A stretch of DNA of 64,000 bases from Dyella sp. 2HG41-7 (lineage in GTDB: Bacteria; Pseudomonadota; Gammaproteobacteria; Xanthomonadales; Rhodanobacteraceae): the NCBI RefSeq assembly GCF_021390675.1, contig NZ_JAJEJV010000004.1:3720001-3784000 (forward strand), written 5' to 3'. Shown piece by piece: positions 1 through 64,000 of the stretch (position 1 is the first letter of the stretch; each line of letters starts with the position of its first letter). A model generated the notes under the pieces. It was not told where the DNA came from. It searched no databases and was given only the letters and a program-made list of their open reading frames with translations. A program made the position numbers and the translations under genes.

Positions 1-29
1 TGGTGCGCTTCTAAATGGGAACGCGCGTT

Positions 30-116
30 TTAGGCCAACATCGCTGCCAACGTCGAGACACACAGCGCAACGCAAACGGCGAAGAAGCTATTCAGCATCA
101 GAGTTTCGAATTTCAT
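30..116 (-). CDS. 28-aa hydrophobic micropeptide, copy A of a three-copy family
   Basis: A 28-residue peptide beginning MKFETLMLNSFFAVC, followed by a hydrophobic stretch ending AAMLA; residues 6-28 could form one membrane span. It is preceded by a strong ribosome binding site (GGAGA, six bases before the ATG). Near-identical genes lie at 6996-7082 (25 of 28 residues the same) and 15254-15340 (26 of 28). Most differences between copies are silent: codons 5, 8, 13, 15, 20, 24 and 27 vary without changing the residue in at least one pair. That argues for selection on the peptide. A sigma-54-type promoter sits about 47 bp upstream of the ATG. I recognise no family. A small membrane-stress peptide, a signalling peptide or a type I toxin-like peptide are all possible; function is unknown. 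Too short for routine gene calling. Confidence 0.75.
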   Translation of the reverse strand: MKFETLMLNSFFAVCVALCVSTLAAMLA

Positions 117-162
117 GACGGCTCTCCAAGAAGTAAGTGAGTGAGGCTTTCGAGATAGGTAT

Positions 163-178
163 TGCAATCTCGATGCCA
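163..178 (-). promoter_or_regulatory. sigma-54 (RpoN) promoter of micropeptide copy A
   Basis: On the minus strand the sequence reads TGGCATCGAGATTGCA, matching the RpoN consensus TGGCAC-N5-TTGC with GG at -24 and GC at -12 in correct spacing. Transcription would start near 151, giving a leader of about 35 nt. The other two copies of the gene have the same element at the same distance. Confidence 0.8.
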
Positions 179-245
179 ACTGCACAATTAGCTTGAAAAC
201 CGCATAGCCAAGCCGTTTTTGCGAATACGCCGAAATGCGCGAATT

Positions 246-289
246 TGTCCGCGGACAGATGTCCGCAGTGTCCGGACATCATGCGGACA
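246..289. promoter_or_regulatory. Nested TGTCCG/CGGACA palindromes, probable activator site of copy A
   Basis: Positions 246-257 form the perfect palindrome TGTCCGCGGACA, and 269-278 form TGTCCGGACA. The second is flanked by the inverted pair TGTCCGCA (260-267) and TGCGGACA (282-289). The cluster lies roughly 70-110 bp upstream of the -24 element, the usual place for a sigma-54 enhancer-binding protein. The same motifs stand upstream of copies B and C. That these are activator sites is inference. Confidence 0.6.
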
Positions 290-364
290 AAGCACGTCAT
301 GACTAAAGTCATACGCGTCAAACGACGCGATATTGCAGCAACGTTTCAAGGGTGTCGGCACGAA

Positions 365-392
365 AAAAAGAGCGACAGACGCCGCTCTTTTT
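365..392 (-). terminator. Rho-independent terminator downstream of the GH95-like gene
   Basis: Inverted repeat AAAAAGAGCG / CGCTCTTTTT with an 8-nt loop. On the minus strand it ends in a T-run about 50 bp after the stop of the gene at 444-2849. It insulates the micropeptide promoter from that gene and could work in both directions. Confidence 0.7.
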
Positions 393-443
393 GTCATCTC
401 ATGCAGTCTCGCCACGCAACGCAATGAAATCCGCGACGCGCTC

Positions 444-2849
444 TCAATGCGCAAACAAACCGATGCTCGCGCGACCCAATCGCTTCGGTTGTTGCGCGGG
501 CATGCCTGTCACCGGAGCAAACGCCCAGGACTTCATCGATGCCGGTCGCAGCAGGTAGTTCACGCTCTGCTTCGTCGATAGCGCAAATATCGCCTTGCCC
601 GCGGGCACCGTGAACAAACGCGTCGTCCCTGCCATGACATCGACCGCTTCGCCGGACCATGGATTGCGAATGTCCAGAGACGATGTCGATCCCGCTTCGA
701 TCACCACATTAGTTACCTGCCCGTGGCGCACTTGCACGTCTACTCTCGACTGCCCGTCGATATAGACCTGACCGTCGGCATCCCAGTCCTTCGGCCATGC
801 TTGCGCGATACGAATCAGGCCATCGTCGCCCTGCCACACCAAAGCCGCCTGCAATGCAGCGGATACGACGGCGCCCTGCTCGACGTAGAAATCCGCGCGT
901 CGCTTCCAGCCGAATAGGGATGCGAAGCCGTTGGGAAAGGCTTGAAACCGATCCGTAAGCGCGTAGAGCGTGGACGCCACATCATCGGGCTTTTGCAGCA
1001 ACGCGGCTTGCAGCGGATCAAAGCTCCAGTCGATGGCGACGGGATGGGGGCGACGCTGAAACGTGCGTTGCGCCAGCGCAAACAGCGGTGACGCGTCGTT
1101 GATCGTTTCGTAAGGCCACACCGGCTCCAAACCGATGTTTTCGATGTTTTGCGCTTCGGCCGCAGGTTGATACGACGCGGCGATCACGTCTGTACCGGAA
1201 ACATCCGCATTGGCCGCCAACATTTGTTTCTGCGTGGCCGCATCGGTGCGCGGTAGCGGCGGCAATTTCTTGAGCGCGGCCTGCATCTGTTCCACCAGCG
1301 GCGCGTCTTGTCCGAGTTGTTTGGCCGCATCGCTGGTTGCGGCGAATAGCGCGCGCATCGCGGCAAGATCCGTCGTGGGATCGCGTACGTCCCATTGCGT
1401 TTCGTGCGCATTCGACGGCGCCGTATGCAGCAAGCCGTCATCGCCGGGTTTGGCGTAGCTGAGCAAAAAACGTGCGGCTTCGGCCATCCATGGATAATGC
1501 TCTCGCAGAAATGCCGTATCGCCGGTCACGCGATATTGGCGCCAGATCCACAACGCCACTTCCGCGCCGGTGGACAGCGTGCGCGCGTTGTAGAAGGGCT
1601 CGGATTGCGCATCGCAATCCAACGCGGTCTGCGGTGTCGCCCAAGTTTCGAATTCGTAGCCTTGGCCGTTGAAGCGCATGGTCTCGGGAACGCAGATGCC
1701 GTCGCGTTGCATATGCGTGCGCGTCCATTGCTTCAACGCGTCGAGGTTTTCGAGATACAGATGAAAGTACGGGAGGTTGGCGTTCGCCAGGCCAGCGCCG
1801 AGATTCGCCGCAATCTGCCCCCGCAAATTCCAGTGCCAGAATGCGGCCGGATCCCACGCGTGCTGGTCGCGTCGCGAGGAGAACAGATCGCCCATACCGG
1901 CTTGCGAACCCGGATGATCGTCGCCGCGTTCGGCGACGGCGGCATATAGATTGATGGCGCGCAGATTTTCCATGTATTGCGCGACGCCATCGGCCGATTG
2001 CAAACGCATTAGTCCCGTATGCGCCCAGAAATCGTGCCACCACTGCGCGTGGCGGGCCGGTGCGATATCGGCGGTCAAGATTTTTTTCACCGTATCGGGC
2101 GCGCCGCCAGCGTATGCAGGCGACGCTATCAACACGCGGAAGCTGCCATCTTGGCGTGGCATGAAATCGATGGTCACGGCGAGTTTGCCATCGGTGCTTG
2201 CACGCACGTCACGCGCTTGCACGGTGACGCCAGCCAGCGCTCCGAATGTGCGCCCTGAAAATCCGGGTGGCGTGTCGCCATGCTGGCCTTGGCGATGATC
2301 GTCTTTCCAGCTTTGCCACAACACGCCCACGGCGCCGTGCGCATCGATCTGCGCGGTGCGTGGCGCCCACCATTGCAGCGTCACATGCGAGCGCTTGCCG
2401 GGGTCCGCGCCGGTGACATCGATCACCAGCACGTCGCTGTCCGGTTCGATATGCGCTTTCGCCGTCATACCGCCGCCGCTTTCGACGAACTCGCCGTTAT
2501 AGAGATCCAATCGCCCGCGATAGTCCGCAGCGCGCGTCAGCGTCTGCAGCACGGGAATCGTCACTTCACCGGGCGACAGGCGATCGGGCAGCGTATCGGC
2601 GCGGTTGAGTTGCAATGTCATGCCGTCGGCCGACCATACCGCCGCGCCGAGACGACCATTGCCGAGCGGCATCGCCTGATCGGGTTGCAGATTCGGGCGA
2701 AGCAACACGATGTCCGAGCGCGACACCACGCCCGGAACATCGACCTCGAACCGACCATCGCGCCAAGCGGTCGTGTTCTGCGCATGACCGGCAACGACGG
2801 TGAACACACAAATCAGAGCCAAGCACGCACGGCGTCGCATGCCGCTCAT
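444..2849 (-). CDS. Secreted GH95-like / DUF5703 glycoside hydrolase family protein
   Basis: 801 residues from an ATG with a good GGGGAGG ribosome site; an in-frame ATG 24 codons upstream has none. Residues 1-24 are a Sec signal peptide ending GHAQ. Around residue 59 the motif AMPLGNGRLGAAVW matches the N-terminal domain of GH95 / DUF5703 proteins (compare 'PLGNGRLGA' in alpha-L-fucosidases). The middle and C-terminal parts have the Trp-rich helical pattern of an alpha/alpha-barrel and a final beta domain. It probably acts in the periplasm or outside the cell on plant or microbial polysaccharide. Substrate cannot be read from the sequence; catalytic residues were not verified. It stands alone, with inverted repeats in its promoter region (2932-2991) suggesting a dedicated repressor or activator. 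Confidence 0.72.
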   Translation of the reverse strand: MSGMRRRACLALICVFTVVAGHAQNTTAWRDGRFEVDVPGVVSRSDIVLLRPNLQPDQAMPLGNGRLGAAVWSADGMTLQLNRADTLPDRLSPGEVTIPVLQTLTRAADYRGRLDLYNGEFVESGGGMTAKAHIEPDSDVLVIDVTGADPGKRSHVTLQWWAPRTAQIDAHGAVGVLWQSWKDDHRQGQHGDTPPGFSGRTFGALAGVTVQARDVRASTDGKLAVTIDFMPRQDGSFRVLIASPAYAGGAPDTVKKILTADIAPARHAQWWHDFWAHTGLMRLQSADGVAQYMENLRAINLYAAVAERGDDHPGSQAGMGDLFSSRRDQHAWDPAAFWHWNLRGQIAANLGAGLANANLPYFHLYLENLDALKQWTRTHMQRDGICVPETMRFNGQGYEFETWATPQTALDCDAQSEPFYNARTLSTGAEVALWIWRQYRVTGDTAFLREHYPWMAEAARFLLSYAKPGDDGLLHTAPSNAHETQWDVRDPTTDLAAMRALFAATSDAAKQLGQDAPLVEQMQAALKKLPPLPRTDAATQKQMLAANADVSGTDVIAASYQPAAEAQNIENIGLEPVWPYETINDASPLFALAQRTFQRRPHPVAIDWSFDPLQAALLQKPDDVASTLYALTDRFQAFPNGFASLFGWKRRADFYVEQGAVVSAALQAALVWQGDDGLIRIAQAWPKDWDADGQVYIDGQSRVDVQVRHGQVTNVVIEAGSTSSLDIRNPWSGEAVDVMAGTTRLFTVPAGKAIFALSTKQSVNYLLRPASMKSWAFAPVTGMPAQQPKRLGRASIGLFAH

Positions 2850-2931
2850 AACGCCTCCCCGCCAGTCAAAAAGGGGAACACGAAAACATTGATGGCGCGT
2901 TTTTTCATCAGGACTCCGCATCGCCTAAAGG

Positions 2932-2991
2932 AAATGCTTTCGTTTACGAAGCATTTTCCTACGCTTTTCTTCATTTATCATACTAAATGAA
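2932..2991. promoter_or_regulatory. Two inverted repeats upstream of the GH95-like gene
   Basis: AAATGCTT (2932-2939) and AAGCATTT (2949-2956) form one dyad. TTCATTT (2970-2976) and AAATGAA (2985-2991) form another, in an AT-rich patch containing a TATGAT-like -10 on the minus strand. They lie 80-140 bp upstream of the start at 2849 and look like operator sites; the regulator is unknown. Confidence 0.4.
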
Positions 2992-3094
2992 AATCGATGC
3001 AAATCGCCCACGACCCGCCATGTCAGGAAAGCGGACAAGCGTCCATGCCGTCCGAGCGAGCGTCGGACAAATCCCTTACACGTACCAGCTTGCT

Positions 3095-3736
3095 TTAGGC
3101 AGCCCAAGCCGAACAGCGGATCACGCTGCAGAAATTACCGGCATGGAAGTGCGGGTCCTTGTCGGCGAGCACGTCGGCTTTCACGTTGCCGAACGTCGTA
3201 TCGGACTTGTGCTTAATGCCGTCGTAGAACGCCTGGATGATGTCTTCCTTGAACTGATTTCCTCGCGGATGCGCGCGCACGACAGCTTCTCGCTCGGCGT
3301 CGCTGTACTGCGCGTAGGTCAAGCCGAGCACATCCATGTCGACACCGGCCGTCACTAGCGCAACCAGCGGATGCATGTGCTGCGGAATACCGGGCGTAGT
3401 GTGCAGCGCGATCGCGGTCCAGACGTTGTCGATGACGTACTGATGAATGCCGTGCCGCTTAAGAAAGTCGCGCGCCGCGTTGGCGCCGTCGACCTCGAAC
3501 CGTTCGTTGGCGCTGCTGTGTTTTTTCGTCAGCCCCATGTCGTGGAACATGCAGCCGCAATACAACAGCTCCGGGTCGAACTTCAGTCCGCGATGTTTGC
3601 CAGCCAAGGCGGCGAAGTAATAAACGCGACTGGAATGATGAAACAGCAGCGGCGATTCCGTATCGCGAACCACGTCGGTGATTTCGCGGGCAAATGCGCT
3701 GTTGGGAATCGCAACGCCTTGGATATTGAGGGACAT
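3095..3736 (-). CDS. HD-domain phosphohydrolase-like protein
   Basis: 213 residues starting at the ATG preceded by GGAGATCCCAC; frame extends further upstream but without a ribosome site. His-33/His-34 (LFHHSSR) and the doublet His-64/Asp-65 (MFHDMGL) are the metal-binding pattern of the HD superfamily. The arrangement resembles the cyanamide-hydratase-like HD subgroup rather than nucleotide-signalling GD/PP hydrolases. No signal peptide, so cytoplasmic. It is divergent from the GlxA-type regulator at 3858, separated by about 120 bp, which suggests that regulator controls it. Substrate unknown. Confidence 0.75.
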   Translation of the reverse strand: MSLNIQGVAIPNSAFAREITDVVRDTESPLLFHHSSRVYYFAALAGKHRGLKFDPELLYCGCMFHDMGLTKKHSSANERFEVDGANAARDFLKRHGIHQYVIDNVWTAIALHTTPGIPQHMHPLVALVTAGVDMDVLGLTYAQYSDAEREAVVRAHPRGNQFKEDIIQAFYDGIKHKSDTTFGNVKADVLADKDPHFHAGNFCSVIRCSAWAA

Positions 3737-3857
3737 GTGGGATCTCCATAAACCGGGGATATCCATTTTCAGCGGGCCATGGGCTGTCCTCAATAGAAGT
3801 AATACGCCATATACTGCCAAATCGCGCATAATGCGGACGCGTCAGAGATCTATTCAT

Positions 3858-4823
3858 ATGGCCAAGACCGTCGCGATCCTCGCCTTACCGGGCGTCCAAC
3901 TGCTGGATGTTTCCGGCCCGCTGGATGTGTTCGCGCAGGCGAATATCGAAGCCGGCAAAGAGTTCTACGCGCTCAAGGTTATCGCGTGTAAAAGCGGCCC
4001 CATTCGCAGTTCGTCCGGGGCGCGTCTGCTGCCGGACGGCATTGCCGGCGAGATGGACGAGCGTGTCGATACCTTGCTGATTGCCGGAGCGCCGAACGCC
4101 GGCAAGATCGTCCTTTCCTCGCACGTTTTAACGTGGCTGCGAGAAACCGCCAAGCGCAGCCGGCGATACGGTTCGATTTGCACAGGCGCCTTCGTGCTTG
4201 CCGCGACGGGCCTGCTGGATGGACGCCATATCACCACGCATTGGGCGGCGGCCGAAGATCTGGCGCAGGCTTTCCCGACGCTGCAGATCGACGAAGACGC
4301 GCTTTATGTCCGCGACGGAAAACTCTGTACCGCCGCCGGTGTAACGGCGGGTTTGGACCTCGCATTAGCGCTGGTCGAAGAGGATCTGGGCCGCGATATC
4401 GCCAAGCGCGTCGCCGCGCAGTTGGTCATGTTTTTCAAGCGGCCTGGCGGGCAATTGCAGTTCAGCCGAAAAGGCGAAACCCGACCCATTGGACGCTCGG
4501 TGCTGCAAGAAGTGCAGCGCTGGGTCGCCGCCACGCCGAATCTCGATCACAGCATTGCCGGCATGGCGCAGCACGCGGGGCTAAGCCCTCGGCATTTTGC
4601 GCGCTTATTCCATGCCGAGGTCGGCATTACGCCGGCCGCATGGGTAGAAACGACGCGCGTCACCGCGGCCAGAAAGCTTCTGGAGAATGGGTACGACACG
4701 CCAAAGCTGGTGGCGTCCAAATGCGGCTTCGCCAATGCCGACACCTTGCGCCGAACATTTAAAAAGCACGTCGGCGTGACGCCTGCTGAATATCGAAAGC
4801 AGCATACGGTGCGATCCGAGTAG
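3858..4823 (+). CDS. GlxA-family AraC-type transcriptional regulator
   Basis: 321 residues. Residues 4-170 form a DJ-1/PfpI-like (class I glutamine amidotransferase-like) domain with the nucleophile-elbow motif SICTGAF (Cys-108). Residues about 220-318 form an AraC-type double helix-turn-helix, including LSPRHFARLF and the C-terminal signature GFANADTLRRTF...GVTPAEYR. This fusion is the hallmark of the GlxA/FtrA regulator family; the DJ-1 part is normally a ligand sensor, not an enzyme. The start chosen is ATATGGCC; earlier in-frame codons would overlap the divergent HD gene. Probably regulates the neighbouring HD gene. Confidence 0.88.
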   Translation: MAKTVAILALPGVQLLDVSGPLDVFAQANIEAGKEFYALKVIACKSGPIRSSSGARLLPDGIAGEMDERVDTLLIAGAPNAGKIVLSSHVLTWLRETAKRSRRYGSICTGAFVLAATGLLDGRHITTHWAAAEDLAQAFPTLQIDEDALYVRDGKLCTAAGVTAGLDLALALVEEDLGRDIAKRVAAQLVMFFKRPGGQLQFSRKGETRPIGRSVLQEVQRWVAATPNLDHSIAGMAQHAGLSPRHFARLFHAEVGITPAAWVETTRVTAARKLLENGYDTPKLVASKCGFANADTLRRTFKKHVGVTPAEYRKQHTVRSE

Positions 4824-4844
4824 CTTCCGATAAAAGCACGAGCG

Positions 4845-4874
4845 CGTAGGCTAGGATCGTCATCCCAGCCTACG
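4845..4874. repeat. Hairpin between convergent genes
   Basis: CGTAGGCTAGGAT and ATCCCAGCCTACG form a 13-bp stem with one mismatch and a 4-nt loop, in the 67-bp gap between the convergent genes ending at 4823 and 4891. It has no clear T-run. It shares the GGCTGGGAT stem with the repeats at 6811-6891, so it is probably a REP-like element that may also end transcription. Confidence 0.5.
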
Positions 4875-4890
4875 GACTGCTCTTCTCCGG

Positions 4891-6603
4891 CTAAAGCTGC
4901 GCAATCGGCAACGCGGCAAGATCGCCAAGCCAGTTGTTGCTGGCTAGCACGTTCTGGTGTTTCGCTTCTTCCGAATGCCCCGTCGCTTGCTGACAATCCG
5001 CCAAGATTTTCAGGCTCTGCGGATCCAACGGCCAATGCGCGAGCGCTTCATTCGCTTCAACCTCCCCCGCCACCGGATCGCCCTTGGCCAGCAACGCGGC
5101 GGCGACGCTTCTACGCACGGGATACCACCACGTCGGCGGATCGGTGAAGGTTCCAAGCTTCGCATCCTGGATATCGGCCGCTTTGCGATAGGCAGCTTCG
5201 GCATCGCCCCACCGCTTCTCGATCATCGCCACGCGGCCCTGCAAAACCAGCCGCGCGACGTCGACCATCGATTCCACCTGCGCGGCGGAGTCGCCGAACT
5301 TGGCAAGATCGGCGTGATTGATCGCAATCTTTTCGGCTTCTTGTCGAACGCCTTGGGCATCGCCGTTTCGCGCAGCGGATTCGCCTCTCGCGTAATGCCA
5401 CATGGCTAATGCATACGGAAGTGTTTTGTCCGGCGGCGGCAACGACGCCACTGTTTGCGGCGATGCAAATCGCCCGAAGACAAAGTAAGCCGTGACGAAC
5501 CCAAATTGATGCAGGAAGCTCGATGCATTGGGCGCCGACTCTTCCTGCAGCTGCGCCGTCGCCAGCGCAAGCCCTTCTTTAGCATCGCCGTCGAGCAATG
5601 CTGCCGCCTCGCCGTACTGCACATTGTGTCCGTGATAAGGCAGCCCAAAGACGCCGCCTTTCGTTTTCAATCGCACGGCATTCGCACTATCGATTTTCAC
5701 GGCAGCGAGATTTGCGTTCTCCGCGGCGCGATACTGCCCCACCCAAAAGTACGTATGCGAAGGCATATGGATAAGATGGCTCGCCGCTGGCGCCAGCGCG
5801 GGCAATTTATCCGCATAAGGGAGAGCCTCCCCCGCAACGCCATCCATTTCGGTCGCATGAATATAGAAATGGATCGCGGCGCTATTGTTGGGTGATCGAT
5901 GCAATACGTTTTCGAGAATCTGTACGGATCGATCCAGGTGATCGCGGTTATTTTCCTGCGCAGCAGGGATCATCCAGGCGTCGGCCGTGATCACCGCAAT
6001 CTCATCATCGGAAGGATCGGCGCTGTACAAAGCATCCATCGCTTGCGCAAACGCGAAATCGCCCGGACCTTCGCCGCCACCTTGGTGATAGCGCTTTTGC
6101 AAAGCCGCAATCAGCGCCCGTTCTTTGGGCGGATTGTCTTTCGCTAGAGCCGCGGCATGATCGGCAAGGCTGGCCAATTGCGCTTGAACCGTTTGGTCGA
6201 TCGTAAAGTTAATCGTCGGTCCGCGAGCCCACGCCTCGCCCCATACACACATGGCGCACTGAGGATCGAGTTGCTCGGCGCGCCGAAACGCAGCGATAGC
6301 CGCCCTGTGCGCGAACGCATGCGCGAGCTGCATGCCGTTATTGAAATAGTCCTGCGCTTCCCGACTCGAGGTTTTCACCGCGAATCCGCCCGTGCCGTAA
6401 CCCGTTAAAAGCGTCGTCGCGACCGGCGTGGTGTTGGCGGGAGCCATCGCCATCATATGTCCCATCGACTTCATCGGCGACGCCGACGCGCTATGCATGT
6501 CTGCCAACGCCAGCGATGGAACAAGAACGAAGAACCATGGCGCGATCACGCGCGTCCATGCTGAGCCTGACAAAAATAATCCGACGACCTTGGTTGACTG
6601 CAT
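4891..6603 (-). CDS. Secreted tetratricopeptide-repeat protein
   Basis: 570 residues from an ATG with an ideal GGAGG site. An N-terminal hydrophobic segment ending near SLALADM is a signal peptide, followed by a Met/Ser/Ala-rich linker. Residues 85-125 form a TPR-like unit ('YFNNGMQLAHAFAHRAAIAA') ending in a CxxC pair, Cys-116/Cys-119 (QCAMCVWGEAW), typical of a family of uncharacterised TPR proteins. HFYIHATEMDG and HLIHMPSHTYFWVG are further His-rich family signatures that could bind metal or haem. The family is often annotated simply as TPR repeat protein; no enzymatic role is established. Monocistronic on the minus strand. Confidence 0.75.
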   Translation of the reverse strand: MQSTKVVGLFLSGSAWTRVIAPWFFVLVPSLALADMHSASASPMKSMGHMMAMAPANTTPVATTLLTGYGTGGFAVKTSSREAQDYFNNGMQLAHAFAHRAAIAAFRRAEQLDPQCAMCVWGEAWARGPTINFTIDQTVQAQLASLADHAAALAKDNPPKERALIAALQKRYHQGGGEGPGDFAFAQAMDALYSADPSDDEIAVITADAWMIPAAQENNRDHLDRSVQILENVLHRSPNNSAAIHFYIHATEMDGVAGEALPYADKLPALAPAASHLIHMPSHTYFWVGQYRAAENANLAAVKIDSANAVRLKTKGGVFGLPYHGHNVQYGEAAALLDGDAKEGLALATAQLQEESAPNASSFLHQFGFVTAYFVFGRFASPQTVASLPPPDKTLPYALAMWHYARGESAARNGDAQGVRQEAEKIAINHADLAKFGDSAAQVESMVDVARLVLQGRVAMIEKRWGDAEAAYRKAADIQDAKLGTFTDPPTWWYPVRRSVAAALLAKGDPVAGEVEANEALAHWPLDPQSLKILADCQQATGHSEEAKHQNVLASNNWLGDLAALPIAQL

Positions 6604-6810
6604 CTAATCCTCCAACTGCACTTGGAAAATTGAACGTGAGTCGTCATGTCTAGCTAGAGAAAGAACCGCAAATGGACTCGCGTCACCGGGTATGCGCAAA
6701 GACTTCGGCGCCGAAGGTGGGGGCGACGGCGCACTGCAACTTAGGTTGGCCGTTGGCTTCGAACCAGTGCTGGTCGTCATGACGCAATGCATCGTGCTCA
6801 CGCGATCGCC

Positions 6811-6891
6811 GTGGGCGTGCAGCCCACGTTCTAGGCTGGGATGGCCATCCCAGCGTTGCACGGCCGTCTTTGCTGGGAAGGCAATCCCAGC
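6811..6891. repeat. Cluster of palindromes in the intergenic region 6604-6995
   Basis: GTGGGC...GCCCAC (6811-6827) is followed by the perfect 20-bp palindrome GCTGGGATGGCCATCCCAGC (6835-6854) and a related near-palindrome at 6872-6891 (GCTGGGAAGGCAATCCCAGC). Apart from these REP-like elements I see no gene in the roughly 390 bp between the TPR gene and micropeptide copy B. Confidence 0.6.
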
Positions 6892-6995
6892 CTGCTCGCC
6901 TTACGAAAGGTCAGGACACTCGCAACTCAAAAATGCGCTGACCTTTCGCGACATCGCTTCAACCCGGGGAGTGGGGGAGCCGTTTCAATATCGCG

Positions 6996-7082
6996 TTACG
7001 ACAGCATCGCTGCCAACATCGAGACACACAGCGCTGCGCAAACGGCGAAGAAGCTATTCAACATCAGCGTTTCGAATTTCAT
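6996..7082 (-). CDS. 28-aa hydrophobic micropeptide, copy B
   Basis: Same length and start (MKFETLMLNSFFAVC) as copies A and C. It differs from A at residue 16 (Val to Ala), 22 (Thr to Met) and 28 (Ala to Ser). Ribosome site GGAGA lies six bases before the ATG, as in the others. It is driven by the sigma-54-type element at 7129-7144, and downstream lies the palindrome cluster and then the TPR gene. Neighbours differ from those of copies A and C, so the conserved unit is promoter plus peptide rather than a larger operon. Function unknown. Confidence 0.72.
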   Translation of the reverse strand: MKFETLMLNSFFAVCAALCVSMLAAMLS

Positions 7083-7128
7083 GGCGAATCTCCTTACGCT
7101 AAGTGGGTGTGGCCTTCGCGATAGGTGC

Positions 7129-7144
7129 TGCATATCCGATGCCA
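7129..7144 (-). promoter_or_regulatory. sigma-54 promoter of micropeptide copy B
   Basis: Minus strand TGGCATCGGATATGCA: GG and GC ten bases apart as RpoN requires, with one deviation (ATGC for TTGC). Spacing to the ATG equals that in copies A and C. Confidence 0.72.
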
Positions 7145-7212
7145 ACCGCACAAAACCCTGGAAAACCGCATAAAAGCGCCATTTGCGAGCGCCGGCGAAA
7201 GTGACCCAATTT

Positions 7213-7245
7213 GTCCGCGGACGGCCGTCCGTAGCGCCCGGACAA
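7213..7245. promoter_or_regulatory. GTCCG/CGGAC palindromes upstream of copy B
   Basis: GTCCGCGGAC at 7213-7222 is followed by GTCCG and CCCGGACAA half-sites to 7245. Position relative to the promoter matches the clusters at 246-289 and 15471-15523. Likely binding site for the shared sigma-54 activator (inference). Also lies between the MarR gene stop and the promoter. Confidence 0.55.
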
Positions 7246-7296
7246 GGGCGCGCATAGGTCGTGCCAACGATTAAGAGGCGCTAAAACGCCTTGTTT

Positions 7297-7848
7297 TCAG
7301 GGATTCGCTTCTTCGTCGGCGACTTTCAAAAAGCCGTCTCGCACGCGTCGATAGAAGCTTTGGAACAACGCAAGCTCGTCCTGCGTCAGCACGCCGAGCG
7401 CTTTTTTCAGGCGCGCTGCGTTGAGATCCATCGCACTCGTAAAGATCTCTTTGCCCTTGTCCGTCAGCGTGGCGAGCAAGCGGCGGCGATCTTCTTCATC
7501 GCCCACCGAACGCACCAAACCTTCCTGCTCCAGCGAATACATCATCGCGGACACAGTCGCGCGTTTGACCTGCAGCGCCGCGATGATTTCCTGATGCGGC
7601 ACCGGGCGATCGCCGGCTCCCCATAACAACGCCAGCGTCTGGAAGCGCGCGGGCGAACCGGCCGTGCCTTCCAGCCAGCTGTTCAACACGTTGGTGATCT
7701 GCTGCGAGCCCGATTTGATCAGGAACACGGTCTCCATGCGCTGGGCCGCGTCCTCCGGAAAACGACGCAGATAGGCCTCGCGCAGGTACGGCGTGGGGAA
7801 GTTGGTCTGCTCGCTGTTTTCCAAGTCTTTCAAGGGATTACCTCTCAC
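7297..7848 (-). CDS. MarR-family repressor of the efflux operon
   Basis: 183 residues from a GTG start with GGAGGG seven bases upstream. Residues about 60-140 are the winged helix of MarR proteins: VKRATVSAMMYSLEQEGLV is the recognition helix and VGDEEDRRRLLATLTDKG the wing. It is divergent from the emrA-emrB-oprM-like operon at 8054. MarR regulators in this arrangement (for example EmrR/MprA) repress the pump genes and are released by toxic ligands. The 205-bp intergenic region holds an 18-bp dyad (7956-7973) suited to a MarR dimer. Confidence 0.88.
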   Translation of the reverse strand: MRGNPLKDLENSEQTNFPTPYLREAYLRRFPEDAAQRMETVFLIKSGSQQITNVLNSWLEGTAGSPARFQTLALLWGAGDRPVPHQEIIAALQVKRATVSAMMYSLEQEGLVRSVGDEEDRRRLLATLTDKGKEIFTSAMDLNAARLKKALGVLTQDELALFQSFYRRVRDGFLKVADEEANP

Positions 7849-7955
7849 CGGAACCCTCCGGCGCTGGACTGTATGTGAAATAACAATCGTGTCTAAGAAC
7901 GATTATGCAGGAAAAACAGTGACATAAAAATAATACGCCTCCGAACTGTATGGTC

Positions 7956-7973
7956 GTTGACTTGTTTGTCAAC
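7956..7973. promoter_or_regulatory. Probable MarR operator and promoter of the efflux operon
   Basis: GTTGAC-TTGTTT-GTCAAC is a perfect dyad overlapping a TTGACT -35-like hexamer, with TACATTAT just downstream. Position between divergent MarR and pump genes suggests autoregulated repression. Confidence 0.5.
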
Positions 7974-8053
7974 TTACATTATTGTCTGCCGCCATACAAA
8001 TATGACTTGGCTCGCGATGGTCGCCCGCCGGTCCACGATTGGAGGAGTTGGTC

Positions 8054-9142
8054 ATGAGCAACACCGAAACAGAGGTCCAGGCGAACGCCCAGCCCGCGCG
8101 CCGCCCGTTGCCGCGCAAAACCAAGATCGCCGTAGCGGTGGGCGTCGCAGCGCTGGTGCTGGTCAGCGGCGGCGCCTACGCCGTGATGTCCGGCCGCAGC
8201 GTGTCCACCGACGACGCCTACACGGACGGCCGCGCGATCACCATCGCGCCGCATGTGGCCGGCTATGTGTCCGAGCTCGATGTCACCGACAACCAGTTCG
8301 TGCGCAAAGGCCAGGTGCTGGTGCGTATCGAATGCACGGACTACCTCGCCGCGCGCGATCACGCGCAAGGCGCGCTGGAATCCGCGCAAGGACAACTCGC
8401 CGCCGCGCAAAGCGATCTGGATCTGGCGAAGATCACCTACCCCGCCAAATTCGCCGCCGCGCAAGCCACGCTTTCCACCGAGCGCGCGAATCTCTCCAAG
8501 GCGCAATCGGAGTACGTGCGCCAGCACGGCATTCCGAAAGAAGCCACCACCTCGCACGACATCGACTTCGCCACCGCCACGCGCGACGCCGCACAAGGCG
8601 ACGTAGCGCAAGCGCAAGCCCAGGCGCGCATCGCCGAGCCGGTGAACCTCAATATCGCCGACGTGCAAGCGCACGTGGAACAACTCACCGGCGACGTAAA
8701 GCGCGCGCAAGCGGATCTCGATCAAGCCAAGCTCAATGTCGGCTATTGCGATGTGGTCGCGCCGCAGGACGGCTGGGTGACGAAGCGCGGTGTCGAGAAA
8801 GGCGATTACATCCAGGTCGGTCAGCAATTGTTTGCCGTGGTGAGCCCGGAAGTGTGGGTGACGGCGAACTTCAAGGAAACCGAGCTTACGCATATGCGGA
8901 TTGGACAAAAGGTTTCCATCGCGGTGGATGCGTATCCCAATTTGAAGTTGAACGGGCACGTCGACAGCATCCAAGCCGGTTCGGGCGGCAAATTCACCGC
9001 GTTTCCGTCTGAAAACGCCACCGGCAATTTCGTGAAGATCGTGCAACGCGTGCCGGTGAAAATCGTGATCGACTCCGGTTTGGATGCGAAACAGCCGCTG
9101 CCGCTCAATCTTTCCGTTGAACCGACGGTGTCGCTGCAATGA
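8054..9142 (+). CDS. emrA: EmrA-like membrane fusion (HlyD-family) subunit of efflux pump
   Basis: 362 residues, start chosen at the ATG preceded by GGAGGAGTTGGTC. After a short cytoplasmic tail one membrane span (about 28-48, VAVGVAALVLVSGGAYAV) is followed by SVSTDDAYTDGRAITIAPHVAGYV, the first half of the lipoyl-like domain typical of EmrA. A long alpha-helical hairpin runs from about 100 to 220, and the second lipoyl half and beta-barrel (VVAPQDGWV...VTANFKETELTHMRIGQ) follow. It links the inner-membrane transporter to the outer-membrane channel. Its stop overlaps the emrB start (ATGA), so the two are translationally coupled. Confidence 0.93.
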   Translation: MSNTETEVQANAQPARRPLPRKTKIAVAVGVAALVLVSGGAYAVMSGRSVSTDDAYTDGRAITIAPHVAGYVSELDVTDNQFVRKGQVLVRIECTDYLAARDHAQGALESAQGQLAAAQSDLDLAKITYPAKFAAAQATLSTERANLSKAQSEYVRQHGIPKEATTSHDIDFATATRDAAQGDVAQAQAQARIAEPVNLNIADVQAHVEQLTGDVKRAQADLDQAKLNVGYCDVVAPQDGWVTKRGVEKGDYIQVGQQLFAVVSPEVWVTANFKETELTHMRIGQKVSIAVDAYPNLKLNGHVDSIQAGSGGKFTAFPSENATGNFVKIVQRVPVKIVIDSGLDAKQPLPLNLSVEPTVSLQ

Positions 9143-10719
9143 GCGCCGCAGCCTCCGCCCATGACGCTGCATGGAAGCCGCGCGGCAATCCGTGGCTGAT
9201 CGCGGTGGTGGTCACGCTTGCGGCGTTTATGGAAATTCTCGACACCACCATCGTCAACGTGGCGCTGCCGCATATCGCCGGTAGCTTGTCGAGCAGTCCC
9301 GACGATGCGACGTGGACGCTTACTTCATACCTCGTCGCCAACGGCATCGTGCTCACCATCTCCGGCTGGCTGGGCGCGGTGATCGGCAGAAAGCGCTACT
9401 TCATGATCTGCATCGCGATGTTTACGGTGTGTTCGCTGCTGTGCGGATTGGCGCAGAGCCTGCCGCAGTTGATCGTGTTTCGCCTGCTGCAGGGCTTTTT
9501 CGGCGGCGGTCTGCAACCGAATCAGCAAGCGATCGTGGTGGATTCGTTCGAGCCGAAAAAGCGCGCCGCCGCGTTTGCGATCACCGCGATAGCTACGGTG
9601 GTGGCGCCGGTGCTCGGTCCGGTGCTCGGCGGTGTGATTACCGACCATGCATCGTGGCGCTGGATTTTCTTTATCAATATTCCGGTCGGCATCTTTGCGT
9701 GCTTTGCCGTGGGCGCGCTGGTGGACGATCCGCCGTGGGCCAAGAAGCAAAGCCGCTCCGTCGATTACATCGGCCTCGGCTTGATCACCCTTGGCTTGGG
9801 CTGCATGCAAGTGATGATGGATCGCGGTGAAGACGAAGGCTGGTTTCAATCGCCCTTTATCGTGCATATGGCCATTCTCACCGTGATTGGCCTCACGGGT
9901 GCGGTGACGTGGTTGATGATTGCCAAGAAGCCCATCGTGAACCTGCAAGTGTTCAAAGACCGCAATTTCGCGATCAGCTGCGGCTTGATGATCGGCATGG
10001 GTTTTATTCTTTACGGCAGCGCCGTGCTGATGCCGCAATTCGCGCAGACAACCATCGGCTACACCGCCACCTGGGCCGGATTCGTGCTGGCGCCCGGAGG
10101 CCTGGTGATCATCATGCTGATTCCGCCGGTCGGCCGGCTGATGAAAGTCGTGCAATTGCGTTATCTGATCGCCGTGGGTTTCGCGATCATGATGTTGGCG
10201 ATGTGGTTCTCCAACCGGCTGGTGCCGAACATCGACTTTTTCACGCTCACGGCGATGCGCAGCGCGCAGGCCGCAGGACTTGGATTCCTGTTCGTGCCGA
10301 TCAGCATCATGGCGTATCACAGCTTGCCGCGTTCGCTTGGCGCTGATGCATCCGCGTTGTTCGTGATGTTTCGTAACGTGTCCGGTTCGGTTGGCATTTC
10401 CGCCGCCAGCGCGATGGTGTCGGAACGCACGCAGGCGCGTCAGGCGCATCTGTCGACGTGGCTTACACCCTTCAATCAATCGTTCAACGCATTGATCGCG
10501 CGTAACGAGGCCACCTTGCGTTCGCTCGGACACGCCGCAAGCACTTTGCACGAGACGGCGCTCGGCCGTGCGTTTCAGGCCTTGCGGCAACAATCCGCCG
10601 TGTTGGCCTACGCCGATACCTTTATTTATTTCGCCGTGCTCGCCGCGGCCATGATCCCGCTCGCGTTGCTGCTGTCGCCCGTCAAAGACGGCGGCCACTC
10701 CGCCGCGCCCATGCACTAA
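9139..10719 (+). CDS. emrB: EmrB/QacA-type MFS drug transporter (DHA2, 14 spans)
   Basis: 526 residues with the span pattern of a 14-TM DHA2 antiporter. Motif LDTTIVNVALPHIAG in the first span, GWLGAVIGRKRYF (motif A between spans 2 and 3) and GPVLGGVITDHASWRWIFFINIPVG (motif C region in span 5) are clear. It exports hydrophobic compounds using the proton gradient. It overlaps emrA by 4 bases and is followed after 30 bp by the outer-membrane factor gene, giving a complete tripartite pump. Confidence 0.94.
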   Translation: MSAAASAHDAAWKPRGNPWLIAVVVTLAAFMEILDTTIVNVALPHIAGSLSSSPDDATWTLTSYLVANGIVLTISGWLGAVIGRKRYFMICIAMFTVCSLLCGLAQSLPQLIVFRLLQGFFGGGLQPNQQAIVVDSFEPKKRAAAFAITAIATVVAPVLGPVLGGVITDHASWRWIFFINIPVGIFACFAVGALVDDPPWAKKQSRSVDYIGLGLITLGLGCMQVMMDRGEDEGWFQSPFIVHMAILTVIGLTGAVTWLMIAKKPIVNLQVFKDRNFAISCGLMIGMGFILYGSAVLMPQFAQTTIGYTATWAGFVLAPGGLVIIMLIPPVGRLMKVVQLRYLIAVGFAIMMLAMWFSNRLVPNIDFFTLTAMRSAQAAGLGFLFVPISIMAYHSLPRSLGADASALFVMFRNVSGSVGISAASAMVSERTQARQAHLSTWLTPFNQSFNALIARNEATLRSLGHAASTLHETALGRAFQALRQQSAVLAYADTFIYFAVLAAAMIPLALLLSPVKDGGHSAAPMH

Positions 10720-10749
10720 TCGTTTTTCGCATTGTCGAGGACAACTGCC

Positions 10750-12312
10750 ATGAACATCATCAAGCTGCACATTGCGCTGGCAACCGTACTTTTGGCTGGA
10801 TGCACGGTGGGCCCGAACTTTACGCGACCGGATGCCAAACTTCCGAACGCTTGGTGCGATACCGGATGCCAGGCGAAACAAACGGTGCCGAGCGTCACTG
10901 CGGCGGCGCCGATCAACACTGCATGGTGGACATCGTTCAACGATCCGGAATTGGCGAAACTGGAAGCACGCGTCGCCGACGCCAATCTCGATCTGAAAGT
11001 CGCCTCGCTGCGACTGGAAGAAAGCCGTGCGGAACGCTCGATCACCGCTGCCGATCAACACCCCAGCATCAACGGCAACGCGAGCGCCGTGCGTGAACGC
11101 GCCAGCGCCAATGGCGTAACGAGCCTGGCTGGCGCGTTGACGCAGTCGACCAACGCGGCAACAGCCGCTAACGGCACCGGCCCCGGCATTGCGAATTTGC
11201 CTTCAAGCAAAGGCTCCGCGCCGCTCAATCTGTTTCAGGCAGGCTTCGATGCAAGTTGGGAAATCGACTTGTGGGGCCGCGTGCGTCGCGAAGTGGAAGC
11301 GGCCGATGCATCCGTCGACGCGCAAGCCGACGCTCGCCGCGATCTGCTGATGTCCACCATGGCCGAAGTGGCGCGCGACTATATCCAGCTGCGCGGCACG
11401 CAAACCGATTACGCGATTACGCTCGATAGCCTGAAGGCCGCCAAGGATGCCGAACGCGTGACGCGCGAACGCAAGGCGAACGGTCTCGCCAGCGATCTGG
11501 ATGTGGAAGAAGCCGCCTCGCAGGTCTCGGCCGAAAACGCACTGCTGCCGCAGCTTGCGCAGCAGGAAGCCGAAACCATCAATCGCTTGAGCTTTTTGCT
11601 CGGCCAGGCACCCGGCGCTTTGCGTGCGGAACTGGAAGAAACCAAGCCCGTGCCGCCCACGCCGCCGGTGGTGCCGGTCGGCCTTCCGTCGGACCTCGCG
11701 CGTCGTCGCCCGGATATTCGCGAAGCGGAAGCCAATCTGCATCAAGCCACCGCGCAAATCGGCGTCGCCAAGGCCGACTTCTATCCCAGCATCACCCTCT
11801 CCGCCAGCGGCAGCTTGCAAGCCACGCAATTCAGCAAGCTCGGCGACTGGGGTTCGCGTCAGTTCTCCATTGGCCCGTCGATCAATCTGCCTATTTTCGA
11901 AGGCGGTCGTTTGAAGGCGACGCTCAATCTGCGCAAGGAACAGCAACAGGAAGCCGCCATCAATTACCAACGCACCGTGCTGTCGGCATGGCACGAGATC
12001 GACAACGCGCTGACGCAGTATTCCTCGCAACAGCAACGCCACGATGAACTGACGGCGGAAGTTCAGGACAACCAGCGCGCGCTCCGCCTGGCACAAGCGC
12101 AATACACCGCCGGCACGGGATCGTTCCTGCAGGTGCTCGATGCCGAGCGTCGCCTGTTGTCCGCACAGCAAGATCTCACCGACAACACCACGCAGATCTC
12201 CACCACGCTCGTGTCGCTGTACAAGGCGCTGGGCGGCGGCTGGGAAGCGACGTATCCGGAAGCCGCGTCGAACGACGCGGTGGCGACAACCACGCAAGCG
12301 CAGCGCTTTTGA
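10750..12312 (+). CDS. NodT/OprM-type outer-membrane efflux lipoprotein
   Basis: 520 residues, start at ATGAACATC. The N-terminus ends in the lipobox LLAGC, so it is a lipoprotein anchored to the outer membrane. CTVGPNFTRPD is the standard start of the mature NodT family. Two tandem OEP repeats follow, with FQAGFDASWEIDLWGRVRREVEAADA in the first and the GLPSDLARRRPDIREAEANL signature in the second. It forms the trimeric exit duct for the EmrAB-like pump encoded just upstream and is probably cotranscribed with it. Confidence 0.93.
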   Translation: MNIIKLHIALATVLLAGCTVGPNFTRPDAKLPNAWCDTGCQAKQTVPSVTAAAPINTAWWTSFNDPELAKLEARVADANLDLKVASLRLEESRAERSITAADQHPSINGNASAVRERASANGVTSLAGALTQSTNAATAANGTGPGIANLPSSKGSAPLNLFQAGFDASWEIDLWGRVRREVEAADASVDAQADARRDLLMSTMAEVARDYIQLRGTQTDYAITLDSLKAAKDAERVTRERKANGLASDLDVEEAASQVSAENALLPQLAQQEAETINRLSFLLGQAPGALRAELEETKPVPPTPPVVPVGLPSDLARRRPDIREAEANLHQATAQIGVAKADFYPSITLSASGSLQATQFSKLGDWGSRQFSIGPSINLPIFEGGRLKATLNLRKEQQQEAAINYQRTVLSAWHEIDNALTQYSSQQQRHDELTAEVQDNQRALRLAQAQYTAGTGSFLQVLDAERRLLSAQQDLTDNTTQISTTLVSLYKALGGGWEATYPEAASNDAVATTTQAQRF

Positions 12313-12335
12313 TTCGCTCATGGGAGTGACGTTCC

Positions 12336-12833
12336 ATGAACAACGAATTCGTCAATGATTCGAGCAAGCCAAGGACGCACTCCGTCGACAAGCCCAACGA
12401 TTTGGCGGAAGTCGACGCGCTCTACACAATGGCGGAGGTCAGCCGCATCCTGAAGTACGCGACCTCCGCCATCGAGAAACTGGCGCAGGTCGCCTCAGGA
12501 ACGAGCGACTTGACGTTGATGCACTGCCTGGTGCTGGTTCACCTGTCGCGCACGCCCAGCTGCAAACAAGTGGACCTGAAATCCGTCACCGGTATCACCC
12601 CGGCGCATTTGACGAAGTTGGTGGATGAGTTGGTGAATCGCGGTTTCGTACGTCGCCACCGATCGTCGGGCGATCGCCGGCAGGTCATCCTGGCGTTGAC
12701 GACAGCGGGGCGGGAAACGGTATTGCGTGTGGTGGCGTCGTTGCGGTCGCATAGCAATGATGTGCCGCTTGGCGCCATTGAAGAGCTTGGGTCTTCGTTG
12801 GCGCATTGGGTTGCCGCTACGCATAGCGAATAA
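12336..12833 (+). CDS. Second MarR-family regulator at the end of the efflux operon
   Basis: 165 residues; ribosome site GGGAG nine bases before the ATG, 23 bp after the channel gene. Residues about 65-135 form a MarR winged helix with the recognition helix ITPAHLTKLVDELVNRGFV and wing RHRSSGDRRQVILALTTAG. It is distinct from the divergent MarR at 7297 and lacks its N-terminal extension. The pump is thus bracketed by two MarR genes. It may respond to a different ligand or be an operon-encoded feedback regulator; direct evidence is absent. Confidence 0.85.
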   Translation: MNNEFVNDSSKPRTHSVDKPNDLAEVDALYTMAEVSRILKYATSAIEKLAQVASGTSDLTLMHCLVLVHLSRTPSCKQVDLKSVTGITPAHLTKLVDELVNRGFVRRHRSSGDRRQVILALTTAGRETVLRVVASLRSHSNDVPLGAIEELGSSLAHWVAATHSE

Positions 12834-12883
12834 CTTCTAAAGGGCCAGTGGGCACTGGACTCCGAAGGCTCCCACTCTTTCGC

Positions 12884-13002
12884 TCGTCATTCCGGCGAAG
12901 GCCGGAATCCAGTACTAATACGTAGTGCGAAGCACTCAACATAGGTCTTGTGTGCTTCGCACAGCGTATTTCACTGGATTCCGGCCTTCGCCGGAATGAC
13001 GA
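12884..13002. repeat. Long inverted repeat of the ATTCCGGC-type dispersed element
   Basis: A 30-bp arm (12884-12913) is repeated inverted at 12973-13002, each containing its own shorter palindrome CCGGCGAAGGCCGG. The inner 59 bp contain a further imperfect dyad (GTGCGAAGCAC...GTGCTTCGCAC). A copy with near-identical arms is at 27402-27521; a sister type is at 15088-15166 and 33519-33597. Non-coding REP/MITE-like element. Confidence 0.85.
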
Positions 13003-13084
13003 TCAAAATCAGCACGCACTCTGCCCCTCTCCCCCAACGCATGCGCTAAAGTCCTAAGACTCGGTCCGCGATGGTCGACGCGCC

Positions 13085-14170
13085 ATGAAACGATTGCACG
13101 TGCATTTGATCCTGTGGCCCTTTGTTTGCGTGGCATTGGTGCTCGTCAGCATTCGCCTGCTGCTTCCTGGCTGGATTCGCCACCACCTCGACGACCGCAT
13201 CGACAGCATGGGCTCGTATCACGGCTCGATGGCCGAGGTGGATTTACACCTTTGGCGCGGCAGCTACACGATCCGCAACTTGCGTATCGACAAAATCGGC
13301 GCGCCCGCCAACCAACCGTTCCTCGATGCGCCTCGCACGGAGATTGCGGTGAGTTACGCCGAGGCGCTGCGCGGTCGCCTTCGCGGTCACGTCGATTTCT
13401 ACGACGCGACAGTCAATTTTATCGACGGTAAAAGCGAGAGCGAGCAACAGCTCGGCAAGGGCGTTAATTGGAGCAACGAGCTCAATATCCTGATCCCCGC
13501 CGAGCTGGATAGCATCAACATCCATAACGGCACGGTGACGTTTCGCAATGTGGTCTCCAGTCCGAACGTCGACCTGACCATGGTCAACGTCAACGCGACG
13601 ATCACCAACCTCTCAGCGTCGCAGAGTGAAAGTGGCGAACGCATGGCCACTTTGCATGGCACCGCCACGGTGCTTCGCGATGCGCCACTGGAAACGCAAG
13701 CCACGTTCGACCCGACCAATCGCTTCGGCAACTTTCATTACCAAATCCGCATCACGCAAATTCAACTCGTGCGCGCCAACGCCCTCGCCCGCGCGTATTC
13801 GGGACTGGATTTTGCCGGCGGCACCGGCGATTTCACCATGGACCTGAAAGCCACCAACGGCCAACTGGACGGCTACGCCAAACCGATCTTCAAGGACCTG
13901 AAACTTTTCAGTTGGAAGAAAGACGTCCAACAAGAGAAAAAGGGACCGATCAAGCTGCTGTACGAAGCCGCTGCACAAGGCGCGGTTTCACTGCTGAAAG
14001 GTCCGACCAACGATACTTTGGTGACCAACGTGCCGATCAGCGGGCGCATCGGCGACAGCGAATTCGGCAAACCGCAAGCGATTTTCAATGTGGTGCACGA
14101 TTCGTTTCTGCATGCGTACGAATCGCAACTTGAGCACTTGCAGCCATCGCCGGATGCGGCAACGCATTGA
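13085..14170 (+). CDS. AsmA/DUF748-like membrane-anchored protein
   Basis: 361 residues. One N-terminal membrane span (residues 7-29) is followed by beta-rich sequence with WRGSYTIRNLRIDKIG and the ISGRIGDSEFGKPQAIFNVV tail seen in DUF748 / AsmA-like proteins, which sit in the inner membrane and extend into the periplasm. AsmA-like proteins are implicated in phospholipid transport and outer-membrane assembly; DUF748 proteins have no settled function. About half the length of typical DUF748 proteins. Stands alone, with no good Shine-Dalgarno visible ahead of the ATG. Confidence 0.7.
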   Translation: MKRLHVHLILWPFVCVALVLVSIRLLLPGWIRHHLDDRIDSMGSYHGSMAEVDLHLWRGSYTIRNLRIDKIGAPANQPFLDAPRTEIAVSYAEALRGRLRGHVDFYDATVNFIDGKSESEQQLGKGVNWSNELNILIPAELDSINIHNGTVTFRNVVSSPNVDLTMVNVNATITNLSASQSESGERMATLHGTATVLRDAPLETQATFDPTNRFGNFHYQIRITQIQLVRANALARAYSGLDFAGGTGDFTMDLKATNGQLDGYAKPIFKDLKLFSWKKDVQQEKKGPIKLLYEAAAQGAVSLLKGPTNDTLVTNVPISGRIGDSEFGKPQAIFNVVHDSFLHAYESQLEHLQPSPDAATH

Positions 14171-14287
14171 CGTAGCGCCGCAGCGACCACATCGCCAAGC
14201 ATAGAAACAGACCGGTTTATCGATGGCGCATGTTCGTATGCGTCGCGTAGGCATTTGCCAACAACACAAAACGCCTCTGTCCGACAG

Positions 14288-14409
14288 ATCGCACCATGGC
14301 TTTCGTGCGATGGTTTGACTGTCGGGCGTGGCGTCCCTGGTATGAACACAGCACGCCCGACATGAGAGAAGTAGCGCGGATCGCCGGAGTTACCGCTCAG
14401 ACGATCCGC
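14288..14409 (+). other. Structured intergenic region with three successive stem-loops
   Basis: Three perfect stems follow one another: ATCGCAC/GTGCGAT (14288-14311), TGTCGGGCGTG/CACGCCCGACA (14320-14362, 11 bp) and GCGGATCG/CGATCCGC (14376-14409). The 525-bp gap between the genes at 13085 and 14696 holds these, a short ORF (14442-14576) and two more hairpins. Density of perfect stems suggests a structured RNA (leader or small RNA) on either strand; no known family is recognised. Confidence 0.4.
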
Positions 14410-14441
14410 TGGCCACCACCAACTTGAAGGACAAGTCAACG

Positions 14442-14576
14442 ATGGTTACGCTCGATCATAAGGCACCCGCGCATAAACGCGCCCCCGCAGCGGTGCAACG
14501 CCCCAACTACTTCTCCTCCGCGCCTTCGGCCCGGTGTCGAGCCTTAGTGGGTTTCCGACGAAATGGAAGCAGCTGA
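14442..14576 (+). CDS. Possible 44-aa small protein
   Basis: An ATG preceded by AAGGAC opens a 44-residue frame, rich in Arg, Ala and Ser and lacking hydrophobic segments. It follows the structured region at 14288-14409 and precedes two hairpins. No family recognised. It may be a real small basic protein, a leader peptide, or chance; I favour leader peptide or chance. Confidence 0.25.
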   Translation: MVTLDHKAPAHKRAPAAVQRPNYFSSAPSARCRALVGFRRNGSS

Positions 14577-14590
14577 TTCCTACAAGCCGG

Positions 14591-14638
14591 ACAGGTCCTA
14601 CCTGTAACCCGTCACGCCGCGCGCAATACGCGGCGTGA
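14591..14638 (+). other. Two adjacent hairpins ahead of the gene at 14696
   Basis: ACAGGT-CCT-ACCTGT (14591-14605) is followed by TCACGCCGCG...CGCGGCGTGA (14612-14638, 10-bp stem, 7-nt loop). No T-run follows, so this is not a standard terminator; it could be a 5' leader structure of the next gene. Confidence 0.4.
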
Positions 14639-14695
14639 TCCAAGCGTGCGCGGTATTTACCTACGCCACCGCTCCCCTGCGCAAAGGAATTCCCC

Positions 14696-15001
14696 ATGAA
14701 AGAAAATGCCCCCGGCGCCTGGCTAACCCTCAACGCCAGCTACTTCGCCGCCCCGGTGTTAAACCCACTCCGCCTGCTCGACGACGCACAAACCTTGATC
14801 GAAAACGCCCACGGCGTCGTTCAAGTTATGCGCGACGCTTTGCAACTTTCCCCCTACGTCGACAACCGCGCACTCGCGCACGCGCTAAAAGCCGTCGAAA
14901 TACTGATGGAAATGAGCGCCGGCTGCGCCGAAGTGGCGCATGTACGCTTTGTGTCAATCGGTGACGGATGGATCGATGCGTATCAATCGATGGATACGTA
15001 G
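14696..15001 (+). CDS. Small hypothetical protein (101 aa)
   Basis: 101 residues from an ATG with AAAGGA eight bases upstream. Sequence is alpha-helical, with LNPLRLLDDAQTLIENAHGVVQ and ALAHALKAVEILMEMSAGCAEVAH, and no signal peptide or membrane span. The organisation (short N-terminal part, helix of 'ALxxAxxLL' type) recalls small DUF3077/DUF6124-like proteins of gammaproteobacteria, but I cannot confirm membership. It stands alone, preceded by the structured region described at 14288-14638. Confidence 0.55.
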   Translation: MKENAPGAWLTLNASYFAAPVLNPLRLLDDAQTLIENAHGVVQVMRDALQLSPYVDNRALAHALKAVEILMEMSAGCAEVAHVRFVSIGDGWIDAYQSMDT

Positions 15002-15087
15002 CGCGTTGGCGTGAGTGATTCGTAAGTACAAAATCAAAACGCGAAACGCGATGTAGCAATGACCATGAATCCGCCTCGTTACCTCAC

Positions 15088-15166
15088 CGTCATTCCAGCG
15101 AAAGCTGGAATCCAGCGAGTTTGATGCTTTTAGAGTCACTGGATCCCAGCTTTCGCTGGGATGACG
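15088..15166. repeat. Inverted repeat of the ATTCCAGC-type dispersed element
   Basis: CGTCATTCCAGCGAAAGCTG... (15088-15115) and its inverted partner ending GCTGGGATGACG (15139-15166) form a 28-bp stem with two mismatches around a 23-bp loop. The same element, with perfect arms, is at 33519-33597. The extreme ends match the element at 12884-13002, so the two types belong to one family. Confidence 0.85.
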
Positions 15167-15253
15167 AGCAATAGAGCGATGAAATCCCAGGCAGAGAATT
15201 CATTAAGGTCTTCGGCAAAACCTACGCGACCTACGAGCAAGTTCAACATGGAC

Positions 15254-15340
15254 TTAAGCCAACATCGCCGCCATCGTCGACACACACAGCACAACACAAA
15301 CCGCGAAGAAGCTATTCAACATCAGCGTTTCGAATTTCAT
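15254..15340 (-). CDS. 28-aa hydrophobic micropeptide, copy C
   Basis: Same start (MKFETLMLNSFFAVC) and length as copies A and B; differs from A at residue 17 (Ala to Val) and 23 (Leu to Met). Ribosome site GGAGA six bases before the ATG. It is driven by the sigma-54-type element at 15387-15402, and the shared upstream palindromes lie at 15471-15523, bounded by a strong terminator. Codon changes relative to copy A are mostly silent. Neighbours are a REP element downstream and a decayed SEC-C gene upstream. Function unknown. Confidence 0.75.
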   Translation of the reverse strand: MKFETLMLNSFFAVCVVLCVSTMAAMLA

Positions 15341-15386
15341 GACGGTTCTCCAAGAGATAAGTGAGTGAGGCTTTCGAGTTAGGTAT

Positions 15387-15402
15387 TGCAAACCCGATGC
15401 CA
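15387..15402 (-). promoter_or_regulatory. sigma-54 promoter of micropeptide copy C
   Basis: Minus strand TGGCATCGGGTTTGCA fits the RpoN consensus TGGCAC-N5-TTGCA with one mismatch. The spacing to the ATG is the same as in copies A and B. Confidence 0.8.
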
Positions 15403-15470
15403 ACCGCACGAATGCCTGAAAAACCGCATCACAGCGCCATTTGCGAGATTCAACGCAAGCGCACCAAATC

Positions 15471-15523
15471 GTCCGCGGACAGATGTCCGAGCCGTCCGGA
15501 CAACGCCCGGACAACGCCCGGAC
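15471..15523. promoter_or_regulatory. GTCCG/CGGAC palindromes with repeated half-sites upstream of copy C
   Basis: GTCCGCGGAC (15471-15480), GTCCGAGCC, GTCCGGAC (15494-15501), then two further tandem copies of ACGCCCGGACA. More half-sites than in copies A or B. Location fits an enhancer-binding protein site (inference). Confidence 0.58.
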
Positions 15524-15554
15524 AAAAAAAAGCGGCCCAAGGCCGCTTTTTTTT
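15524..15554. terminator. Bidirectional Rho-independent terminator
   Basis: Perfect stem AAAAAAAAGCGGCC-caa-GGCCGCTTTTTTTT with A- and T-runs on both sides. It follows the SEC-C pseudogene on the minus strand and insulates the micropeptide regulatory region. Confidence 0.85.
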
Positions 15555-15555
15555 G

Positions 15556-15786
15556 CTATCTCACGTAGTAATGCCGCCCTACGCCATCAAACCTGCCGGA
15601 CCGCATGCAACAGTTCTTGAAACAACCTCGCAGAACCGCAAGGGCATGGATCGTTGCGACCAAGTTTCTCGAAACAACTCCTTGTTGCCGTGAACAACAC
15701 GCTCACCCTTCTTGACGCGTTGCTCGGAAGGATAGCCCTTGCAGCGTTTACTACTGCGCTCGAAAGCTGAAATTGTTGGTTGACAT
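15556..15786 (-). pseudogene. Decayed SEC-C motif small protein gene
   Basis: Reading from the ATG with GGAGAAGTGCC upstream, the coding sense jumps between frames. RVKKGERVVHGNKELF is in one frame, EKLGRNDPCPCGS in the next, and FKNCCMRSGRFDG in a third. Joined, they give a protein of about 75 residues ending in the SEC-C zinc motif (CxC...CC), as in the C-terminus of SecA and many small SEC-C proteins. At least three frame changes in 230 bp make an intact gene unlikely. The terminator follows directly, as for a former functional gene. Confidence 0.7.
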
Positions 15787-15989
15787 GGCACTTCTCCTTT
15801 TTGATTACGACATCCAAGCAAGGCGACAGCTGTAGTGAACCTCAAACCACGCTCCACAGTCGCCGATTCCTCGATTGTGACAGCCTTCACTGACCCCTTC
15901 GAGTAAAAAGTGAACCTGGAACAGTTCTTTGGAACAGTCCTTTGTTGTCTACGATATTTCAGCTGGCAAAACATGCTCTGTCGGAATTT

Positions 15990-16289
15990 CTAGACATTCA
16001 CAAACATGCAAACACCAAGCCCAAGCAAAGTCGCGAGACTTAGTATCAACGCTAAGGTCGATCGAATCTTGGCCCCTGCGTACGCAAAGCCTGCGAGCCA
16101 CATCGAAATGAAAAGAACGCATGCGCCAGCAAAGAAAATCGACCAATACAAGCGATCCTGAGCCTCAATAACCGATCGAGGCACACGCGGGTTGGGATCC
16201 CCCAATTGTGCGGTCAACCCGACAAAGCACATCGCAAACCCCAGAACAACCAGAACCAGAGCAAGACTGCCACTTAAACCCTTATTCAT
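15990..16289 (-). CDS. Small hypothetical membrane protein
   Basis: 99 residues from an ATG (a GTG two codons earlier is possible). Three hydrophobic segments: residues 7-27, 48-68 and 75-97, with a short polar loop of GDPNPRVPRSVIEAQDR between the first two. No family recognised. It belongs to the AT-richer block 15.9-17.0 kb and is followed, in the same direction, by nothing obvious; the upstream neighbour at 16361 is also a membrane protein of unknown function. Confidence 0.5.
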   Translation of the reverse strand: MNKGLSGSLALVLVVLGFAMCFVGLTAQLGDPNPRVPRSVIEAQDRLYWSIFFAGACVLFISMWLAGFAYAGAKIRSTLALILSLATLLGLGVCMFVNV

Positions 16290-16360
16290 AGGCACCCTAA
16301 TGGAAATTGGATCCAGGGTGCCTGTCTATTAATGGGCTCCCGTCTTTTTGCGACAAGACA

Positions 16361-16996
16361 CTATTTCCTTGAAGCAACCATCCCACCCTCGCGCTCATCA
16401 CTGTTGCCCGTCATCGAATTCAAACGAGCATTTATTCGATATCGCGTGTCATAGAGAACGCAATGCGTGTCCCGAGCAGACCGGAAAAACCAGTAAGAAA
16501 TCAGTGGAGCCGACAAAAATGAAGCGTATACAAATATGCTCGATATATGTTCTCGCAATATAAACGCGACACCCACGGCTCCAATTGGACTGGCAATCAT
16601 CATTCCTAGCTCAAAATACAGTTCCGTAACTTTTCGACTAAGGTATCGATACGCGACCGGCTCTCCTTTGTCGAACTGCCGGGCGAGATAGTCGAACCAG
16701 TCCTTGTCCAACCAATTCTCCGAATCGTCTGGCCGCGACATGCTTCCAGCCTTTCTATCCCATCTCTTCTCTACATATGTGCCAAGGCCTTCTACGACAG
16801 CTCCAAGCATAACGACTAGCGAAAACGCGCAGACATTTGCCGGTACCGTGTACTCCTTGTACAGATCCGCCAAACCGGCATTCGCCTGGACAGCCATCAG
16901 CACCCAAGGAGCAATCAAAACGACGCCCGGCAGGATGATGGCGAAGAACGATCTGGTTAACGTCAGCGGCATCTCGCCTTCCCCCTTGTCTGACAT
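16361..16996 (-). CDS. Hypothetical membrane protein (AT-rich island gene)
   Basis: 211 residues from the ATG with GGGGAGA upstream. Hydrophobic segments near residues 13-35, 52-70 and 135-170 suggest about four spans in two pairs, separated by a polar region containing WLDKDWFDYLARQF. Base composition is lower in GC and codon use less biased than flanking genes, which suggests acquisition by transfer. No known domain. Upstream partner is the zincin gene at 17018, same strand, 21 bp away, so the two may be cotranscribed. Confidence 0.6.
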   Translation of the reverse strand: MSDKGEGEMPLTLTRSFFAIILPGVVLIAPWVLMAVQANAGLADLYKEYTVPANVCAFSLVVMLGAVVEGLGTYVEKRWDRKAGSMSRPDDSENWLDKDWFDYLARQFDKGEPVAYRYLSRKVTELYFELGMMIASPIGAVGVAFILREHISSIFVYASFLSAPLISYWFFRSARDTHCVLYDTRYRINARLNSMTGNSDEREGGMVASRK

Positions 16997-17017
16997 AAAC
17001 ACGTCTCCCCTTTGACG

Positions 17018-17803
17018 TTAAACACTCGCGACAGCTACATCTTGCAGTGCTTTTATGGCATCGCCCTTACCCAAAACATCTTTGTAAACCCGCTTGAAGA
17101 TTCCCTGCAGGGCCGATTTCAAGTGAGGCAAGGTTTCCCGCTGATCTATGCCAAGCAAAACGGAAAAGATGGCGTGCATATGCAGCACTTCGACTTCTGA
17201 CAAATAGCCCTGCTGCCGCCATTGCCAACCGGCATTTTGACCGTCATTAAAATGGCCAAAGTTGAAGCGGGAATTGGCAAGAAAAACGCCGAACCCCAGG
17301 AATACGGCCGCGAGATCGGTAGCAGGCTCCCAGACCTCCCACCCTCCGGGTGGCGGCTCGGGAAATCCCGCCGTGCGGTAATGCGCCAGCTCGTGCGCAA
17401 ACGTAGCGACCATCGACATCGGATCGCGCAATTGCGCGGGGTTATAGGTAATCAGCGCACCACCTTCTTTCAGTGCGCGAAACGTACCCGACGGCGAATG
17501 TGGCGCGCCCTGCACAAAGACTTGCGACGACACCATCGTATTGGGATCGGCCTCCTGCCACTGCAGCGTGCACGGCCAATCCGACATCCCCGCATACGCT
17601 CTCACCTGATCGAAGATCATTTCCGCGAACGCGTGTCCGCTTGAACCGTTATGCGGAAAGAATTTCGGCGTAGGAAGAATCAGCCGACGTTGTTTGAAAG
17701 CCTCGATGCCGCCTGTATGTTGAAGCAGCCATTCAAAGCAGTCGAACTGCCATTGAGTAAGCTCGGCGTCGAGCAGCGGTCCCTTGCGAAATAGTCCGAA
17801 CAT
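17018..17803 (-). CDS. Putative zinc metallopeptidase (HExxH) of unknown family
   Basis: 261 residues; GGGAAC precedes the ATG. The motif FAHELAHYRTAG near residue 140 matches the HExxH zinc signature, and a Glu follows 23-26 residues later in GWEVWEPATDLAAVF, where a third ligand would be expected. No signal peptide or membrane span. Aromatic-rich N-terminus and no recognised domain. Same strand and 21 bp from the membrane gene 16361-16996, with which it may form a two-gene unit. A protein-cleaving role is inference from the motif alone. Confidence 0.6.
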   Translation of the reverse strand: MFGLFRKGPLLDAELTQWQFDCFEWLLQHTGGIEAFKQRRLILPTPKFFPHNGSSGHAFAEMIFDQVRAYAGMSDWPCTLQWQEADPNTMVSSQVFVQGAPHSPSGTFRALKEGGALITYNPAQLRDPMSMVATFAHELAHYRTAGFPEPPPGGWEVWEPATDLAAVFLGFGVFLANSRFNFGHFNDGQNAGWQWRQQGYLSEVEVLHMHAIFSVLLGIDQRETLPHLKSALQGIFKRVYKDVLGKGDAIKALQDVAVASV

Positions 17804-17880
17804 GAGTTCCCTTGATCATGTGTAAAACAACAATCACGCAGCAATTTGCTCTCAGTTACACCAAATTATAAAAGTACTCT

Positions 17881-17910
17881 GACCCCATTTTTCCGGACCC
17901 CATTTTTCCG
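17881..17910. repeat. Tandem 15-bp direct repeat
   Basis: GACCCCATTTTTCCG occurs twice in tandem, with AAAGTACTCT just ahead. Such 'ctgaccccatttttcc' strings are common scars near transposase or REP-associated sequences; no transposase is present here. Confidence 0.6.
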
Positions 17911-18079
17911 GCCGGCCACCGATAATTTGCGACTTATGGTCACGGTCCGTGCATCCGACATGCCGCCCGCCACGTATACAGAAAGGACCCGCGCTAAATG
18001 CCCTGCCATGGTTGCGCCGGACCTATGTGCTGCCAGCGGGCGCACACATCATCGGGGGGATCACGCACAGGACATCATT

Positions 18080-18964
18080 ATGAAAGGCTCAATCAAATCG
18101 CTATTGACCGCTGCGGTGTTCGTGGCGCTCTTTAGCGCGGAAGGCGCGATCGCGCAAACGGTCGCTTCAGATCAGGCTCCGGGCAATGCGATGAATAGCG
18201 GGGTCGCAGGAGCACTTAAGCCCAATCAGACGCTTGGATACGGCGACAACAAGTCCCTCATCTTCACTTACAAGCAGAACTTCACCTGTATCCACCAACC
18301 TAAGAGCGACCTGGATTACAACGGCAAGCTCGCGCAGGCCGATCCCGCCGAATTCCAAACGCCGATCTGCCAGGCCGGCACGGAACCGACTATCGATCCG
18401 ACCGGAGAGAACATAAAGCAATCCGAGCCGCTTTATGTGCTTGTGCCGATGTTCTCGCTCGACAACGACCATAACCCGAACGACGCGATTGACTGCCCTG
18501 CCGGTGTCCGATCGACGACGCTGTGCGGACCGGCCTTGGGTAAAACGCTGATCAGCCTGTTCGGCGCCATCCCAGAGGCCTATAAGAAGACACCACTCGT
18601 CTCAACGCAGTGCCCTGATCCCGGCTCCCCTCCAGGCACATGCACCATGCACGCATCGAGCGTCGACTTGGGCAAGGTGCTAGTCGCGCTCGGCAAATTG
18701 CCGCCATCGACCAAGAATGTATTTCTGCCAACACCCAACCATAGCCATGTGGTCAATAACGATGCCATCGATACACGAGCCATTTGGTGGCAAGTGATTC
18801 CTGTGCTCGTTACCGACCCTAACTGCTGGCCTTCTCCAGGTGGGCATAGTGGCATTACGTCAGCCAATAAGCTCCATGACGCGGAGAAACATGGTAATGC
18901 GGTTGAAGTAGCGTCCAACTTCTTTCTGTTCTTCAAATCCGAACCGATGGGCGATATGCATTGA
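18080..18964 (+). CDS. Secreted hypothetical protein
   Basis: 294 residues. Start taken at the ATG after CAGGACATCATT; the frame is open for another 78 codons upstream without a signal sequence. Residues 1-26 form a signal peptide cleaved after AIA. The mature protein has several Cys residues, consistent with periplasmic disulfides, and motifs LYVLVPMFSLDNDHNP and NHSHVVNNDAIDTRAIWWQVIPVLV. No domain recognised. An AT-rich tandem repeat lies upstream and a terminator at 19109 downstream, so it is a single-gene unit. Confidence 0.65.
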   Translation: MKGSIKSLLTAAVFVALFSAEGAIAQTVASDQAPGNAMNSGVAGALKPNQTLGYGDNKSLIFTYKQNFTCIHQPKSDLDYNGKLAQADPAEFQTPICQAGTEPTIDPTGENIKQSEPLYVLVPMFSLDNDHNPNDAIDCPAGVRSTTLCGPALGKTLISLFGAIPEAYKKTPLVSTQCPDPGSPPGTCTMHASSVDLGKVLVALGKLPPSTKNVFLPTPNHSHVVNNDAIDTRAIWWQVIPVLVTDPNCWPSPGGHSGITSANKLHDAEKHGNAVEVASNFFLFFKSEPMGDMH

Positions 18965-19108
18965 CGTCCTTCTTCCGATTTGGATGAACTCGATCGCAGG
19001 CATCCCCAAGGCTTTGCTTGGGGAGGTGCTGCGTTAGCCCTGGGAAGCCCGATTTTCCGCTCGGGACGTCACGATCGCGCCCTCCCGCCACATCGTGACC
19101 ATCTCCCT

Positions 19109-19143
19109 GCCGCCTCCTTCCGTTATCAGGAGGCGGCTCTTTT
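19109..19143 (+). terminator. Rho-independent terminator
   Basis: GCCGCCTCC (19109-19117) pairs with GGAGGCGGC (19129-19137) over an 11-nt loop and is followed by TCTTTTTT. It lies 145 bp after the secreted protein gene and may end its transcript. Confidence 0.75.
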
Positions 19144-19182
19144 TTGCCGCGCGCACTGACGCCATCCACGAAGAGCCGGCGG

Positions 19183-19305
19183 ATGTTCATCGGTCTGATG
19201 CCACACGTGACGCTGGTCCCCGAAAATATCCGCGCACAGTTCCCGCAGCTGGCGCGCTATGCGTTAGGCACTTCGCTCTTCGTTGACATCGACGTAGCTG
19301 CCTGA
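19183..19305 (+). other. 40-codon ORF, probable gene fragment, in the gap 18965-19614
   Basis: ATG to TGA, with the run VPENIRAQFPQLARYALGTS near its middle. It reads like a piece of a larger protein but I cannot name it. The GGCGG just before is a weak ribosome site. The rest of the 650-bp gap holds two terminators and a perfect hairpin CTGGTCGA/TCGACCAG (19318-19344), and no other gene. Confidence 0.2.
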
Positions 19306-19478
19306 GCTACAACGGTCCTGGTCGATGGCAACTCCGTCGACCAGCGGCCATTCCATACAAACTATCAGTAGCCAGCTTTAGGTGAGGTGGACGCGGAGAC
19401 CACCAGCCAAGCCTAGACCGACGATAGTTAAAGGGATCAACTACGGTTAACCTTCATTACCGAATGACGAAAGAAAAA

Positions 19479-19508
19479 AAAAGGCCCCGCAGACATGCGG
19501 GGCCTTTT
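19479..19508. terminator. Rho-independent terminator after nrdJb
   Basis: AAAAGGCCCCGC-agacat-GCGGGGCCTTTT, flanked by A-run and T-run so it works in both directions. It stands about 105 bp beyond the nrdJb stop on the minus strand. Confidence 0.85.
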
Positions 19509-19614
19509 ATCTTTTCTACAAGCTTGTATGCGAAAACAACAAGCTTTTAAGCTGATCAAACGGTGTATTGCGCAATTGGACAAGCCCGTCTTTATTGCGA
19601 TATCGCCATCGGTA

Positions 19615-20349
19615 TCAGCCGCACTTCGAATACCCGCAGTTGAGGCACGTCTGACACCCATCCATCAGCACAAGCGCCTTGGTGTTGCACTTAGCGCACA
19701 ACGTGGCACCGGGCGGAAAACCAGCGGAGTCGTTGGTGTCCGCGTCGGTGGGGCTTATGTCAGTTTTTTTTTGAGCGCCTTTTTCGTAGGCGGCACGTTT
19801 TTCGGCGATGAGGGCGCGTTGGGCGTCGCTCATTTCGGGGTCGTGGATGAGGCCGATGTTTTTCATGTGTTGCTCAATCACGGCGCCGATTTCGGCGACG
19901 ATGCTGGGCATGTAGACGCCGCCGGCTTTGAAGTAGCCGCCGCGGGGGTCGAACACGGCTTTGAGCTCTTCCACGATAAAGGTGACGTCGCCGCCTTTGC
20001 GGAACACGGCGGAGAGAATGCGGGTGAGCGCGACGATCCACTGGAAGTGGTCCATGTTCTTCGAGTTGATGAAGATCTCGAAGGGGCGGCGCTGTTCGTA
20101 CTGGGTGCCGGCGTTGAGCACGATGTCGTTGATGGTGACGTAGAGGGCGTGCTCGAACAGCGGGGATTTGATCTTGAAGGTGGAGCCGATCAGCGCCTCG
20201 GGGCGCTCCAGGCTCTCGTGCATCTGGATGACTTCGGCCATCGGCGATTCTTTTGCTTGCTCGACGGCGGGTTGTGCGGCGAGGGCAGCCTTGTCCTCGG
20301 GCTTGACGACCTCGTAGCCCTTGATCTTCTTTTCGATCTTGATCGTCAT
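19615..20349 (-). CDS. nrdJb: Class II ribonucleotide reductase, C-terminal/zinc-ribbon subunit NrdJb
   Basis: 244 residues. Residues about 60-160 match the TSCPD-type domain that follows the barrel in B12-dependent reductases (EIFINSKNMDHFQWIVALTRILSAVF and GGVYMPSIVAEIGAVIEQHM). The end is a zinc ribbon and Cys pair, CAKCNTKALVLMDGCQTCLN then CGYSKCG, that would re-reduce the catalytic site. In Pseudomonas the same split (NrdJa plus NrdJb) is known, with the two polypeptides forming one enzyme. Here nrdJb is third after nrdJa and a histone-like gene, all on the minus strand; a strong terminator follows. Makes deoxynucleotides without oxygen dependence. Confidence 0.85.
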   Translation of the reverse strand: MTIKIEKKIKGYEVVKPEDKAALAAQPAVEQAKESPMAEVIQMHESLERPEALIGSTFKIKSPLFEHALYVTINDIVLNAGTQYEQRRPFEIFINSKNMDHFQWIVALTRILSAVFRKGGDVTFIVEELKAVFDPRGGYFKAGGVYMPSIVAEIGAVIEQHMKNIGLIHDPEMSDAQRALIAEKRAAYEKGAQKKTDISPTDADTNDSAGFPPGATLCAKCNTKALVLMDGCQTCLNCGYSKCG

Positions 20350-20435
20350 GTGTGGTGCTTCCTGTGTGTGCGTGGTGCTTAGTTAGTACGTGGACTCGTT
20401 TGATGCTTTTATCAAGCACTGTGGCGAGGTTGGCC

Positions 20436-20469
20436 CCTCACCCCAACCCTCTCCCCGGAGGGGAGAGGG
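20436..20469. repeat. CCCTCACCCC-type intergenic repeat with hairpin
   Basis: CCCCTCACCCCAACCCTCTC leads into the perfect stem CCCTCTCCCC-gga-GGGGAGAGGG (20447-20469). The inverse of the same element is at 37759-37795, and a relative is at 32669-32692. It lies between nrdJb and the histone-like gene and could modulate expression of nrdJb. Confidence 0.65.
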
Positions 20470-20562
20470 GGAAAGCTGGTGACCCTCTCCCGATCGCGTG
20501 CGTGGAAGAGAAATCTAAAAAGAAATCCGGCCCGACTCGCGCCGGGCCGGATTGGGTGTTGC

Positions 20563-21033
20563 TTACTTCTTGCGGGCGGCCTTCTTGGCGGTTTTCTTGG
20601 TCGCCTTACGACCGGCCTTCTTGCTGGCAGTGGACCTCTTGACCGCTTTCTTGGCGGCTTTCTTCACGGCCTTTTTGGCCGTTTTCTTGCCTGCGGCCTT
20701 TTTGGCCGTCTTTTTGCTGCTGACCTTCTTTGCAGCTTTCTTGGCCGTTTTCTTTACGGCCTTCTTGCTGGCTTTCTTTGCAGCGCCTTTCTTTGCAACT
20801 TTCTTAGCGGCTTTCTTGGCCGTGCCTTTCTTAGCAGCCTTCTTGGTTGCTTTCTTGGCAGCTTTCTTTACGGCCTTCTTCGCAGCTTTCTTGGCGGGCG
20901 CAGCAGCCTTGGCTTTCTTGGCGGCTTTCTTGCGACGAGCCTTCTTCGGCGCTGCCGGAGCGGCTTCAGCGGCCGGCGCGGCCGGCATGGACAGTTCGTC
21001 TTGGTGCATTTCGAGTTCGGTATCGATGGACAT
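20563..21033 (-). CDS. Lys/Ala-rich histone H1-like protein inside the nrdJ locus
   Basis: 156 residues with a good GGAGGGG site. A short acidic start (MSIDTELEMHQDELSM) is followed by about 120 residues made almost only of Lys and Ala in AAKK/KKAVKK-type repeats, with a few Thr, Gly, Val and Ser. This is the composition of bacterial histone H1-like proteins (such as AlgP/Hc1-like tails), which bind DNA or RNA non-specifically. The codon pattern is a near-tandem AAG/GCC repeat, so length may vary by slippage. It sits between nrdJa and nrdJb, 95 bp after nrdJa. Confidence 0.8.
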   Translation of the reverse strand: MSIDTELEMHQDELSMPAAPAAEAAPAAPKKARRKKAAKKAKAAAPAKKAAKKAVKKAAKKATKKAAKKGTAKKAAKKVAKKGAAKKASKKAVKKTAKKAAKKVSSKKTAKKAAGKKTAKKAVKKAAKKAVKRSTASKKAGRKATKKTAKKAARKK

Positions 21034-21128
21034 GCGGGTATTCCCCTCCGAGCGATTGTTATGAAACTGGCAGTGGACTCAGTACGTGTGTGCAAAAACG
21101 TAGCGCGAAATCGCGTTACATGCCACCA

Positions 21129-23276
21129 CTAAAATTTACCGTAATAGCCTTCCTTCAAAGCATCGAACAAATTGGCGGCGGTATGCATCTCTCCGTCGTA
21201 CTCCACTTCTTCGTTGCCTTTCAGTTCCACAACACTACCGTCCTCTAATTCGAAGCGATAGAGGGTGCTCTCCAAATCGGCTTCTTTTACGAGCACGCCC
21301 TGGAACGCTGCGGGGTTGAAGCGGAACGTGGTACATCCTTTTAGGCCTTGTTTATAGGCGTAGAAGTAGATGTCTTTGAAATCTTCGTAGGGGTAATCGG
21401 TCGGCACGTTCGCGGTTTTGGAGATGGAGGAATCCACCCACAACTGCGCGGCGGCTTGGATATCCACGTGCTCTTTGGGCGAGATGTCGTCCGCCGCGAC
21501 GAAGTATTCGGGCAGCTTGGCCTTGGCGTCGTCGCTGAACGGCATCGCGTCGGCATTGATGAGCGCGCGGTAAGCGAGCAGCTCGTAGCTGTACACCTCG
21601 ACCTTTTCTTTGGTCTTGCGGCCTTCGCGGATCACGTTACGCGAGTAGTGATGGGCGAAGCTGGGCTCGATACCGTTGCTGGCGTTGTTGGCCAGCGAGA
21701 GCGAGATGGTGCCGGTGGGCGCGATGGAGCTGTGATGCGTGAAGCGCGCGCCGACTTCGGCCAATTCCTTAACGAGATTGGGCGCGACGCTGGCGATGCG
21801 CTGCATATAGCGGCTGTATTTGGCGTGCAGTACGCGGCCGGGGATGAGATCGCCGACTTTGTAGCCGTCTTCGACCATTTCCGGGCGCTTGCGCAGCATG
21901 TCGCCGGTGACGGTGTAGTTTTTGGCGAGCACGGGCGCAGGGCCTTTTTCCTTCGCCAGATCCAGCGCCATTTCCCAGCCGGCGACGGCCATTTCGCGCG
22001 ACACCTCTTCGGTGAAGGCGACGGCGTCTTCGTTGCCGTAACGCATCTTGAGCATGGTGAGCGTGCTGCCCAGCCCTAAGAAGCCCATGCCGTGGCGGCG
22101 CTTGGAAAGAATTTCGTTGCGCTGCTGTTCGAGCGGCAGGCCGTTGATCTCCACCACGTTGTCGAGCATGCGGGTGAATATCTTCACCACTTCGCGGTAC
22201 TCGTCCCAATCGAAACGCGCTTTGGGACCGAACGGATCGCGCACGAAGGTGGTGAGGTTGACCGAACCGAGCAGGCACGAGCCGTACGGCGGCAGCGGTT
22301 GCTCGCCGCACGGGTTGGTGGCGCGGATATGCTCGCACCACCAGTTGTTGTTCATCTCGTTCACCTTGTCGATGAGGATGAACCCGGGCTCCGCGTAGTC
22401 GTACGTGGAGACCATGATCATGTCCCACAGGTGACGCGCGCGGATGTGGCCGTAGATTTTGCAGGCGACCAGGCCGTCTTCGCGCTCGACGTAGTTTTCG
22501 TGCGTGGGCCATTCGCGCCACACGACGGCGGTGGCGTCGTCGAGGTTGATCTCGTCTTTTTCTTTCACGTGCACGGGGAAGACCAGCGGCCAATCCTGAT
22601 CGTGCTCCACCGCCTGCATAAAGCCGTCGGTGATCAGCAGCGAGAGATTGAACTGGCGCAGGCGCCCGTTTTCGCGCTTGGCGCGGATAAATTCTTTGAC
22701 GTCGGGATGGCTGACGTCGAACGTGCCCATCTGCGCGCCGCGACGGCCACCGGCCGAAGACACGGTGAAGCACATCTTGTCGTAGATATCCATGAACGAC
22801 AGCGGGCCGCTGGTGTAAGCGCCCGCGCCCGACACGTACGCGCCGCGCGGACGCAGCGTGGAGAATTCATAACCGATGCCGCAGCCGGCCTTCAGCGTGA
22901 GGCCCGCTTCGTGCACTTTCTCCAGGATGTTGTCCATCGAATCGCGGATGGTGCCGGAGACGGTGCAGTTGATGGTGGAGGTGGCGGGCTTGTGTTCCAG
23001 TGCGCCGGCGTTGGACGTGATGCGGCCGGCGGGAATCGCACCGCGGCGCAGCGCCCACAGAAAACGTTCGAACCACTGCTCGCGCAACTCCGGCGTGGCT
23101 TCCACGTCGGACAACGCGCGCGCCACGCGCTGCCATGTGTCGTCGATCGCGGCATCCACCGGTTCGCCGGTCTTGGTGCGCAGGCGGTACTTTTTATCCC
23201 AGATATCCAGCGATGCGGGCTGCAGCGGAATCGCTGCGACATCGCGACCTGTATTTGTTGCACGCAAGGTGCTCAT
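21129..23276 (-). CDS. nrdJa: Adenosylcobalamin-dependent (class II) ribonucleotide reductase, catalytic subunit
   Basis: 715 residues, start at the ATG after AGGAAGCCG (an earlier in-frame Met lacks a site). It makes dNTPs from ribonucleotides with B12 in place of the oxygen-built radical. Cys-104 (TINCTVSGTIRDS) lies in the position of the redox pair, and NPCGEQPL (residues 321-328; Asn-321, Cys-323, Glu-325) is the active-site finger with the radical-bearing Cys. The usual C-terminal redox and zinc part is missing and is supplied by nrdJb. No cobalamin riboswitch-like leader is visible upstream. First gene of a three-gene minus-strand unit. Confidence 0.9.
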   Translation of the reverse strand: MSTLRATNTGRDVAAIPLQPASLDIWDKKYRLRTKTGEPVDAAIDDTWQRVARALSDVEATPELREQWFERFLWALRRGAIPAGRITSNAGALEHKPATSTINCTVSGTIRDSMDNILEKVHEAGLTLKAGCGIGYEFSTLRPRGAYVSGAGAYTSGPLSFMDIYDKMCFTVSSAGGRRGAQMGTFDVSHPDVKEFIRAKRENGRLRQFNLSLLITDGFMQAVEHDQDWPLVFPVHVKEKDEINLDDATAVVWREWPTHENYVEREDGLVACKIYGHIRARHLWDMIMVSTYDYAEPGFILIDKVNEMNNNWWCEHIRATNPCGEQPLPPYGSCLLGSVNLTTFVRDPFGPKARFDWDEYREVVKIFTRMLDNVVEINGLPLEQQRNEILSKRRHGMGFLGLGSTLTMLKMRYGNEDAVAFTEEVSREMAVAGWEMALDLAKEKGPAPVLAKNYTVTGDMLRKRPEMVEDGYKVGDLIPGRVLHAKYSRYMQRIASVAPNLVKELAEVGARFTHHSSIAPTGTISLSLANNASNGIEPSFAHHYSRNVIREGRKTKEKVEVYSYELLAYRALINADAMPFSDDAKAKLPEYFVAADDISPKEHVDIQAAAQLWVDSSISKTANVPTDYPYEDFKDIYFYAYKQGLKGCTTFRFNPAAFQGVLVKEADLESTLYRFELEDGSVVELKGNEEVEYDGEMHTAANLFDALKEGYYGKF

Positions 23277-23733
23277 CGGCTTCCTGACCTCCCGGCATGG
23301 CCTCACGGCCCCGTTGGTTTCTTATAGGTGTGGTGAATGGCGTCGGTGATCGGGAAAACGGCCCGATCTGGCCCGATTACCCCCGCGGGTAAATCGAGCT
23401 CGGCGTTTTACGCAATTGTACGGCAGCCCCCTTCTGACGTTTCCTTCCGGCCCCAGCACTTGGGTTACAGACTGGAGCCCGCACACAAGATGTTGTGGTT
23501 GCGACTGAAGCGAACGTTACCCCCGCGACCGACGGAAGTAAAGAGCAGACTGCGTCACATTTCGTGGAGGGCTGATTAAGCTTGTCTGGCATGCCTACAC
23601 AGCGTCGGGAAATGCGCCGACGAAACTGAACTACGGTCGCATTGCACGCGTTCAACGTTGATGCACGCTAGGGAACCGCGAGACGTTCACGCGAGTCGAA
23701 GATGCGGATTTTTTATCGTTGTCGGGAGACGTC
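23277..23733. other. Intergenic region between nrdJa and the degQ-like gene
   Basis: 457 bp holding the divergent promoters. I see no open frame with a ribosome site and no B12-box, NrdR-box or terminator that I can defend. GATCGGGAAAACGGCCCGATC (23348-23368) is a short hairpin near the nrdJa start. Confidence 0.35.
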
Positions 23734-25107
23734 ATGCGCCACCGTTTGCTTGCAGGTGTGACAGTGCTTTTTGCCGTGGCCTGTGTCGCCGCACTGCCGA
23801 TGCGCGCGCAGGCGTCGCTGCCGCCGGTGGTGAATGGGCAACCGCTGCCCTCGCTGGCGCCGATGCTGCAAAAAGTGACGCCGGCGGTGGTGAACATTTC
23901 CACCAAGACGCGCGTGCGCGTCAGCAATCCGTTCTTTCAGGATCCCGTGCTGCGGCAGTTGTTCGGTCTCAACGGTTCGCCGCGCGAACAGGATGAGCAG
24001 AGCCTGGGTTCGGGCGTGATCGTGGACGCGGCGAAGGGTTACATCCTTACGAACAACCATGTGGTCGGCGGTGCGGACGACATCACGGTGACGCTGCAGG
24101 ACGGACGCAATGTGAAGGGCACGCTGGTGGGCACCGATCCGGCGACCGATGTGGCGGTGGTGAAGATCAATGCCGATCATCTGGAAGCGCTGCCGATCGC
24201 CGATTCGTCCGCGCTGCGCGTGGGCGATTTTGTGGTGGCGGTAGGTGATCCATTCGGACTGGGTCAGACGGTGACATCGGGCATCGTGTCGGCGCTGGGT
24301 CGCTCGGGACTGGGCGGCGCGAGTTTTCAAAACATGATCCAGACCGATGCGTCGATCAATCCGGGTAATTCGGGTGGCGCGCTGGTGAATCTGCGCGGCG
24401 AACTGGTGGGCATCAACACGATGATTCTGTCGCCCTCGGGTGGCAACGTCGGCATCGGCTTTGCGATTCCCACTGATCTCGCCAGCACGGTGATGAAGCA
24501 GCTGATCGCGTCCGGCAAAGTGAGTCGCGGCAGCTTGGGTATTCAGTCGCAGGACATCACGCCGAATATTGCGCGCATTCTGGGTTTGAAGAGCAGCCAA
24601 GGCGCGGTGGTGACGCGCGTGGTGCCGGGTTCCACCGCCGATCGCGCGGGCCTGGAAATGGGCGATGTGATCACAGCGCTCAACGGCAAATCGCTGGACA
24701 ACGCCGATCAGCTGAACAACGCGCAAGGCTTGCTGCCGGTGAACAGCACGGTGACGTTGACGGTGCAGCGCAAAGGCGTCACGCGTCAGGTGACGGCGCA
24801 ACTGACGGCGCAGAAGATCGCCACGCTCGACGGCGCGAAACTCGATCCGCGTCTGACCGGCGTCACCTTCAGCGATCTGAGCGATGAACAGACCAGTCAG
24901 GGTATTTCGGGGATCGTGGCGTCGTCGGTCGCCGCGAACAGTCGTGCGGCGCAGGCGGGACTTTCGTCGGGCGATGTGATCGTGGGTGTCGGCAATCGCC
25001 GCGTCACCAGCCTGCGCGATATGCAGGGCCTGGCCGGCGCACGGCCGCGTCAGTGGGTGCTGCTGGTCGCCACCGACGATGGATTCAACTACGTGCTAGT
25101 TCAGTAA
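23734..25107 (+). CDS. degQ: DegQ/DegP-type periplasmic serine protease
   Basis: 457 residues, start at the ATG seven bases after GGGAGA. Residues 1-27 are a signal peptide. The chymotrypsin-like domain has His-109 (TNNHVV), Asp-139 (ATDVAVV) and Ser-213 (GNSGGAL) in the classic order. Two PDZ domains follow at about 285-365 and 375-455 (GMxGAxVxxVxPGSxA-like turns AVVTRVVPGSTADRAGL and GIVASSVAANSRAAQAGL). It degrades or chaperones misfolded envelope proteins. The first PDZ loop lacks the extra LA loop of DegP, which fits DegQ. Single gene; downstream gene starts 206 bp later. Confidence 0.92.
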   Translation: MRHRLLAGVTVLFAVACVAALPMRAQASLPPVVNGQPLPSLAPMLQKVTPAVVNISTKTRVRVSNPFFQDPVLRQLFGLNGSPREQDEQSLGSGVIVDAAKGYILTNNHVVGGADDITVTLQDGRNVKGTLVGTDPATDVAVVKINADHLEALPIADSSALRVGDFVVAVGDPFGLGQTVTSGIVSALGRSGLGGASFQNMIQTDASINPGNSGGALVNLRGELVGINTMILSPSGGNVGIGFAIPTDLASTVMKQLIASGKVSRGSLGIQSQDITPNIARILGLKSSQGAVVTRVVPGSTADRAGLEMGDVITALNGKSLDNADQLNNAQGLLPVNSTVTLTVQRKGVTRQVTAQLTAQKIATLDGAKLDPRLTGVTFSDLSDEQTSQGISGIVASSVAANSRAAQAGLSSGDVIVGVGNRRVTSLRDMQGLAGARPRQWVLLVATDDGFNYVLVQ

Positions 25108-25313
25108 ATCGCGGCAGGCTGTGGAAAACAGCCTGCTTTCGCGCCGAGATTGACGCCCGTCACGCAATTAGATGAACACACGCGGTGTGCAGCGCCGCGT
25201 ATTGCTTGATGTTTTGGCTCCGGGCCGTTGAAATACTGGAATCTGTCACTGCGTCTACGCGCCGTTGACGGCACACTCGCCTCGTCTTTCTCCTTTGCAG
25301 GTCGCGCTTCCCT

Positions 25314-26678
25314 ATGCCCGTACGCATTCCTCGTCTGCTTTCCGCCGCTCTGATCAGTGCCGGCGTTTCCACCATTGCGCTGGCTGCGTCCACGCAATCA
25401 CTCACCTGGCGCGGCGACACGGTCACCGCCAACAGCGTGGTCAAAGGCGTGGCGAAGGCGTGGCAATCGTCCGGTCATGGTTCGGTGCAGATCCAGCCGT
25501 TCAACACGGCGTCGGGCCTGGATGCGGTATCCAGCGGCTCGGCGGATATCGCTGGCAGCGCACGTCCCAGCGACGGCAGCGCGCTCGATAGCGGCCTGAC
25601 CTTTACGCCGGTGGCGTGGGACGGCTTGGTGCTGATCACCAGCTCGCAGAACCCGGTGAGCAGCCTGACCATGCAGCAGGTGCACGACATTTACTACGGC
25701 AAGATCACCAGCTGGGCCGCCGTGGGTGGTTCGGCCGCGCCGATCGACGTGTTCGCCGTGGCGAGCCCGGGCGACGGCATCGAATTCAGCTTGCGCAAGT
25801 TGCTGTTCGGTCGCGGCAGTCAGCCGGTGGCCGCGCCGCGTTTGTATGTGAACGTGACGCAGCTGGAGCAGTCGATCATGCTTGATCCGCGCGGCTTCGG
25901 CGTGACCACGCTGTCGAGCGTTGCGGGCAATCCGAAGATCAAGATGCTGCGCATCGATGGCGTTGCGCCGAGCGCGTCGAGCGTGGCGAGCGGCTCGTAT
26001 CCGCTCTTTATTCCGCTGTACTTGGTCTACAACCCCAGCGGCGCGAATGCCGCCGCCGCGAAGGAGTTCGTGGATTTCGCGCAAAGCGAAAAGGGCGAAA
26101 GCGCGCTGCGTTCGCATAGCCTGGTGCCGTATGGCGCCGGCGCCGCGCTGGTCGCGATGGATCAATCGCGCCGCAGCCGCATCCTGGCCGAAGTGGGCGC
26201 GCACGCCAGCGCCGAACCCACGCAGTACGCCGCTGCGCCGTCTCGTCCGGCGGTCGCCGCCGCATCGCGCACCGCCGTGGCCGCTGCGCCTGCGCTCAAC
26301 AAAGTGTCGGGCAGCGTGGTCGCTGCGCCGCAGTTGCCGAGCTTGAAGAACCTGCACGGCGATGCGTTTACGCAGGAAGTCGCCGTCAATCGCGACACCA
26401 GCTTTGCGAAGGTCACCGCCGAGGCGTACGTAAGCCACAGCAAAGTGGCCGGCGCCAAAGCGACCGCCAAGCGCACGGCGGAAACCAAGACCGAGTCGGT
26501 GAAGAAAGTGGCGAGCGCGGAGAAGAAATCCGCGCGCTCCTATCGCGTCGGCTCCGGCGAAACGCTGTACTCCATCGCGCGCAAGCAGGGCGTGGATGTG
26601 GCGCAGATTCGTACCTGGAATCATCTGAAGGACAACACGGTGCGCACCGGCCAGGTGCTGCGCATCGAAGCACGCTGA
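25314..26678 (+). CDS. Phosphate-binding-protein-like domain fused to LysM
   Basis: 454 residues; signal peptide to about residue 24. Residues 30-270 match the PstS-like periplasmic binding domain (SADIAGSARPSDGSALDSG and the DIYYGKITSWAAVGG motif conserved in this group). An Ala/Pro/Thr/Lys-rich linker (about 290-405) leads to a C-terminal LysM (residues 407-452: YRVGSGETLYSIARKQGVD). LysM binds peptidoglycan, so the binding domain appears tethered to the cell wall. Typical PstS proteins lack LysM. No pst transporter genes are near; the role may be phosphate sensing or scavenging at the wall (inference). Confidence 0.75.
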   Translation: MPVRIPRLLSAALISAGVSTIALAASTQSLTWRGDTVTANSVVKGVAKAWQSSGHGSVQIQPFNTASGLDAVSSGSADIAGSARPSDGSALDSGLTFTPVAWDGLVLITSSQNPVSSLTMQQVHDIYYGKITSWAAVGGSAAPIDVFAVASPGDGIEFSLRKLLFGRGSQPVAAPRLYVNVTQLEQSIMLDPRGFGVTTLSSVAGNPKIKMLRIDGVAPSASSVASGSYPLFIPLYLVYNPSGANAAAAKEFVDFAQSEKGESALRSHSLVPYGAGAALVAMDQSRRSRILAEVGAHASAEPTQYAAAPSRPAVAAASRTAVAAAPALNKVSGSVVAAPQLPSLKNLHGDAFTQEVAVNRDTSFAKVTAEAYVSHSKVAGAKATAKRTAETKTESVKKVASAEKKSARSYRVGSGETLYSIARKQGVDVAQIRTWNHLKDNTVRTGQVLRIEAR

Positions 26679-26685
26679 TTTTCTC

Positions 26686-27384
26686 TTGCGGATTCTTGCT
26701 GTCACGATCGATCTGGACGACACCCTGTGGCCGGTGATGCCGGCCCTGGAACGGGCGGATCGCGATCTCAACGACTATCTCTGCAAGCACTTTCCGCAAG
26801 TCGCGCAAACTTTTCCGATACCTGCGTTGCGCGCCTTGCGCGCGCAGGTCGCCGCTGAACGTATCGATCTGGCGCACGATTTCACCGCGCAGCGCTACAT
26901 CACCATGCAACGCGCGTTCGACGCCTGCGGCGTGGCCGATGCGCCGCTGGACGCACTGTTCGAAGTATTCGCCGCCGCGCGCAATAGCGTGGAACTCTAT
27001 CCCGATGCCCTGCCCGCGCTCGAACGCATGCGCGCGGCGTGGCCGGTGGTCAGCCTGACCAATGGCAACGCGGATCTGGAACGCATCGGACTGCATCTGC
27101 ATTTTGCGCATCAAGTGAGCGCGCGCGATGTCGGCGTGGCTAAACCGGATGCGCGGATTTTTCTTGCTGCGGCGGAACGATTGGGTATCGCGCCGGAAAA
27201 TATTCTGCATGTGGGCGACGATCCCGAGCTGGATATCGTCGGCGCGCGCGATGCAGGGTTGCGCACGGCGTGGATCAATCGCGCGGGGCATCCGTGGCCG
27301 GGAGCGCTGGGTGCGGCGCCGGATTTGGATTTGCGGGATTTGGCGACGCTGGTTCAGTGGCTGGAGACGGCACCTGCGCCGTAA
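26686..27384 (+). CDS. HAD-family phosphatase, YigB-like
   Basis: 232 residues. The start is a TTG only 7 bp after the previous stop and without a clear ribosome site; translational coupling is likely. DLDDTLWPV at residue 9 is motif I (catalytic Asp, DxDxT). SLTNGNADLERIG is motif II, and KPDARIF with HVGDDPELDIVGARDAG are motifs III and IV. Length and order match YigB, a phosphatase used in riboflavin synthesis, though other HAD phosphatases are close. Cytoplasmic; not part of any visible pathway operon. Confidence 0.8.
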   Translation: MRILAVTIDLDDTLWPVMPALERADRDLNDYLCKHFPQVAQTFPIPALRALRAQVAAERIDLAHDFTAQRYITMQRAFDACGVADAPLDALFEVFAAARNSVELYPDALPALERMRAAWPVVSLTNGNADLERIGLHLHFAHQVSARDVGVAKPDARIFLAAAERLGIAPENILHVGDDPELDIVGARDAGLRTAWINRAGHPWPGALGAAPDLDLRDLATLVQWLETAPAP

Positions 27385-27401
27385 GCCCCAAAGTTCCTCA
27401 C

Positions 27402-27521
27402 CGTCATTCCGGCGAAGGCCGGAATCCAGTCAAATACGCTCGCGAAGCGCTCGACTTAAAAAAGTTAGGTGTGCTCCGCACAACGTATTCAAACTGGATT
27501 CCGGCCTTCGCCGGAATGACG
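27402..27521. repeat. Long inverted repeat, second copy of the ATTCCGGC-type element
   Basis: Arms 27402-27430 and 27493-27521 are exact inverses of 29 bp and almost identical to the arms at 12884-13002. The inner part also keeps the TCGCGAAGCGCTCGA and GTGTGCTCCGCACAAC segments. Lies between the HAD gene stop and the M17 gene. Confidence 0.85.
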
Positions 27522-27668
27522 ATCCCGCAAGATCGTCCATTTGCGCGAAATCCCTCTTCTCAGCTTCAAATGGGCTCTCGGCAAAAGCTTTGAACCCCCC
27601 TAAAAAAACGCGCATCATTGACCGCTGACTCCACCGCTTGCGCGTGCCACACGTGCGTAAGGACCTGC

Positions 27669-29045
27669 ATGTCTGCCCTGATCGAACTCCGCTCCAGCCG
27701 CCACGCACCGACGCCGATCGAAGCCACCGACGCCGCGCATCTCGCCGCCGCGCGCAAGCGACTGAGCGCTGCGCAACGCAGCTGGCTGGACGAGAACGGC
27801 TTCGACGCCAAACCCGGCGGCGTGTGCCTGGTGCCGGACGCGAACGGCAAGCTGGCGCGCGTGCTGGTGGGTGTGGATCGTCAGGATTCGCTGTCGTCGC
27901 TCGCGGCGTTGCCGATGACGTTGCCGGTTGGCGAGTACACCCTGGCACCAGAAAGCGTGGCGCTGAATGTCGAGCTCGTCGCCCTCGGCTGGGCGTTGGG
28001 CGCCTATCAATTCACGCGTTATCGCAAAGCCAAACGCGATGCCGCGGTGTTGGCGGTCGCAGCCAAAACCTTGGCGACGCTCACGCCGCTGGTCGAGGCC
28101 ACGTATCGCGTGCGCGATCTGGTCAACACGCCGACCGAAGACATGGGCCCGAAACATCTTGCCGACGAAGTGAAGCAACTCGGCAAAGCGCATAAAGCCA
28201 AAGTGCGCGAGTGGGTCGGCGACGAGTTGCTGGACGACAACTTCCCCACCATTCACGCAGTCGGCCGCGCGAGTCATCGCGCGCCGCGTTTGATCGAATT
28301 GACCTGGGGCAAGACCACCGCACCGAAGGTGACGCTGGTCGGCAAAGGCGTGTGCTTCGATACCGGCGGTTTGGATCTGAAACCTTCCGACGGCATGCGC
28401 TGGATGAAGAAAGACATGGGCGGCGCCGCGCACGCGATTGCGCTCGCCGGCCTGGTGATGGAAGCGAATCTGCCGGTTCGACTCACGCTGCTGATTCCCG
28501 CCGTCGAAAACGCCGTGTCCGGCAACGCGATGCGTCCCGGCGAAGTGGTGATTACGCGCGGCGGACACAGCGTGGAAATCGACAACACCGATGCGGAAGG
28601 TCGATTGGTGTTGTGCGACGCGCTCGCGTACGCCGCCGAGCAAAAACCGGCGCTGATTGTCGACTTCGCCACACTCACCGGCGCGGCGCGCGTGGCGCTC
28701 GGTCCAGATCTGCCGGCTTTGTTCGCGAATGACGACGCGCTCGCCCATGCGGCGCTCGCGTGCAGCAACGATGTCGCCGATCCGATTTGGCGTCTACCGC
28801 TGTGGCGCCCGTATCGAAAACTGCTGGATTCCTACCTCGCTGACTTCACCAACACCGGCGCCTCACGCCACGCCGGCGCCATCACCGCCGCGTTGTTTAT
28901 GGAGCGCTTTATTCCCGACGGCATGCCGTGGCTGCACTTGGACACCTACGCCTGGAACGACGGCGACCGCCCCGGCCGCCCGCGCGGCGGCGAAGCGATG
29001 GGACTGCGTGCGATGTTTGCGTTGTTGAGTAAACGCTACGGTTGA
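27669..29045 (+). CDS. M17-family leucyl aminopeptidase
   Basis: 458 residues, ATG eight bases after TAAGGACC. The catalytic domain carries the M17 hallmarks: VGKGVCFDTGGLDLK (catalytic Lys and metal Asp), DMGGAAHAI, and NTDAEGRLVLCDALAYA (metal-binding Asp/Glu and the active-site Arg). Two metal ions remove N-terminal residues from peptides. The N-terminal region is unlike the short PepA of E. coli but typical of the PepB-like or long group. Cytoplasmic, no signal peptide. Confidence 0.9.
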   Translation: MSALIELRSSRHAPTPIEATDAAHLAAARKRLSAAQRSWLDENGFDAKPGGVCLVPDANGKLARVLVGVDRQDSLSSLAALPMTLPVGEYTLAPESVALNVELVALGWALGAYQFTRYRKAKRDAAVLAVAAKTLATLTPLVEATYRVRDLVNTPTEDMGPKHLADEVKQLGKAHKAKVREWVGDELLDDNFPTIHAVGRASHRAPRLIELTWGKTTAPKVTLVGKGVCFDTGGLDLKPSDGMRWMKKDMGGAAHAIALAGLVMEANLPVRLTLLIPAVENAVSGNAMRPGEVVITRGGHSVEIDNTDAEGRLVLCDALAYAAEQKPALIVDFATLTGAARVALGPDLPALFANDDALAHAALACSNDVADPIWRLPLWRPYRKLLDSYLADFTNTGASRHAGAITAALFMERFIPDGMPWLHLDTYAWNDGDRPGRPRGGEAMGLRAMFALLSKRYG

Positions 29046-29088
29046 ATAAGTAGGTTGGAATGACAATTCCGGCTTTGTGGCGACGATC

Positions 29089-29113
29089 TATGCTGGGATT
29101 TCATCCCGGCATA
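29089..29113. terminator. Hairpin between convergent M17 and immunity-like genes
   Basis: TATGCTGGGAT and ATCCCGGCATA form an 11-bp stem with one G-T step and a 3-nt loop. No long T-run, so termination is plausible but not certain. Confidence 0.4.
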
Positions 29114-29142
29114 TGTGTTTGCATGTGGTGCATTCCACGTCG

Positions 29143-29649
29143 CTAGTACTTTACCACTCCCCAGTTTCTCCCTTCAGTTTTCACTTCAAGACGCTGCTCA
29201 CCTTCTTCTGACAGAAAGAAATCAAGAAGCAGCCTATCTTTAAAGTCACTCGTCAAAAACGAAATCACCGCATTTCGTTCGAGGGTGAATTCGAAGTCAA
29301 ACCTGATAGAAAGGACGGATGGAATCAGCAACGTGCCACATACGTTCGACCGTTCCACCCACGCATATACGGGAGATGGGTTCGCATCGAACAAGTTCTT
29401 CACGAATATCTTGAAACGTTGCAAAAGTCGATCGCTGAAAGGAATTTCGTATTCCTCAACTTTACGTTCAAGCTCTCCAATATGTTTATCCCAAACTTCA
29501 CAAATGGCGTCGGTTTTTTCGAGACTTTCCAAATCATCCGCATGAACAGGCCGACCCATTAAGACCGTCAATTCATTCAAGTGCTCCTTCATGTTGATCT
29601 TTTGCCGGATCTTCCGGCGGCGCTCCTCAGGGGACATTGACGCAGTCAT
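29143..29649 (-). CDS. Probable immunity protein partner of the Rhs-type toxin
   Basis: 168 residues, no signal peptide. The start overlaps the last base of the upstream toxin-like stop (TAATG), so it is translationally coupled to it. Composition is charged and helical at the N-terminus (MSPEERRRKIRQKINMKEHL) and beta-rich later. Base composition is much lower in GC than the window average. No domain recognised. The assignment as immunity protein is inference from the one-base overlap, the small cytosolic nature and the position behind a polymorphic-toxin-like gene. Confidence 0.6.
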   Translation of the reverse strand: MTASMSPEERRRKIRQKINMKEHLNELTVLMGRPVHADDLESLEKTDAICEVWDKHIGELERKVEEYEIPFSDRLLQRFKIFVKNLFDANPSPVYAWVERSNVCGTLLIPSVLSIRFDFEFTLERNAVISFLTSDFKDRLLLDFFLSEEGEQRLEVKTEGRNWGVVKY

Positions 29650-30551
29650 TAGTAATCCACCTTCGATTTATCGCTATCGAGCTTTGGCCGTCCATATCTA
29701 TTTATTTGAGGCACAGCCTCAGAGCCTTTCTTTTCCGTTTTGACTTTGCCCGCTTCCCAATGCGGTTGATCTTGGTGACTGCGATCCATAGTCTGCTGCT
29801 GAACGGACATACGTTGGGTGCTTCCACCAGTTGCGGGCACATCGTAAGAATACTCACGACCCGAAGCATTTTGGGATTGCGACAACGGTTGCTGGCTTGT
29901 AGGAATGCCTGCATCGCGCATAGCTTCTCGCCTAGCAGCTCTGGATGTATCGGCGGCTTTCTGACCAATCTTTTCAGCACCAACCCCAACACGAACCAAC
30001 GTCGCCGCCCTACCTGGCGGAAGCGACCCAACCACCGCAGATAAATGATCTGCTGTCGTAAGTGAAACGCGTTCGTCACCCGGACCTGGCGCATTCGCAC
30101 AATCCGAATGCGTCATCAATCCTATGAAGAGAGGAACGGCCACGATGCACACCGGACATCGTCCATCTGGGTCCGTATGAGCGATGGGATTGTTGTCGGC
30201 ATAGGCATACCGGTTGAACCCAAATAGCTCCGCGGGTTTTGGTCCGAGCGGATCCACGCTCAAGAACCGCCCCAACTCCGGGTCGTAATACCGCGCCTGC
30301 ATGTACACCAGGCCGGTATCGGGGTCGTTGACGTGGCCGGTGTAGCCGGGACCATCCGGCGGCTGACCTAGCGCTTGGTCGCCGTAAGGCCGGTAGTCGA
30401 AGATTTTGGTGATGTTGCCTTGCTCGTCCGCTTCGGCGATGGGCGTGCCTTGCGGGTCGGTGTAGACGTAGGTGAATTTGCCGGCGTGGGCCAAGCTGCA
30501 TAGCAGCAGCCATGCGGATATCAAAATCATGCGCCAGACATGATGTTTCAT
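29649..30551 (-). CDS. Secreted Rhs-core tip protein with polymorphic toxin-like C-terminus
   Basis: 300 residues after an AAGGAG site. Residues 1-23 are a Sec signal peptide. Residues 24-130 match the RHS repeat-associated core found at the C-terminal end of large Rhs/YD proteins (LVYMQARYYDPELGRFLSVD ending in NPIAHTDPDG). The rest, from about 131, is the variable region, ending with RDAGIPTSQQP and DRSHQDQPHWEAG. This looks like the C-terminal toxin domains of Rhs proteins with SH/HW motifs, possibly nucleases; family not confirmed. There is no large Rhs shell, so it is an orphan tip with its own export signal. Confidence 0.7.
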   Translation of the reverse strand: MKHHVWRMILISAWLLLCSLAHAGKFTYVYTDPQGTPIAEADEQGNITKIFDYRPYGDQALGQPPDGPGYTGHVNDPDTGLVYMQARYYDPELGRFLSVDPLGPKPAELFGFNRYAYADNNPIAHTDPDGRCPVCIVAVPLFIGLMTHSDCANAPGPGDERVSLTTADHLSAVVGSLPPGRAATLVRVGVGAEKIGQKAADTSRAARREAMRDAGIPTSQQPLSQSQNASGREYSYDVPATGGSTQRMSVQQQTMDRSHQDQPHWEAGKVKTEKKGSEAVPQINRYGRPKLDSDKSKVDY

Positions 30552-30913
30552 CAGTGCACTCCTTATGATGATTATTCCTTCCCTGTGCTGCTAATCGAAC
30601 ACAGACGAACAACGAGGAAAATCGAAACGAAGGCATTCGGCCGTAGGGCTTTCGCCAATCAATCGATCAGCCATGTGGCCTTCTTGGGCATCAAGCGCGC
30701 CGCGCCAATCGTCCGAAAGCGGAGTTCATAGGTCGCGATGCCAGCCCCGACATTTCTCATATGAGAAGCGGCTCCTGGGATTGACGCGCCAGCCAACACC
30801 GTTAATTCGCTTTGGACGCAAGGGCCATTCGTCGCGAAGCATGACTTTTGGCTTTGTCGTCGCGCCACGGGAGGCCGCATGATGCCGGGATATCCACCAG
30901 GCACCCATGACCT
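30552..30913. other. Intergenic region upstream of the Rhs-type gene and M1 peptidase
   Basis: 362 bp with the divergent promoters of the two genes. CATTTCTCATATGAGAAGC (30754-30772) contains a short dyad. No convincing gene, terminator or known regulatory site otherwise. Confidence 0.3.
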
Positions 30914-32653
30914 ATGCGCCCATTGCGTCCCGCCCTGCTCGCTCTCAGCCTTGTTGCCGGCCTCGCCGCTTGCGCGAGCGTCCCGAATCAGAGTCATCAA
31001 CCGCCGCTTACGACGCTAACGCAGAACTCCGGCGGCGTGATGCCCGTCGAGCAGACTCGGGTGCATTTCGATCATGCGGAGTTGCATATCGCGGTCGATC
31101 CGTCGAAGCAGCGCATCGATGCGACAGCGACGCTGACGTTTACCGCGCACACATCCACGGATGTGCTGGTGTTGGATCTGGATCGCAATTTGCCGATCGC
31201 CGGCATCGATGTGGACGGCCAACCGATCGCGCCGACGCAATGGAGCAATCCGGAAGGACGCCTGCGCATTCAACTTCCGCACGCAGTGAATGCCGGCGAA
31301 CGCGTTTCCGCCACGGTGCGTTATGGCGGCAGTCCGCACGTGGCGAAGAAAGCGCCGTGGGATGGCGGTTTTGTCTGGTCGCATACGCCCGACGGTCAAC
31401 CGTGGGTGGGCAGCGCGGTGGAAGGCGAAGGTTGCGATTTGTTCTGGCCGTGCATCGATCACCCGGAAGGCAAGCCGGATTTGGTCGATCTCTACGTGAC
31501 CGTACCCAAGCCGCTGGTGGCGCCGGGCAATGGCGTGCTGATCGGTGTCAGCGATGAAGGCGACAAGCAGACGTATCACTGGCGCGCGAAGCACCCGACC
31601 ACGTACGCCATTTCCATCAACGTGGGTCCGTATAAGGAACTCAGCGGCGAATATCACAGCCGCTACGGCAACACGATTCCGCTGCAGTACTGGTATCTGG
31701 CCGGCGAAGAAAAGCAGGCGCAAGCCTTGTTTGCCGAGTTCTCGCGCATGCTGGATTTCAACGAAGCGATGATCGGCCCGTACCCCTTTGGCGACGAAAA
31801 GATGGGCGTGGTGGAAACGCCGTACTTAGGGATGGAACACCAGACCATGAACGCCTACGGCAACCACTACGCCAAAGACGGCGGCGGTTTCGATTGGTTG
31901 CTGCAGCACGAATTCGCGCACGAGTGGTTCGGCAATCAGATGACCAATGCCGACTGGGACGATATGTGGCTGCACGAAGCATTCGCCACGTACATGCAAC
32001 CGTTATACAGCGGCTACATCAACGGCGACATGGGTTACTACTCCTGGCTTCAGAAACTGCGCTTGATGGTGCAAGACCATCGCCCGATCGTATCCGGCAG
32101 CAGCAAGACTGAAGAGGCCGTGTACGAAGACGCCACCGGTCCCGGCCAGGACATCTACAACAAAGGCGCGTTGATGTTGCATTCGCTGCGCACGCTGATC
32201 GGCGATCGCGCGTTTTTCGATAGCGTGCGCACGTTGGTGTACAACCGTCCCGATCCGAAGCCCGGCAATTTCGAGCCGCATTACGCGAGCGCGCACGATT
32301 TCATCGACATTGTGAACAAACGCACGGGGCGCGATCTGACGTGGTTCTTCAACGTCTATCTGTATCAAGCGGCGCTGCCGCGATTGGATGTGCAACGCGA
32401 TGGCGACACGTTGACGTTGCGCTGGCACGCGCCGAACAACCTACCCTTCCCGATGCCGGTCGACGTGCAGGTGGGCGAAACGGTGCATACGTTGCCGATG
32501 ACGCATGGCGAAGGGACGATCGCGCTTCCCGAGCATGCGCTGTATGTCGTCGATCCCCGCTCGAAACTGTTGCGCGACGAGCCGCAAATCACCGAATTTC
32601 AGCAGTGGATAAAACAGCAGCGCGAACAGAAAGCTAAAGCGAAATCCAACTGA
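30914..32653 (+). CDS. M1-family aminopeptidase lipoprotein
   Basis: 579 residues. Residues 1-20 end in the lipobox LAAC (Cys-20), so it is a lipoprotein. Residues 45-230 are the M1 N-terminal beta domain. The zinc site is HEFAHEWFGNQ (His-332, Glu-333, His-336) with the third ligand Glu-355 in WLHEAFATY. The exopeptidase GxMEN loop reads GMEHQT here, with His in place of Asn. It removes N-terminal residues of peptides, facing the periplasm. Shorter than PepN, similar to the leukotriene-A4-hydrolase-like M1 group. Confidence 0.9.
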   Translation: MRPLRPALLALSLVAGLAACASVPNQSHQPPLTTLTQNSGGVMPVEQTRVHFDHAELHIAVDPSKQRIDATATLTFTAHTSTDVLVLDLDRNLPIAGIDVDGQPIAPTQWSNPEGRLRIQLPHAVNAGERVSATVRYGGSPHVAKKAPWDGGFVWSHTPDGQPWVGSAVEGEGCDLFWPCIDHPEGKPDLVDLYVTVPKPLVAPGNGVLIGVSDEGDKQTYHWRAKHPTTYAISINVGPYKELSGEYHSRYGNTIPLQYWYLAGEEKQAQALFAEFSRMLDFNEAMIGPYPFGDEKMGVVETPYLGMEHQTMNAYGNHYAKDGGGFDWLLQHEFAHEWFGNQMTNADWDDMWLHEAFATYMQPLYSGYINGDMGYYSWLQKLRLMVQDHRPIVSGSSKTEEAVYEDATGPGQDIYNKGALMLHSLRTLIGDRAFFDSVRTLVYNRPDPKPGNFEPHYASAHDFIDIVNKRTGRDLTWFFNVYLYQAALPRLDVQRDGDTLTLRWHAPNNLPFPMPVDVQVGETVHTLPMTHGEGTIALPEHALYVVDPRSKLLRDEPQITEFQQWIKQQREQKAKAKSN

Positions 32654-32668
32654 CTTGCGAAATCCATC

Positions 32669-32820
32669 CCCTCCCCTGTTTGCAGGGGAGGGTTAGGGTG
32701 GGGTTGCATGCGCTTGCTTTACACGTGTCATCACCGCGAGGTTGGGGGCTTCACCCCACCCCAGCCCTCCCCTACTGCACGTAGAGCCTGCCCCGGACTT
32801 GATCCGGGGGAGGGAGCGTT
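32669..32820. repeat. CCCTCCCC-type repeats after the M1 peptidase
   Basis: Perfect stem CCCTCCCCTG-tttg-CAGGGGAGGG (32669-32692), followed by GGTTAGGGTGGGGTTG and, nearer the next gene, the inverse-looking TTCACCCCACCCCAGCCCTC. Related to the elements at 20436 and 37759. Lies between convergent genes. Confidence 0.6.
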
Positions 32821-32825
32821 TCCGG

Positions 32826-33425
32826 CTAGGCAGGCGTTCCGTTGAATTTGCGTAGCTGCGCAAAGATCGCACGCCATCCGCGCACGATCTTCGGCAACAA
32901 CCAGCAAATCAGCACGATAAACAGCGCCAGCAAAATCAGCAGCGCGAGCGGGTGTTGCCACATCAGGAAAAGAATCCCGAATAGCGAGATATCTTCGGTC
33001 GCGCTCGCGCCCCAATTGCTGAAGGGTTCGGGCGAGGTGTTGATCAATGCGCGCGTGCCCGATTTCGCCAGATGCGTGCCGGTGACCACCGCGCCGCCCA
33101 GCAAGGCCGCAGCAATCTGCTCGTCCGCGCCGGCGTTCTTGAACACGCCCCACGCGAGCATGGTGCCGACGGGAATGCGGATAAACGTATGGATGGAATC
33201 CCATACGCTGTCGAACACAGGAATCTTGTCGGCGAGAAATTCGCCGAGCGTCAGCACGCCGGACACGATCAGCACCCAGTTGTGGCTGAGCACTTCGAGG
33301 CCGGGAGGCAATGGCACATAACCCAAGCGTCCTAGCAGACCCGCGATAAAGAGCGTTGCGTAGAGACGGATGCCGCTAGCCCAGGCCAGGCCGCCAGCTA
33401 AGGCGAGGTTCGACAGCAGGTTCAT
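32826..33425 (-). CDS. DUF4126 family membrane protein
   Basis: 199 residues with five or six hydrophobic segments. The opening MNLLSNLALAGGLAWASGIRL and GTHLAKSGTRALINTSPEPF are recognisable DUF4126 signatures. Located in the inner membrane. The family has no established function. Weak ribosome site; monocistronic on the minus strand. Confidence 0.78.
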   Translation of the reverse strand: MNLLSNLALAGGLAWASGIRLYATLFIAGLLGRLGYVPLPPGLEVLSHNWVLIVSGVLTLGEFLADKIPVFDSVWDSIHTFIRIPVGTMLAWGVFKNAGADEQIAAALLGGAVVTGTHLAKSGTRALINTSPEPFSNWGASATEDISLFGILFLMWQHPLALLILLALFIVLICWLLPKIVRGWRAIFAQLRKFNGTPA

Positions 33426-33518
33426 AAGACCGTGACTCCTGTCGCGAGTTGGTTTACTTGCGCCATCCTCGCGCTAAATGGGTACTGTCATCCACCACTG
33501 CCGCAATCTTCCATTACT

Positions 33519-33597
33519 CGTCATCCCAGCGAAAGCTGGGATCCAGCGACTTTCAGATATCCAAAGACACTGGATCCCAGCTTTCGCTGGGATGACG
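33519..33597. repeat. Inverted repeat, perfect-arm copy of the ATCCCAGC-type element
   Basis: CGTCATCCCAGCGAAAGCTG... (33519-33546) and its exact inverse (33570-33597) flank a 23-bp loop. Same family as 15088-15166. Located between DUF4126 and the prc terminator. Confidence 0.88.
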
Positions 33598-33630
33598 GCT
33601 TTGGGAGATGGACCGCAAGTACCGACATAA

Positions 33631-33659
33631 AAAAAGCAGCGCCGGAGCGCTGCTTTTTT
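33631..33659. terminator. Rho-independent terminator of prc
   Basis: AAAAAGCAGCGC-cgga-GCGCTGCTTTTTT with A- and T-runs on both sides; 20 bp beyond the prc stop on the minus strand. Confidence 0.85.
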
Positions 33660-33678
33660 GTTCCAACGATGAGACCCA

Positions 33679-35979
33679 TCAGTGAGTCGTCGACTCCGCC
33701 GGCGCAGGCGTGGACGACGCACCCGGCTCCACCGTCGGCGACGGCAGCGATGCTGGCGCGGTGGCGGCAGCGATCGACGGGGTCTCGCCTTGCTTGCCGC
33801 CATAAGGCAACACAGCGGCGGCGATCTTGGGATTGGCGTCGATCAAGCCGACCGCGTCGAATAGGACGTGCGCGGTTTCCTGCAGCTGCGGATCGGAGGC
33901 CTTCTTCGCGTCCGCCTGCTCCTGCAGTTCGCTCTTCAAGCTGCGCTCGTTCGGGTTGAGGCCGTCGTCGAGCTGGCTTTCCTGCTCGTCGGGGGACGTG
34001 TTGCCATCGATCGTCTTGTGACGCGCGCGGAAGTCCGCCTGCATGCCGTCGAGCTGTTTGCGTTCGGTTTCACGCTGCGCAAAGTTGAGCGAGATGCTGG
34101 TGCGGTCGGCGAGCTTCTTGTACTGCGTCAGTTCGTCGAGCATGAGCTGCCACGCCGGCGACTTGGCGACGCGGGCGTCATGCATCTGTTGCAGCTGCGG
34201 CAGGTAGGCCTTCATATCGGCGACGGGCTTGTAGTCGGCCGGCGCGATCTGCGTCCACGGCAAGGCGTTGTCGTAGGTGGACTCGCCGTAATCCTTGTCG
34301 TCGCCGTTGTTCGGATAGAGCAGATCCGGCGTGACGCCGTGCAACTGCGTCGAACCACCATTGATGCGGAAGAATTCCTGCACGGTCATCTTCAGCGCGC
34401 CGAAGTCCGACTTGCTGTCCGGGTCGGCTGCGAAACGGTTGAGATCGATCAGCGTCTGCACCGTGCCCTTGCCGAAGGTCTGCGTGCCGATCACCAGGCC
34501 GCGACCGTAATCCTGGATTGCCGCCGAGAAAATTTCGGATGCCGACGCCGTGCCGCGATTGACCAGCACCGCCAGCGGACCGCTCCAGGCCATGCCCGGA
34601 TCGTCGTCGCCCTGCACCTGCACCTGGCCGCGCGCATCGCGCACCTGCACGACTGGACCCTTATCGATAAACAGGCCGGTGAGTTCGTTGGCTTCGTACA
34701 GCGAACCGCCGCCGTTGTTGCGCAGGTCGACTACGACGCCCTGCACGCCTTCGTTCTTCAGCTCGCCGAGCAACTTGGCGACGTCGCGCGTGGCGCTCTT
34801 GAAGTTCTTGTCGCCTTCGCTGCGTGCGCCGAAGTCGGAGTAGAACATCGGCAGCTCGATCACGCCGATCTTGCGCGTGACGCCGGCGTCGGTGATCTGA
34901 ATCACTTTCTTCTTGGCGGCTTGTTCTTCGATGGTGACTTTCTTGCGCACCAAGGTGATGTCATCGTGCTTGCCGTCGGTGCCTTGATCGCCGGGCACCA
35001 CTTCAAGACGCACGGTGGTGTCTTTCTTGCCGCGGATCAGATTGACGACATCGTCGATGCGCCAGCCGACCACGTCGGTATACGGACCGCTCGCGCCTTG
35101 ACCCACGCCCATCACGTAGTCGCCCACATGCAGCTTGCCGGACTTGATCGCCGGACCGCCGGGAACGAGTTCGCGAATCACGGTGTAGTCGTCGCGCTGC
35201 TGAAGCACGGCGCCGATGCCTTCCAGCGACAGCTTCATCGAGATATCGAAGTTCTGCGCTTCGCGCGGACCCATGTAATCGGTATGCGGATCGGTGGAAT
35301 TCGCATAGGCGGTCATAAAGGTTTGGAACGCGTCTTGACTATCGAGCTGCTTTACGCGATCGATGTAGTTGCTGTAGCGCTTGTCGAGCGTCTTGCGAAT
35401 GTCGTCGTCGTTCTTGCCGGCAAGCTTCAGGCGCAGCCAGTCGTTCATGGTGCGCTTGCGCCACAGATCGTCCAGCTCGGCTTTGTCTTTGGGCCAATCG
35501 GCTTTCTTGCGGTCGACGACATAGCTGTCGTTGGTGTTGAAGTCGAAACCTTGCTTCAACAGACTGCGCGCATAGTTCATGCGGTCGACCGCGCGCAGAA
35601 TGTACTGATTGAAGATGTCGAACGGGCCGCTGAGGTCCTTGTTCCAGATCGCGTTGCCGAACTTGTCCTTGTACTGCGCGAACTTGGCCATGTCTTCTTG
35701 CGTGAAGAAGACTTTTTCGCCGTCGAGCAGTTTGAAGTACAAGTTGTAGATCTTCTGCGACATCGCATCGTCGAGCGGCTGCGAGTCGTAGTGGAAGCGA
35801 GTGAGCAGATGCGCGGAAATCAGCGCGGCATTCGCTTCGTCGTTGGTCGACTGAAGCGGTAGCGTGGACTCTTTGCGCGGCTTGGACGCGCCCATATCAG
35901 CCGCCGATTGCGCGAAGGCCGGAGCCGCCACGCCAACGGCGATCATGAGTGCGAGCAGGGGACGAAAGCGAAAATTCAT
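33679..35979 (-). CDS. prc: Tail-specific (carboxy-terminal processing) protease Prc
   Basis: 766 residues; start at the ATG with GAAGAGA upstream gives a clean signal peptide (cleaved near AFAQ). An N-terminal TSP helical domain precedes a PDZ around residues 220-330 (GIGAVLQQRDDYTVIRELVPG). The S41 catalytic region contains GTASASEIFSAA (nucleophile Ser) and, 25 residues on, GTQTFGKGTVQT (Lys). It degrades SsrA-like tails and regulates peptidoglycan endopeptidases and PBP3 in E. coli. The stop of lipA is only 10 bp upstream, so prc may be transcribed with lipA. The acidic, low-complexity tail is longer than in E. coli Prc. Confidence 0.93.
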   Translation of the reverse strand: MNFRFRPLLALMIAVGVAAPAFAQSAADMGASKPRKESTLPLQSTNDEANAALISAHLLTRFHYDSQPLDDAMSQKIYNLYFKLLDGEKVFFTQEDMAKFAQYKDKFGNAIWNKDLSGPFDIFNQYILRAVDRMNYARSLLKQGFDFNTNDSYVVDRKKADWPKDKAELDDLWRKRTMNDWLRLKLAGKNDDDIRKTLDKRYSNYIDRVKQLDSQDAFQTFMTAYANSTDPHTDYMGPREAQNFDISMKLSLEGIGAVLQQRDDYTVIRELVPGGPAIKSGKLHVGDYVMGVGQGASGPYTDVVGWRIDDVVNLIRGKKDTTVRLEVVPGDQGTDGKHDDITLVRKKVTIEEQAAKKKVIQITDAGVTRKIGVIELPMFYSDFGARSEGDKNFKSATRDVAKLLGELKNEGVQGVVVDLRNNGGGSLYEANELTGLFIDKGPVVQVRDARGQVQVQGDDDPGMAWSGPLAVLVNRGTASASEIFSAAIQDYGRGLVIGTQTFGKGTVQTLIDLNRFAADPDSKSDFGALKMTVQEFFRINGGSTQLHGVTPDLLYPNNGDDKDYGESTYDNALPWTQIAPADYKPVADMKAYLPQLQQMHDARVAKSPAWQLMLDELTQYKKLADRTSISLNFAQRETERKQLDGMQADFRARHKTIDGNTSPDEQESQLDDGLNPNERSLKSELQEQADAKKASDPQLQETAHVLFDAVGLIDANPKIAAAVLPYGGKQGETPSIAAATAPASLPSPTVEPGASSTPAPAESTTH

Positions 35980-35989
35980 AGGTTTCTCT

Positions 35990-36997
35990 TCAGGCATGCT
36001 CGGTGACGCCGGCTGCGTGAGCCTGCAGATCGGCGTGATAGGAAGAACGGACCAGCGGACCGGAGGCGACGTGATGGAAACCCATCTCCTCGCCCGCGAC
36101 GCGCAGCGCTTCGAATTCGTCCGGCGTCCAATAACGAACGACCGGATGATGATGCGGCGTGGGTTGCAGATACTGGCCGATGGTGATCATTTCGACGTCG
36201 TGCGCGCGCAAATCGCGCATGGTCTCGATCACCTGCTCGTAGGTTTCGCCCAGGCCCAGCATGATGCCGGACTTGGTGGGCACATCGGGATGCTGCGCTT
36301 TGAAGCGCTTGAGCAGATCCAGCGACCACTGATAATCGGCGCCCGGACGCACTTCGCGATACAGATGCGGCACGGTTTCCAGATTGTGGTTGAACACGTC
36401 CGGCGGGAATTCTTTCAACACTTCCAGCGCGCGTTCCATGCGGCCTTTGCCGCGAAAATCCGGCGTAAGGATTTCGATGCGAATGTTCGGGCTGGCATGA
36501 CGCACGGCGCGAATGCACGCAGCGAAATGTTCGGCGCCGCCATCGCGTAAATCGTCGCGATCGACCGACGTGATCACCACGTACTTCAAGCGCATATCGT
36601 GAATGGTTTCAGCAAGGCGCGCCGGTTCCAGCGGATCGGGCGCGGCCGGACGGCCATGCGCCACATCGCAGAACGAGCAGCGACGCGTGCACACTTCACC
36701 GAGAATCATGAAGGTGGCGGTGCCTTTGCTGAAGCATTCGTGGATGTTCGGGCAGGAGGCTTCTTCGCACACGGTGACCAACGCGTTTTGACGCAAACGC
36801 GCTTTCAGCTGCTGCACGGCGTTGCCTTGCGGCAGACGCACGCGAATCCAGCTCGGCTTGCGCAGCGTGGGAACGTTGGTGTCGAAACCGGCGCGATTGA
36901 GCGAAATCTTGTCGCCGCCGAGTTGCTTCTCGACAGGCGCGCCGCTAACGACGCTGATCGGAATGGCTTTCGTGGATGATGCGCTGGTATCGCTCAT
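35990..36997 (-). CDS. lipA: Lipoyl synthase LipA (radical SAM)
   Basis: 335 residues. Two [4Fe-4S] sites are visible: Cys-77, Cys-82 and Cys-88 ([13 protein letters not shown]) for the auxiliary cluster and Cys-103, Cys-107 and Cys-110 (CTRRCSFC) for the radical SAM cluster. It inserts the two sulfurs into octanoyl-lipoyl domains. It follows lipB by 8 bp and probably shares its mRNA. N-terminal extension of about 35 residues relative to E. coli is common. Confidence 0.96.
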
Positions 36998-37005
36998 GAA
37001 ATAGC

Positions 37006-37674
37006 TCAGACCGCTACACGAGCGGGGAGTTCGGGGACCACGGGAGCGGCCGGTTCAGCCTCGAAACCGAACTGCCGGCAGAACTCGCCGATCAGCACCT
37101 CCTCGACCTCCGCCAACCGCGACGGACCGCCCAAGTCTAACACCTGCGTGACCGCCAGACCCTTGTAACCGCAAGGATTAATGCGGTGAAACGGTTCCAG
37201 ATTCATGTTCACGTTGAAGGCCAAACCGTGAAAACTGCAGCCCCGGCGCACACGCAGGCCCAAGGCTGCCACCTTGGCGTCGCCTACGTAGACGCCCGGC
37301 GCGCCTTCGCGGCGTACGGCCTCGATATTCCAGTTCGCCAGCGTATTGATGATGGCCTGTTCGATGCCGCAGACGAGGTCGCGCACGCCCACACCAACTC
37401 GGCGCAGGTCGATCAACGGGTACGCCACGATCTGCCCGGGCCCGTGATAGGTCACCTGACCACCGCGATCCACCGGCACCACCGGAATCTCGCCGGGCGC
37501 CAAGACGTGTTCCATCTTGCCGGCCTGCCCCAGGGTGAAGACCGGATCGTGCTCCAGCACCCACAGTTCGTCGGTGGTCGACGCGGTGCGGTTATCGGTA
37601 AAGGCGCTCATCGCCCGCCACGTCGGCTCGTAGGGTTGACGGCCCAGACGGCGGATTTTCAGCGGAAGGGACAT
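37006..37674 (-). CDS. lipB: Octanoyltransferase LipB
   Basis: 222 residues from the ATG at 37674 (the frame is open further upstream through the GC-rich repeat 37759-37795, with no start that fits). [18 protein letters not shown] and [15 protein letters not shown] (catalytic Lys) are the family hallmarks. The acyl-enzyme Cys is in [13 protein letters not shown]. It moves octanoyl from ACP to lipoyl domains for LipA. Lies directly before lipA; the DUF493 gene precedes it as in E. coli (ybeD-lipB-lipA). Confidence 0.95.
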
Positions 37675-37758
37675 AAACGTGCAGGCCTGCGTGGGAATGG
37701 GGTCAATCTGTGGCCGCGGGCGATGGGATACAAGTGAAGGAAGTCGCGCTAACAGCGC

Positions 37759-37795
37759 CCCCTCCCCTTCGGGGAGAGGGCCGGGGTGAGGGGCC
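37759..37795. repeat. CCCTCACCCC-type repeat, inverse orientation
   Basis: CCCCTCCCC-ttcg-GGGGAGAGGGCCGGGGTGAGGGGCC, the reverse of the element at 20436-20469. It fills most of the gap between lipB and the DUF493 gene. Confidence 0.65.
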
Positions 37796-37858
37796 ATTCT
37801 GGCCTCAGACACCCATCTTCACCTTTCCCCAAATAGAAAGGGGAAAGCCAAGCAGCGC

Positions 37859-38149
37859 TCAGAGCGTAAACCGAATATCCGGATCCGCCCGCAACGCCGC
37901 ATGCGCGGCGTCGTACTGCTCGCGCGTTTCGCAGCGGAAGCTGACGGTGACGGAGAGGAAGTTGCCTTCGCGTGAATGCTTGTGCCGCACGGTTTCGTGC
38001 AGCACATGCAGGCCGATGCCTTCCAGAATTTCCGGCACCCGCGCTTTCAAATCCGCGCTGGCGTTGCCCATGGCGGTGATTTCGAACTCGCCGGGAAACT
38101 GAAAACCCTGGCCTTCCTGCTCCGCCTTGATTTCGCCCAGGTCTTTCAT
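37859..38149 (-). CDS. ybeD: DUF493 (YbeD-like) regulatory-fold protein
   Basis: 96 residues. FQFPGEFEITAMGNASADLK and the core VSFRCETREQYDAAHAALRA match the DUF493 family, a small ACT-like fold protein always found beside lipB. Its E. coli counterpart is suspected to modulate lipoylation, not proved. ATG after CGGAGAAAGCCG. Gap of 184 bp to lipB, holding the repeat. Confidence 0.9.
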   Translation of the reverse strand: MKDLGEIKAEQEGQGFQFPGEFEITAMGNASADLKARVPEILEGIGLHVLHETVRHKHSREGNFLSVTVSFRCETREQYDAAHAALRADPDIRFTL

Positions 38150-38180
38150 CGGCTTTCTCCGTTCACGTCGACAACATCGT

Positions 38181-39410
38181 TCACTTCTTGCCGCTACCGT
38201 GGAACCACAACAGGATGGTGTCCCACAGGCGCTTGAAGAAACCGCCTTGCGGCGCATCGTTCAGCGCGACCAACGGCACGTCCATGATCGCCTGGCCGTC
38301 TTCGGTAATGTGCAGCGTACCGACCTGCTGGCCTTTCTTGTAGGGCGCGATCAGCGTGGACGGAATGTCCATCGTCGCTTTGAGCTTGTCGTAGTCGCCG
38401 GTCTTCACGGTGACGAGAACGTCTTGCTGCACGCCGAGCGGCAGTGCGTTGTCTTCACCCTTCCACAGACGCGGCGTCGCCTGAGGCTTGCCCGCCTCGT
38501 AGAGCTTGTGCGTTTCGAAGAAGCGGAAGCCGTAGTTGAGCAGCGCCATCGCCGCATCGGCGCGACCTTTTTCGCTGCTCGAACCCATCACGATAGCGAT
38601 CATGCGCTGGTCGCCGTGTTTGGCCGATGCATCCAGGCAGAAACCGGCGGCGGCAGTGTGGCCGGTCTTGACGCCGTCCACGGTCGGGTCGCGCCACAAC
38701 AGCGTGTTGCGGTTGCCTTGCTTGATGCCGTTCCACTCGAACTCTTTGATCGCGGAGATCGCGTAGTCATCCGGGTAATCGTGGATCAAGGCGCGCGTGA
38801 GGATCGCGATGTCGTGCGCGGTGGTGAAGTGATCGTCCACCGGATAGCCCGACGCATTGACGAAGTGCGAATTCACCATGCCCAGCTGCTTGGCGTAGGC
38901 GTTCATCAAGCTCGCGAAGGTTTCCTCGGAGCCGGCGGTGTGCTCGGCCAGCGCAATGGCGGAGTCGTTGCCGGACTGGATGATCATGCCGTAGAGCAGA
39001 TCCTTCAGCGGCACCTGGCTGTTGAGCTTGAGGAAGCTGGTGGAACCGTCCGTGCCTGCGCCGCCCGCACGCCATGCGTGCTCGCTGATGTTGACCTGGT
39101 CGGTGAGATGAATCTTGCCCGAAGCGATCTGCGCGGAGATCACGTAGTCGGTCATCACCTTGGTGATCGACGCCGGCTCGACGCGCACGTCGGGGTTTTT
39201 CGATGCGAGAACCTGGCCGGTGGCGTAATCCATCAGCACCCATGCTTTGGAATCGACATCCGGCGGCGGCGGCACCGGCACCTGCACGGCCGTCGGTGTC
39301 GGCGGCGGGTTCGGCACGGGCCTGGGCGGCGTCTGCTGTGCGGTGGCACTGACGCCGACGACCAACGCGGCGGCGGCAAGAATGTGCAGGGGGCGGCGGA
39401 ACAGATTCAT
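38181..39410 (-). CDS. dacC: D-alanyl-D-alanine carboxypeptidase (PBP5/6-like, S11)
   Basis: 409 residues with a signal peptide (about 1-24) and a Pro-rich linker PPPTPTAVQVPVPPPP before the catalytic domain. Ser-81 and Lys-84 (SITK), Ser-146/Asn-148 (SGN) and Lys-248/Thr/Gly (KTG) are the three active-site motifs. A C-terminal amphipathic stretch (FFKRLWDTILLWF) fits the usual membrane anchor. It trims the fifth Ala from peptidoglycan stem peptides. Ribosome site before the ATG is weak. 31 bp to the DUF493 gene, in a chain from rodA downward. Confidence 0.9.
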   Translation of the reverse strand: MNLFRRPLHILAAAALVVGVSATAQQTPPRPVPNPPPTPTAVQVPVPPPPDVDSKAWVLMDYATGQVLASKNPDVRVEPASITKVMTDYVISAQIASGKIHLTDQVNISEHAWRAGGAGTDGSTSFLKLNSQVPLKDLLYGMIIQSGNDSAIALAEHTAGSEETFASLMNAYAKQLGMVNSHFVNASGYPVDDHFTTAHDIAILTRALIHDYPDDYAISAIKEFEWNGIKQGNRNTLLWRDPTVDGVKTGHTAAAGFCLDASAKHGDQRMIAIVMGSSSEKGRADAAMALLNYGFRFFETHKLYEAGKPQATPRLWKGEDNALPLGVQQDVLVTVKTGDYDKLKATMDIPSTLIAPYKKGQQVGTLHITEDGQAIMDVPLVALNDAPQGGFFKRLWDTILLWFHGSGKK

Positions 39411-39567
39411 GGTGGGATTACATCCGTTTGCTAATTGCTCGGCGCTTGCGGCGCCACGACGTCGACGAAACATTTTGGACGGTCGGAAATCATCCGTCAT
39501 GGATTTTTTCTGACGCGATGAGGCCGGCGTATGTCCAGCCCGGCTGCTCCCTACCTCGGAGCGGCGC

Positions 39568-40518
39568 TCAGTCTACCGCGACCTGCGGGTGAGGCAGACC
39601 CATGTGCTCGATCTTGGAACTCACCTGATCGGCGCTATCCACATCGCTCAGGGGACCCACCCGTACGCGATGCACCAGCCGACCGCCAATGGTCGCATCT
39701 TGCACCTGCACCGGAGCGAAATTGGCGACGCGCAGTTGCGCGGCCACGCGTTCGGCGTTCGCCTGGTCGGAGAACGCGCCGACTTGCAGATAAATGCTGG
39801 GCGCATGCGCGGGCGTGGCGGTGACGAGCGGTGGTGGCGGCGCCTCTTGCACGGGCGTCGGCGCGGAGGGATCGATGCCCTGCACTTCCACCAGTCCCGT
39901 GCCCTTGGGCCAGATGCCGATCTTTACCGCCGCGGCGTACGAGAGATCGATCACGCGATTCTCGTGGAACGGACCGCGATCGTTGATACGCACGACCACG
40001 CTCTTGCCGTTCTCCAGATTCGTCACACGCGCGTAGCTCGGCAACGGCAACACTTTGCTGGCGGCGGTGAATTTGTACATGTCGTAGTCTTCCAGGCTCG
40101 ATGTTTTGTAGCCATGGAATTTCGAACCGTAGAACGACGCGATGCCGCGCTCGTCGTAACCGCGCGCGGAAGACAGCACCGAGTACGTGCGGCCCAACAC
40201 GCTGTAGGGCGACTTATTGCCGTAGAGCGAACGCGGTTCCACCGTCGGCACCGGCTCCACCAACTTGCTGATGTCCGGCGGCGGACCGTCCGGGATGCTG
40301 TCGTGATCGTCGCGGTAACGACTGCTTTGCGGTCTGCTGGTGTCGTCGCGAAAACTGCCGGCACCGCTTCGACTCGATCCGCTGCCGCCGTACGACGACG
40401 ACGATGATGATGATGATGACGATGAAGATGCAGAAGGACGCGTGCTGCGATGACCGCCGCATCCGACCAGTATCGACATGATCGCAAGCAGACACGGCAG
40501 GCGCCAAAGCGTCTTCAT
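39568..40518 (-). CDS. rlpA: RlpA septal lytic transglycosylase with SPOR domain
   Basis: 316 residues; lipobox SILVGC at the N-terminus. A Ser run of 14 is followed by a Gly/Ser-rich linker. The RlpA double-psi beta-barrel (residues about 110-205) has GIASFYGSKFHGYKTSS and VVVRINDRGPF, with the catalytic Glu/Asp region intact. The C-terminal SPOR domain (YLQVGAFSDQANAERVAAQL) binds denuded glycans at the septum. Its ATG overlaps the mltB stop (ATGA), so they are coupled. The Ser run is encoded by a TCA/TCG microsatellite and may vary in length. Confidence 0.92.
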   Translation of the reverse strand: MKTLWRLPCLLAIMSILVGCGGHRSTRPSASSSSSSSSSSSSYGGSGSSRSGAGSFRDDTSRPQSSRYRDDHDSIPDGPPPDISKLVEPVPTVEPRSLYGNKSPYSVLGRTYSVLSSARGYDERGIASFYGSKFHGYKTSSLEDYDMYKFTAASKVLPLPSYARVTNLENGKSVVVRINDRGPFHENRVIDLSYAAAVKIGIWPKGTGLVEVQGIDPSAPTPVQEAPPPPLVTATPAHAPSIYLQVGAFSDQANAERVAAQLRVANFAPVQVQDATIGGRLVHRVRVGPLSDVDSADQVSSKIEHMGLPHPQVAVD

Positions 40519-41504
40519 CGAGCGGCCTTCTCCTGATCGTTGACGCCGTCCACGATCGCCTGCGCCAATTGATGCACGGCCATGGCGTACATCGGACTGC
40601 GGTTGTAGCGGGTGATCACGTAGAAGTTCTGGAACGTGTACCAGTATTCCTTGGTGTTCGCACCTTGAAACGTCTGCAAGCTGCTCATCGCGCCGGGATC
40701 CAAATGCTGCACGGGCGCATAGCCCCAGGCTTCCAGTTGCTCGATGGTCCACTGCGGGGTGGAGTCTTTCACCGTGAGCTGTTTGGCTGCCGCGTCAGGC
40801 TGCGCGCGCGCGGCGACCGGCGCGCCGGCGACCCAGCCGTGCTTGGCGAAATAGTTGGCCACGCTGCCAAGAATATCCGGCAGCGAGTTTTGCAAATCGA
40901 TGCGACCATCGCCGTCTTCGTCCACGGCAAAATCGCGGATGCTGCTGGGCATAAACTGCCCCCAGCCTTGCGCACCCGCGTAGGAGCCATTGAGCGTATC
41001 GACAGGACCGGCGAGCTGGCTATCGGGCAGCTCCAACAAGGTCTTCAGCTCGCTGCGAAAAAACGCGGCGCGCGGCGGGTAATACAGACCGAGCGTCACC
41101 AGCGCGTCGAGCACCTTGTACTTGCCGGTGTTGCGGCCGTAGAAGGTTTCCACGCCGAGAATCGCCACGATGTACTGCGGCGCGACGCCGTACTTCGCGC
41201 CGATCTTTTCCAGCAAGGCTTGATGATCGCGATAGAACGCAACGCCCGCGTCGATGCGCGCCTGCGTCATGAAAATCTGGCGGTAGTCGCTCCACGGTTT
41301 CGCCTCGGCGGGGCGGTTCATCGCGTCGATGATGGTTTGCTGCCGCTGCGCGTTGTCGAGCAGAGCGTTCAACGCGGCCGGGGTCTTACCTGTGTCGTGA
41401 GCGACTTCGCTCACCAATTGGGCTTGGCCGGGATGCTCGGCCCAGGCCGCAGCGGGTGCGGCGAAGCACAGCGCTGCGAGCACGAAAAATGTTGTTCTTG
41501 TCAT
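40515..41504 (-). CDS. mltB: Membrane-bound lytic murein transglycosylase B
   Basis: 329 residues with signal peptide MTRTTFFVLAALCFAAPAAA. GVETFYGRNTGKYKVLDAL carries the catalytic Glu-119. GWGQFMPSS and DGDGRIDLQNSLPDILGSVANY are family signatures. No lipobox Cys, so it is soluble in the periplasm, unlike E. coli MltB. It cleaves glycan strands to 1,6-anhydro ends. Start at ATGACAAGAAC; the frame extends six codons upstream. Confidence 0.93.
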   Translation of the reverse strand: MTRTTFFVLAALCFAAPAAAWAEHPGQAQLVSEVAHDTGKTPAALNALLDNAQRQQTIIDAMNRPAEAKPWSDYRQIFMTQARIDAGVAFYRDHQALLEKIGAKYGVAPQYIVAILGVETFYGRNTGKYKVLDALVTLGLYYPPRAAFFRSELKTLLELPDSQLAGPVDTLNGSYAGAQGWGQFMPSSIRDFAVDEDGDGRIDLQNSLPDILGSVANYFAKHGWVAGAPVAARAQPDAAAKQLTVKDSTPQWTIEQLEAWGYAPVQHLDPGAMSSLQTFQGANTKEYWYTFQNFYVITRYNRSPMYAMAVHQLAQAIVDGVNDQEKAAR

Positions 41505-41583
41505 GGCGACGGAGCGTAGCACGCAGAAGCGATCAACTCCTTCTCCCGCTTAAATAAGGAGAAGACACGCACCGGACGCCGTT

Positions 41584-42702
41584 TCAGTCGTGAACTTTGC
41601 GGTTGGCGTGGATCGACATCAGCACGCCGAAACCCACCAGCAACGACACCGCCGACGTACCGCCGTAGCTGACCATCGGCATCGGCACGCCCACCACCGG
41701 CAACAACCCGGCCACCATGCCGCCGTTGACGAACACGTAGACGAAAAAGCTCATACCGATGGCGCCGGCCAGCAAGCGCGAATAGGTGTCTTTCGCTTCC
41801 ATCGCGATCCACAGGCAGCGACCGATGATAAAGGCGTAGAGCACCAGGATCGCGCACACGCCGATCAAGCCGAACTCTTCGCAGAACACCGCGAAGATAA
41901 AGTCCGTGGTGTGCTCGGGCAGAAAATCCAGACGCGATTGCGTGCCCTGCTCGAAGCCCTTGCCGAACACGCCGCCCGAACCCACCGCGATCTGCGATTG
42001 GATGATGTGCCAGCCGTTACCGAGCGGATCGGATTCCGGATTGAGCATGGTCAGGATGCGATCGCGCTGATACTGATGCATGAAGTGCCACGCGATCGGC
42101 ACCAAGCCCGCCGCGCCCGCCAGCAACAGGCCGATGCGCCACCACGCCATGCCCGAAAGAAACAACGCGAACGCGCCGGCCGCCGACACCAGCAACGCGG
42201 TGCCGAGATCGGGCTGCTTGGCGATCAATCCGGCCGGCACGGCGATCATCACGCCGACGACGATGATGTCCTTCCAATGCGGCGGAAGCTGGCGCGGATG
42301 CAGGTACCACGCCACCATCATCGGCATGGTCAGCTTCATCAGTTCGGACGGCTGAAAGCGCATGATGCCCAGATTGAGCCAGCGATCCGCACCGCGACCC
42401 TCGCCGAGCACCGCCACCACCAAGAGCAACATCACACTGCCGATATAGAGCCACGGCGTCCATTTGCGCAGCACCAACGGCGGTATGCGCGACATCACCA
42501 GAATAAGCGCGCCGCCCAGTGCGAAACGCGCGGCCTGTCCGATAACGAGCGAAAGGCTGCCGTCGCCGGCGCTGTACAACGTCACCAAGCCCACACAGCA
42601 CAAGATCAGCAACGCGAACGCCAACGGCAGATCGATACGTGGACGCGTCCATAGGCGTCGGAAAAAGCGATGCAGACGAAAGTTCAAGGTATCGAGGATC
42701 AT
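41584..42702 (-). CDS. rodA: RodA, SEDS peptidoglycan glycosyltransferase
   Basis: 372 residues with about ten spans. PLGNGWHIIQSQIAVGSGGV and FLPEHTTDFIFAVFCEEFG are the conserved SEDS loops, the second with the critical polar residues. It polymerises glycan strands in the elongasome with PBP2. Its start overlaps the mrdA stop (ATGA). Transcribed from mreB downward with mrdA. Confidence 0.96.
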   Translation of the reverse strand: MILDTLNFRLHRFFRRLWTRPRIDLPLAFALLILCCVGLVTLYSAGDGSLSLVIGQAARFALGGALILVMSRIPPLVLRKWTPWLYIGSVMLLLVVAVLGEGRGADRWLNLGIMRFQPSELMKLTMPMMVAWYLHPRQLPPHWKDIIVVGVMIAVPAGLIAKQPDLGTALLVSAAGAFALFLSGMAWWRIGLLLAGAAGLVPIAWHFMHQYQRDRILTMLNPESDPLGNGWHIIQSQIAVGSGGVFGKGFEQGTQSRLDFLPEHTTDFIFAVFCEEFGLIGVCAILVLYAFIIGRCLWIAMEAKDTYSRLLAGAIGMSFFVYVFVNGGMVAGLLPVVGVPMPMVSYGGTSAVSLLVGFGVLMSIHANRKVHD

Positions 42703-44705
42703 TGCGTGTCGCCCCCTGCGCTGGAGCTGTCGGTCGCTGGCGCATCCTCTTGCGGCAAATCTTCAGGCCGCGACGCCGCGGACGAGGATGCCGCAACGCC
42801 CGACTCCGGCAACGGCGTGTTCGGCGGCACCGCGCCGCCTTGCGCGGCAAGCCACGCATCGAGAATCTTGCGCGCGATGGGACCGGCGTCCTTGGCGCCC
42901 CATGCACCAGCTTCCAACACGACCGCCACCGCAATGCGCGGATTTTCGGCCGGCGTAAACGCTTCGAACCACGCGCGATGGCGCGCGGCCAGATACGCCG
43001 TGTTCTTGTCTTCGTTGTAGGCGTCGGTTTTGCGCGAGAAGCGTTCGGCGGTACCGCTCTTGCCGGCGATGCGATACGGGAAACCGTCACCCAACTTCGT
43101 GCCGAAGCCCGTGGAGGTCGGATCGTTGCTGTAGATCACCAGCTGCATGCCTTCGTTCACCGCTTCCCAATCTTTGATGTTCTTGATCAGGGACGGACCG
43201 GTGGGCGGATTGAGCAGCGGCGATGGCGACTTGCCGACATCCGCCGTCGACATCACCACATGCGGCGCATACGGCACGCCACGACCGGCGAACGTCGCCA
43301 GCGCGTGCGAGAGTTGCATGGCGGTGACCGACCAATAGCCCTGGCCGATGCCGGTAATCACCGTTTCGCCCGGATACCAGTTGCGCTCCTTCGGTGAATG
43401 TTTGGCCTTCCATTCGCGCGACGGCAGAATGCCCGCTGCCTCGCCCGGCAAATCGACGCCGCTGGGATGCCCGAAGCCGTAGCTGCCCATAAACGCGCTG
43501 ACGCGATCGATGCCCAGATCCAACGCAAGCTTGTAGAAGTACGTGTTGACGGACGCGTAGATCGCTTTGTAAAGATTCGTCGTGCCGACGCCGCCGCGTT
43601 GATCGTCGCGATAACCGCGCGCCTGACCCGGAATGTAGAACACACCGGTCGAAAGCACCGAGTCCTGCGGCGTGCGAACACCGTATTCCAAACCGGCCAG
43701 CGCCATAAATGGCTTGACCGTCGAACCGGGTGGATACGCGCCGCGCAACGCGCGATTGAGCAACGGCTTGTCCGTCGCCGTCATCAACGATGAGTAATCG
43801 GCGGAGCTAATACCGTTGACGAACAAGTTCGGATCGAACGACGGCACGCTCACCATCGCAAGCACCTGGCCATTGCGCGGGTCGATCGCCACTGCCGCGC
43901 CGGGGCGACCTTCGAACGCATCTTGCGCGGCCTTCTGAATGCGCGCATCGATGCTCAGATACAAATTTTTGCCCGGCGTGGGCGGATCGGTTTTCAGCAC
44001 GCGCTGAATGCGACCGTCCGCATTCACTTCGTCCAGCTCGTAACCGGGCGAGCCATGCAGCATGTCTTCGTACGAGCGCTCCACGCCGATGCGGCCGATA
44101 TGCGTGGTGCCCTTGTAGCGATCCGGATCGAGGTTTTCCAGATCGTCCGCGTCGATGCGGCTGACGTAACCCACGACATGCGCAAACATCGAGCCCAGCG
44201 GATATTGACGCGTGAGATACGGCACCACATCCACGCCCGGAAACCGCCAGCGATTCACGTCGAAGCGCGCGATGTCGTCTTCCGTCAGATGCATCTTCAA
44301 CGGCACGTTGTCGAAGCGCCGCGATTGCCGCAGCTGTTTGCGAAACGCGTCGAGATCGTCCGGATCCAGCGGCACGACTTTGCCCAGATCGGCGAGCAAA
44401 CGATTCATGTCGTGCACTTGCTCGGGCACCACTTCCAGGCGGAACGCGGGCACGTTGTCGGCGAGCAAGATGCCGTTGCGGTCGTAGATCAAACCGCGTG
44501 CAGGAGGGATCGCGCGCGGCTTCACGCTGTTGTTGACCGAGCGCAGCGCGAACTCGTCGTGATGCAGCACCTGCAGAAACACGTAGCGCCCCACCAACGC
44601 GCACAGACCGAGCAGGATCAGCGCGAACCCCGCGAAGGCGCGACGCCGAAACAGTTCGGCTTCGCCACGCGTGTCTTTGAAGCGACGGCGGATCAGCTTC
44701 GGCAT
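42699..44705 (-). CDS. mrdA: Penicillin-binding protein 2 (transpeptidase of the elongasome)
   Basis: 668 residues with an excellent GGAGGCGAT start. One span near residue 30, dimerisation domain, then transpeptidase: Ser-328/Lys-331 (GSTVK), and KSGTAERF for the KTG-like motif. DFxGxGxSGVDLPGE-type segment (SYGFGHPSGVDLPGEAAG) is typical. It crosslinks peptidoglycan at the side wall. C-terminal Pro/Ala/Ser-rich tail is longer than in E. coli. Neighbours mreD and rodA confirm identity. Confidence 0.95.
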   Translation of the reverse strand: MPKLIRRRFKDTRGEAELFRRRAFAGFALILLGLCALVGRYVFLQVLHHDEFALRSVNNSVKPRAIPPARGLIYDRNGILLADNVPAFRLEVVPEQVHDMNRLLADLGKVVPLDPDDLDAFRKQLRQSRRFDNVPLKMHLTEDDIARFDVNRWRFPGVDVVPYLTRQYPLGSMFAHVVGYVSRIDADDLENLDPDRYKGTTHIGRIGVERSYEDMLHGSPGYELDEVNADGRIQRVLKTDPPTPGKNLYLSIDARIQKAAQDAFEGRPGAAVAIDPRNGQVLAMVSVPSFDPNLFVNGISSADYSSLMTATDKPLLNRALRGAYPPGSTVKPFMALAGLEYGVRTPQDSVLSTGVFYIPGQARGYRDDQRGGVGTTNLYKAIYASVNTYFYKLALDLGIDRVSAFMGSYGFGHPSGVDLPGEAAGILPSREWKAKHSPKERNWYPGETVITGIGQGYWSVTAMQLSHALATFAGRGVPYAPHVVMSTADVGKSPSPLLNPPTGPSLIKNIKDWEAVNEGMQLVIYSNDPTSTGFGTKLGDGFPYRIAGKSGTAERFSRKTDAYNEDKNTAYLAARHRAWFEAFTPAENPRIAVAVVLEAGAWGAKDAGPIARKILDAWLAAQGGAVPPNTPLPESGVAASSSAASRPEDLPQEDAPATDSSSAGGDTQ

Positions 44706-44748
44706 ATCGCCTCCGCATCGAATCCGCGCAGCTTTGTCTGTACACCGA

Positions 44749-45237
44749 TCATTGCAAGCGCAACCGCATCCGCAGATCGTCGAGCAACAGGAACAAGAAC
44801 GGCCACAACGCCGCACTGATAAACGGCGAGGCCCACCACAACGCAGGCGGCGTCGCTTCGCCGGCAAACGCGCGCACGATCAGCAACAAGAACCGATCGT
44901 TGAGCAACAGCGCCAACACCGCCGCCGTTTGTTGCCACATCGGGAAAAAGCGCAACCGCGAACGGAATCGCAGCGCGATAAACGCCAGCACGCACAAACG
45001 CAACGCCTGTTCGCCCAGCAATACACCCGACAGCAGATCCGCGCAAACGCCGAACACGAAGGCGAGTCCCAACGTCACGCGCAACTCGCCCGATTCAAGC
45101 GCCCAGTACAACAACACCAAGGCCGGCCAGTACGGCTTGAACGGGTCAAGTACATGCGGCAGCGGCACGAGCATCAACAACAACGCCGCCACCAGCGTGC
45201 CGACGAACCACCAAAAGGAAAGTCGCTGGCGGCTCAT
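44749..45237 (-). CDS. mreD: Rod shape-determining protein MreD
   Basis: 162 residues with about five spans; FKPYWPALVLLYWALESGE and GVLLGEQAL are the family signatures. Connects MreC to the elongation complex. The start overlaps the mreC stop by 4 bases. Confidence 0.93.
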   Translation of the reverse strand: MSRQRLSFWWFVGTLVAALLLMLVPLPHVLDPFKPYWPALVLLYWALESGELRVTLGLAFVFGVCADLLSGVLLGEQALRLCVLAFIALRFRSRLRFFPMWQQTAAVLALLLNDRFLLLIVRAFAGEATPPALWWASPFISAALWPFLFLLLDDLRMRLRLQ

Positions 45238-46214
45238 GGCTGCGTCGCTCCCGTCGGTTTGGCGGACGACGTTGCGGCCGACGCGGGCACGCGCGGCGCG
45301 GTGGACGCCGGCGCAGGCGCTTCGTTCGACGGCGGGCCGGCCGGCGACGCGGGCGGCGGCGGTCCGGCCGGTTCGGCCAGATCGTGCAGCACCAGCACCT
45401 CGTCGGTGCGATCCAGGTCGGCGCTTGGCAGCGCATGCGCTTCCAGAAACATGCCGGTCGGCGCGGGGCCTACGCTTTGAATCTCGCCAACGGGGAAACC
45501 CTGCGGGAAACGGCCGCCGAGTCCGGAGGTGAGCAATTTGTCGCCCGCATGCACATCCGCGGCCATCGGAATGTTCGGCAAGGTGAGTTGATCGCCATTG
45601 CGCGAGCCATAGGCCACGGTGCGCAATCCCGTGCGTTGAACGACCACGGGCAACGCGTGATCGGGATCGGTCACCAACATCACCGTGGCGGAATTAGGCA
45701 GCACATCGACAATCTGACCGACCACGCCGCGCGCGTCGATCACCGGTTGCCCCGCCTTGATGCCGTCGCGCGCACCCAGGTTGATCATCATGCGATGCCG
45801 GTAAGCGCCCAAATCCACGCCGATCACACGCGCAAGCTGCACATGCAATTCCAGACTGCGTTGCGTGTCGAGCAGTTCCTTCAAGCGCGCATTTTGTTCG
45901 GCCACCGCCGCCATGCGGTTGAGCTTGGCGTTGGCGAGCAGCAAGTCTTCGCGCAGACGCTGATTCTGTTCGGTGAGCATGCGCCGGTCGGCGAACGCAA
46001 CGCCGAGCGCATGCATACCGTCGGCCGGCAGGCTCGCCAATCGATACACGGGGTCGACCACGATCGCCGTGGCGTAGCGCAGGCGCCACAACCATCCGTT
46101 GCGATGGTCCAGCACCATCAGCACCATGGCGAGCGCAAGATAGAAGATCAGCCGCAGTGTGCCTGCGGCTGTTCCAGCGAACAGAGGCGAGGATTCCTCG
46201 CGCGAGAGCGGCAT
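45234..46214 (-). CDS. mreC: Rod shape-determining protein MreC
   Basis: 326 residues. N-terminal span at about 18-38, then a coiled coil (RMLTEQNQRLREDLLLANAKL) and the two beta domains (VIGVDLGAYRHRMMINLGARDGIKAGQPV...). The tail of about 40 residues is Pro/Ala-rich. It scaffolds PBP2 and MreD in the periplasm. mreB is 21 bp upstream. Confidence 0.95.
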   Translation of the reverse strand: MPLSREESSPLFAGTAAGTLRLIFYLALAMVLMVLDHRNGWLWRLRYATAIVVDPVYRLASLPADGMHALGVAFADRRMLTEQNQRLREDLLLANAKLNRMAAVAEQNARLKELLDTQRSLELHVQLARVIGVDLGAYRHRMMINLGARDGIKAGQPVIDARGVVGQIVDVLPNSATVMLVTDPDHALPVVVQRTGLRTVAYGSRNGDQLTLPNIPMAADVHAGDKLLTSGLGGRFPQGFPVGEIQSVGPAPTGMFLEAHALPSADLDRTDEVLVLHDLAEPAGPPPPASPAGPPSNEAPAPASTAPRVPASAATSSAKPTGATQP

Positions 46215-46235
46215 GACCTACCCCCGGGCTGCGAA

Positions 46236-47306
<1,071 letters not shown>

Positions 47307-47578
47307 CTAAAAAGTAAGCGCGCCAGTCTAGTCAGCAAATGCCTCGACCGCAAGGACACAATGTTAAAAAATGGCTTGTTTTTGCGGGAAGTTTGAGGGC
47401 GGCGACACAAATAGAGAACGTGATCTTGTCGGCGGCATGCTCAGCCCGAAGGCTGGACCACCCTTTTTGAGGCAAGAATTCGGCCTTTTCCTGCTATAGG
47501 CGCACCGGCTACCATCTAAGGTTTGCCGCCGCACGACTCCCGTCGGGCCCAGCCAACCTTTTCGGATCGCACCCCATT

Positions 47579-48514
47579 ATGTCTGCCGTCATCTGCGGAT
47601 CGTTTGCCTACGACACCATCATGGTGTTCCAGGATCAGTTCAAGAATCACATCATTCCTGACCAGGTCCATATCCTGAACGTGTCGTTCCTGGTGCCGGC
47701 CATGCGCCGCGAATTCGGCGGCTGCGCGGGCAATATCGCCTATAACTTGAAGCTGCTCGGTGGCGATCCGCTGCCGGTGGCCGCGGTGGGCCAGGATTTC
47801 GCGCCCTATCGCGAGCATCTGGAACGCTGCGGCATCCGCATGGACGGCATCCGCGTGTTCGACGATCAGTTCACGCCGCAGTGTTTCATCACCACCGACC
47901 TGGACAACAACCAGATCACCGCCTTCCATCCCGGCGCCATGTCCAGCGCGCACGCCAATCATGTGCGCAACATCCCCGACGTGAGCTTCGGCATCGTCGC
48001 GCCGGACGGCCGCGACGCGATGCTGCAGCACGTGGATGAGTTTGCCGCGCGCGGCGTGCCGTTCGTGTTCGATCCCGGTCAGGCCATGCCGCTGTTCAAC
48101 GGCGACGAATTCCGTTCGATGATCGACAAAGCGACCTACGTGATCGTCAACGACTACGAATCCCAGCTGTTGCAGCAGCGCACGGGCTGGAGCGCGGCGG
48201 AAATCGCTTCGCGCGTGAAGGCTTATATCGTGACGCTGGGTCCGCGCGGTTCGCTGATCCATGCCAACGGCACCACGCATGAGATTCCGCCCGCGCGCGA
48301 ACGCCAAGTGGTGGACCCCACCGGCTGCGGCGACGCTTATCGCGCCGGCCTCATCTTCGGCATCATGAAAGGCATGGATTGGCCGACCATCGGCCGCATG
48401 TCCTCGCTGATGGGCGCGCTGAAAGTGGAGCATCCGGGCACGCAGAATCAGCGTTTCACCTACGCCGAATTCGCCGCGCAGTTCCAAGAACAGTTCGGCT
48501 ACGCGCTGAGCTGA
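47579..48514 (+). CDS. PfkB-family carbohydrate/adenosine kinase
   Basis: 311 residues. The start MSAVICGSFAYDTIMVF and GGCAGNIAYNL are the PfkB substrate-binding region. DPTGCGDAYRAGLIFG near residue 250 is the second PfkB signature with the catalytic Asp in GCGD (Gly-Cys for the usual Gly-Ala). It resembles the adenosine-kinase-like PfkB group found in proteobacteria. It phosphorylates a sugar or nucleoside; substrate not certain. The last 52 bases are included in a tandem duplication (48463-48852), but the reading frame is intact. Confidence 0.85.
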   Translation: MSAVICGSFAYDTIMVFQDQFKNHIIPDQVHILNVSFLVPAMRREFGGCAGNIAYNLKLLGGDPLPVAAVGQDFAPYREHLERCGIRMDGIRVFDDQFTPQCFITTDLDNNQITAFHPGAMSSAHANHVRNIPDVSFGIVAPDGRDAMLQHVDEFAARGVPFVFDPGQAMPLFNGDEFRSMIDKATYVIVNDYESQLLQQRTGWSAAEIASRVKAYIVTLGPRGSLIHANGTTHEIPPARERQVVDPTGCGDAYRAGLIFGIMKGMDWPTIGRMSSLMGALKVEHPGTQNQRFTYAEFAAQFQEQFGYALS

Positions 48515-48852
48515 CCGGCTACTTCGGAGATCGCACCGTGCCCATGCTCGCCAACCTCGTGGTCGCCATCATCGCGCTGATGCACGTGTGGTTTCTGATC
48601 CTGGAGATGGTGCTGTGGGACAAGCCCACAGGCCGGCGTGCGTTCGGTACCTCCGCCGAATTCGCCGCGCAGTTCCAAGAACAGTTCGGCTACGCGCTGA
48701 GCTGACCGGCTACTTCGGAGATCGCACCGTGCCCATGCTCGCCAACCTCGTGGTCGCCATCATCGCGCTGATGCACGTGTGGTTTCTGATCCTGGAGATG
48801 GTGCTGTGGGACAAGCCCACAGGCCGGCGTGCGTTCGGTACCTCCGCCGAAT
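48463..48852 (+). repeat. Perfect 191-bp tandem duplication
   Basis: Positions 48463-48661 and 48654-48852 are identical over 199 bp with a period of 191 bp. The junction has the 8-bp CGCCGAAT, which is present at both ends of the original segment, in the kinase 3' end and in the DUF1304 5' part. It contains the kinase C-terminus, the intergenic ribosome site and the first 39 codons of DUF1304. No base differs, so the event is recent or it is an assembly artefact. Confidence 0.92.
48538..48705 (+). pseudogene. Chimeric ORF: DUF1304 start joined to kinase tail
   Basis: By duplication the first copy of the DUF1304 GTG start and ribosome site now reads 40 residues of DUF1304, then switches into the repeated kinase tail (EFAAQFQEQFGYALS) and stops. 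It yields a 55-residue hybrid with one membrane span (LVVAIIALMHVWFLILEMVL). It retains GGAG eight bases ahead of its GTG, so it could be translated. Probably non-functional. Confidence 0.7.
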
Positions 48853-49088
48853 ACGCCGCGCAAACCAAGGTGCTGGCGGCGAATCAGGGGCTTTACAACG
48901 GTTTTCTTGCGGCCGGCCTGATCTGGGGCTTGGTGCTTGGCGGTGCGGAAGGCACGCATGTAAAGCTCTTTTTCCTTGTCTGCGTGCTGGTGGCCGGCCT
49001 CTACGGCGGCTTTACCGCAACGCGCAAGGTGCTGTGGATCCAAGGGCTGCCGGCGCTCGTCGGCATCGCCCTCGTGCTGGCGGCGTAA
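48729..49088 (+). CDS. DUF1304 family membrane protein
   Basis: 119 residues from a GTG with GGAGATCGCACC upstream (an ATG two codons later is possible). Four spans: residues 5-22, 50-70, 77-95 and 98-117. HVWFLILEMVLWDKP and NQGLYNGFLAAGLIWG are DUF1304 signatures. Inner-membrane protein of unknown function. It is the intact copy after the duplication; its gene ends 4 bp before the M24 gene, so they form an operon. Confidence 0.85.
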   Translation: MPMLANLVVAIIALMHVWFLILEMVLWDKPTGRRAFGTSAEYAAQTKVLAANQGLYNGFLAAGLIWGLVLGGAEGTHVKLFFLVCVLVAGLYGGFTATRKVLWIQGLPALVGIALVLAA

Positions 49089-49092
49089 GCGC

Positions 49093-49764
49093 GTGTCCGA
49101 GCGCGACCGCGAAGCCGTCGGCCAGCGATTCGACCTCGCGTCGATGCAACGCGCGCGCGCCTTGAGCTGGACCGCGCTGGAACGCATTCGCGAGCATATG
49201 CGGCCCGGGATCAGCGAAAGCGAGGCCCGCGCGCACGCCACCCGGATATTCGGCGGACTGGGCATGGAGCGGCTGTGGCATCCGCCGATCGTCCGCATCG
49301 GCGTGAATACCACCCGGACCTACCGCGAACCGTCCGTGCCGGACGTGCGATTGGGCGAAAACGACATCTATTTCCTCGATTTGGGCCTGGTTTTCGACGG
49401 CCACGAGGGCGATGTGGGCGATACCTTCGTGGTCGGCCATGCGCCGGAACGGCTGGCCTGCGCCCAGGCGGCGCGCGAGCTGTTCCAGGATGTGGCCCGA
49501 AAATGGGGGACTGAGGGCTGGAGCGGTCGTACGTTGTATCATTACGCCCAAGAGCGCGCCGAGGCGATGGGTTGGCGTTTCAACCACGCCATCAAAGGCC
49601 ATCGCGTTAGCGATTTTCCGCACTCGGTGCACAAGGGCGGCGATCTGGGCGACTTCGAACACAAGCCTTCCCAGGGCCTGTGGATACTCGAAATCCAGAT
49701 TGCGCACCCGACCGAACCGTACGGCGCCTTCTTCGAAGATTTACTGGTCGAGCCGGCGCACTGA
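49093..49764 (+). CDS. M24-family metallopeptidase-like (Xaa-Pro aminopeptidase fold)
   Basis: 223 residues from GTG, four bases after DUF1304. The pita-bread domain alone is present. Metal ligands are visible: Asp in YFLDLGLVFDG and DVGDTF, His in SVHKGGDLGDFEH region, Glu in WILEIQIAHP and Glu in FFEDLLVE. The set of two Asp, one His and two Glu is complete, so it is probably active on a small peptide-like substrate. Typical M24 enzymes are 250-450 residues; this lacks the N-terminal creatinase domain. Confidence 0.75.
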   Translation: MSERDREAVGQRFDLASMQRARALSWTALERIREHMRPGISESEARAHATRIFGGLGMERLWHPPIVRIGVNTTRTYREPSVPDVRLGENDIYFLDLGLVFDGHEGDVGDTFVVGHAPERLACAQAARELFQDVARKWGTEGWSGRTLYHYAQERAEAMGWRFNHAIKGHRVSDFPHSVHKGGDLGDFEHKPSQGLWILEIQIAHPTEPYGAFFEDLLVEPAH

Positions 49765-49890
49765 AGGTGCCCGACCTGGCAACGCTGATTACACATTCGA
49801 GACGTACGCTGCGGACTTAAGGTCCAACCGCCAACTCTCTGCGACAACGATTTCCACTACGACAACGACTTCTACTACGGAACCAACGCT

Positions 49891-52056
49891 GTGGCCCGCC
49901 AAAAACCCCTAAACCTCTATCGCAACATCGGCATCATCGCGCACATCGACGCCGGTAAGACCACCACGACCGAGCGCGTGCTCTACTACACCGGTAAGAA
50001 GCACCAGATCGTCGACGTGCACGACACGAAAGACGGTAAGGGCTCCACCACCACCGACTATCTCGAGCAGGAACGCAAGCGCGGCATCACCATTCAGTCC
50101 GCCGCTGTGTCCACCGAGTGGAAGGGCCACCAGATCAACGTGATCGACACCCCAGGCCACGTGGACTTCACGATCGAAGTGAACCGCAGCTTGCGCGTGC
50201 TCGACGGCGCCGTGGTGGTATTCGACGGTGTGGCCGGCGTGGAACCGCAGACCGAAACCAACTGGCGTCTGGCCGACCAGTACAACGTGCCGCGCATGTG
50301 CTACATCAACAAGATGGACCGCATCGGCGCGAACTTTAAGCACGCCGTGGAAGGCATCAAGAATCGTCTCGGCGCCAACGCCCTGCTCTGCCAGGTGCCG
50401 CTGGGCAGCCACGACGAGTTCATCGGCATGGCCGATCTGGTCGCCGGCGAAGGTTATATCTGGCAGGGTCACGACAAGGACAGCAAGTGGGAAATCGTTC
50501 CGCTTGACCAAATTGCCAATCACCCGCAGGTGAAGGACTTCAGCTCCACCGCCGATAAGGAATGGGTGGCCGACCTCGCCAAGCTGCGCGAAGAAACCAT
50601 CGAAAAAGCGCTGGAAATGGACGACGAAGCGTTCGACAAGCTGCTCAATGCCGGCGACGTCGAAACCTTCCTCAAGAGCGGCGACTTCAGCATGGAACTG
50701 CTGAAGAAGTGCATCCGCACCGGTTGCGTGCAGGGCAAGCTGGTGCCGGTGTTCTGCGGCTCCTCCTACCGCAACAAGGGCGTGCAGCAGCTGCTCGACG
50801 GCGTGGTCGACTACATGCCGTTCCCGGGCGAAAACGGCGGCATCGGCCTGGTGGACGAAGACGGTAACGTCGTCGGCGAACAGGGCGTGGTCGACGACGC
50901 TCCGGCGCGCGCGCTCGCGTTCAAAGTGATCAACGACCAGTTCGGCACGCTCACCTTCTGCCGCATCTATTCGGGCGTGATCAAGAAGGGCGACACGCTG
51001 CAGAACGTCACGCGCGGCAAGAAAGAACGCATCGGCCGCATCGTGGAAGTGCAGGCGAACGCCACCAAGGACATCGAAGAAGTGCGCGCCGGCGACATCT
51101 GCGCGTTCGTCTCGATGAAGGAAACCGAGACCGGTGACTCGCTCACCGATCCGCAGCATCCGGTGTTGCTGGAGCGCATGCGCTTCCCCGACCCTGTGAT
51201 CAGCGTGGCCGTGGAACCGAAGAGCCGCAACGACATCGACAAGCTCTCCACCGCGCTCTACAAGATGGTGAAGGCCGATCCGTCGCTGCGCATGGAAGTG
51301 GACAAGGAAACCGGACAGACCGTGCTCAAGGGCATGGGCGAACTGCACTTGGAAATCACCATCGACCGCATGCGCACCGAGCTCGGCGTCGAGGCGAACA
51401 TGGGCAAGCCCAAGGTCAGCTTCCGCGAAGCATTCGGCCAGACCGTCGAACACACCTACACGCACAAGAAGCAGTCCGGCGGTTCGGGCCAGTTCGCCGA
51501 AGTGAAGATGATCTTCGAACCGGGCGAACCGGGCAGCGGCGTGGTGTTTGCCGATGAAATCGTCGGCGGTCGCGTGCCGCGCGAATACATCCCGGCCGTC
51601 GAGCACGCTATCACGGTGGAATCGCGTCAGGGCCAAGTCGCCGGCTACGAAGTGCTGGATTTCAAGGCACGCCTCGTCGACGGCAAGTACCACGACGTGG
51701 ACTCCTCCGCGCTCGCGTTCGAAATCGCCGGTCGCGCCTGCTTCCGCGAAGCGCAGCGCATGTCCAAGCCCAAGCTGCTCGAGCCGGTGATGAAGCTCGA
51801 AGTGGTGACCGAAGCCGACTACCTCGGCGACGTGATCGGCGATATCAACCGTCGTCGCGGCTCGATCAGCGAACAGGGCCAGAAGGGCACCAACGCGTTC
51901 GTGCAGGGCTTTGTGCCGCTCGCCGAAATGTTCGGCTACATCAACTTCCTGCGCTCGGCCACCAGCGGCCGCGGCACCTTCACGATGATCTTCGATCATT
52001 ACGAAGAAGTGCCGGCGAGCATGGTTGCGAAGTTGATGGAGAAGGAAGCGAAGTAA
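49891..52056 (+). CDS. fusA: Elongation factor G paralogue (EF-G2-like)
   Basis: 721 residues from a GTG; GGAA precedes it. GTP-binding motifs [29 protein letters not shown] and NKMD are intact. Domains II to V follow, ending [19 protein letters not shown]. It moves tRNA and mRNA after peptide bond formation. It is outside the str operon (no rpsL, rpsG or tuf near). The switch I region has the insertion [15 protein letters not shown], and the pattern is closer to mitochondrial-type EF-G1 than to standard FusA, so it is likely a second EF-G. Followed by a terminator, then prfC. Confidence 0.87.
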
Positions 52057-52082
52057 GCCTTCGTTTCATGCTTCAGAAAAAA

Positions 52083-52112
52083 AGTCCGGGAGCGATCCCG
52101 GGCTTTTTTTTC
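52083..52112 (+). terminator. Rho-independent terminator after the EF-G gene
   Basis: AGTCCGGGA-gcga-TCCCGGGCT with one G-T pair, then eight T. Located 27 bp after the stop. Confidence 0.88.
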
Positions 52113-52189
52113 GACTATTGCTGCGGTCGGCGCAGCCAGACGCAATCCAAGCTAAAATAAAGGGTTCGCGCCTCCTTCGACGCCCTGCC

Positions 52190-53791
<1,602 letters not shown>

Positions 53792-53935
53792 GCCGCAACG
53801 GCCGTTTTCACACAACCGTCATCCTTTTGCCGGGCAGTATCGCCCGGCAAAACATCTCGTTAATCTGACGCCACGACCTCCGCCCGAAGGTTTCCGACGG
53901 CGGCACGCCCATCTGTCACCTCAGCGGGATTTCGC

Positions 53936-56900
53936 ATGGCCATTGCTAGCCCAACGCCTCCTACCAGGAAGTATTCGTGGCTGGCCAACCTACCCATCCG
54001 CTTCAAGATCATCCTCGCGATCGGCTTGCTGCTCGGCCTGTTCCTGATCAACAGCCTGATTAACGTCACTTCGCAGAACCGCCAATCCGAAACGCGGCGA
54101 TGGGCCGATCACACCTATCAGGTACTGCTGCAAATCGAATCGCTGCAACGCACCGCCTTGAACGGCCAGGTGGGTTTGCGCGGATTCATGCTCTCGCATA
54201 ACGCAGCGGAATTGGCGCGGGCCAAGAACAGCAATGGGGAGCTTTTAGTAAAACTGGCGGAGTTGCGCCAGCTGACCACCGACAACGCCCTGCAACAAAC
54301 CCGCATTGATCGCATCCAGACGCTGGTGACGCAATGGGTACGCGAGATGCAGGATCTGGTTCTGACGCCCGAATCGGCGATCAAATCCAACGATCCCGAC
54401 CTCAGTGCGCAGATAGCGGCTATCCAGAAAAACTACCTCGCTCATCGCACCGTCCATGTGGAGGACTACACAACGGTGCTGGATGAGATGAGCGAAACGG
54501 AACGACAGCTGCTTATCGTGCGCACGCAAAGCGCCGAGCGCCTGTTGAACAAAACGCTATACGTCAACGTAGCGAGCGGTCTGATCGGTCTCATACTCGG
54601 CCTGCTGGTGATCTCGCTCACCTCGCGCATGGTCACGCGTCCGATCCGGCGCTTGACGGACCTGATGACCCGTCTCGCCAATCACGATCACACCATCGAG
54701 ATTCGCGGCGTCGAGCGACGCGACGAAATCGGCGAAATCTCGCGCGCGCTGCAAGTATTCAAGCAGATGGTGATCGAGTCGCGCCTGCAAGCGAATCTAA
54801 AAAACGATGCCACTAACATTTCCACCAGCCTTCAGGTCGCCACCAATCATCAGGACTTCGCGCATCGGTTCGTAAGCCAGCTCGCGCCGCTGATCCAATC
54901 CGGCGTCGCGTTGTTTTACGGCTACGACGAGACGCGCGGTCGACTGGATCTGCTCGGAAGTTACGGCTTGCGTTTGCAAGCCAGTCCCGATGCCTATATG
55001 CCCGGCGAAGGCTTGGTCGGCGAATGCGCCGCGTCGCGACAGCCGATCGTGCTCGATCAAGTGCCGAGTAATTATCTGCGCATCGATTCAGGCAGTGGCT
55101 CGGCGGTACCGAGCCATCTGACGATTCTACCGTTGCTGGTGCGCAACCAGCTTGTAGGCATTATGGAATTTGCGGGATTCACGGCACTCACACCGCATCA
55201 GCAGCAACTTCTGGACGAACTGCTGCCGATGGCTGCGCTGACATTGGAAAACCTAAATCGCGCCGTTAATACGGAACAGCTTCTCGAACAAACGCGCGAG
55301 CAAACCGACGAACTGCGCATCTCCGCCGTCACCATGCGCCAGCAGCAAGAAGCGCTTCGATCAGCCAACGACACACTGCAAACCAAAACCTACGAACTGG
55401 AAGAACAATCCCAACGTTTGCTCGCATCCGAAGAGGAATTGCGCGTGCAAGCGGACGAACTGCAGTCGTCCAACGAAGAACTTCGCTTGATGACCGACAC
55501 GCTTCGGCAGCAGAAAGAGCAAGTCGAAGCACTGCAGGAAGAAACCGAGCAAAAGGCGGAAGAACTGGCGCGCGCCAGTCGTTACAAGAGCGAATTCCTC
55601 GCCAATATGTCGCACGAATTGCGCACGCCGTTGAACAGCCTACTGATTCTTTCGCGCAGCCTTGCCGACAATCGCGAGAAGAACTTGAGTAACGAACAAG
55701 TGGAGTCGGCCCGCATCATTCACGATGCGGGTTCCAGCCTTCTGCGTTTGATCAACGACATCCTCGATCTGTCCAAGATCGAAGCGGGCAAGATGGAGCT
55801 CTCGCTGGTCGATCATCCGCTGCAGAATCTGGTGCGCAGCTTCCGCCGCAATTTCGATCACGTCGCGCGCGACAAGAAACTCGATTACGAAGTCACCGTC
55901 GCCGATGGATTGCCTGAGATCATCCACACCGATCCGAATCGGCTCGAGCAGATCGTGAACAACCTTCTCGCCAACGCGTTCAAATTCACGGCAAAAGGCG
56001 GCATTCGCGTTCACATCAGCCGTCCCGGCGAAGGTGTTCCGGTTCCGCAGGCCTTGGCGAATCCGTCGCTGCTCGCCATTAGCGTCAAAGATAGCGGCAT
56101 CGGCATTCCGGCCGACAAGCTGGAGCGCATCTTCAACGCATTCGAACAGGCTGATAACAGCACCAGCCGGCAATTCGGCGGAACGGGTCTGGGCCTCAGC
56201 ATCTCGCGGCGCATGGCTGCGCTATTGGGCGGCGATATCGTATTGCGCAGCGAAGTGGGTCAAGGCAGCGAATTCGTCTTGCTGTTGCCCGAACGCAGCA
56301 CCGGTGCGGCGACGGATGTCAGCACGCCTGCGATGTCCACCTCGATTCCTTCGACGCGCCCGGTGACGCGCCACATACTCCCGACCGAAGGCATGAAAGA
56401 CGATCGTGAACGCATCGCTCCTGGCGACAGCGTGATTCTGATCGTCGAGGACGATCCGGCGTTCGCCCATATTCTTGCCGACATCGTGCGGCAAAAAGGG
56501 CATCGCATGCTGCACGCTCCCAATGGCGAAGGCGGTCTGGAGCTGGCGCGTCGTTATCACCCGGTGGGCATTCTGCTCGATGTGATGCTGCCGGGCATGG
56601 ACGGCTGGACGGTGATCGAACGCCTCAAGGCCGATTCCGCCACCCGGCATATTCCCGTGCACTTTCTCACCGCCACCGACGATGCGGGTCGCGGGCGCGA
56701 ACTCGGCGCCGTAGGGTTCCTCACCAAACCGGTTACGCGCGAAGCGATCAATGAAGCGTTCGAACGACTCCTGCACTTTGCAGAAGGCCGTACGCGGCAC
56801 CTGCTGGTGGTGGACGACGACGCCCACGCGCGCAGCGCCGTGCGCACCTTGCTCAAACACGATGACGTGGAGATCGACGAGGCCGGGTCCGGCGAAGAAG

Positions 56901-57577
56901 CGCTGCAGAAAATCGCCGATATCGGATACGACTGCATCGTGCTGGATCTGGGCCTTCCCGGCATGTCGGGCACGGACATGCTGGAAAAACTTGCCGCGGG
57001 CGGCAGCATTCCGCCGGTCGTGGTGTATTCCGGACGCGAACTGAGTCGAGAAGAAAACCTGCGCATTCGCCAGTACACCGACAGCATCGTCATCAAGGGC
57101 GCACGTTCGCCAGAACGATTGATGGACGAAGTAAGCCTGTTCCTGCACAGCATTCGCGACAGCCGGCACGGCGCGTCCTCGGCCGCTTCCGATCACGACG
57201 GTTTGCGCGGTCGCCACGTGTTATTGGTGGACGACGATATGCGCAACTTGTTCGCGCTATCGAAAGTGCTTCGCGATTGGGGCATGCAAGTGAGCGTCGC
57301 GCAGGATGGGCACAAAGCCCTGCATGCGCTCGACGAAACGCCAAACATCGAACTGGTGCTGATGGACATCATGATGCCGGGCATGGACGGCTACGAAGCC
57401 ACGCAGGCCGTCCGGGCTCAATCCAAATTCGAAAAGTTGCCGATCATCGCGCTGACGGCGAAAGCGATGCGCGGCGATCGCGAGCGCTGCCTGGAAGCAG
57501 GCGCCAGCGATTACTTGTCCAAGCCGATCGACCTGGACAAGCTAGCATCAATGATGCGCATGTGGTTGCGCGACTGA
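53936..57577 (+). CDS. Large hybrid histidine kinase with CHASE3, HAMP, GAF and three REC domains
   Basis: 1213 residues. Span near 25-45, CHASE3-type periplasmic helices to about 205, second span about 206-228, HAMP (about 229-282), GAF (about 300-430), coiled coil (440-545), HisKA with His-560 (NMSHELRTPLN), HATPase_c (to about 785; GTGLGLSIS), then three receivers with phospho-Asp 882 (LLDVMLPG), 1004 (VLDLGLPG) and 1144 (LMDIMMPG). It autophosphorylates, and could pass phosphate to its own receivers or to the downstream receiver. It heads a four-gene unit with 3-bp or overlapping spacing. Signal unknown. Confidence 0.93.
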   Translation: MAIASPTPPTRKYSWLANLPIRFKIILAIGLLLGLFLINSLINVTSQNRQSETRRWADHTYQVLLQIESLQRTALNGQVGLRGFMLSHNAAELARAKNSNGELLVKLAELRQLTTDNALQQTRIDRIQTLVTQWVREMQDLVLTPESAIKSNDPDLSAQIAAIQKNYLAHRTVHVEDYTTVLDEMSETERQLLIVRTQSAERLLNKTLYVNVASGLIGLILGLLVISLTSRMVTRPIRRLTDLMTRLANHDHTIEIRGVERRDEIGEISRALQVFKQMVIESRLQANLKNDATNISTSLQVATNHQDFAHRFVSQLAPLIQSGVALFYGYDETRGRLDLLGSYGLRLQASPDAYMPGEGLVGECAASRQPIVLDQVPSNYLRIDSGSGSAVPSHLTILPLLVRNQLVGIMEFAGFTALTPHQQQLLDELLPMAALTLENLNRAVNTEQLLEQTREQTDELRISAVTMRQQQEALRSANDTLQTKTYELEEQSQRLLASEEELRVQADELQSSNEELRLMTDTLRQQKEQVEALQEETEQKAEELARASRYKSEFLANMSHELRTPLNSLLILSRSLADNREKNLSNEQVESARIIHDAGSSLLRLINDILDLSKIEAGKMELSLVDHPLQNLVRSFRRNFDHVARDKKLDYEVTVADGLPEIIHTDPNRLEQIVNNLLANAFKFTAKGGIRVHISRPGEGVPVPQALANPSLLAISVKDSGIGIPADKLERIFNAFEQADNSTSRQFGGTGLGLSISRRMAALLGGDIVLRSEVGQGSEFVLLLPERSTGAATDVSTPAMSTSIPSTRPVTRHILPTEGMKDDRERIAPGDSVILIVEDDPAFAHILADIVRQKGHRMLHAPNGEGGLELARRYHPVGILLDVMLPGMDGWTVIERLKADSATRHIPVHFLTATDDAGRGRELGAVGFLTKPVTREAINEAFERLLHFAEGRTRHLLVVDDDAHARSAVRTLLKHDDVEIDEAGSGEEALQKIADIGYDCIVLDLGLPGMSGTDMLEKLAAGGSIPPVVVYSGRELSREENLRIRQYTDSIVIKGARSPERLMDEVSLFLHSIRDSRHGASSAASDHDGLRGRHVLLVDDDMRNLFALSKVLRDWGMQVSVAQDGHKALHALDETPNIELVLMDIMMPGMDGYEATQAVRAQSKFEKLPIIALTAKAMRGDRERCLEAGASDYLSKPIDLDKLASMMRMWLRD

Positions 57578-57580
57578 TAC

Positions 57581-58441
57581 ATGGAGCAGACGGTCGTGGA
57601 CGCATCGGAGCTGGACAGCATTGAGGTGGAGTTGTTCGTGCGCGCGTTGGACAAACGCCACGGTTACGACTTCAGCCAATACTCCCCTGCTTCGTTCAAA
57701 CGTCGCGTACGCCAACTCGCCAACCAGCTCGAATGCAAAACCATCAGCGGCTTGATCGAACGCGTGATGCACGAACCGCAATTGCTGCCCAACGTATTGG
57801 AAACCCTAACGGTGCCGGCGTCGGACATGTTCCGCGACCCGACCGTGTTTCGCGCGTTGCGCGAAAAAATTCTGCCGATGCTGGCCTCTTACCCGCATAT
57901 CAATATTTGGCAAGCGGGTTGTGCGCACGGCGAAGAGGTGTATTCGCTTGCGATCCTGCTGGAAGAAACCGGGCTTTACGATCGCACGCAGATTTTCGCC
58001 ACCGATCTCAGCGAACGCGCCTTGCAAAAAGCCAGCGACGGCATCTATTCGGTGCAGGAAGCCCAGCAATGGTCGCGCAATTATCAGGCCGCCGGCGGCA
58101 CGCGATCCCTGGCCGATTACTGCAGCGTGGGCTACAAGCTCCTGAAACTCAATCATCGGCTATGCAGGAATGTGACCTTCGCCGTGCACAACTTGGCTAC
58201 CGATGGCGTATTTTGCGAAGCGCACCTCATCCTTTGCCGCAACGTGTTGATTTATTTTTCCAACCCTTTGCAGGACCGTGCGCTGTCGCTGTTTCGCGAC
58301 AGCCTCGTGCGTGGCGGTTTTCTTTGCATGGGATTGCGCGAGAACATGAGCCTGGCCACCGCAGCGCAAGACTTTGCGCCCTTTATGGAGTCGCTGCGTA
58401 TTTACCGCGTCGCCAGTCACGCAGACGGTGGTCACCCATGA
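57581..58441 (+). CDS. cheR: CheR-type chemoreceptor/receptor methyltransferase
   Basis: 286 residues. N-terminal helical domain, then the Rossmann SAM-binding part: IWQAGCAHGEEVYSLAILLEE (motif I, with GCAHGEE for the usual GCSTGEE), DLSERALQKA, and LILCRNVLIYF. It methylates glutamates on a receptor-like target, here probably the adjacent kinase. Three bases after the kinase stop; its stop overlaps the cheB start (ATGA). Standard CheR lengths are 270-290. Confidence 0.88.
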   Translation: MEQTVVDASELDSIEVELFVRALDKRHGYDFSQYSPASFKRRVRQLANQLECKTISGLIERVMHEPQLLPNVLETLTVPASDMFRDPTVFRALREKILPMLASYPHINIWQAGCAHGEEVYSLAILLEETGLYDRTQIFATDLSERALQKASDGIYSVQEAQQWSRNYQAAGGTRSLADYCSVGYKLLKLNHRLCRNVTFAVHNLATDGVFCEAHLILCRNVLIYFSNPLQDRALSLFRDSLVRGGFLCMGLRENMSLATAAQDFAPFMESLRIYRVASHADGGHP

Positions 58442-59007
58442 ATGCGAAGGCAGCCATCGCGATCGGCTGCTCTGCCGGCGGCGTAGACGCGCTCAAGGTC
58501 GTCATTGGCGGCCTCGATGCAAGTTTGAGGCAAGCTATCGTGGTGTGCTGCCACAGTCGTTCCGATACGGTGGACATGTTATGCGAAGTGTTGAAGCGCA
58601 GCGCCACGCTTCCCGTGATCGAAGCGGTGGAGCGTAGCGAGATTCGACCAGGCGTCGTGCATATCGCACCGTCGGGTTACCATCTGCTGGTGGAAAGCGA
58701 TTTGCATTTCGCCGTGTCCGCCGATCCTCGCGTGAATCACGCGCGGCCGTCCATCGACGTCTTGTTCAACGCAGCCGCCGAAGCGTGGCGCGAATCCCTG
58801 ATCGGCGTGATTCTCACCGGCGCCAATGCCGACGGCGCTGCCGGGTTGCAGCGCATTCGAGAATTTGGCGGGGTCGCTGTCGTGCAAACACCGCAGGACG
58901 CGGCGGCGGCCGCCATGCCGCAGGCTGCGCTGGATGTCGCCGGCGCGGACTACTGTGTTCCCCTTTCCGATATCGCCCCATTGCTCAATCGGCTTTGTCT
59001 GGCATGA
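58438..59007 (+). CDS. cheB: CheB-type methylesterase, without receiver domain
   Basis: 189 residues. Catalytic triad visible: Ser-12 (GCSAGG), His-39 (VCCHSRS) and Asp-132 (GANADGAAG). It removes methyl groups added by the preceding CheR. Classical CheB has a regulatory receiver in front; here it is absent, so activity is either constitutive or controlled by partners. Overlaps CheR and the following REC-GGDEF gene by 4 bases each. Confidence 0.88.
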   Translation: MNAKAAIAIGCSAGGVDALKVVIGGLDASLRQAIVVCCHSRSDTVDMLCEVLKRSATLPVIEAVERSEIRPGVVHIAPSGYHLLVESDLHFAVSADPRVNHARPSIDVLFNAAAEAWRESLIGVILTGANADGAAGLQRIREFGGVAVVQTPQDAAAAAMPQAALDVAGADYCVPLSDIAPLLNRLCLA

Positions 59008-60002
59008 CTACATCTATTCCAAAAATTTTGGTCGTCGACGATACGCACGCCAATCTCGTGGCGATGCGTCGCTTGCTTGCCGATTGCGGCGCCGAGCTGG
59101 TGGAAGCCAGCAGCGGCAACGAAGCGTTGTCACGATGCCTGGATCAGCAATTCGCCTTGATCTTGCTCGACGTAAATATGCCGGACATGGACGGCTTCGA
59201 AGTCGCCGCGATACTTGGCGAAGCCGAACAGTTGCGCGATACGCCGGTGATTTTCGTGACGGCCGCTTATGCAGATGATATCAATCGCTTGAAAGGCTAT
59301 CGTTCGGGCGCTGTGGATTACATCGCCAAGCCCATCAACGACGTCATTCTGCAATCGAAAGTGCGCGTGTTCCTCGAATTGCACAGCGCACGCATGCAGC
59401 TGCAACAAGCCTTGGAAGAACTTTCCACGCGCAATCAACAGCTGCAATCGGAAATCGCCGAGCGTCAGCGCATCGAAGCGAAAGTACGCCACCAAGCCAC
59501 GCACGACATGCTCACAGGCTTGCCAAATCGCGTGCTGTTTCACGACCGCCTGCGCGCGGCGATCCAGCGCGGCGTGAATTATGGCTTGCCTTTCGCGTTG
59601 GCGCTGATCGATATCGACGGCTTCAAGGCAGTGAACGATACATACGGTCATCCAGCCGGCGATGCATTGCTACAAGCCATCTCCGGACGACTGAGCCATC
59701 ACGTGCGCACGAACGACACCGTGGCGCGTCTGGGTGGCGACGAATTCGCGCTCATTTTTCAAGATGCCAGCGATATCGCCCCATTGATGCAGCGTTGTCA
59801 GGATATCTGCGATGTGCTCGCGCAGCCTTATCCCCTTCAAGGCGAACATGGCGCCATCTTGGCGCATGTCAGCGCTAGCATCGGCATTTCGCTGTGGAGC
59901 GAAAAAACCGAATCGGACGAAGCGTTGATTCAAGCCGCCGATCGCGCGCTATATCAAGTCAAAGACCACGGCAAGAACGGATGTGTCTTGGCGTCGCTGT
60001 AG
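59004..60002 (+). CDS. REC-GGDEF diguanylate cyclase (response regulator)
   Basis: 332 residues. Receiver with phospho-Asp-56 (LLDVNMPDMDG) and Lys-109 (AKPI), then a helical linker (about 125-165), then GGDEF (residues 244-248, RLGGDEFALIF). The inhibitory site RTND (236-239) stands five residues before GGDEF as in product-inhibited cyclases. It makes cyclic di-GMP, presumably on phosphorylation from the kinase upstream. Overlaps cheB by 4 bases, so it is the output of this operon. Confidence 0.93.
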   Translation: MTTSIPKILVVDDTHANLVAMRRLLADCGAELVEASSGNEALSRCLDQQFALILLDVNMPDMDGFEVAAILGEAEQLRDTPVIFVTAAYADDINRLKGYRSGAVDYIAKPINDVILQSKVRVFLELHSARMQLQQALEELSTRNQQLQSEIAERQRIEAKVRHQATHDMLTGLPNRVLFHDRLRAAIQRGVNYGLPFALALIDIDGFKAVNDTYGHPAGDALLQAISGRLSHHVRTNDTVARLGGDEFALIFQDASDIAPLMQRCQDICDVLAQPYPLQGEHGAILAHVSASIGISLWSEKTESDEALIQAADRALYQVKDHGKNGCVLASL

Positions 60003-60105
60003 TCGATACGAATGCGGCGCCTTTAAATCTAAGACGTGACGTGTGGCACTGCTCGAAAGAGCGGTCACCGCCTAACGTTTTGCTCGCTTACCAAAGGGGA
60101 CAATC

Positions 60106-61041
60106 ATGTCGGAATACCTTGCCTTTCAGACACCGGCAACCGCGCCGGCGTGGAAGCGCTGGCTGGTTTTTTCGCCGCTAGCGCGCATCGTCATCTTCGC
60201 TGCGTTGACGTTCTGCGTCGGCTTCATTGTTCATGCAGGCGTCGCGGGGCTTGGTTGGACAAGCAAGACGGCGAGCCCGTTGCAGCACGCGCTGGCCGGC
60301 TTGTCGATCGAACTTTTGGCGACAGTCATCGCTTATGCGGCGCTGGTGTTGTTGATTGAACGACGTCCGTTGCGCGAACTTTCCTTGCGCGCGATTCCGA
60401 CCTACGGCGTCGCAGGCTTTATCGGCGGCTTCTTGATATTCAGCACGGTGGTGGGTCTGCTGTGGCTGTTCGGCAGTTACCACGTACTCGGCACCAACGC
60501 GTCGGTGGACTGGGCGCGCTCGATTCTGATCGCAGGCATCGCCGCCGGCATCGGCGAGGAAATCGTGACGCGTGGCGTGCTGTTCCGCGCGGTCGAGGAA
60601 GGACTTGGCACTTGGTGGGCGCTGGCGATCTCAGCGATCTTTTTCGGTGCGGCGCATATTTTCAATCCAGGCGCCACGCTGTGGAGTTCGGCAGCCATCG
60701 CCATCGAGGCCGGCATTCTCCTGGCGCTGGTTTATCACGTGACGCGAACGCTGTGGGCATGCATCGGCTTGCATGCCGCCTGGAATATCACACAAGGCGC
60801 GATATTCGGTATTCCGGTATCCGGCACGACCGACAAGGGCTGGTTGGTATCGTCGCGCACCGGACCGGACTGGTTGAGCGGCGGCTCATTCGGCGCGGAA
60901 GCTTCCGTGGTCGCGACGTGTGTATGCGTAGCGGTTTCCGCCGTGCTGCTGTGGATTGCGGTGCGACGCGGAACCATCGTGAAGCCGGCCTGGTCGCGAC
61001 GTCGCGTCACGCCTGCTTTCGAGGCGACACCCACATCGTGA
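60106..61041 (+). CDS. CPBP-family intramembrane metalloprotease
   Basis: 311 residues with about eight spans. GIGEEIVTRGVLFRAVEE, FFGAAHIFNPG and CIGLHAAWNITQG are the three CPBP motifs with the catalytic Glu pair, Arg and His residues. The family (Rce1/CAAX protease related) cleaves membrane peptides or confers bacteriocin self-immunity; substrate here is unknown. ATG with AAAGGGGA upstream. Its 3' end overlaps the convergent DUF4442 gene by 35 bp. Confidence 0.88.
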   Translation: MSEYLAFQTPATAPAWKRWLVFSPLARIVIFAALTFCVGFIVHAGVAGLGWTSKTASPLQHALAGLSIELLATVIAYAALVLLIERRPLRELSLRAIPTYGVAGFIGGFLIFSTVVGLLWLFGSYHVLGTNASVDWARSILIAGIAAGIGEEIVTRGVLFRAVEEGLGTWWALAISAIFFGAAHIFNPGATLWSSAAIAIEAGILLALVYHVTRTLWACIGLHAAWNITQGAIFGIPVSGTTDKGWLVSSRTGPDWLSGGSFGAEASVVATCVCVAVSAVLLWIAVRRGTIVKPAWSRRRVTPAFEATPTS

Positions 61042-61480
61042 TGCGCGCTTGAAATACGGGCACCCCGGCCGGATCCGTGACTTCAACGAGAACCGGCCAC
61101 TCCTGCCCGCGATCTACCGCGCCGATGGGTGTTTCCGGCGTCGCGACGGCATGCATGGTGCCGACAGCTTTGCTGAGGTATTCCACCGTCATGCCTTTGG
61201 GAATCCAACGCGCGCCGGGCGGCATCGTTGCTTCGGCCATCACGCCGGCACTCAGTTCGGCGAGATTGCACAACGCGATGGCGTGAACGGTTCCGAGGTG
61301 GTTGTGCACGCGCCGGCGATCGGCGATGCGCACCTCGCAGCGTCCCGGTTCCAGCGCGACGAAGCGCGGTGCAATGGTGGCAAAATATGGCGCACGCAAA
61401 CAAACCGCGCGCGAAAACAACCAATGGCCGGCCGGCCATGTTGTGATGCGTTGATACAGCGACAGCAGCGAAGCGCTCAT
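61007..61480 (-). CDS. DUF4442 hotdog-fold thioesterase-like protein
   Basis: 157 residues from an ATG after GGGGGAGATC. SLYQRITTWPAGHWLFSRAV, RRRVHNHLGTVHAIALCNLAE (hotdog helix) and the DUF4442-typical end. Such proteins resemble acyl-CoA thioesterases. Convergent overlap with the CPBP gene and 61 bp from fadE on the same strand, so it may act with fatty-acid turnover. Confidence 0.8.
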   Translation of the reverse strand: MSASLLSLYQRITTWPAGHWLFSRAVCLRAPYFATIAPRFVALEPGRCEVRIADRRRVHNHLGTVHAIALCNLAELSAGVMAEATMPPGARWIPKGMTVEYLSKAVGTMHAVATPETPIGAVDRGQEWPVLVEVTDPAGVPVFQARITMWVSPRKQA

Positions 61481-61541
61481 GATCTCCCCCGTTGACGGCG
61501 ACTTTCGTCGCCGCCAGTACGAAATAAAAGCTGCGTAACGA

Positions 61542-64000
61542 TCAGGCTGCGTCGGCCAGCTTCTTGTGATCTTTGCGCGTGATCGCCGAACGCAATTCCG
61601 CCGGATCGAAATCATCGACCGAGATGAATTCGAAGACACCCTCGCGTACGCGCTTCAGCAACGCCGCTTCGCTGGCATCAATCACGCCAGCCTTGAGTGC
61701 TTCGTCGAGCTGATCCAGATAATCGTGCGATGTAAATTGACCTGCCTTCAGCGCCTTGCCGAATTTGCGCTCGACCGGTTCGGCCGCGATCACATCGGGC
61801 AGCAACTCGTTCATGCGGCCCACGGTGTTATTGGGCGTCGGCGTGAGATAAGCCCACTCAAGCAAGCGATCGCGCGCTTCGCCTGGTGCAGTGATGATCG
61901 CCGCGACGCGGCGGCCCAAGCGATCCGACGGCGGCACTTCGCGACGACCGAACGGAAACACCAGCACGCGCAACAGCCAGGAAACCGGACGGACCGGGAA
62001 GTTGCGAATCGCCCCATCCAGTGCCATTTGCGTGCGCCACATGCACTCGTGGAACGCCCACGCAAGCAGCGGACGATCCGCTTCCGGACGGCCGGTGTCT
62101 TCGTAACGCTTCAACATCGCGCTGGCGATATAGAGATAGCTCAGCACATCGCCCAGCCGTGCGGAGAGCTTTTCCTTGAACTTCAGCTTGCCGCCCAACA
62201 CGCCCATAAAGGTGTCCGCGCAAAGCGCAAGCGCCGCGGAGTAGCGATTGAGTTTGCGATAGTAGCGACGCACATACGCGTCGCCCGCCGATTCGCCGAT
62301 ACGTGCGCCGGTAAGGCCAAGCACAAAACTGCGCACCGCGTTGGAGATGCCGAAACCGATATGTCCGAACAGCGCGCGATCGAACGCCTTCAAGCGCTCG
62401 CTCTTATCCTCGATCGACAACGCCTGCATTTCCTTCAGCACGTACGGATGGCAGCGAATGGCGCCTTGACCGAAGATCATCAGGCTGCGCGTCATGATGT
62501 TCGCGCCTTCCACGGTAATGGCGATCGGCACGCCCTGCCACGCGCGGCCCGCGTAATTTTTCGGACCGAGCTGCACGGCCTTGCCGCCATGCACATCCAT
62601 CGCATCGCCGGCAATCGCACGGCCCCATTCGGTGGCGTGATATTTGGCGATGGCGGACGGCACCGCGGGCTTTTCGCCGCGATCCACCGCAGCGGCCGTC
62701 GCGCGCGACAACGCTGCGGTGGCATACGTCAGACCGCCGATACGCGCCAGCGCTTCTTCCACACCTTCGAAACGCGCGACGGCGAGACCGAACTGTTTAC
62801 GCATGCGCGCGTACGCGCCCGTGGCGGCCACCGCCATGCGCACGCCACCGGTCGCGTTGGACGGCAGCGAAATCGCGCGACCGACCGACAAGCATTCCAC
62901 CAGCATGCGCCAGCCGTGACCGGCCATGTGTTGGCCGCCAATTAGCGTCGACAACGGCGCGAAAATATCTTTGCCGCGCACCGGTCCGTTCTGGAACGGA
63001 ATATTGAGCGGGAAGTGACGACGGCCGATTTCCAGACCCGGCGTGCTGCGCGGTAGTAGCGCGAGCGTAATGCCGAGATCGTCTTTGTCGCCCAGCAAAT
63101 GTTCGGGATCGTACAAACGGAAAGCGAGACCGACGACCGTGGCGATCGGCGCCAGCGTGATGTAGCGCTTGTCGAAATTCAAACGCATGCCGATGGTTTC
63201 GACGCCATCGACCGTTTGCTTGCACACCACTCCGTAATCCGGAATCGACGTCGCATCCGAACCCGCGTACGGGCCGGTCAACGCGAAGCACGGAATTTCT
63301 TCGCCGACGGCCAAGCGCGGCAAATAGAAATTCTTTTGTTCGTCGCTGCCGTAATGCAGCAGTAATTCGGCAGGGCCTAGCGAGTTGGGTACGGCAACGG
63401 TGGATGCCACGGTCGCCGACATCGTGGCGAGTTTCTGCAACACCGCCGAATGCGCGAGCGCGGAAAAACCGAGGCCGCCGTATTGCTTCGGAATGATCAT
63501 CCCGAAGAATTTGTGTTTCTTGATGAAGTCCCACACTTCCGGCGGAAGATCGGCCAGTTCGTGCGTGATCTGCCAATCGTCGAGCATGCCGCAGAGTTGT
63601 TCGACCGGCCCGTCGAGGAAGGCTTTTTCTTCCACGCTCAACTCGGGCTTCGGCTGCTTGAGCAGTTCGTGCCAATCAGGCTTGCCGGAAAACAGCTCGC
63701 CTTCGAAACCCACGGTGCCCGCCTCCAACGCAGTCTGCTCGGTATCCGACAACTTCGGCGTCACTTTCGCAAACATTTTCAGCAGCGGCGCGCTGATTTG
63801 CTGGCGGCGAAAATCGAGCATCAGCAAGGGCACGGCGATCGCCAGCTCGATGACAAGCAAGAGAATCATCGTGACGGGAGCACCAGCTAATACGCCTACC
63901 ACCAGCGTGCTTGCGATCGTGGCGATCGCCCACGTACGCAGGCTGCTGCGGTGGTATGCGCAGACGCCGGTCGCGATGAGCGCCGCCAACACAGTGAGTA
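61542..64000 (-). CDS. fadE: Acyl-CoA dehydrogenase FadE, 5' end at the window edge
   Basis: At least 816 residues from a possible GTG at 63992; the frame stays open to 64000, so a few N-terminal residues may lie outside. Sequence matches E. coli FadE throughout: GKPDWHELLKQPKPELSVEE, FQNGPVRGKDIF, RPxxG-like AVAATGAYARMRKQF and the ITVEGANIMTRSLMIFGQGA flavin region. A hydrophobic N-terminus (about 60 residues) is membrane-associated in this family. It makes the first double bond in beta-oxidation. Ends with DDFDPAELRSAITRKDHKKL. Confidence 0.93.
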   Translation of the reverse strand, partial: LTVLAALIATGVCAYHRSSLRTWAIATIASTLVVGVLAGAPVTMILLLVIELAIAVPLLMLDFRRQQISAPLLKMFAKVTPKLSDTEQTALEAGTVGFEGELFSGKPDWHELLKQPKPELSVEEKAFLDGPVEQLCGMLDDWQITHELADLPPEVWDFIKKHKFFGMIIPKQYGGLGFSALAHSAVLQKLATMSATVASTVAVPNSLGPAELLLHYGSDEQKNFYLPRLAVGEEIPCFALTGPYAGSDATSIPDYGVVCKQTVDGVETIGMRLNFDKRYITLAPIATVVGLAFRLYDPEHLLGDKDDLGITLALLPRSTPGLEIGRRHFPLNIPFQNGPVRGKDIFAPLSTLIGGQHMAGHGWRMLVECLSVGRAISLPSNATGGVRMAVAATGAYARMRKQFGLAVARFEGVEEALARIGGLTYATAALSRATAAAVDRGEKPAVPSAIAKYHATEWGRAIAGDAMDVHGGKAVQLGPKNYAGRAWQGVPIAITVEGANIMTRSLMIFGQGAIRCHPYVLKEMQALSIEDKSERLKAFDRALFGHIGFGISNAVRSFVLGLTGARIGESAGDAYVRRYYRKLNRYSAALALCADTFMGVLGGKLKFKEKLSARLGDVLSYLYIASAMLKRYEDTGRPEADRPLLAWAFHECMWRTQMALDGAIRNFPVRPVSWLLRVLVFPFGRREVPPSDRLGRRVAAIITAPGEARDRLLEWAYLTPTPNNTVGRMNELLPDVIAAEPVERKFGKALKAGQFTSHDYLDQLDEALKAGVIDASEAALLKRVREGVFEFISVDDFDPAELRSAITRKDHKKLADAA

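Follow-up and report, generated by a model that had tools for sequence, protein, structure and literature searches.

Bce-type modules of Firmicutes, such as BceRS-BceAB and BraRS-VraDE with VraH, unite a permease of the FtsX/MacB superfamily with a two-component system in which the kinase has a short loop and the response regulator is of the OmpR type. In tripartite exporters of the MacAB and DarBCD kind, an HlyD-type adaptor is combined with an ATPase of the LolD/MacB class and MacB_PCD/FtsX permeases, and the ADOP permeases (TIGR03434) constitute a duplicated type. Regulons governed by sigma-54 and the NtrC family of activators, exemplified by those of NtrC, PrsR, GlrR, and AtoC, are built from -24/-12 promoters, upstream palindromes, and an activator of receiver-AAA-Fis architecture. 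YoaI, AcrZ, and MgrB, each of about 50 aa or less, are single-TM small membrane proteins, and MgrB acts on PhoQ as a feedback regulator. A small TM protein also belongs to a Bce-type setting: an excerpt of PMC5786555 describes VraH as the small TM partner of VraDE and gives the loop of Bce-type kinases as ~25 aa.

Dyella and its relatives possess one to several copies per genome of a tiny membrane peptide, whose promoter layout, shared with genes of an exporter-like run, points to an undescribed envelope-response system. Judging from sequence comparison, the regulon and the coding status of the peptide genes are well supported; a molecular role can be proposed conditionally. As in Bce-type modules, permeases of the FtsX/MacB superfamily accompany a two-component system, and the kinase, with 28 residues between two hydrophobic stretches as judged by hydropathy only, resembles the layout of two TMs and a ~25-aa loop given in the excerpt cited above. 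However, the host is Gram-negative, an NtrC-family activator acting with sigma-54 takes the place of the OmpR-type regulator, an adaptor and an array of ADOP-type half permeases are present, and the peptides are encoded by unlinked multicopy genes. The positively charged C-terminus of VraH is lacking in the 28-aa peptides, which is counted against the comparison. Adaptor, ATPase, and permeases are of the same types as in MacAB and DarBCD, but the ATPase and the permeases are separate genes, the permeases are many, and the cut-offs of the MacA, MacB, DarC, and DarD models are not reached. The permeases are of two alternating types, each corresponding to one half of ADOP; unlike ADOP they are encoded by two separate genes, score below its cut-off, and share their run with adaptor, ATPase, and activator. 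The promoter and activator architecture is that of the NtrC, PrsR, GlrR, and AtoC regulons, whereas the targets are micropeptides and ABC permeases.

The micropeptide genes and their promoters

The window is the whole stretch of 64,000 nucleotides analyzed here, part of the 4.26-Mb genome of Dyella sp. 2HG41-7. Three minus-strand genes in it encode 28-residue peptides beginning MKFETLMLNSFFAVC, with the following surroundings:

30..116, minus strand: micropeptide gene copy 1 (MKFETLMLNSFFAVCVALCVSTLAAMLA), ORF encoding 28 aa
123..127, minus strand: RBS GGAGA, copy 1
163..178, minus strand: predicted sigma-54 -24/-12 promoter TGGCATCGAGATTGCA, copy 1
195..220, minus strand: conserved intervening element (AAAAACGGC...ATGCGGTTTT), copy 1, from the three-copy alignment
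246..289, minus strand: TGTCCG/CGGACA cluster, putative enhancer (activator sites), copy 1
6996..7082, minus strand: micropeptide gene copy 2, 28-aa ORF
7129..7144, minus strand: predicted sigma-54 -24/-12 promoter TGGCATCGGATATGCA, copy 2
7161..7184, minus strand: conserved intervening element, copy 2, from the three-copy alignment
7212..7244, minus strand: TGTCCG/CGGACA cluster, putative enhancer, copy 2
15254..15340, minus strand: micropeptide gene copy 3, 28-aa ORF
15387..15402, minus strand: predicted sigma-54 -24/-12 promoter TGGCATCGGGTTTGCA, copy 3
15417..15442, minus strand: conserved intervening element, copy 3, from the three-copy alignment
15470..15524, minus strand: TGTCCG/CGGACA cluster, putative enhancer, copy 3, its last half-site reading CGGACG

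In all three copies GGAGA lies six bases 5′ of the ATG, a sigma-54 element of the form TGGCATC-N5-TGCA with GG-N10-GC spacing lies 46 nt above the ATG, and a stretch with AACCGCA is found; the TGTCCG/CGGACA half-sites are placed 135-184 nt above the ATGs, that is, ~73-122 nt above the -24 element. The genes and each of these elements had been pointed out in a sequence-only reading of the window, and all were recovered. Its description of the copy-to-copy differences as mostly silent likewise agrees with the counts of synonymous to nonsynonymous changes among the three copies (4:2, 6:2, and 6:4). Promoter and peptide had been taken together as the conserved unit, and an alignment with flanks, in which the window leaves copy 1 with hardly any sequence 3′ of the gene, confines the homology to the stretch from the TGTCCG cluster to the stop codon. 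The family had been described as one of three copies, which is true of the window, but the genome holds six, and the family has longer members as well.

The surroundings of copies 2 and 3 include REP-like palindromic repeats with CCCAGC/GCTGGG 3′ of the genes (~6830-6900 and 15087-15165). Between these two copies, at 8039-12833, lie genes resembling those for EmrA, EmrB, and OprM and, after them, a MarR-like gene, all named by reading their sequences.

A promoter class shared by peptide, adaptor, and permease genes

A loose pattern, CGGAC-N55-85-TGGC-N8-TGC, matched 58 times against 68 for its reversed form and was therefore replaced by the longer pattern CGGACA-N63-70-TGGCAY-N6-TGC, which was searched in 31 genomes with the reversed pattern as a control. 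This yielded 108 sites against 5 reversed, and 88 against 1 in the 16 genomes of the same genus. Among the 88 same-genus sites, 57 lie 22-54 nt 5′ of a peptide start; 16, one per genome, precede a MacA-like adaptor gene with the start motif RDTSAQD; 11 precede a MacB-type permease, called by start motif; and 4, which have one half-site and fall within long ORFs, look like chance matches. Of 200 genomes sampled from the order, 34 contain a stricter form of the site, and none contains its reversed control. All fetched DNA contains 165 distinct sites, a sample biased to peptides. An automatic rule assigned 119 of them to peptides, 18 to adaptors, 10 to permeases, 1 to an S33 hydrolase, and 17 to none of these classes; on reading, these last included three permeases and two adaptor-like genes.

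The -24/-12 element, TGGCA(C/T)...TGC with GG-N10-GC, scores 10-12 of 12 in 61 of 63 first-in-unit copies, 36-68 nt above the called start, the 15 second-in-tandem copies having been set aside. The remaining two are window copy 2, where the element keeps its standard position and scores lower, and L067, which fits a looser pattern. An rpoN gene is present in the genome (one PF04552 match, 3.5e-69), and on these sequence grounds a sigma-54 promoter very probably precedes the micropeptide genes. Across the 34 genomes of the own taxonomic family, 28 have peptide and strict site, 1 the peptide only, 1 the site only, and 4 neither, an association with a Fisher P of 5e-4 when kinship between genomes is ignored. 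The numbers of peptide sites and permease sites per genome are weakly correlated (rho 0.47, P 0.07, n=16), a weakness that is counted against the reading of the peptide as a permease partner.

The interval between enhancer and promoter differs among the forms of the gene. By a strict pattern, the AAATGGC...ATGCGGTTTT element is found in 20 of 34 short-peptide promoters, in 9 of 14 long forms without a cysteine tail, and in 0 of 18 long forms with the tail. Sites resembling the IHF consensus occur in the same interval in 9 of 18 two-cysteine forms, as against 0 of 34 short and 1 of 14 tail-less long forms.

The transporter run and its candidate activator

Elsewhere in the genome a site of the same class heads a 17-kb same-strand run of genes:

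C4:3494669-3494755, same strand as the run: promoter-class site heading the transporter run

The run comprises an HlyD-type adaptor, an ABC ATPase, seven permease-like ORFs, a proline-iminopeptidase-like S33 hydrolase, a response regulator, and a HAMP histidine kinase, the regulator gene lying near its end at C4:3479.4-3480.8 kb. The seven permease-like ORFs were called by start motif; the three put to Pfam all matched FtsX, and two of them MacB_PCD as well. Over ~1.3 kb of the run (C4:3487182-3488471, inside L178) no permease frame was called on the run strand, and this piece could be a broken or mis-called permease. A similar permease pair (L311 6114-8667, C4:3707-3710 kb) is located ~10 kb outside the window start, with no recognizable site of the promoter class.

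Among NCBIfam models, the adaptor passes the RND-type adaptor model TIGR01730 (RND_mfp) with 120.4 bits against a cut-off of 94.9, which is counted against our reading, and stays below the cut-offs for MacA (53.5 of 342 bits) and for DarC, its third-best match (74 of 450). For the ATPase the best match is DarD, with 259.6 of 375 bits, and the full-length MacB model gives 216.7 of 966. The two alternating permease types align with positions 5-401 and 411-801 of the ADOP model TIGR03434 at 174.7 and 191.2 of 622.3 bits, below its cut-off. In the best 25 of 38 NCBIfam families, the regulator too is below cut-off, the best score being 351.5 of 714 bits for AtoC, besides 346.1 of 502.6 for PEP_resp_reg (TIGR02915, PrsR). 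In the kinase, with a start chosen by us and by hydropathy only, peaks are placed at 10-28 and 57-75.

The regulator consists of Response_reg, Sigma54_activat, and Fis HTH domains (Pfam), and its GAFTGA loop reads GAYTGA. The genome encodes six strong sigma-54 activators, of which the one at C4:3479 kb is tied to the promoter class. A strict site and a regulator match occur together in 34 genomes. In 23 of these the site lies at most 40 kb upstream of the regulator on the same strand, where 0.34 would be expected, the 40-kb limit having been chosen after the positions were seen. Two things count against the linkage: in 11 of the 34 genomes no strict site is linked to the regulator, and in G059 and G070, which are among the 23, the regulator is only 45% identical. 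Regulator identity amounts to 71-72% in the five genomes of the family without the peptide and to 79-100% in those with it, G107 excepted. Because of the same-strand run from promoter to regulator, the activator domains, and the linkage of site and regulator across genomes, the protein encoded at C4:3479 kb is highly likely to be the common activator. An RpoN micropeptide regulon under one common activator, as conceived in the sequence-only reading, is thus upheld in its sigma-54 promoters, its single type of palindrome array, and its likely activator, but not in its extent, for the targets are not peptides alone.

The peptide family

A profile search located six peptide copies in the genome. 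Besides the three of the window there is a single copy at C4:1747 kb, and two longer forms lie in tandem at C4:587 kb. No same-genus genome among the 16 searched, the own included, has fewer than two matches. With E<=0.01, matches are obtained in 31 of 200 genomes of the order, namely in 29 of 34 of the own taxonomic family and in 2 of 166 others. These two hits are weak (E about 0.007) and fall within open frames of 393 and 493 aa; they were rejected, as was a match in G021 with E 0.4 within a 420-aa frame. From the fetched stretches 79 frames were taken, of which one row (L050, end 1139) was dropped; the resulting 78 copies are divided into 36 short ones (27-34 aa as called, usually 28) and 42 longer ones (47-76 aa as called), 18 of the latter carrying a C-terminal two-cysteine tail. 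In many genomes the tandem long pair adjoins trmL-, ubiJ-, and ubiB-like genes, these names being assigned from the sequences by reading.

For six full-length members of the family no Pfam or NCBIfam model scores above its cut-off, and the sole match of the peptide profile among PDB sequences is chance-like (E 0.1). No published account of the promoter, the peptide, or the regulon was found in titles and abstract openings among the matches listed; in the excerpt of PMC5552954, TGTCCG is part of a primer. Genome G210, of another genus of the family, contains seven near-identical dispersed peptide cassettes (L313-L319). The L313 cassette is flanked by ~320-bp inverted repeats, 91% alike and REP-like in appearance, as if peptide, promoter, and repeats had spread together.

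The short copies bear a signature of coding constraint. A median dN/dS of 0.12 was obtained from 562 unsaturated pairs of the 36 short copies. Their pN/pS is 0.22 when read in the coding frame; the two remaining sense frames give 1.0 and 1.5, and the three antisense frames 1.2, 0.47, and 2.2. The value of 0.47 in antisense frame 1, below the other control frames and above the coding frame, is counted against our reading. Over all 78 copies, E4 and F12 are conserved in 78, L8 in 77, M26 in 76, C19 in 74, and C15 in 72, and a TM-like hydrophobic stretch is present in 78 of 78 by hydropathy. The six conserved residues lie on a single helix face (R 0.90, matched by 23 of 177100 six-position sets). 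By these sequence criteria the short genes are almost certainly protein-coding micropeptides under purifying selection, and the side-specific conservation together with the dN/dS of 0.12 suggests a protein partner.

Beyond the family

G143 and G163, which belong to another family and have no peptide match, carry a site ahead of an adaptor-like gene within 7 kb of the regulator. In G030 and G059, from two further families, the site is followed by an unrelated small ORF of exported appearance. This ORF lies immediately 5′ of trmL, so named from its sequence by reading, in the same place that the long peptides occupy. Since sites outside the family precede adaptor-like or unrelated ORFs, the link between promoter and transporter is probably older than the peptide family. 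The same promoter type is seen before unrelated small exported-looking ORFs at L176, L271, and L173 of other families, directly before trmL in the first two.

Within the family itself, the 2.9-Mb genome G107 (L312) retains a single peptide gene ahead of trmL; in its promoter the palindrome is degenerate and the -24/-12 element good. At E<=1e-100, scoring 8 of 45 candidates produced no regulator match in G107, nor was a permease matched at E<=1e-25; the peptide can therefore persist without them, which is counted against our reading. In G018 a hydrolase sharing a motif with the S33 hydrolase is found under a promoter-class site, and in G031 a DUF885-like protein; such peptidase-like genes would fit a peptide-directed response.

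Proposed mechanism and alternatives

Building on the observed promoter geometry, coding constraint, helix face, and genome linkage, the following circuit may be envisaged, in which the unity of the run as an operon, the binding of the regulator to DNA, the inducing signal, and the partner of the peptide are the conditional elements. Damage to the envelope or a compound resembling a peptide would be the probable trigger of the kinase, which might sense it together with the permeases. The phosphorylated regulator would then bind the TGTCCG arrays and fire the transporter operon, the extra permeases, and the micropeptide genes together, the run from adaptor to kinase presumably forming one operon. 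The micropeptide would insert as a single TM helix whose E-L-F-C-C-M face would pack onto other TM helices, either those of the MacB-type permeases or those of the kinase, tuning their activity as VraH does for VraDE. A response to envelope or peptide stress is the somewhat favored setting, and it is moderately probable that the peptide is a partner or modulator of permease or kinase, the feedback reading discussed below included. A role as partner of the permeases alone falls slightly short of an even chance, and the whole explanation, a sigma-54 regulon with one regulator and kinase in which micropeptides tune permeases or kinase, is evenly balanced. An extension of it is speculative and rather unlikely: micropeptides as interchangeable subunits whose Cys-Cys-Met face docks into paralogous ADOP-half permeases, and thereby determines how specific or how sensitive a combinatorial machine for peptide sensing and export would be, with unrelated small exported proteins filling the pre-trmL slot in other families.

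The peptide, above all in its ~68-aa form with the two-cysteine tail, might bind the kinase in the membrane and shut off or sharpen the response, in the way that MgrB acts on PhoQ. This would be in keeping with a promoter type common to the peptides and the run with the kinase gene, with the one TM-like helix and the C-terminal two-cysteine tail of 18 of 42 longer members, and with a kinase that has merely a short loop between its two hydrophobic stretches. A simple feedback loop needs no multiple copies, however, of which this genome has six, and 36 of the 78 extracted copies are entirely tail-less, so that such a regulator is improbable. Secreted signals or RiPP-like products exported by the adaptor-ATPase-permease array would account for a multicopy family with variable tails and a promoter type in common with the exporter run, and the best match of the ATPase and the third-best of the adaptor are indeed subunits of the darobactin exporter (DarD and DarC). 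Yet both scores lie under the cut-offs given above, and the conserved part is a hydrophobic helix, beyond which the 28-aa members have little else; a substrate role is quite improbable. The signal-peptide role named in the sequence-only reading is possible but not favored, and no observation speaks for the type I toxin-like role that it also named.

The membrane-stress role offered by that reading is compatible with the proposed circuit. In another alternative, the peptides would act on the membrane itself, lowering the potential or slowing metabolism in the manner of YohP or type I toxins. Their size and hydrophobicity would suit such autonomous action, the three window copies align weakly with YoaI (NF041475; 14.8-14.9 bits, E about 0.02, cut-off 45), and an excerpt of PMC12719787 notes that stress often raises the expression of small membrane proteins. 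The side-specific conservation and the dN/dS, which suggest a protein partner, and the recurrence of two or more matches in every one of the 16 same-genus genomes speak against it, and its probability is correspondingly small. A functional peptide might be missing altogether, the transcript being a regulatory RNA or the matches being due to chance. The short genes are indeed without annotation, and Rfam returned no family above its gathering score in the window, which argues neither for nor against an RNA; but the dN/dS in the coding frame, residues conserved over 78 copies, and the fixed promoter geometry leave this a negligible probability.

The circuit envisaged here, with micropeptides tuning permeases or kinase, is a testable scheme that brings together the micropeptide family, the arrays of split ADOP-type permeases, and a two-component system of the NtrC family, 84 of the 88 promoter-class sites in the 16 same-genus genomes falling to peptide, adaptor, or permease genes. 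It would be a Gram-negative, sigma-54 counterpart of the peptide-antibiotic response modules, and its TM micropeptides would form a naturally occurring collection in which the face for interaction is clear.
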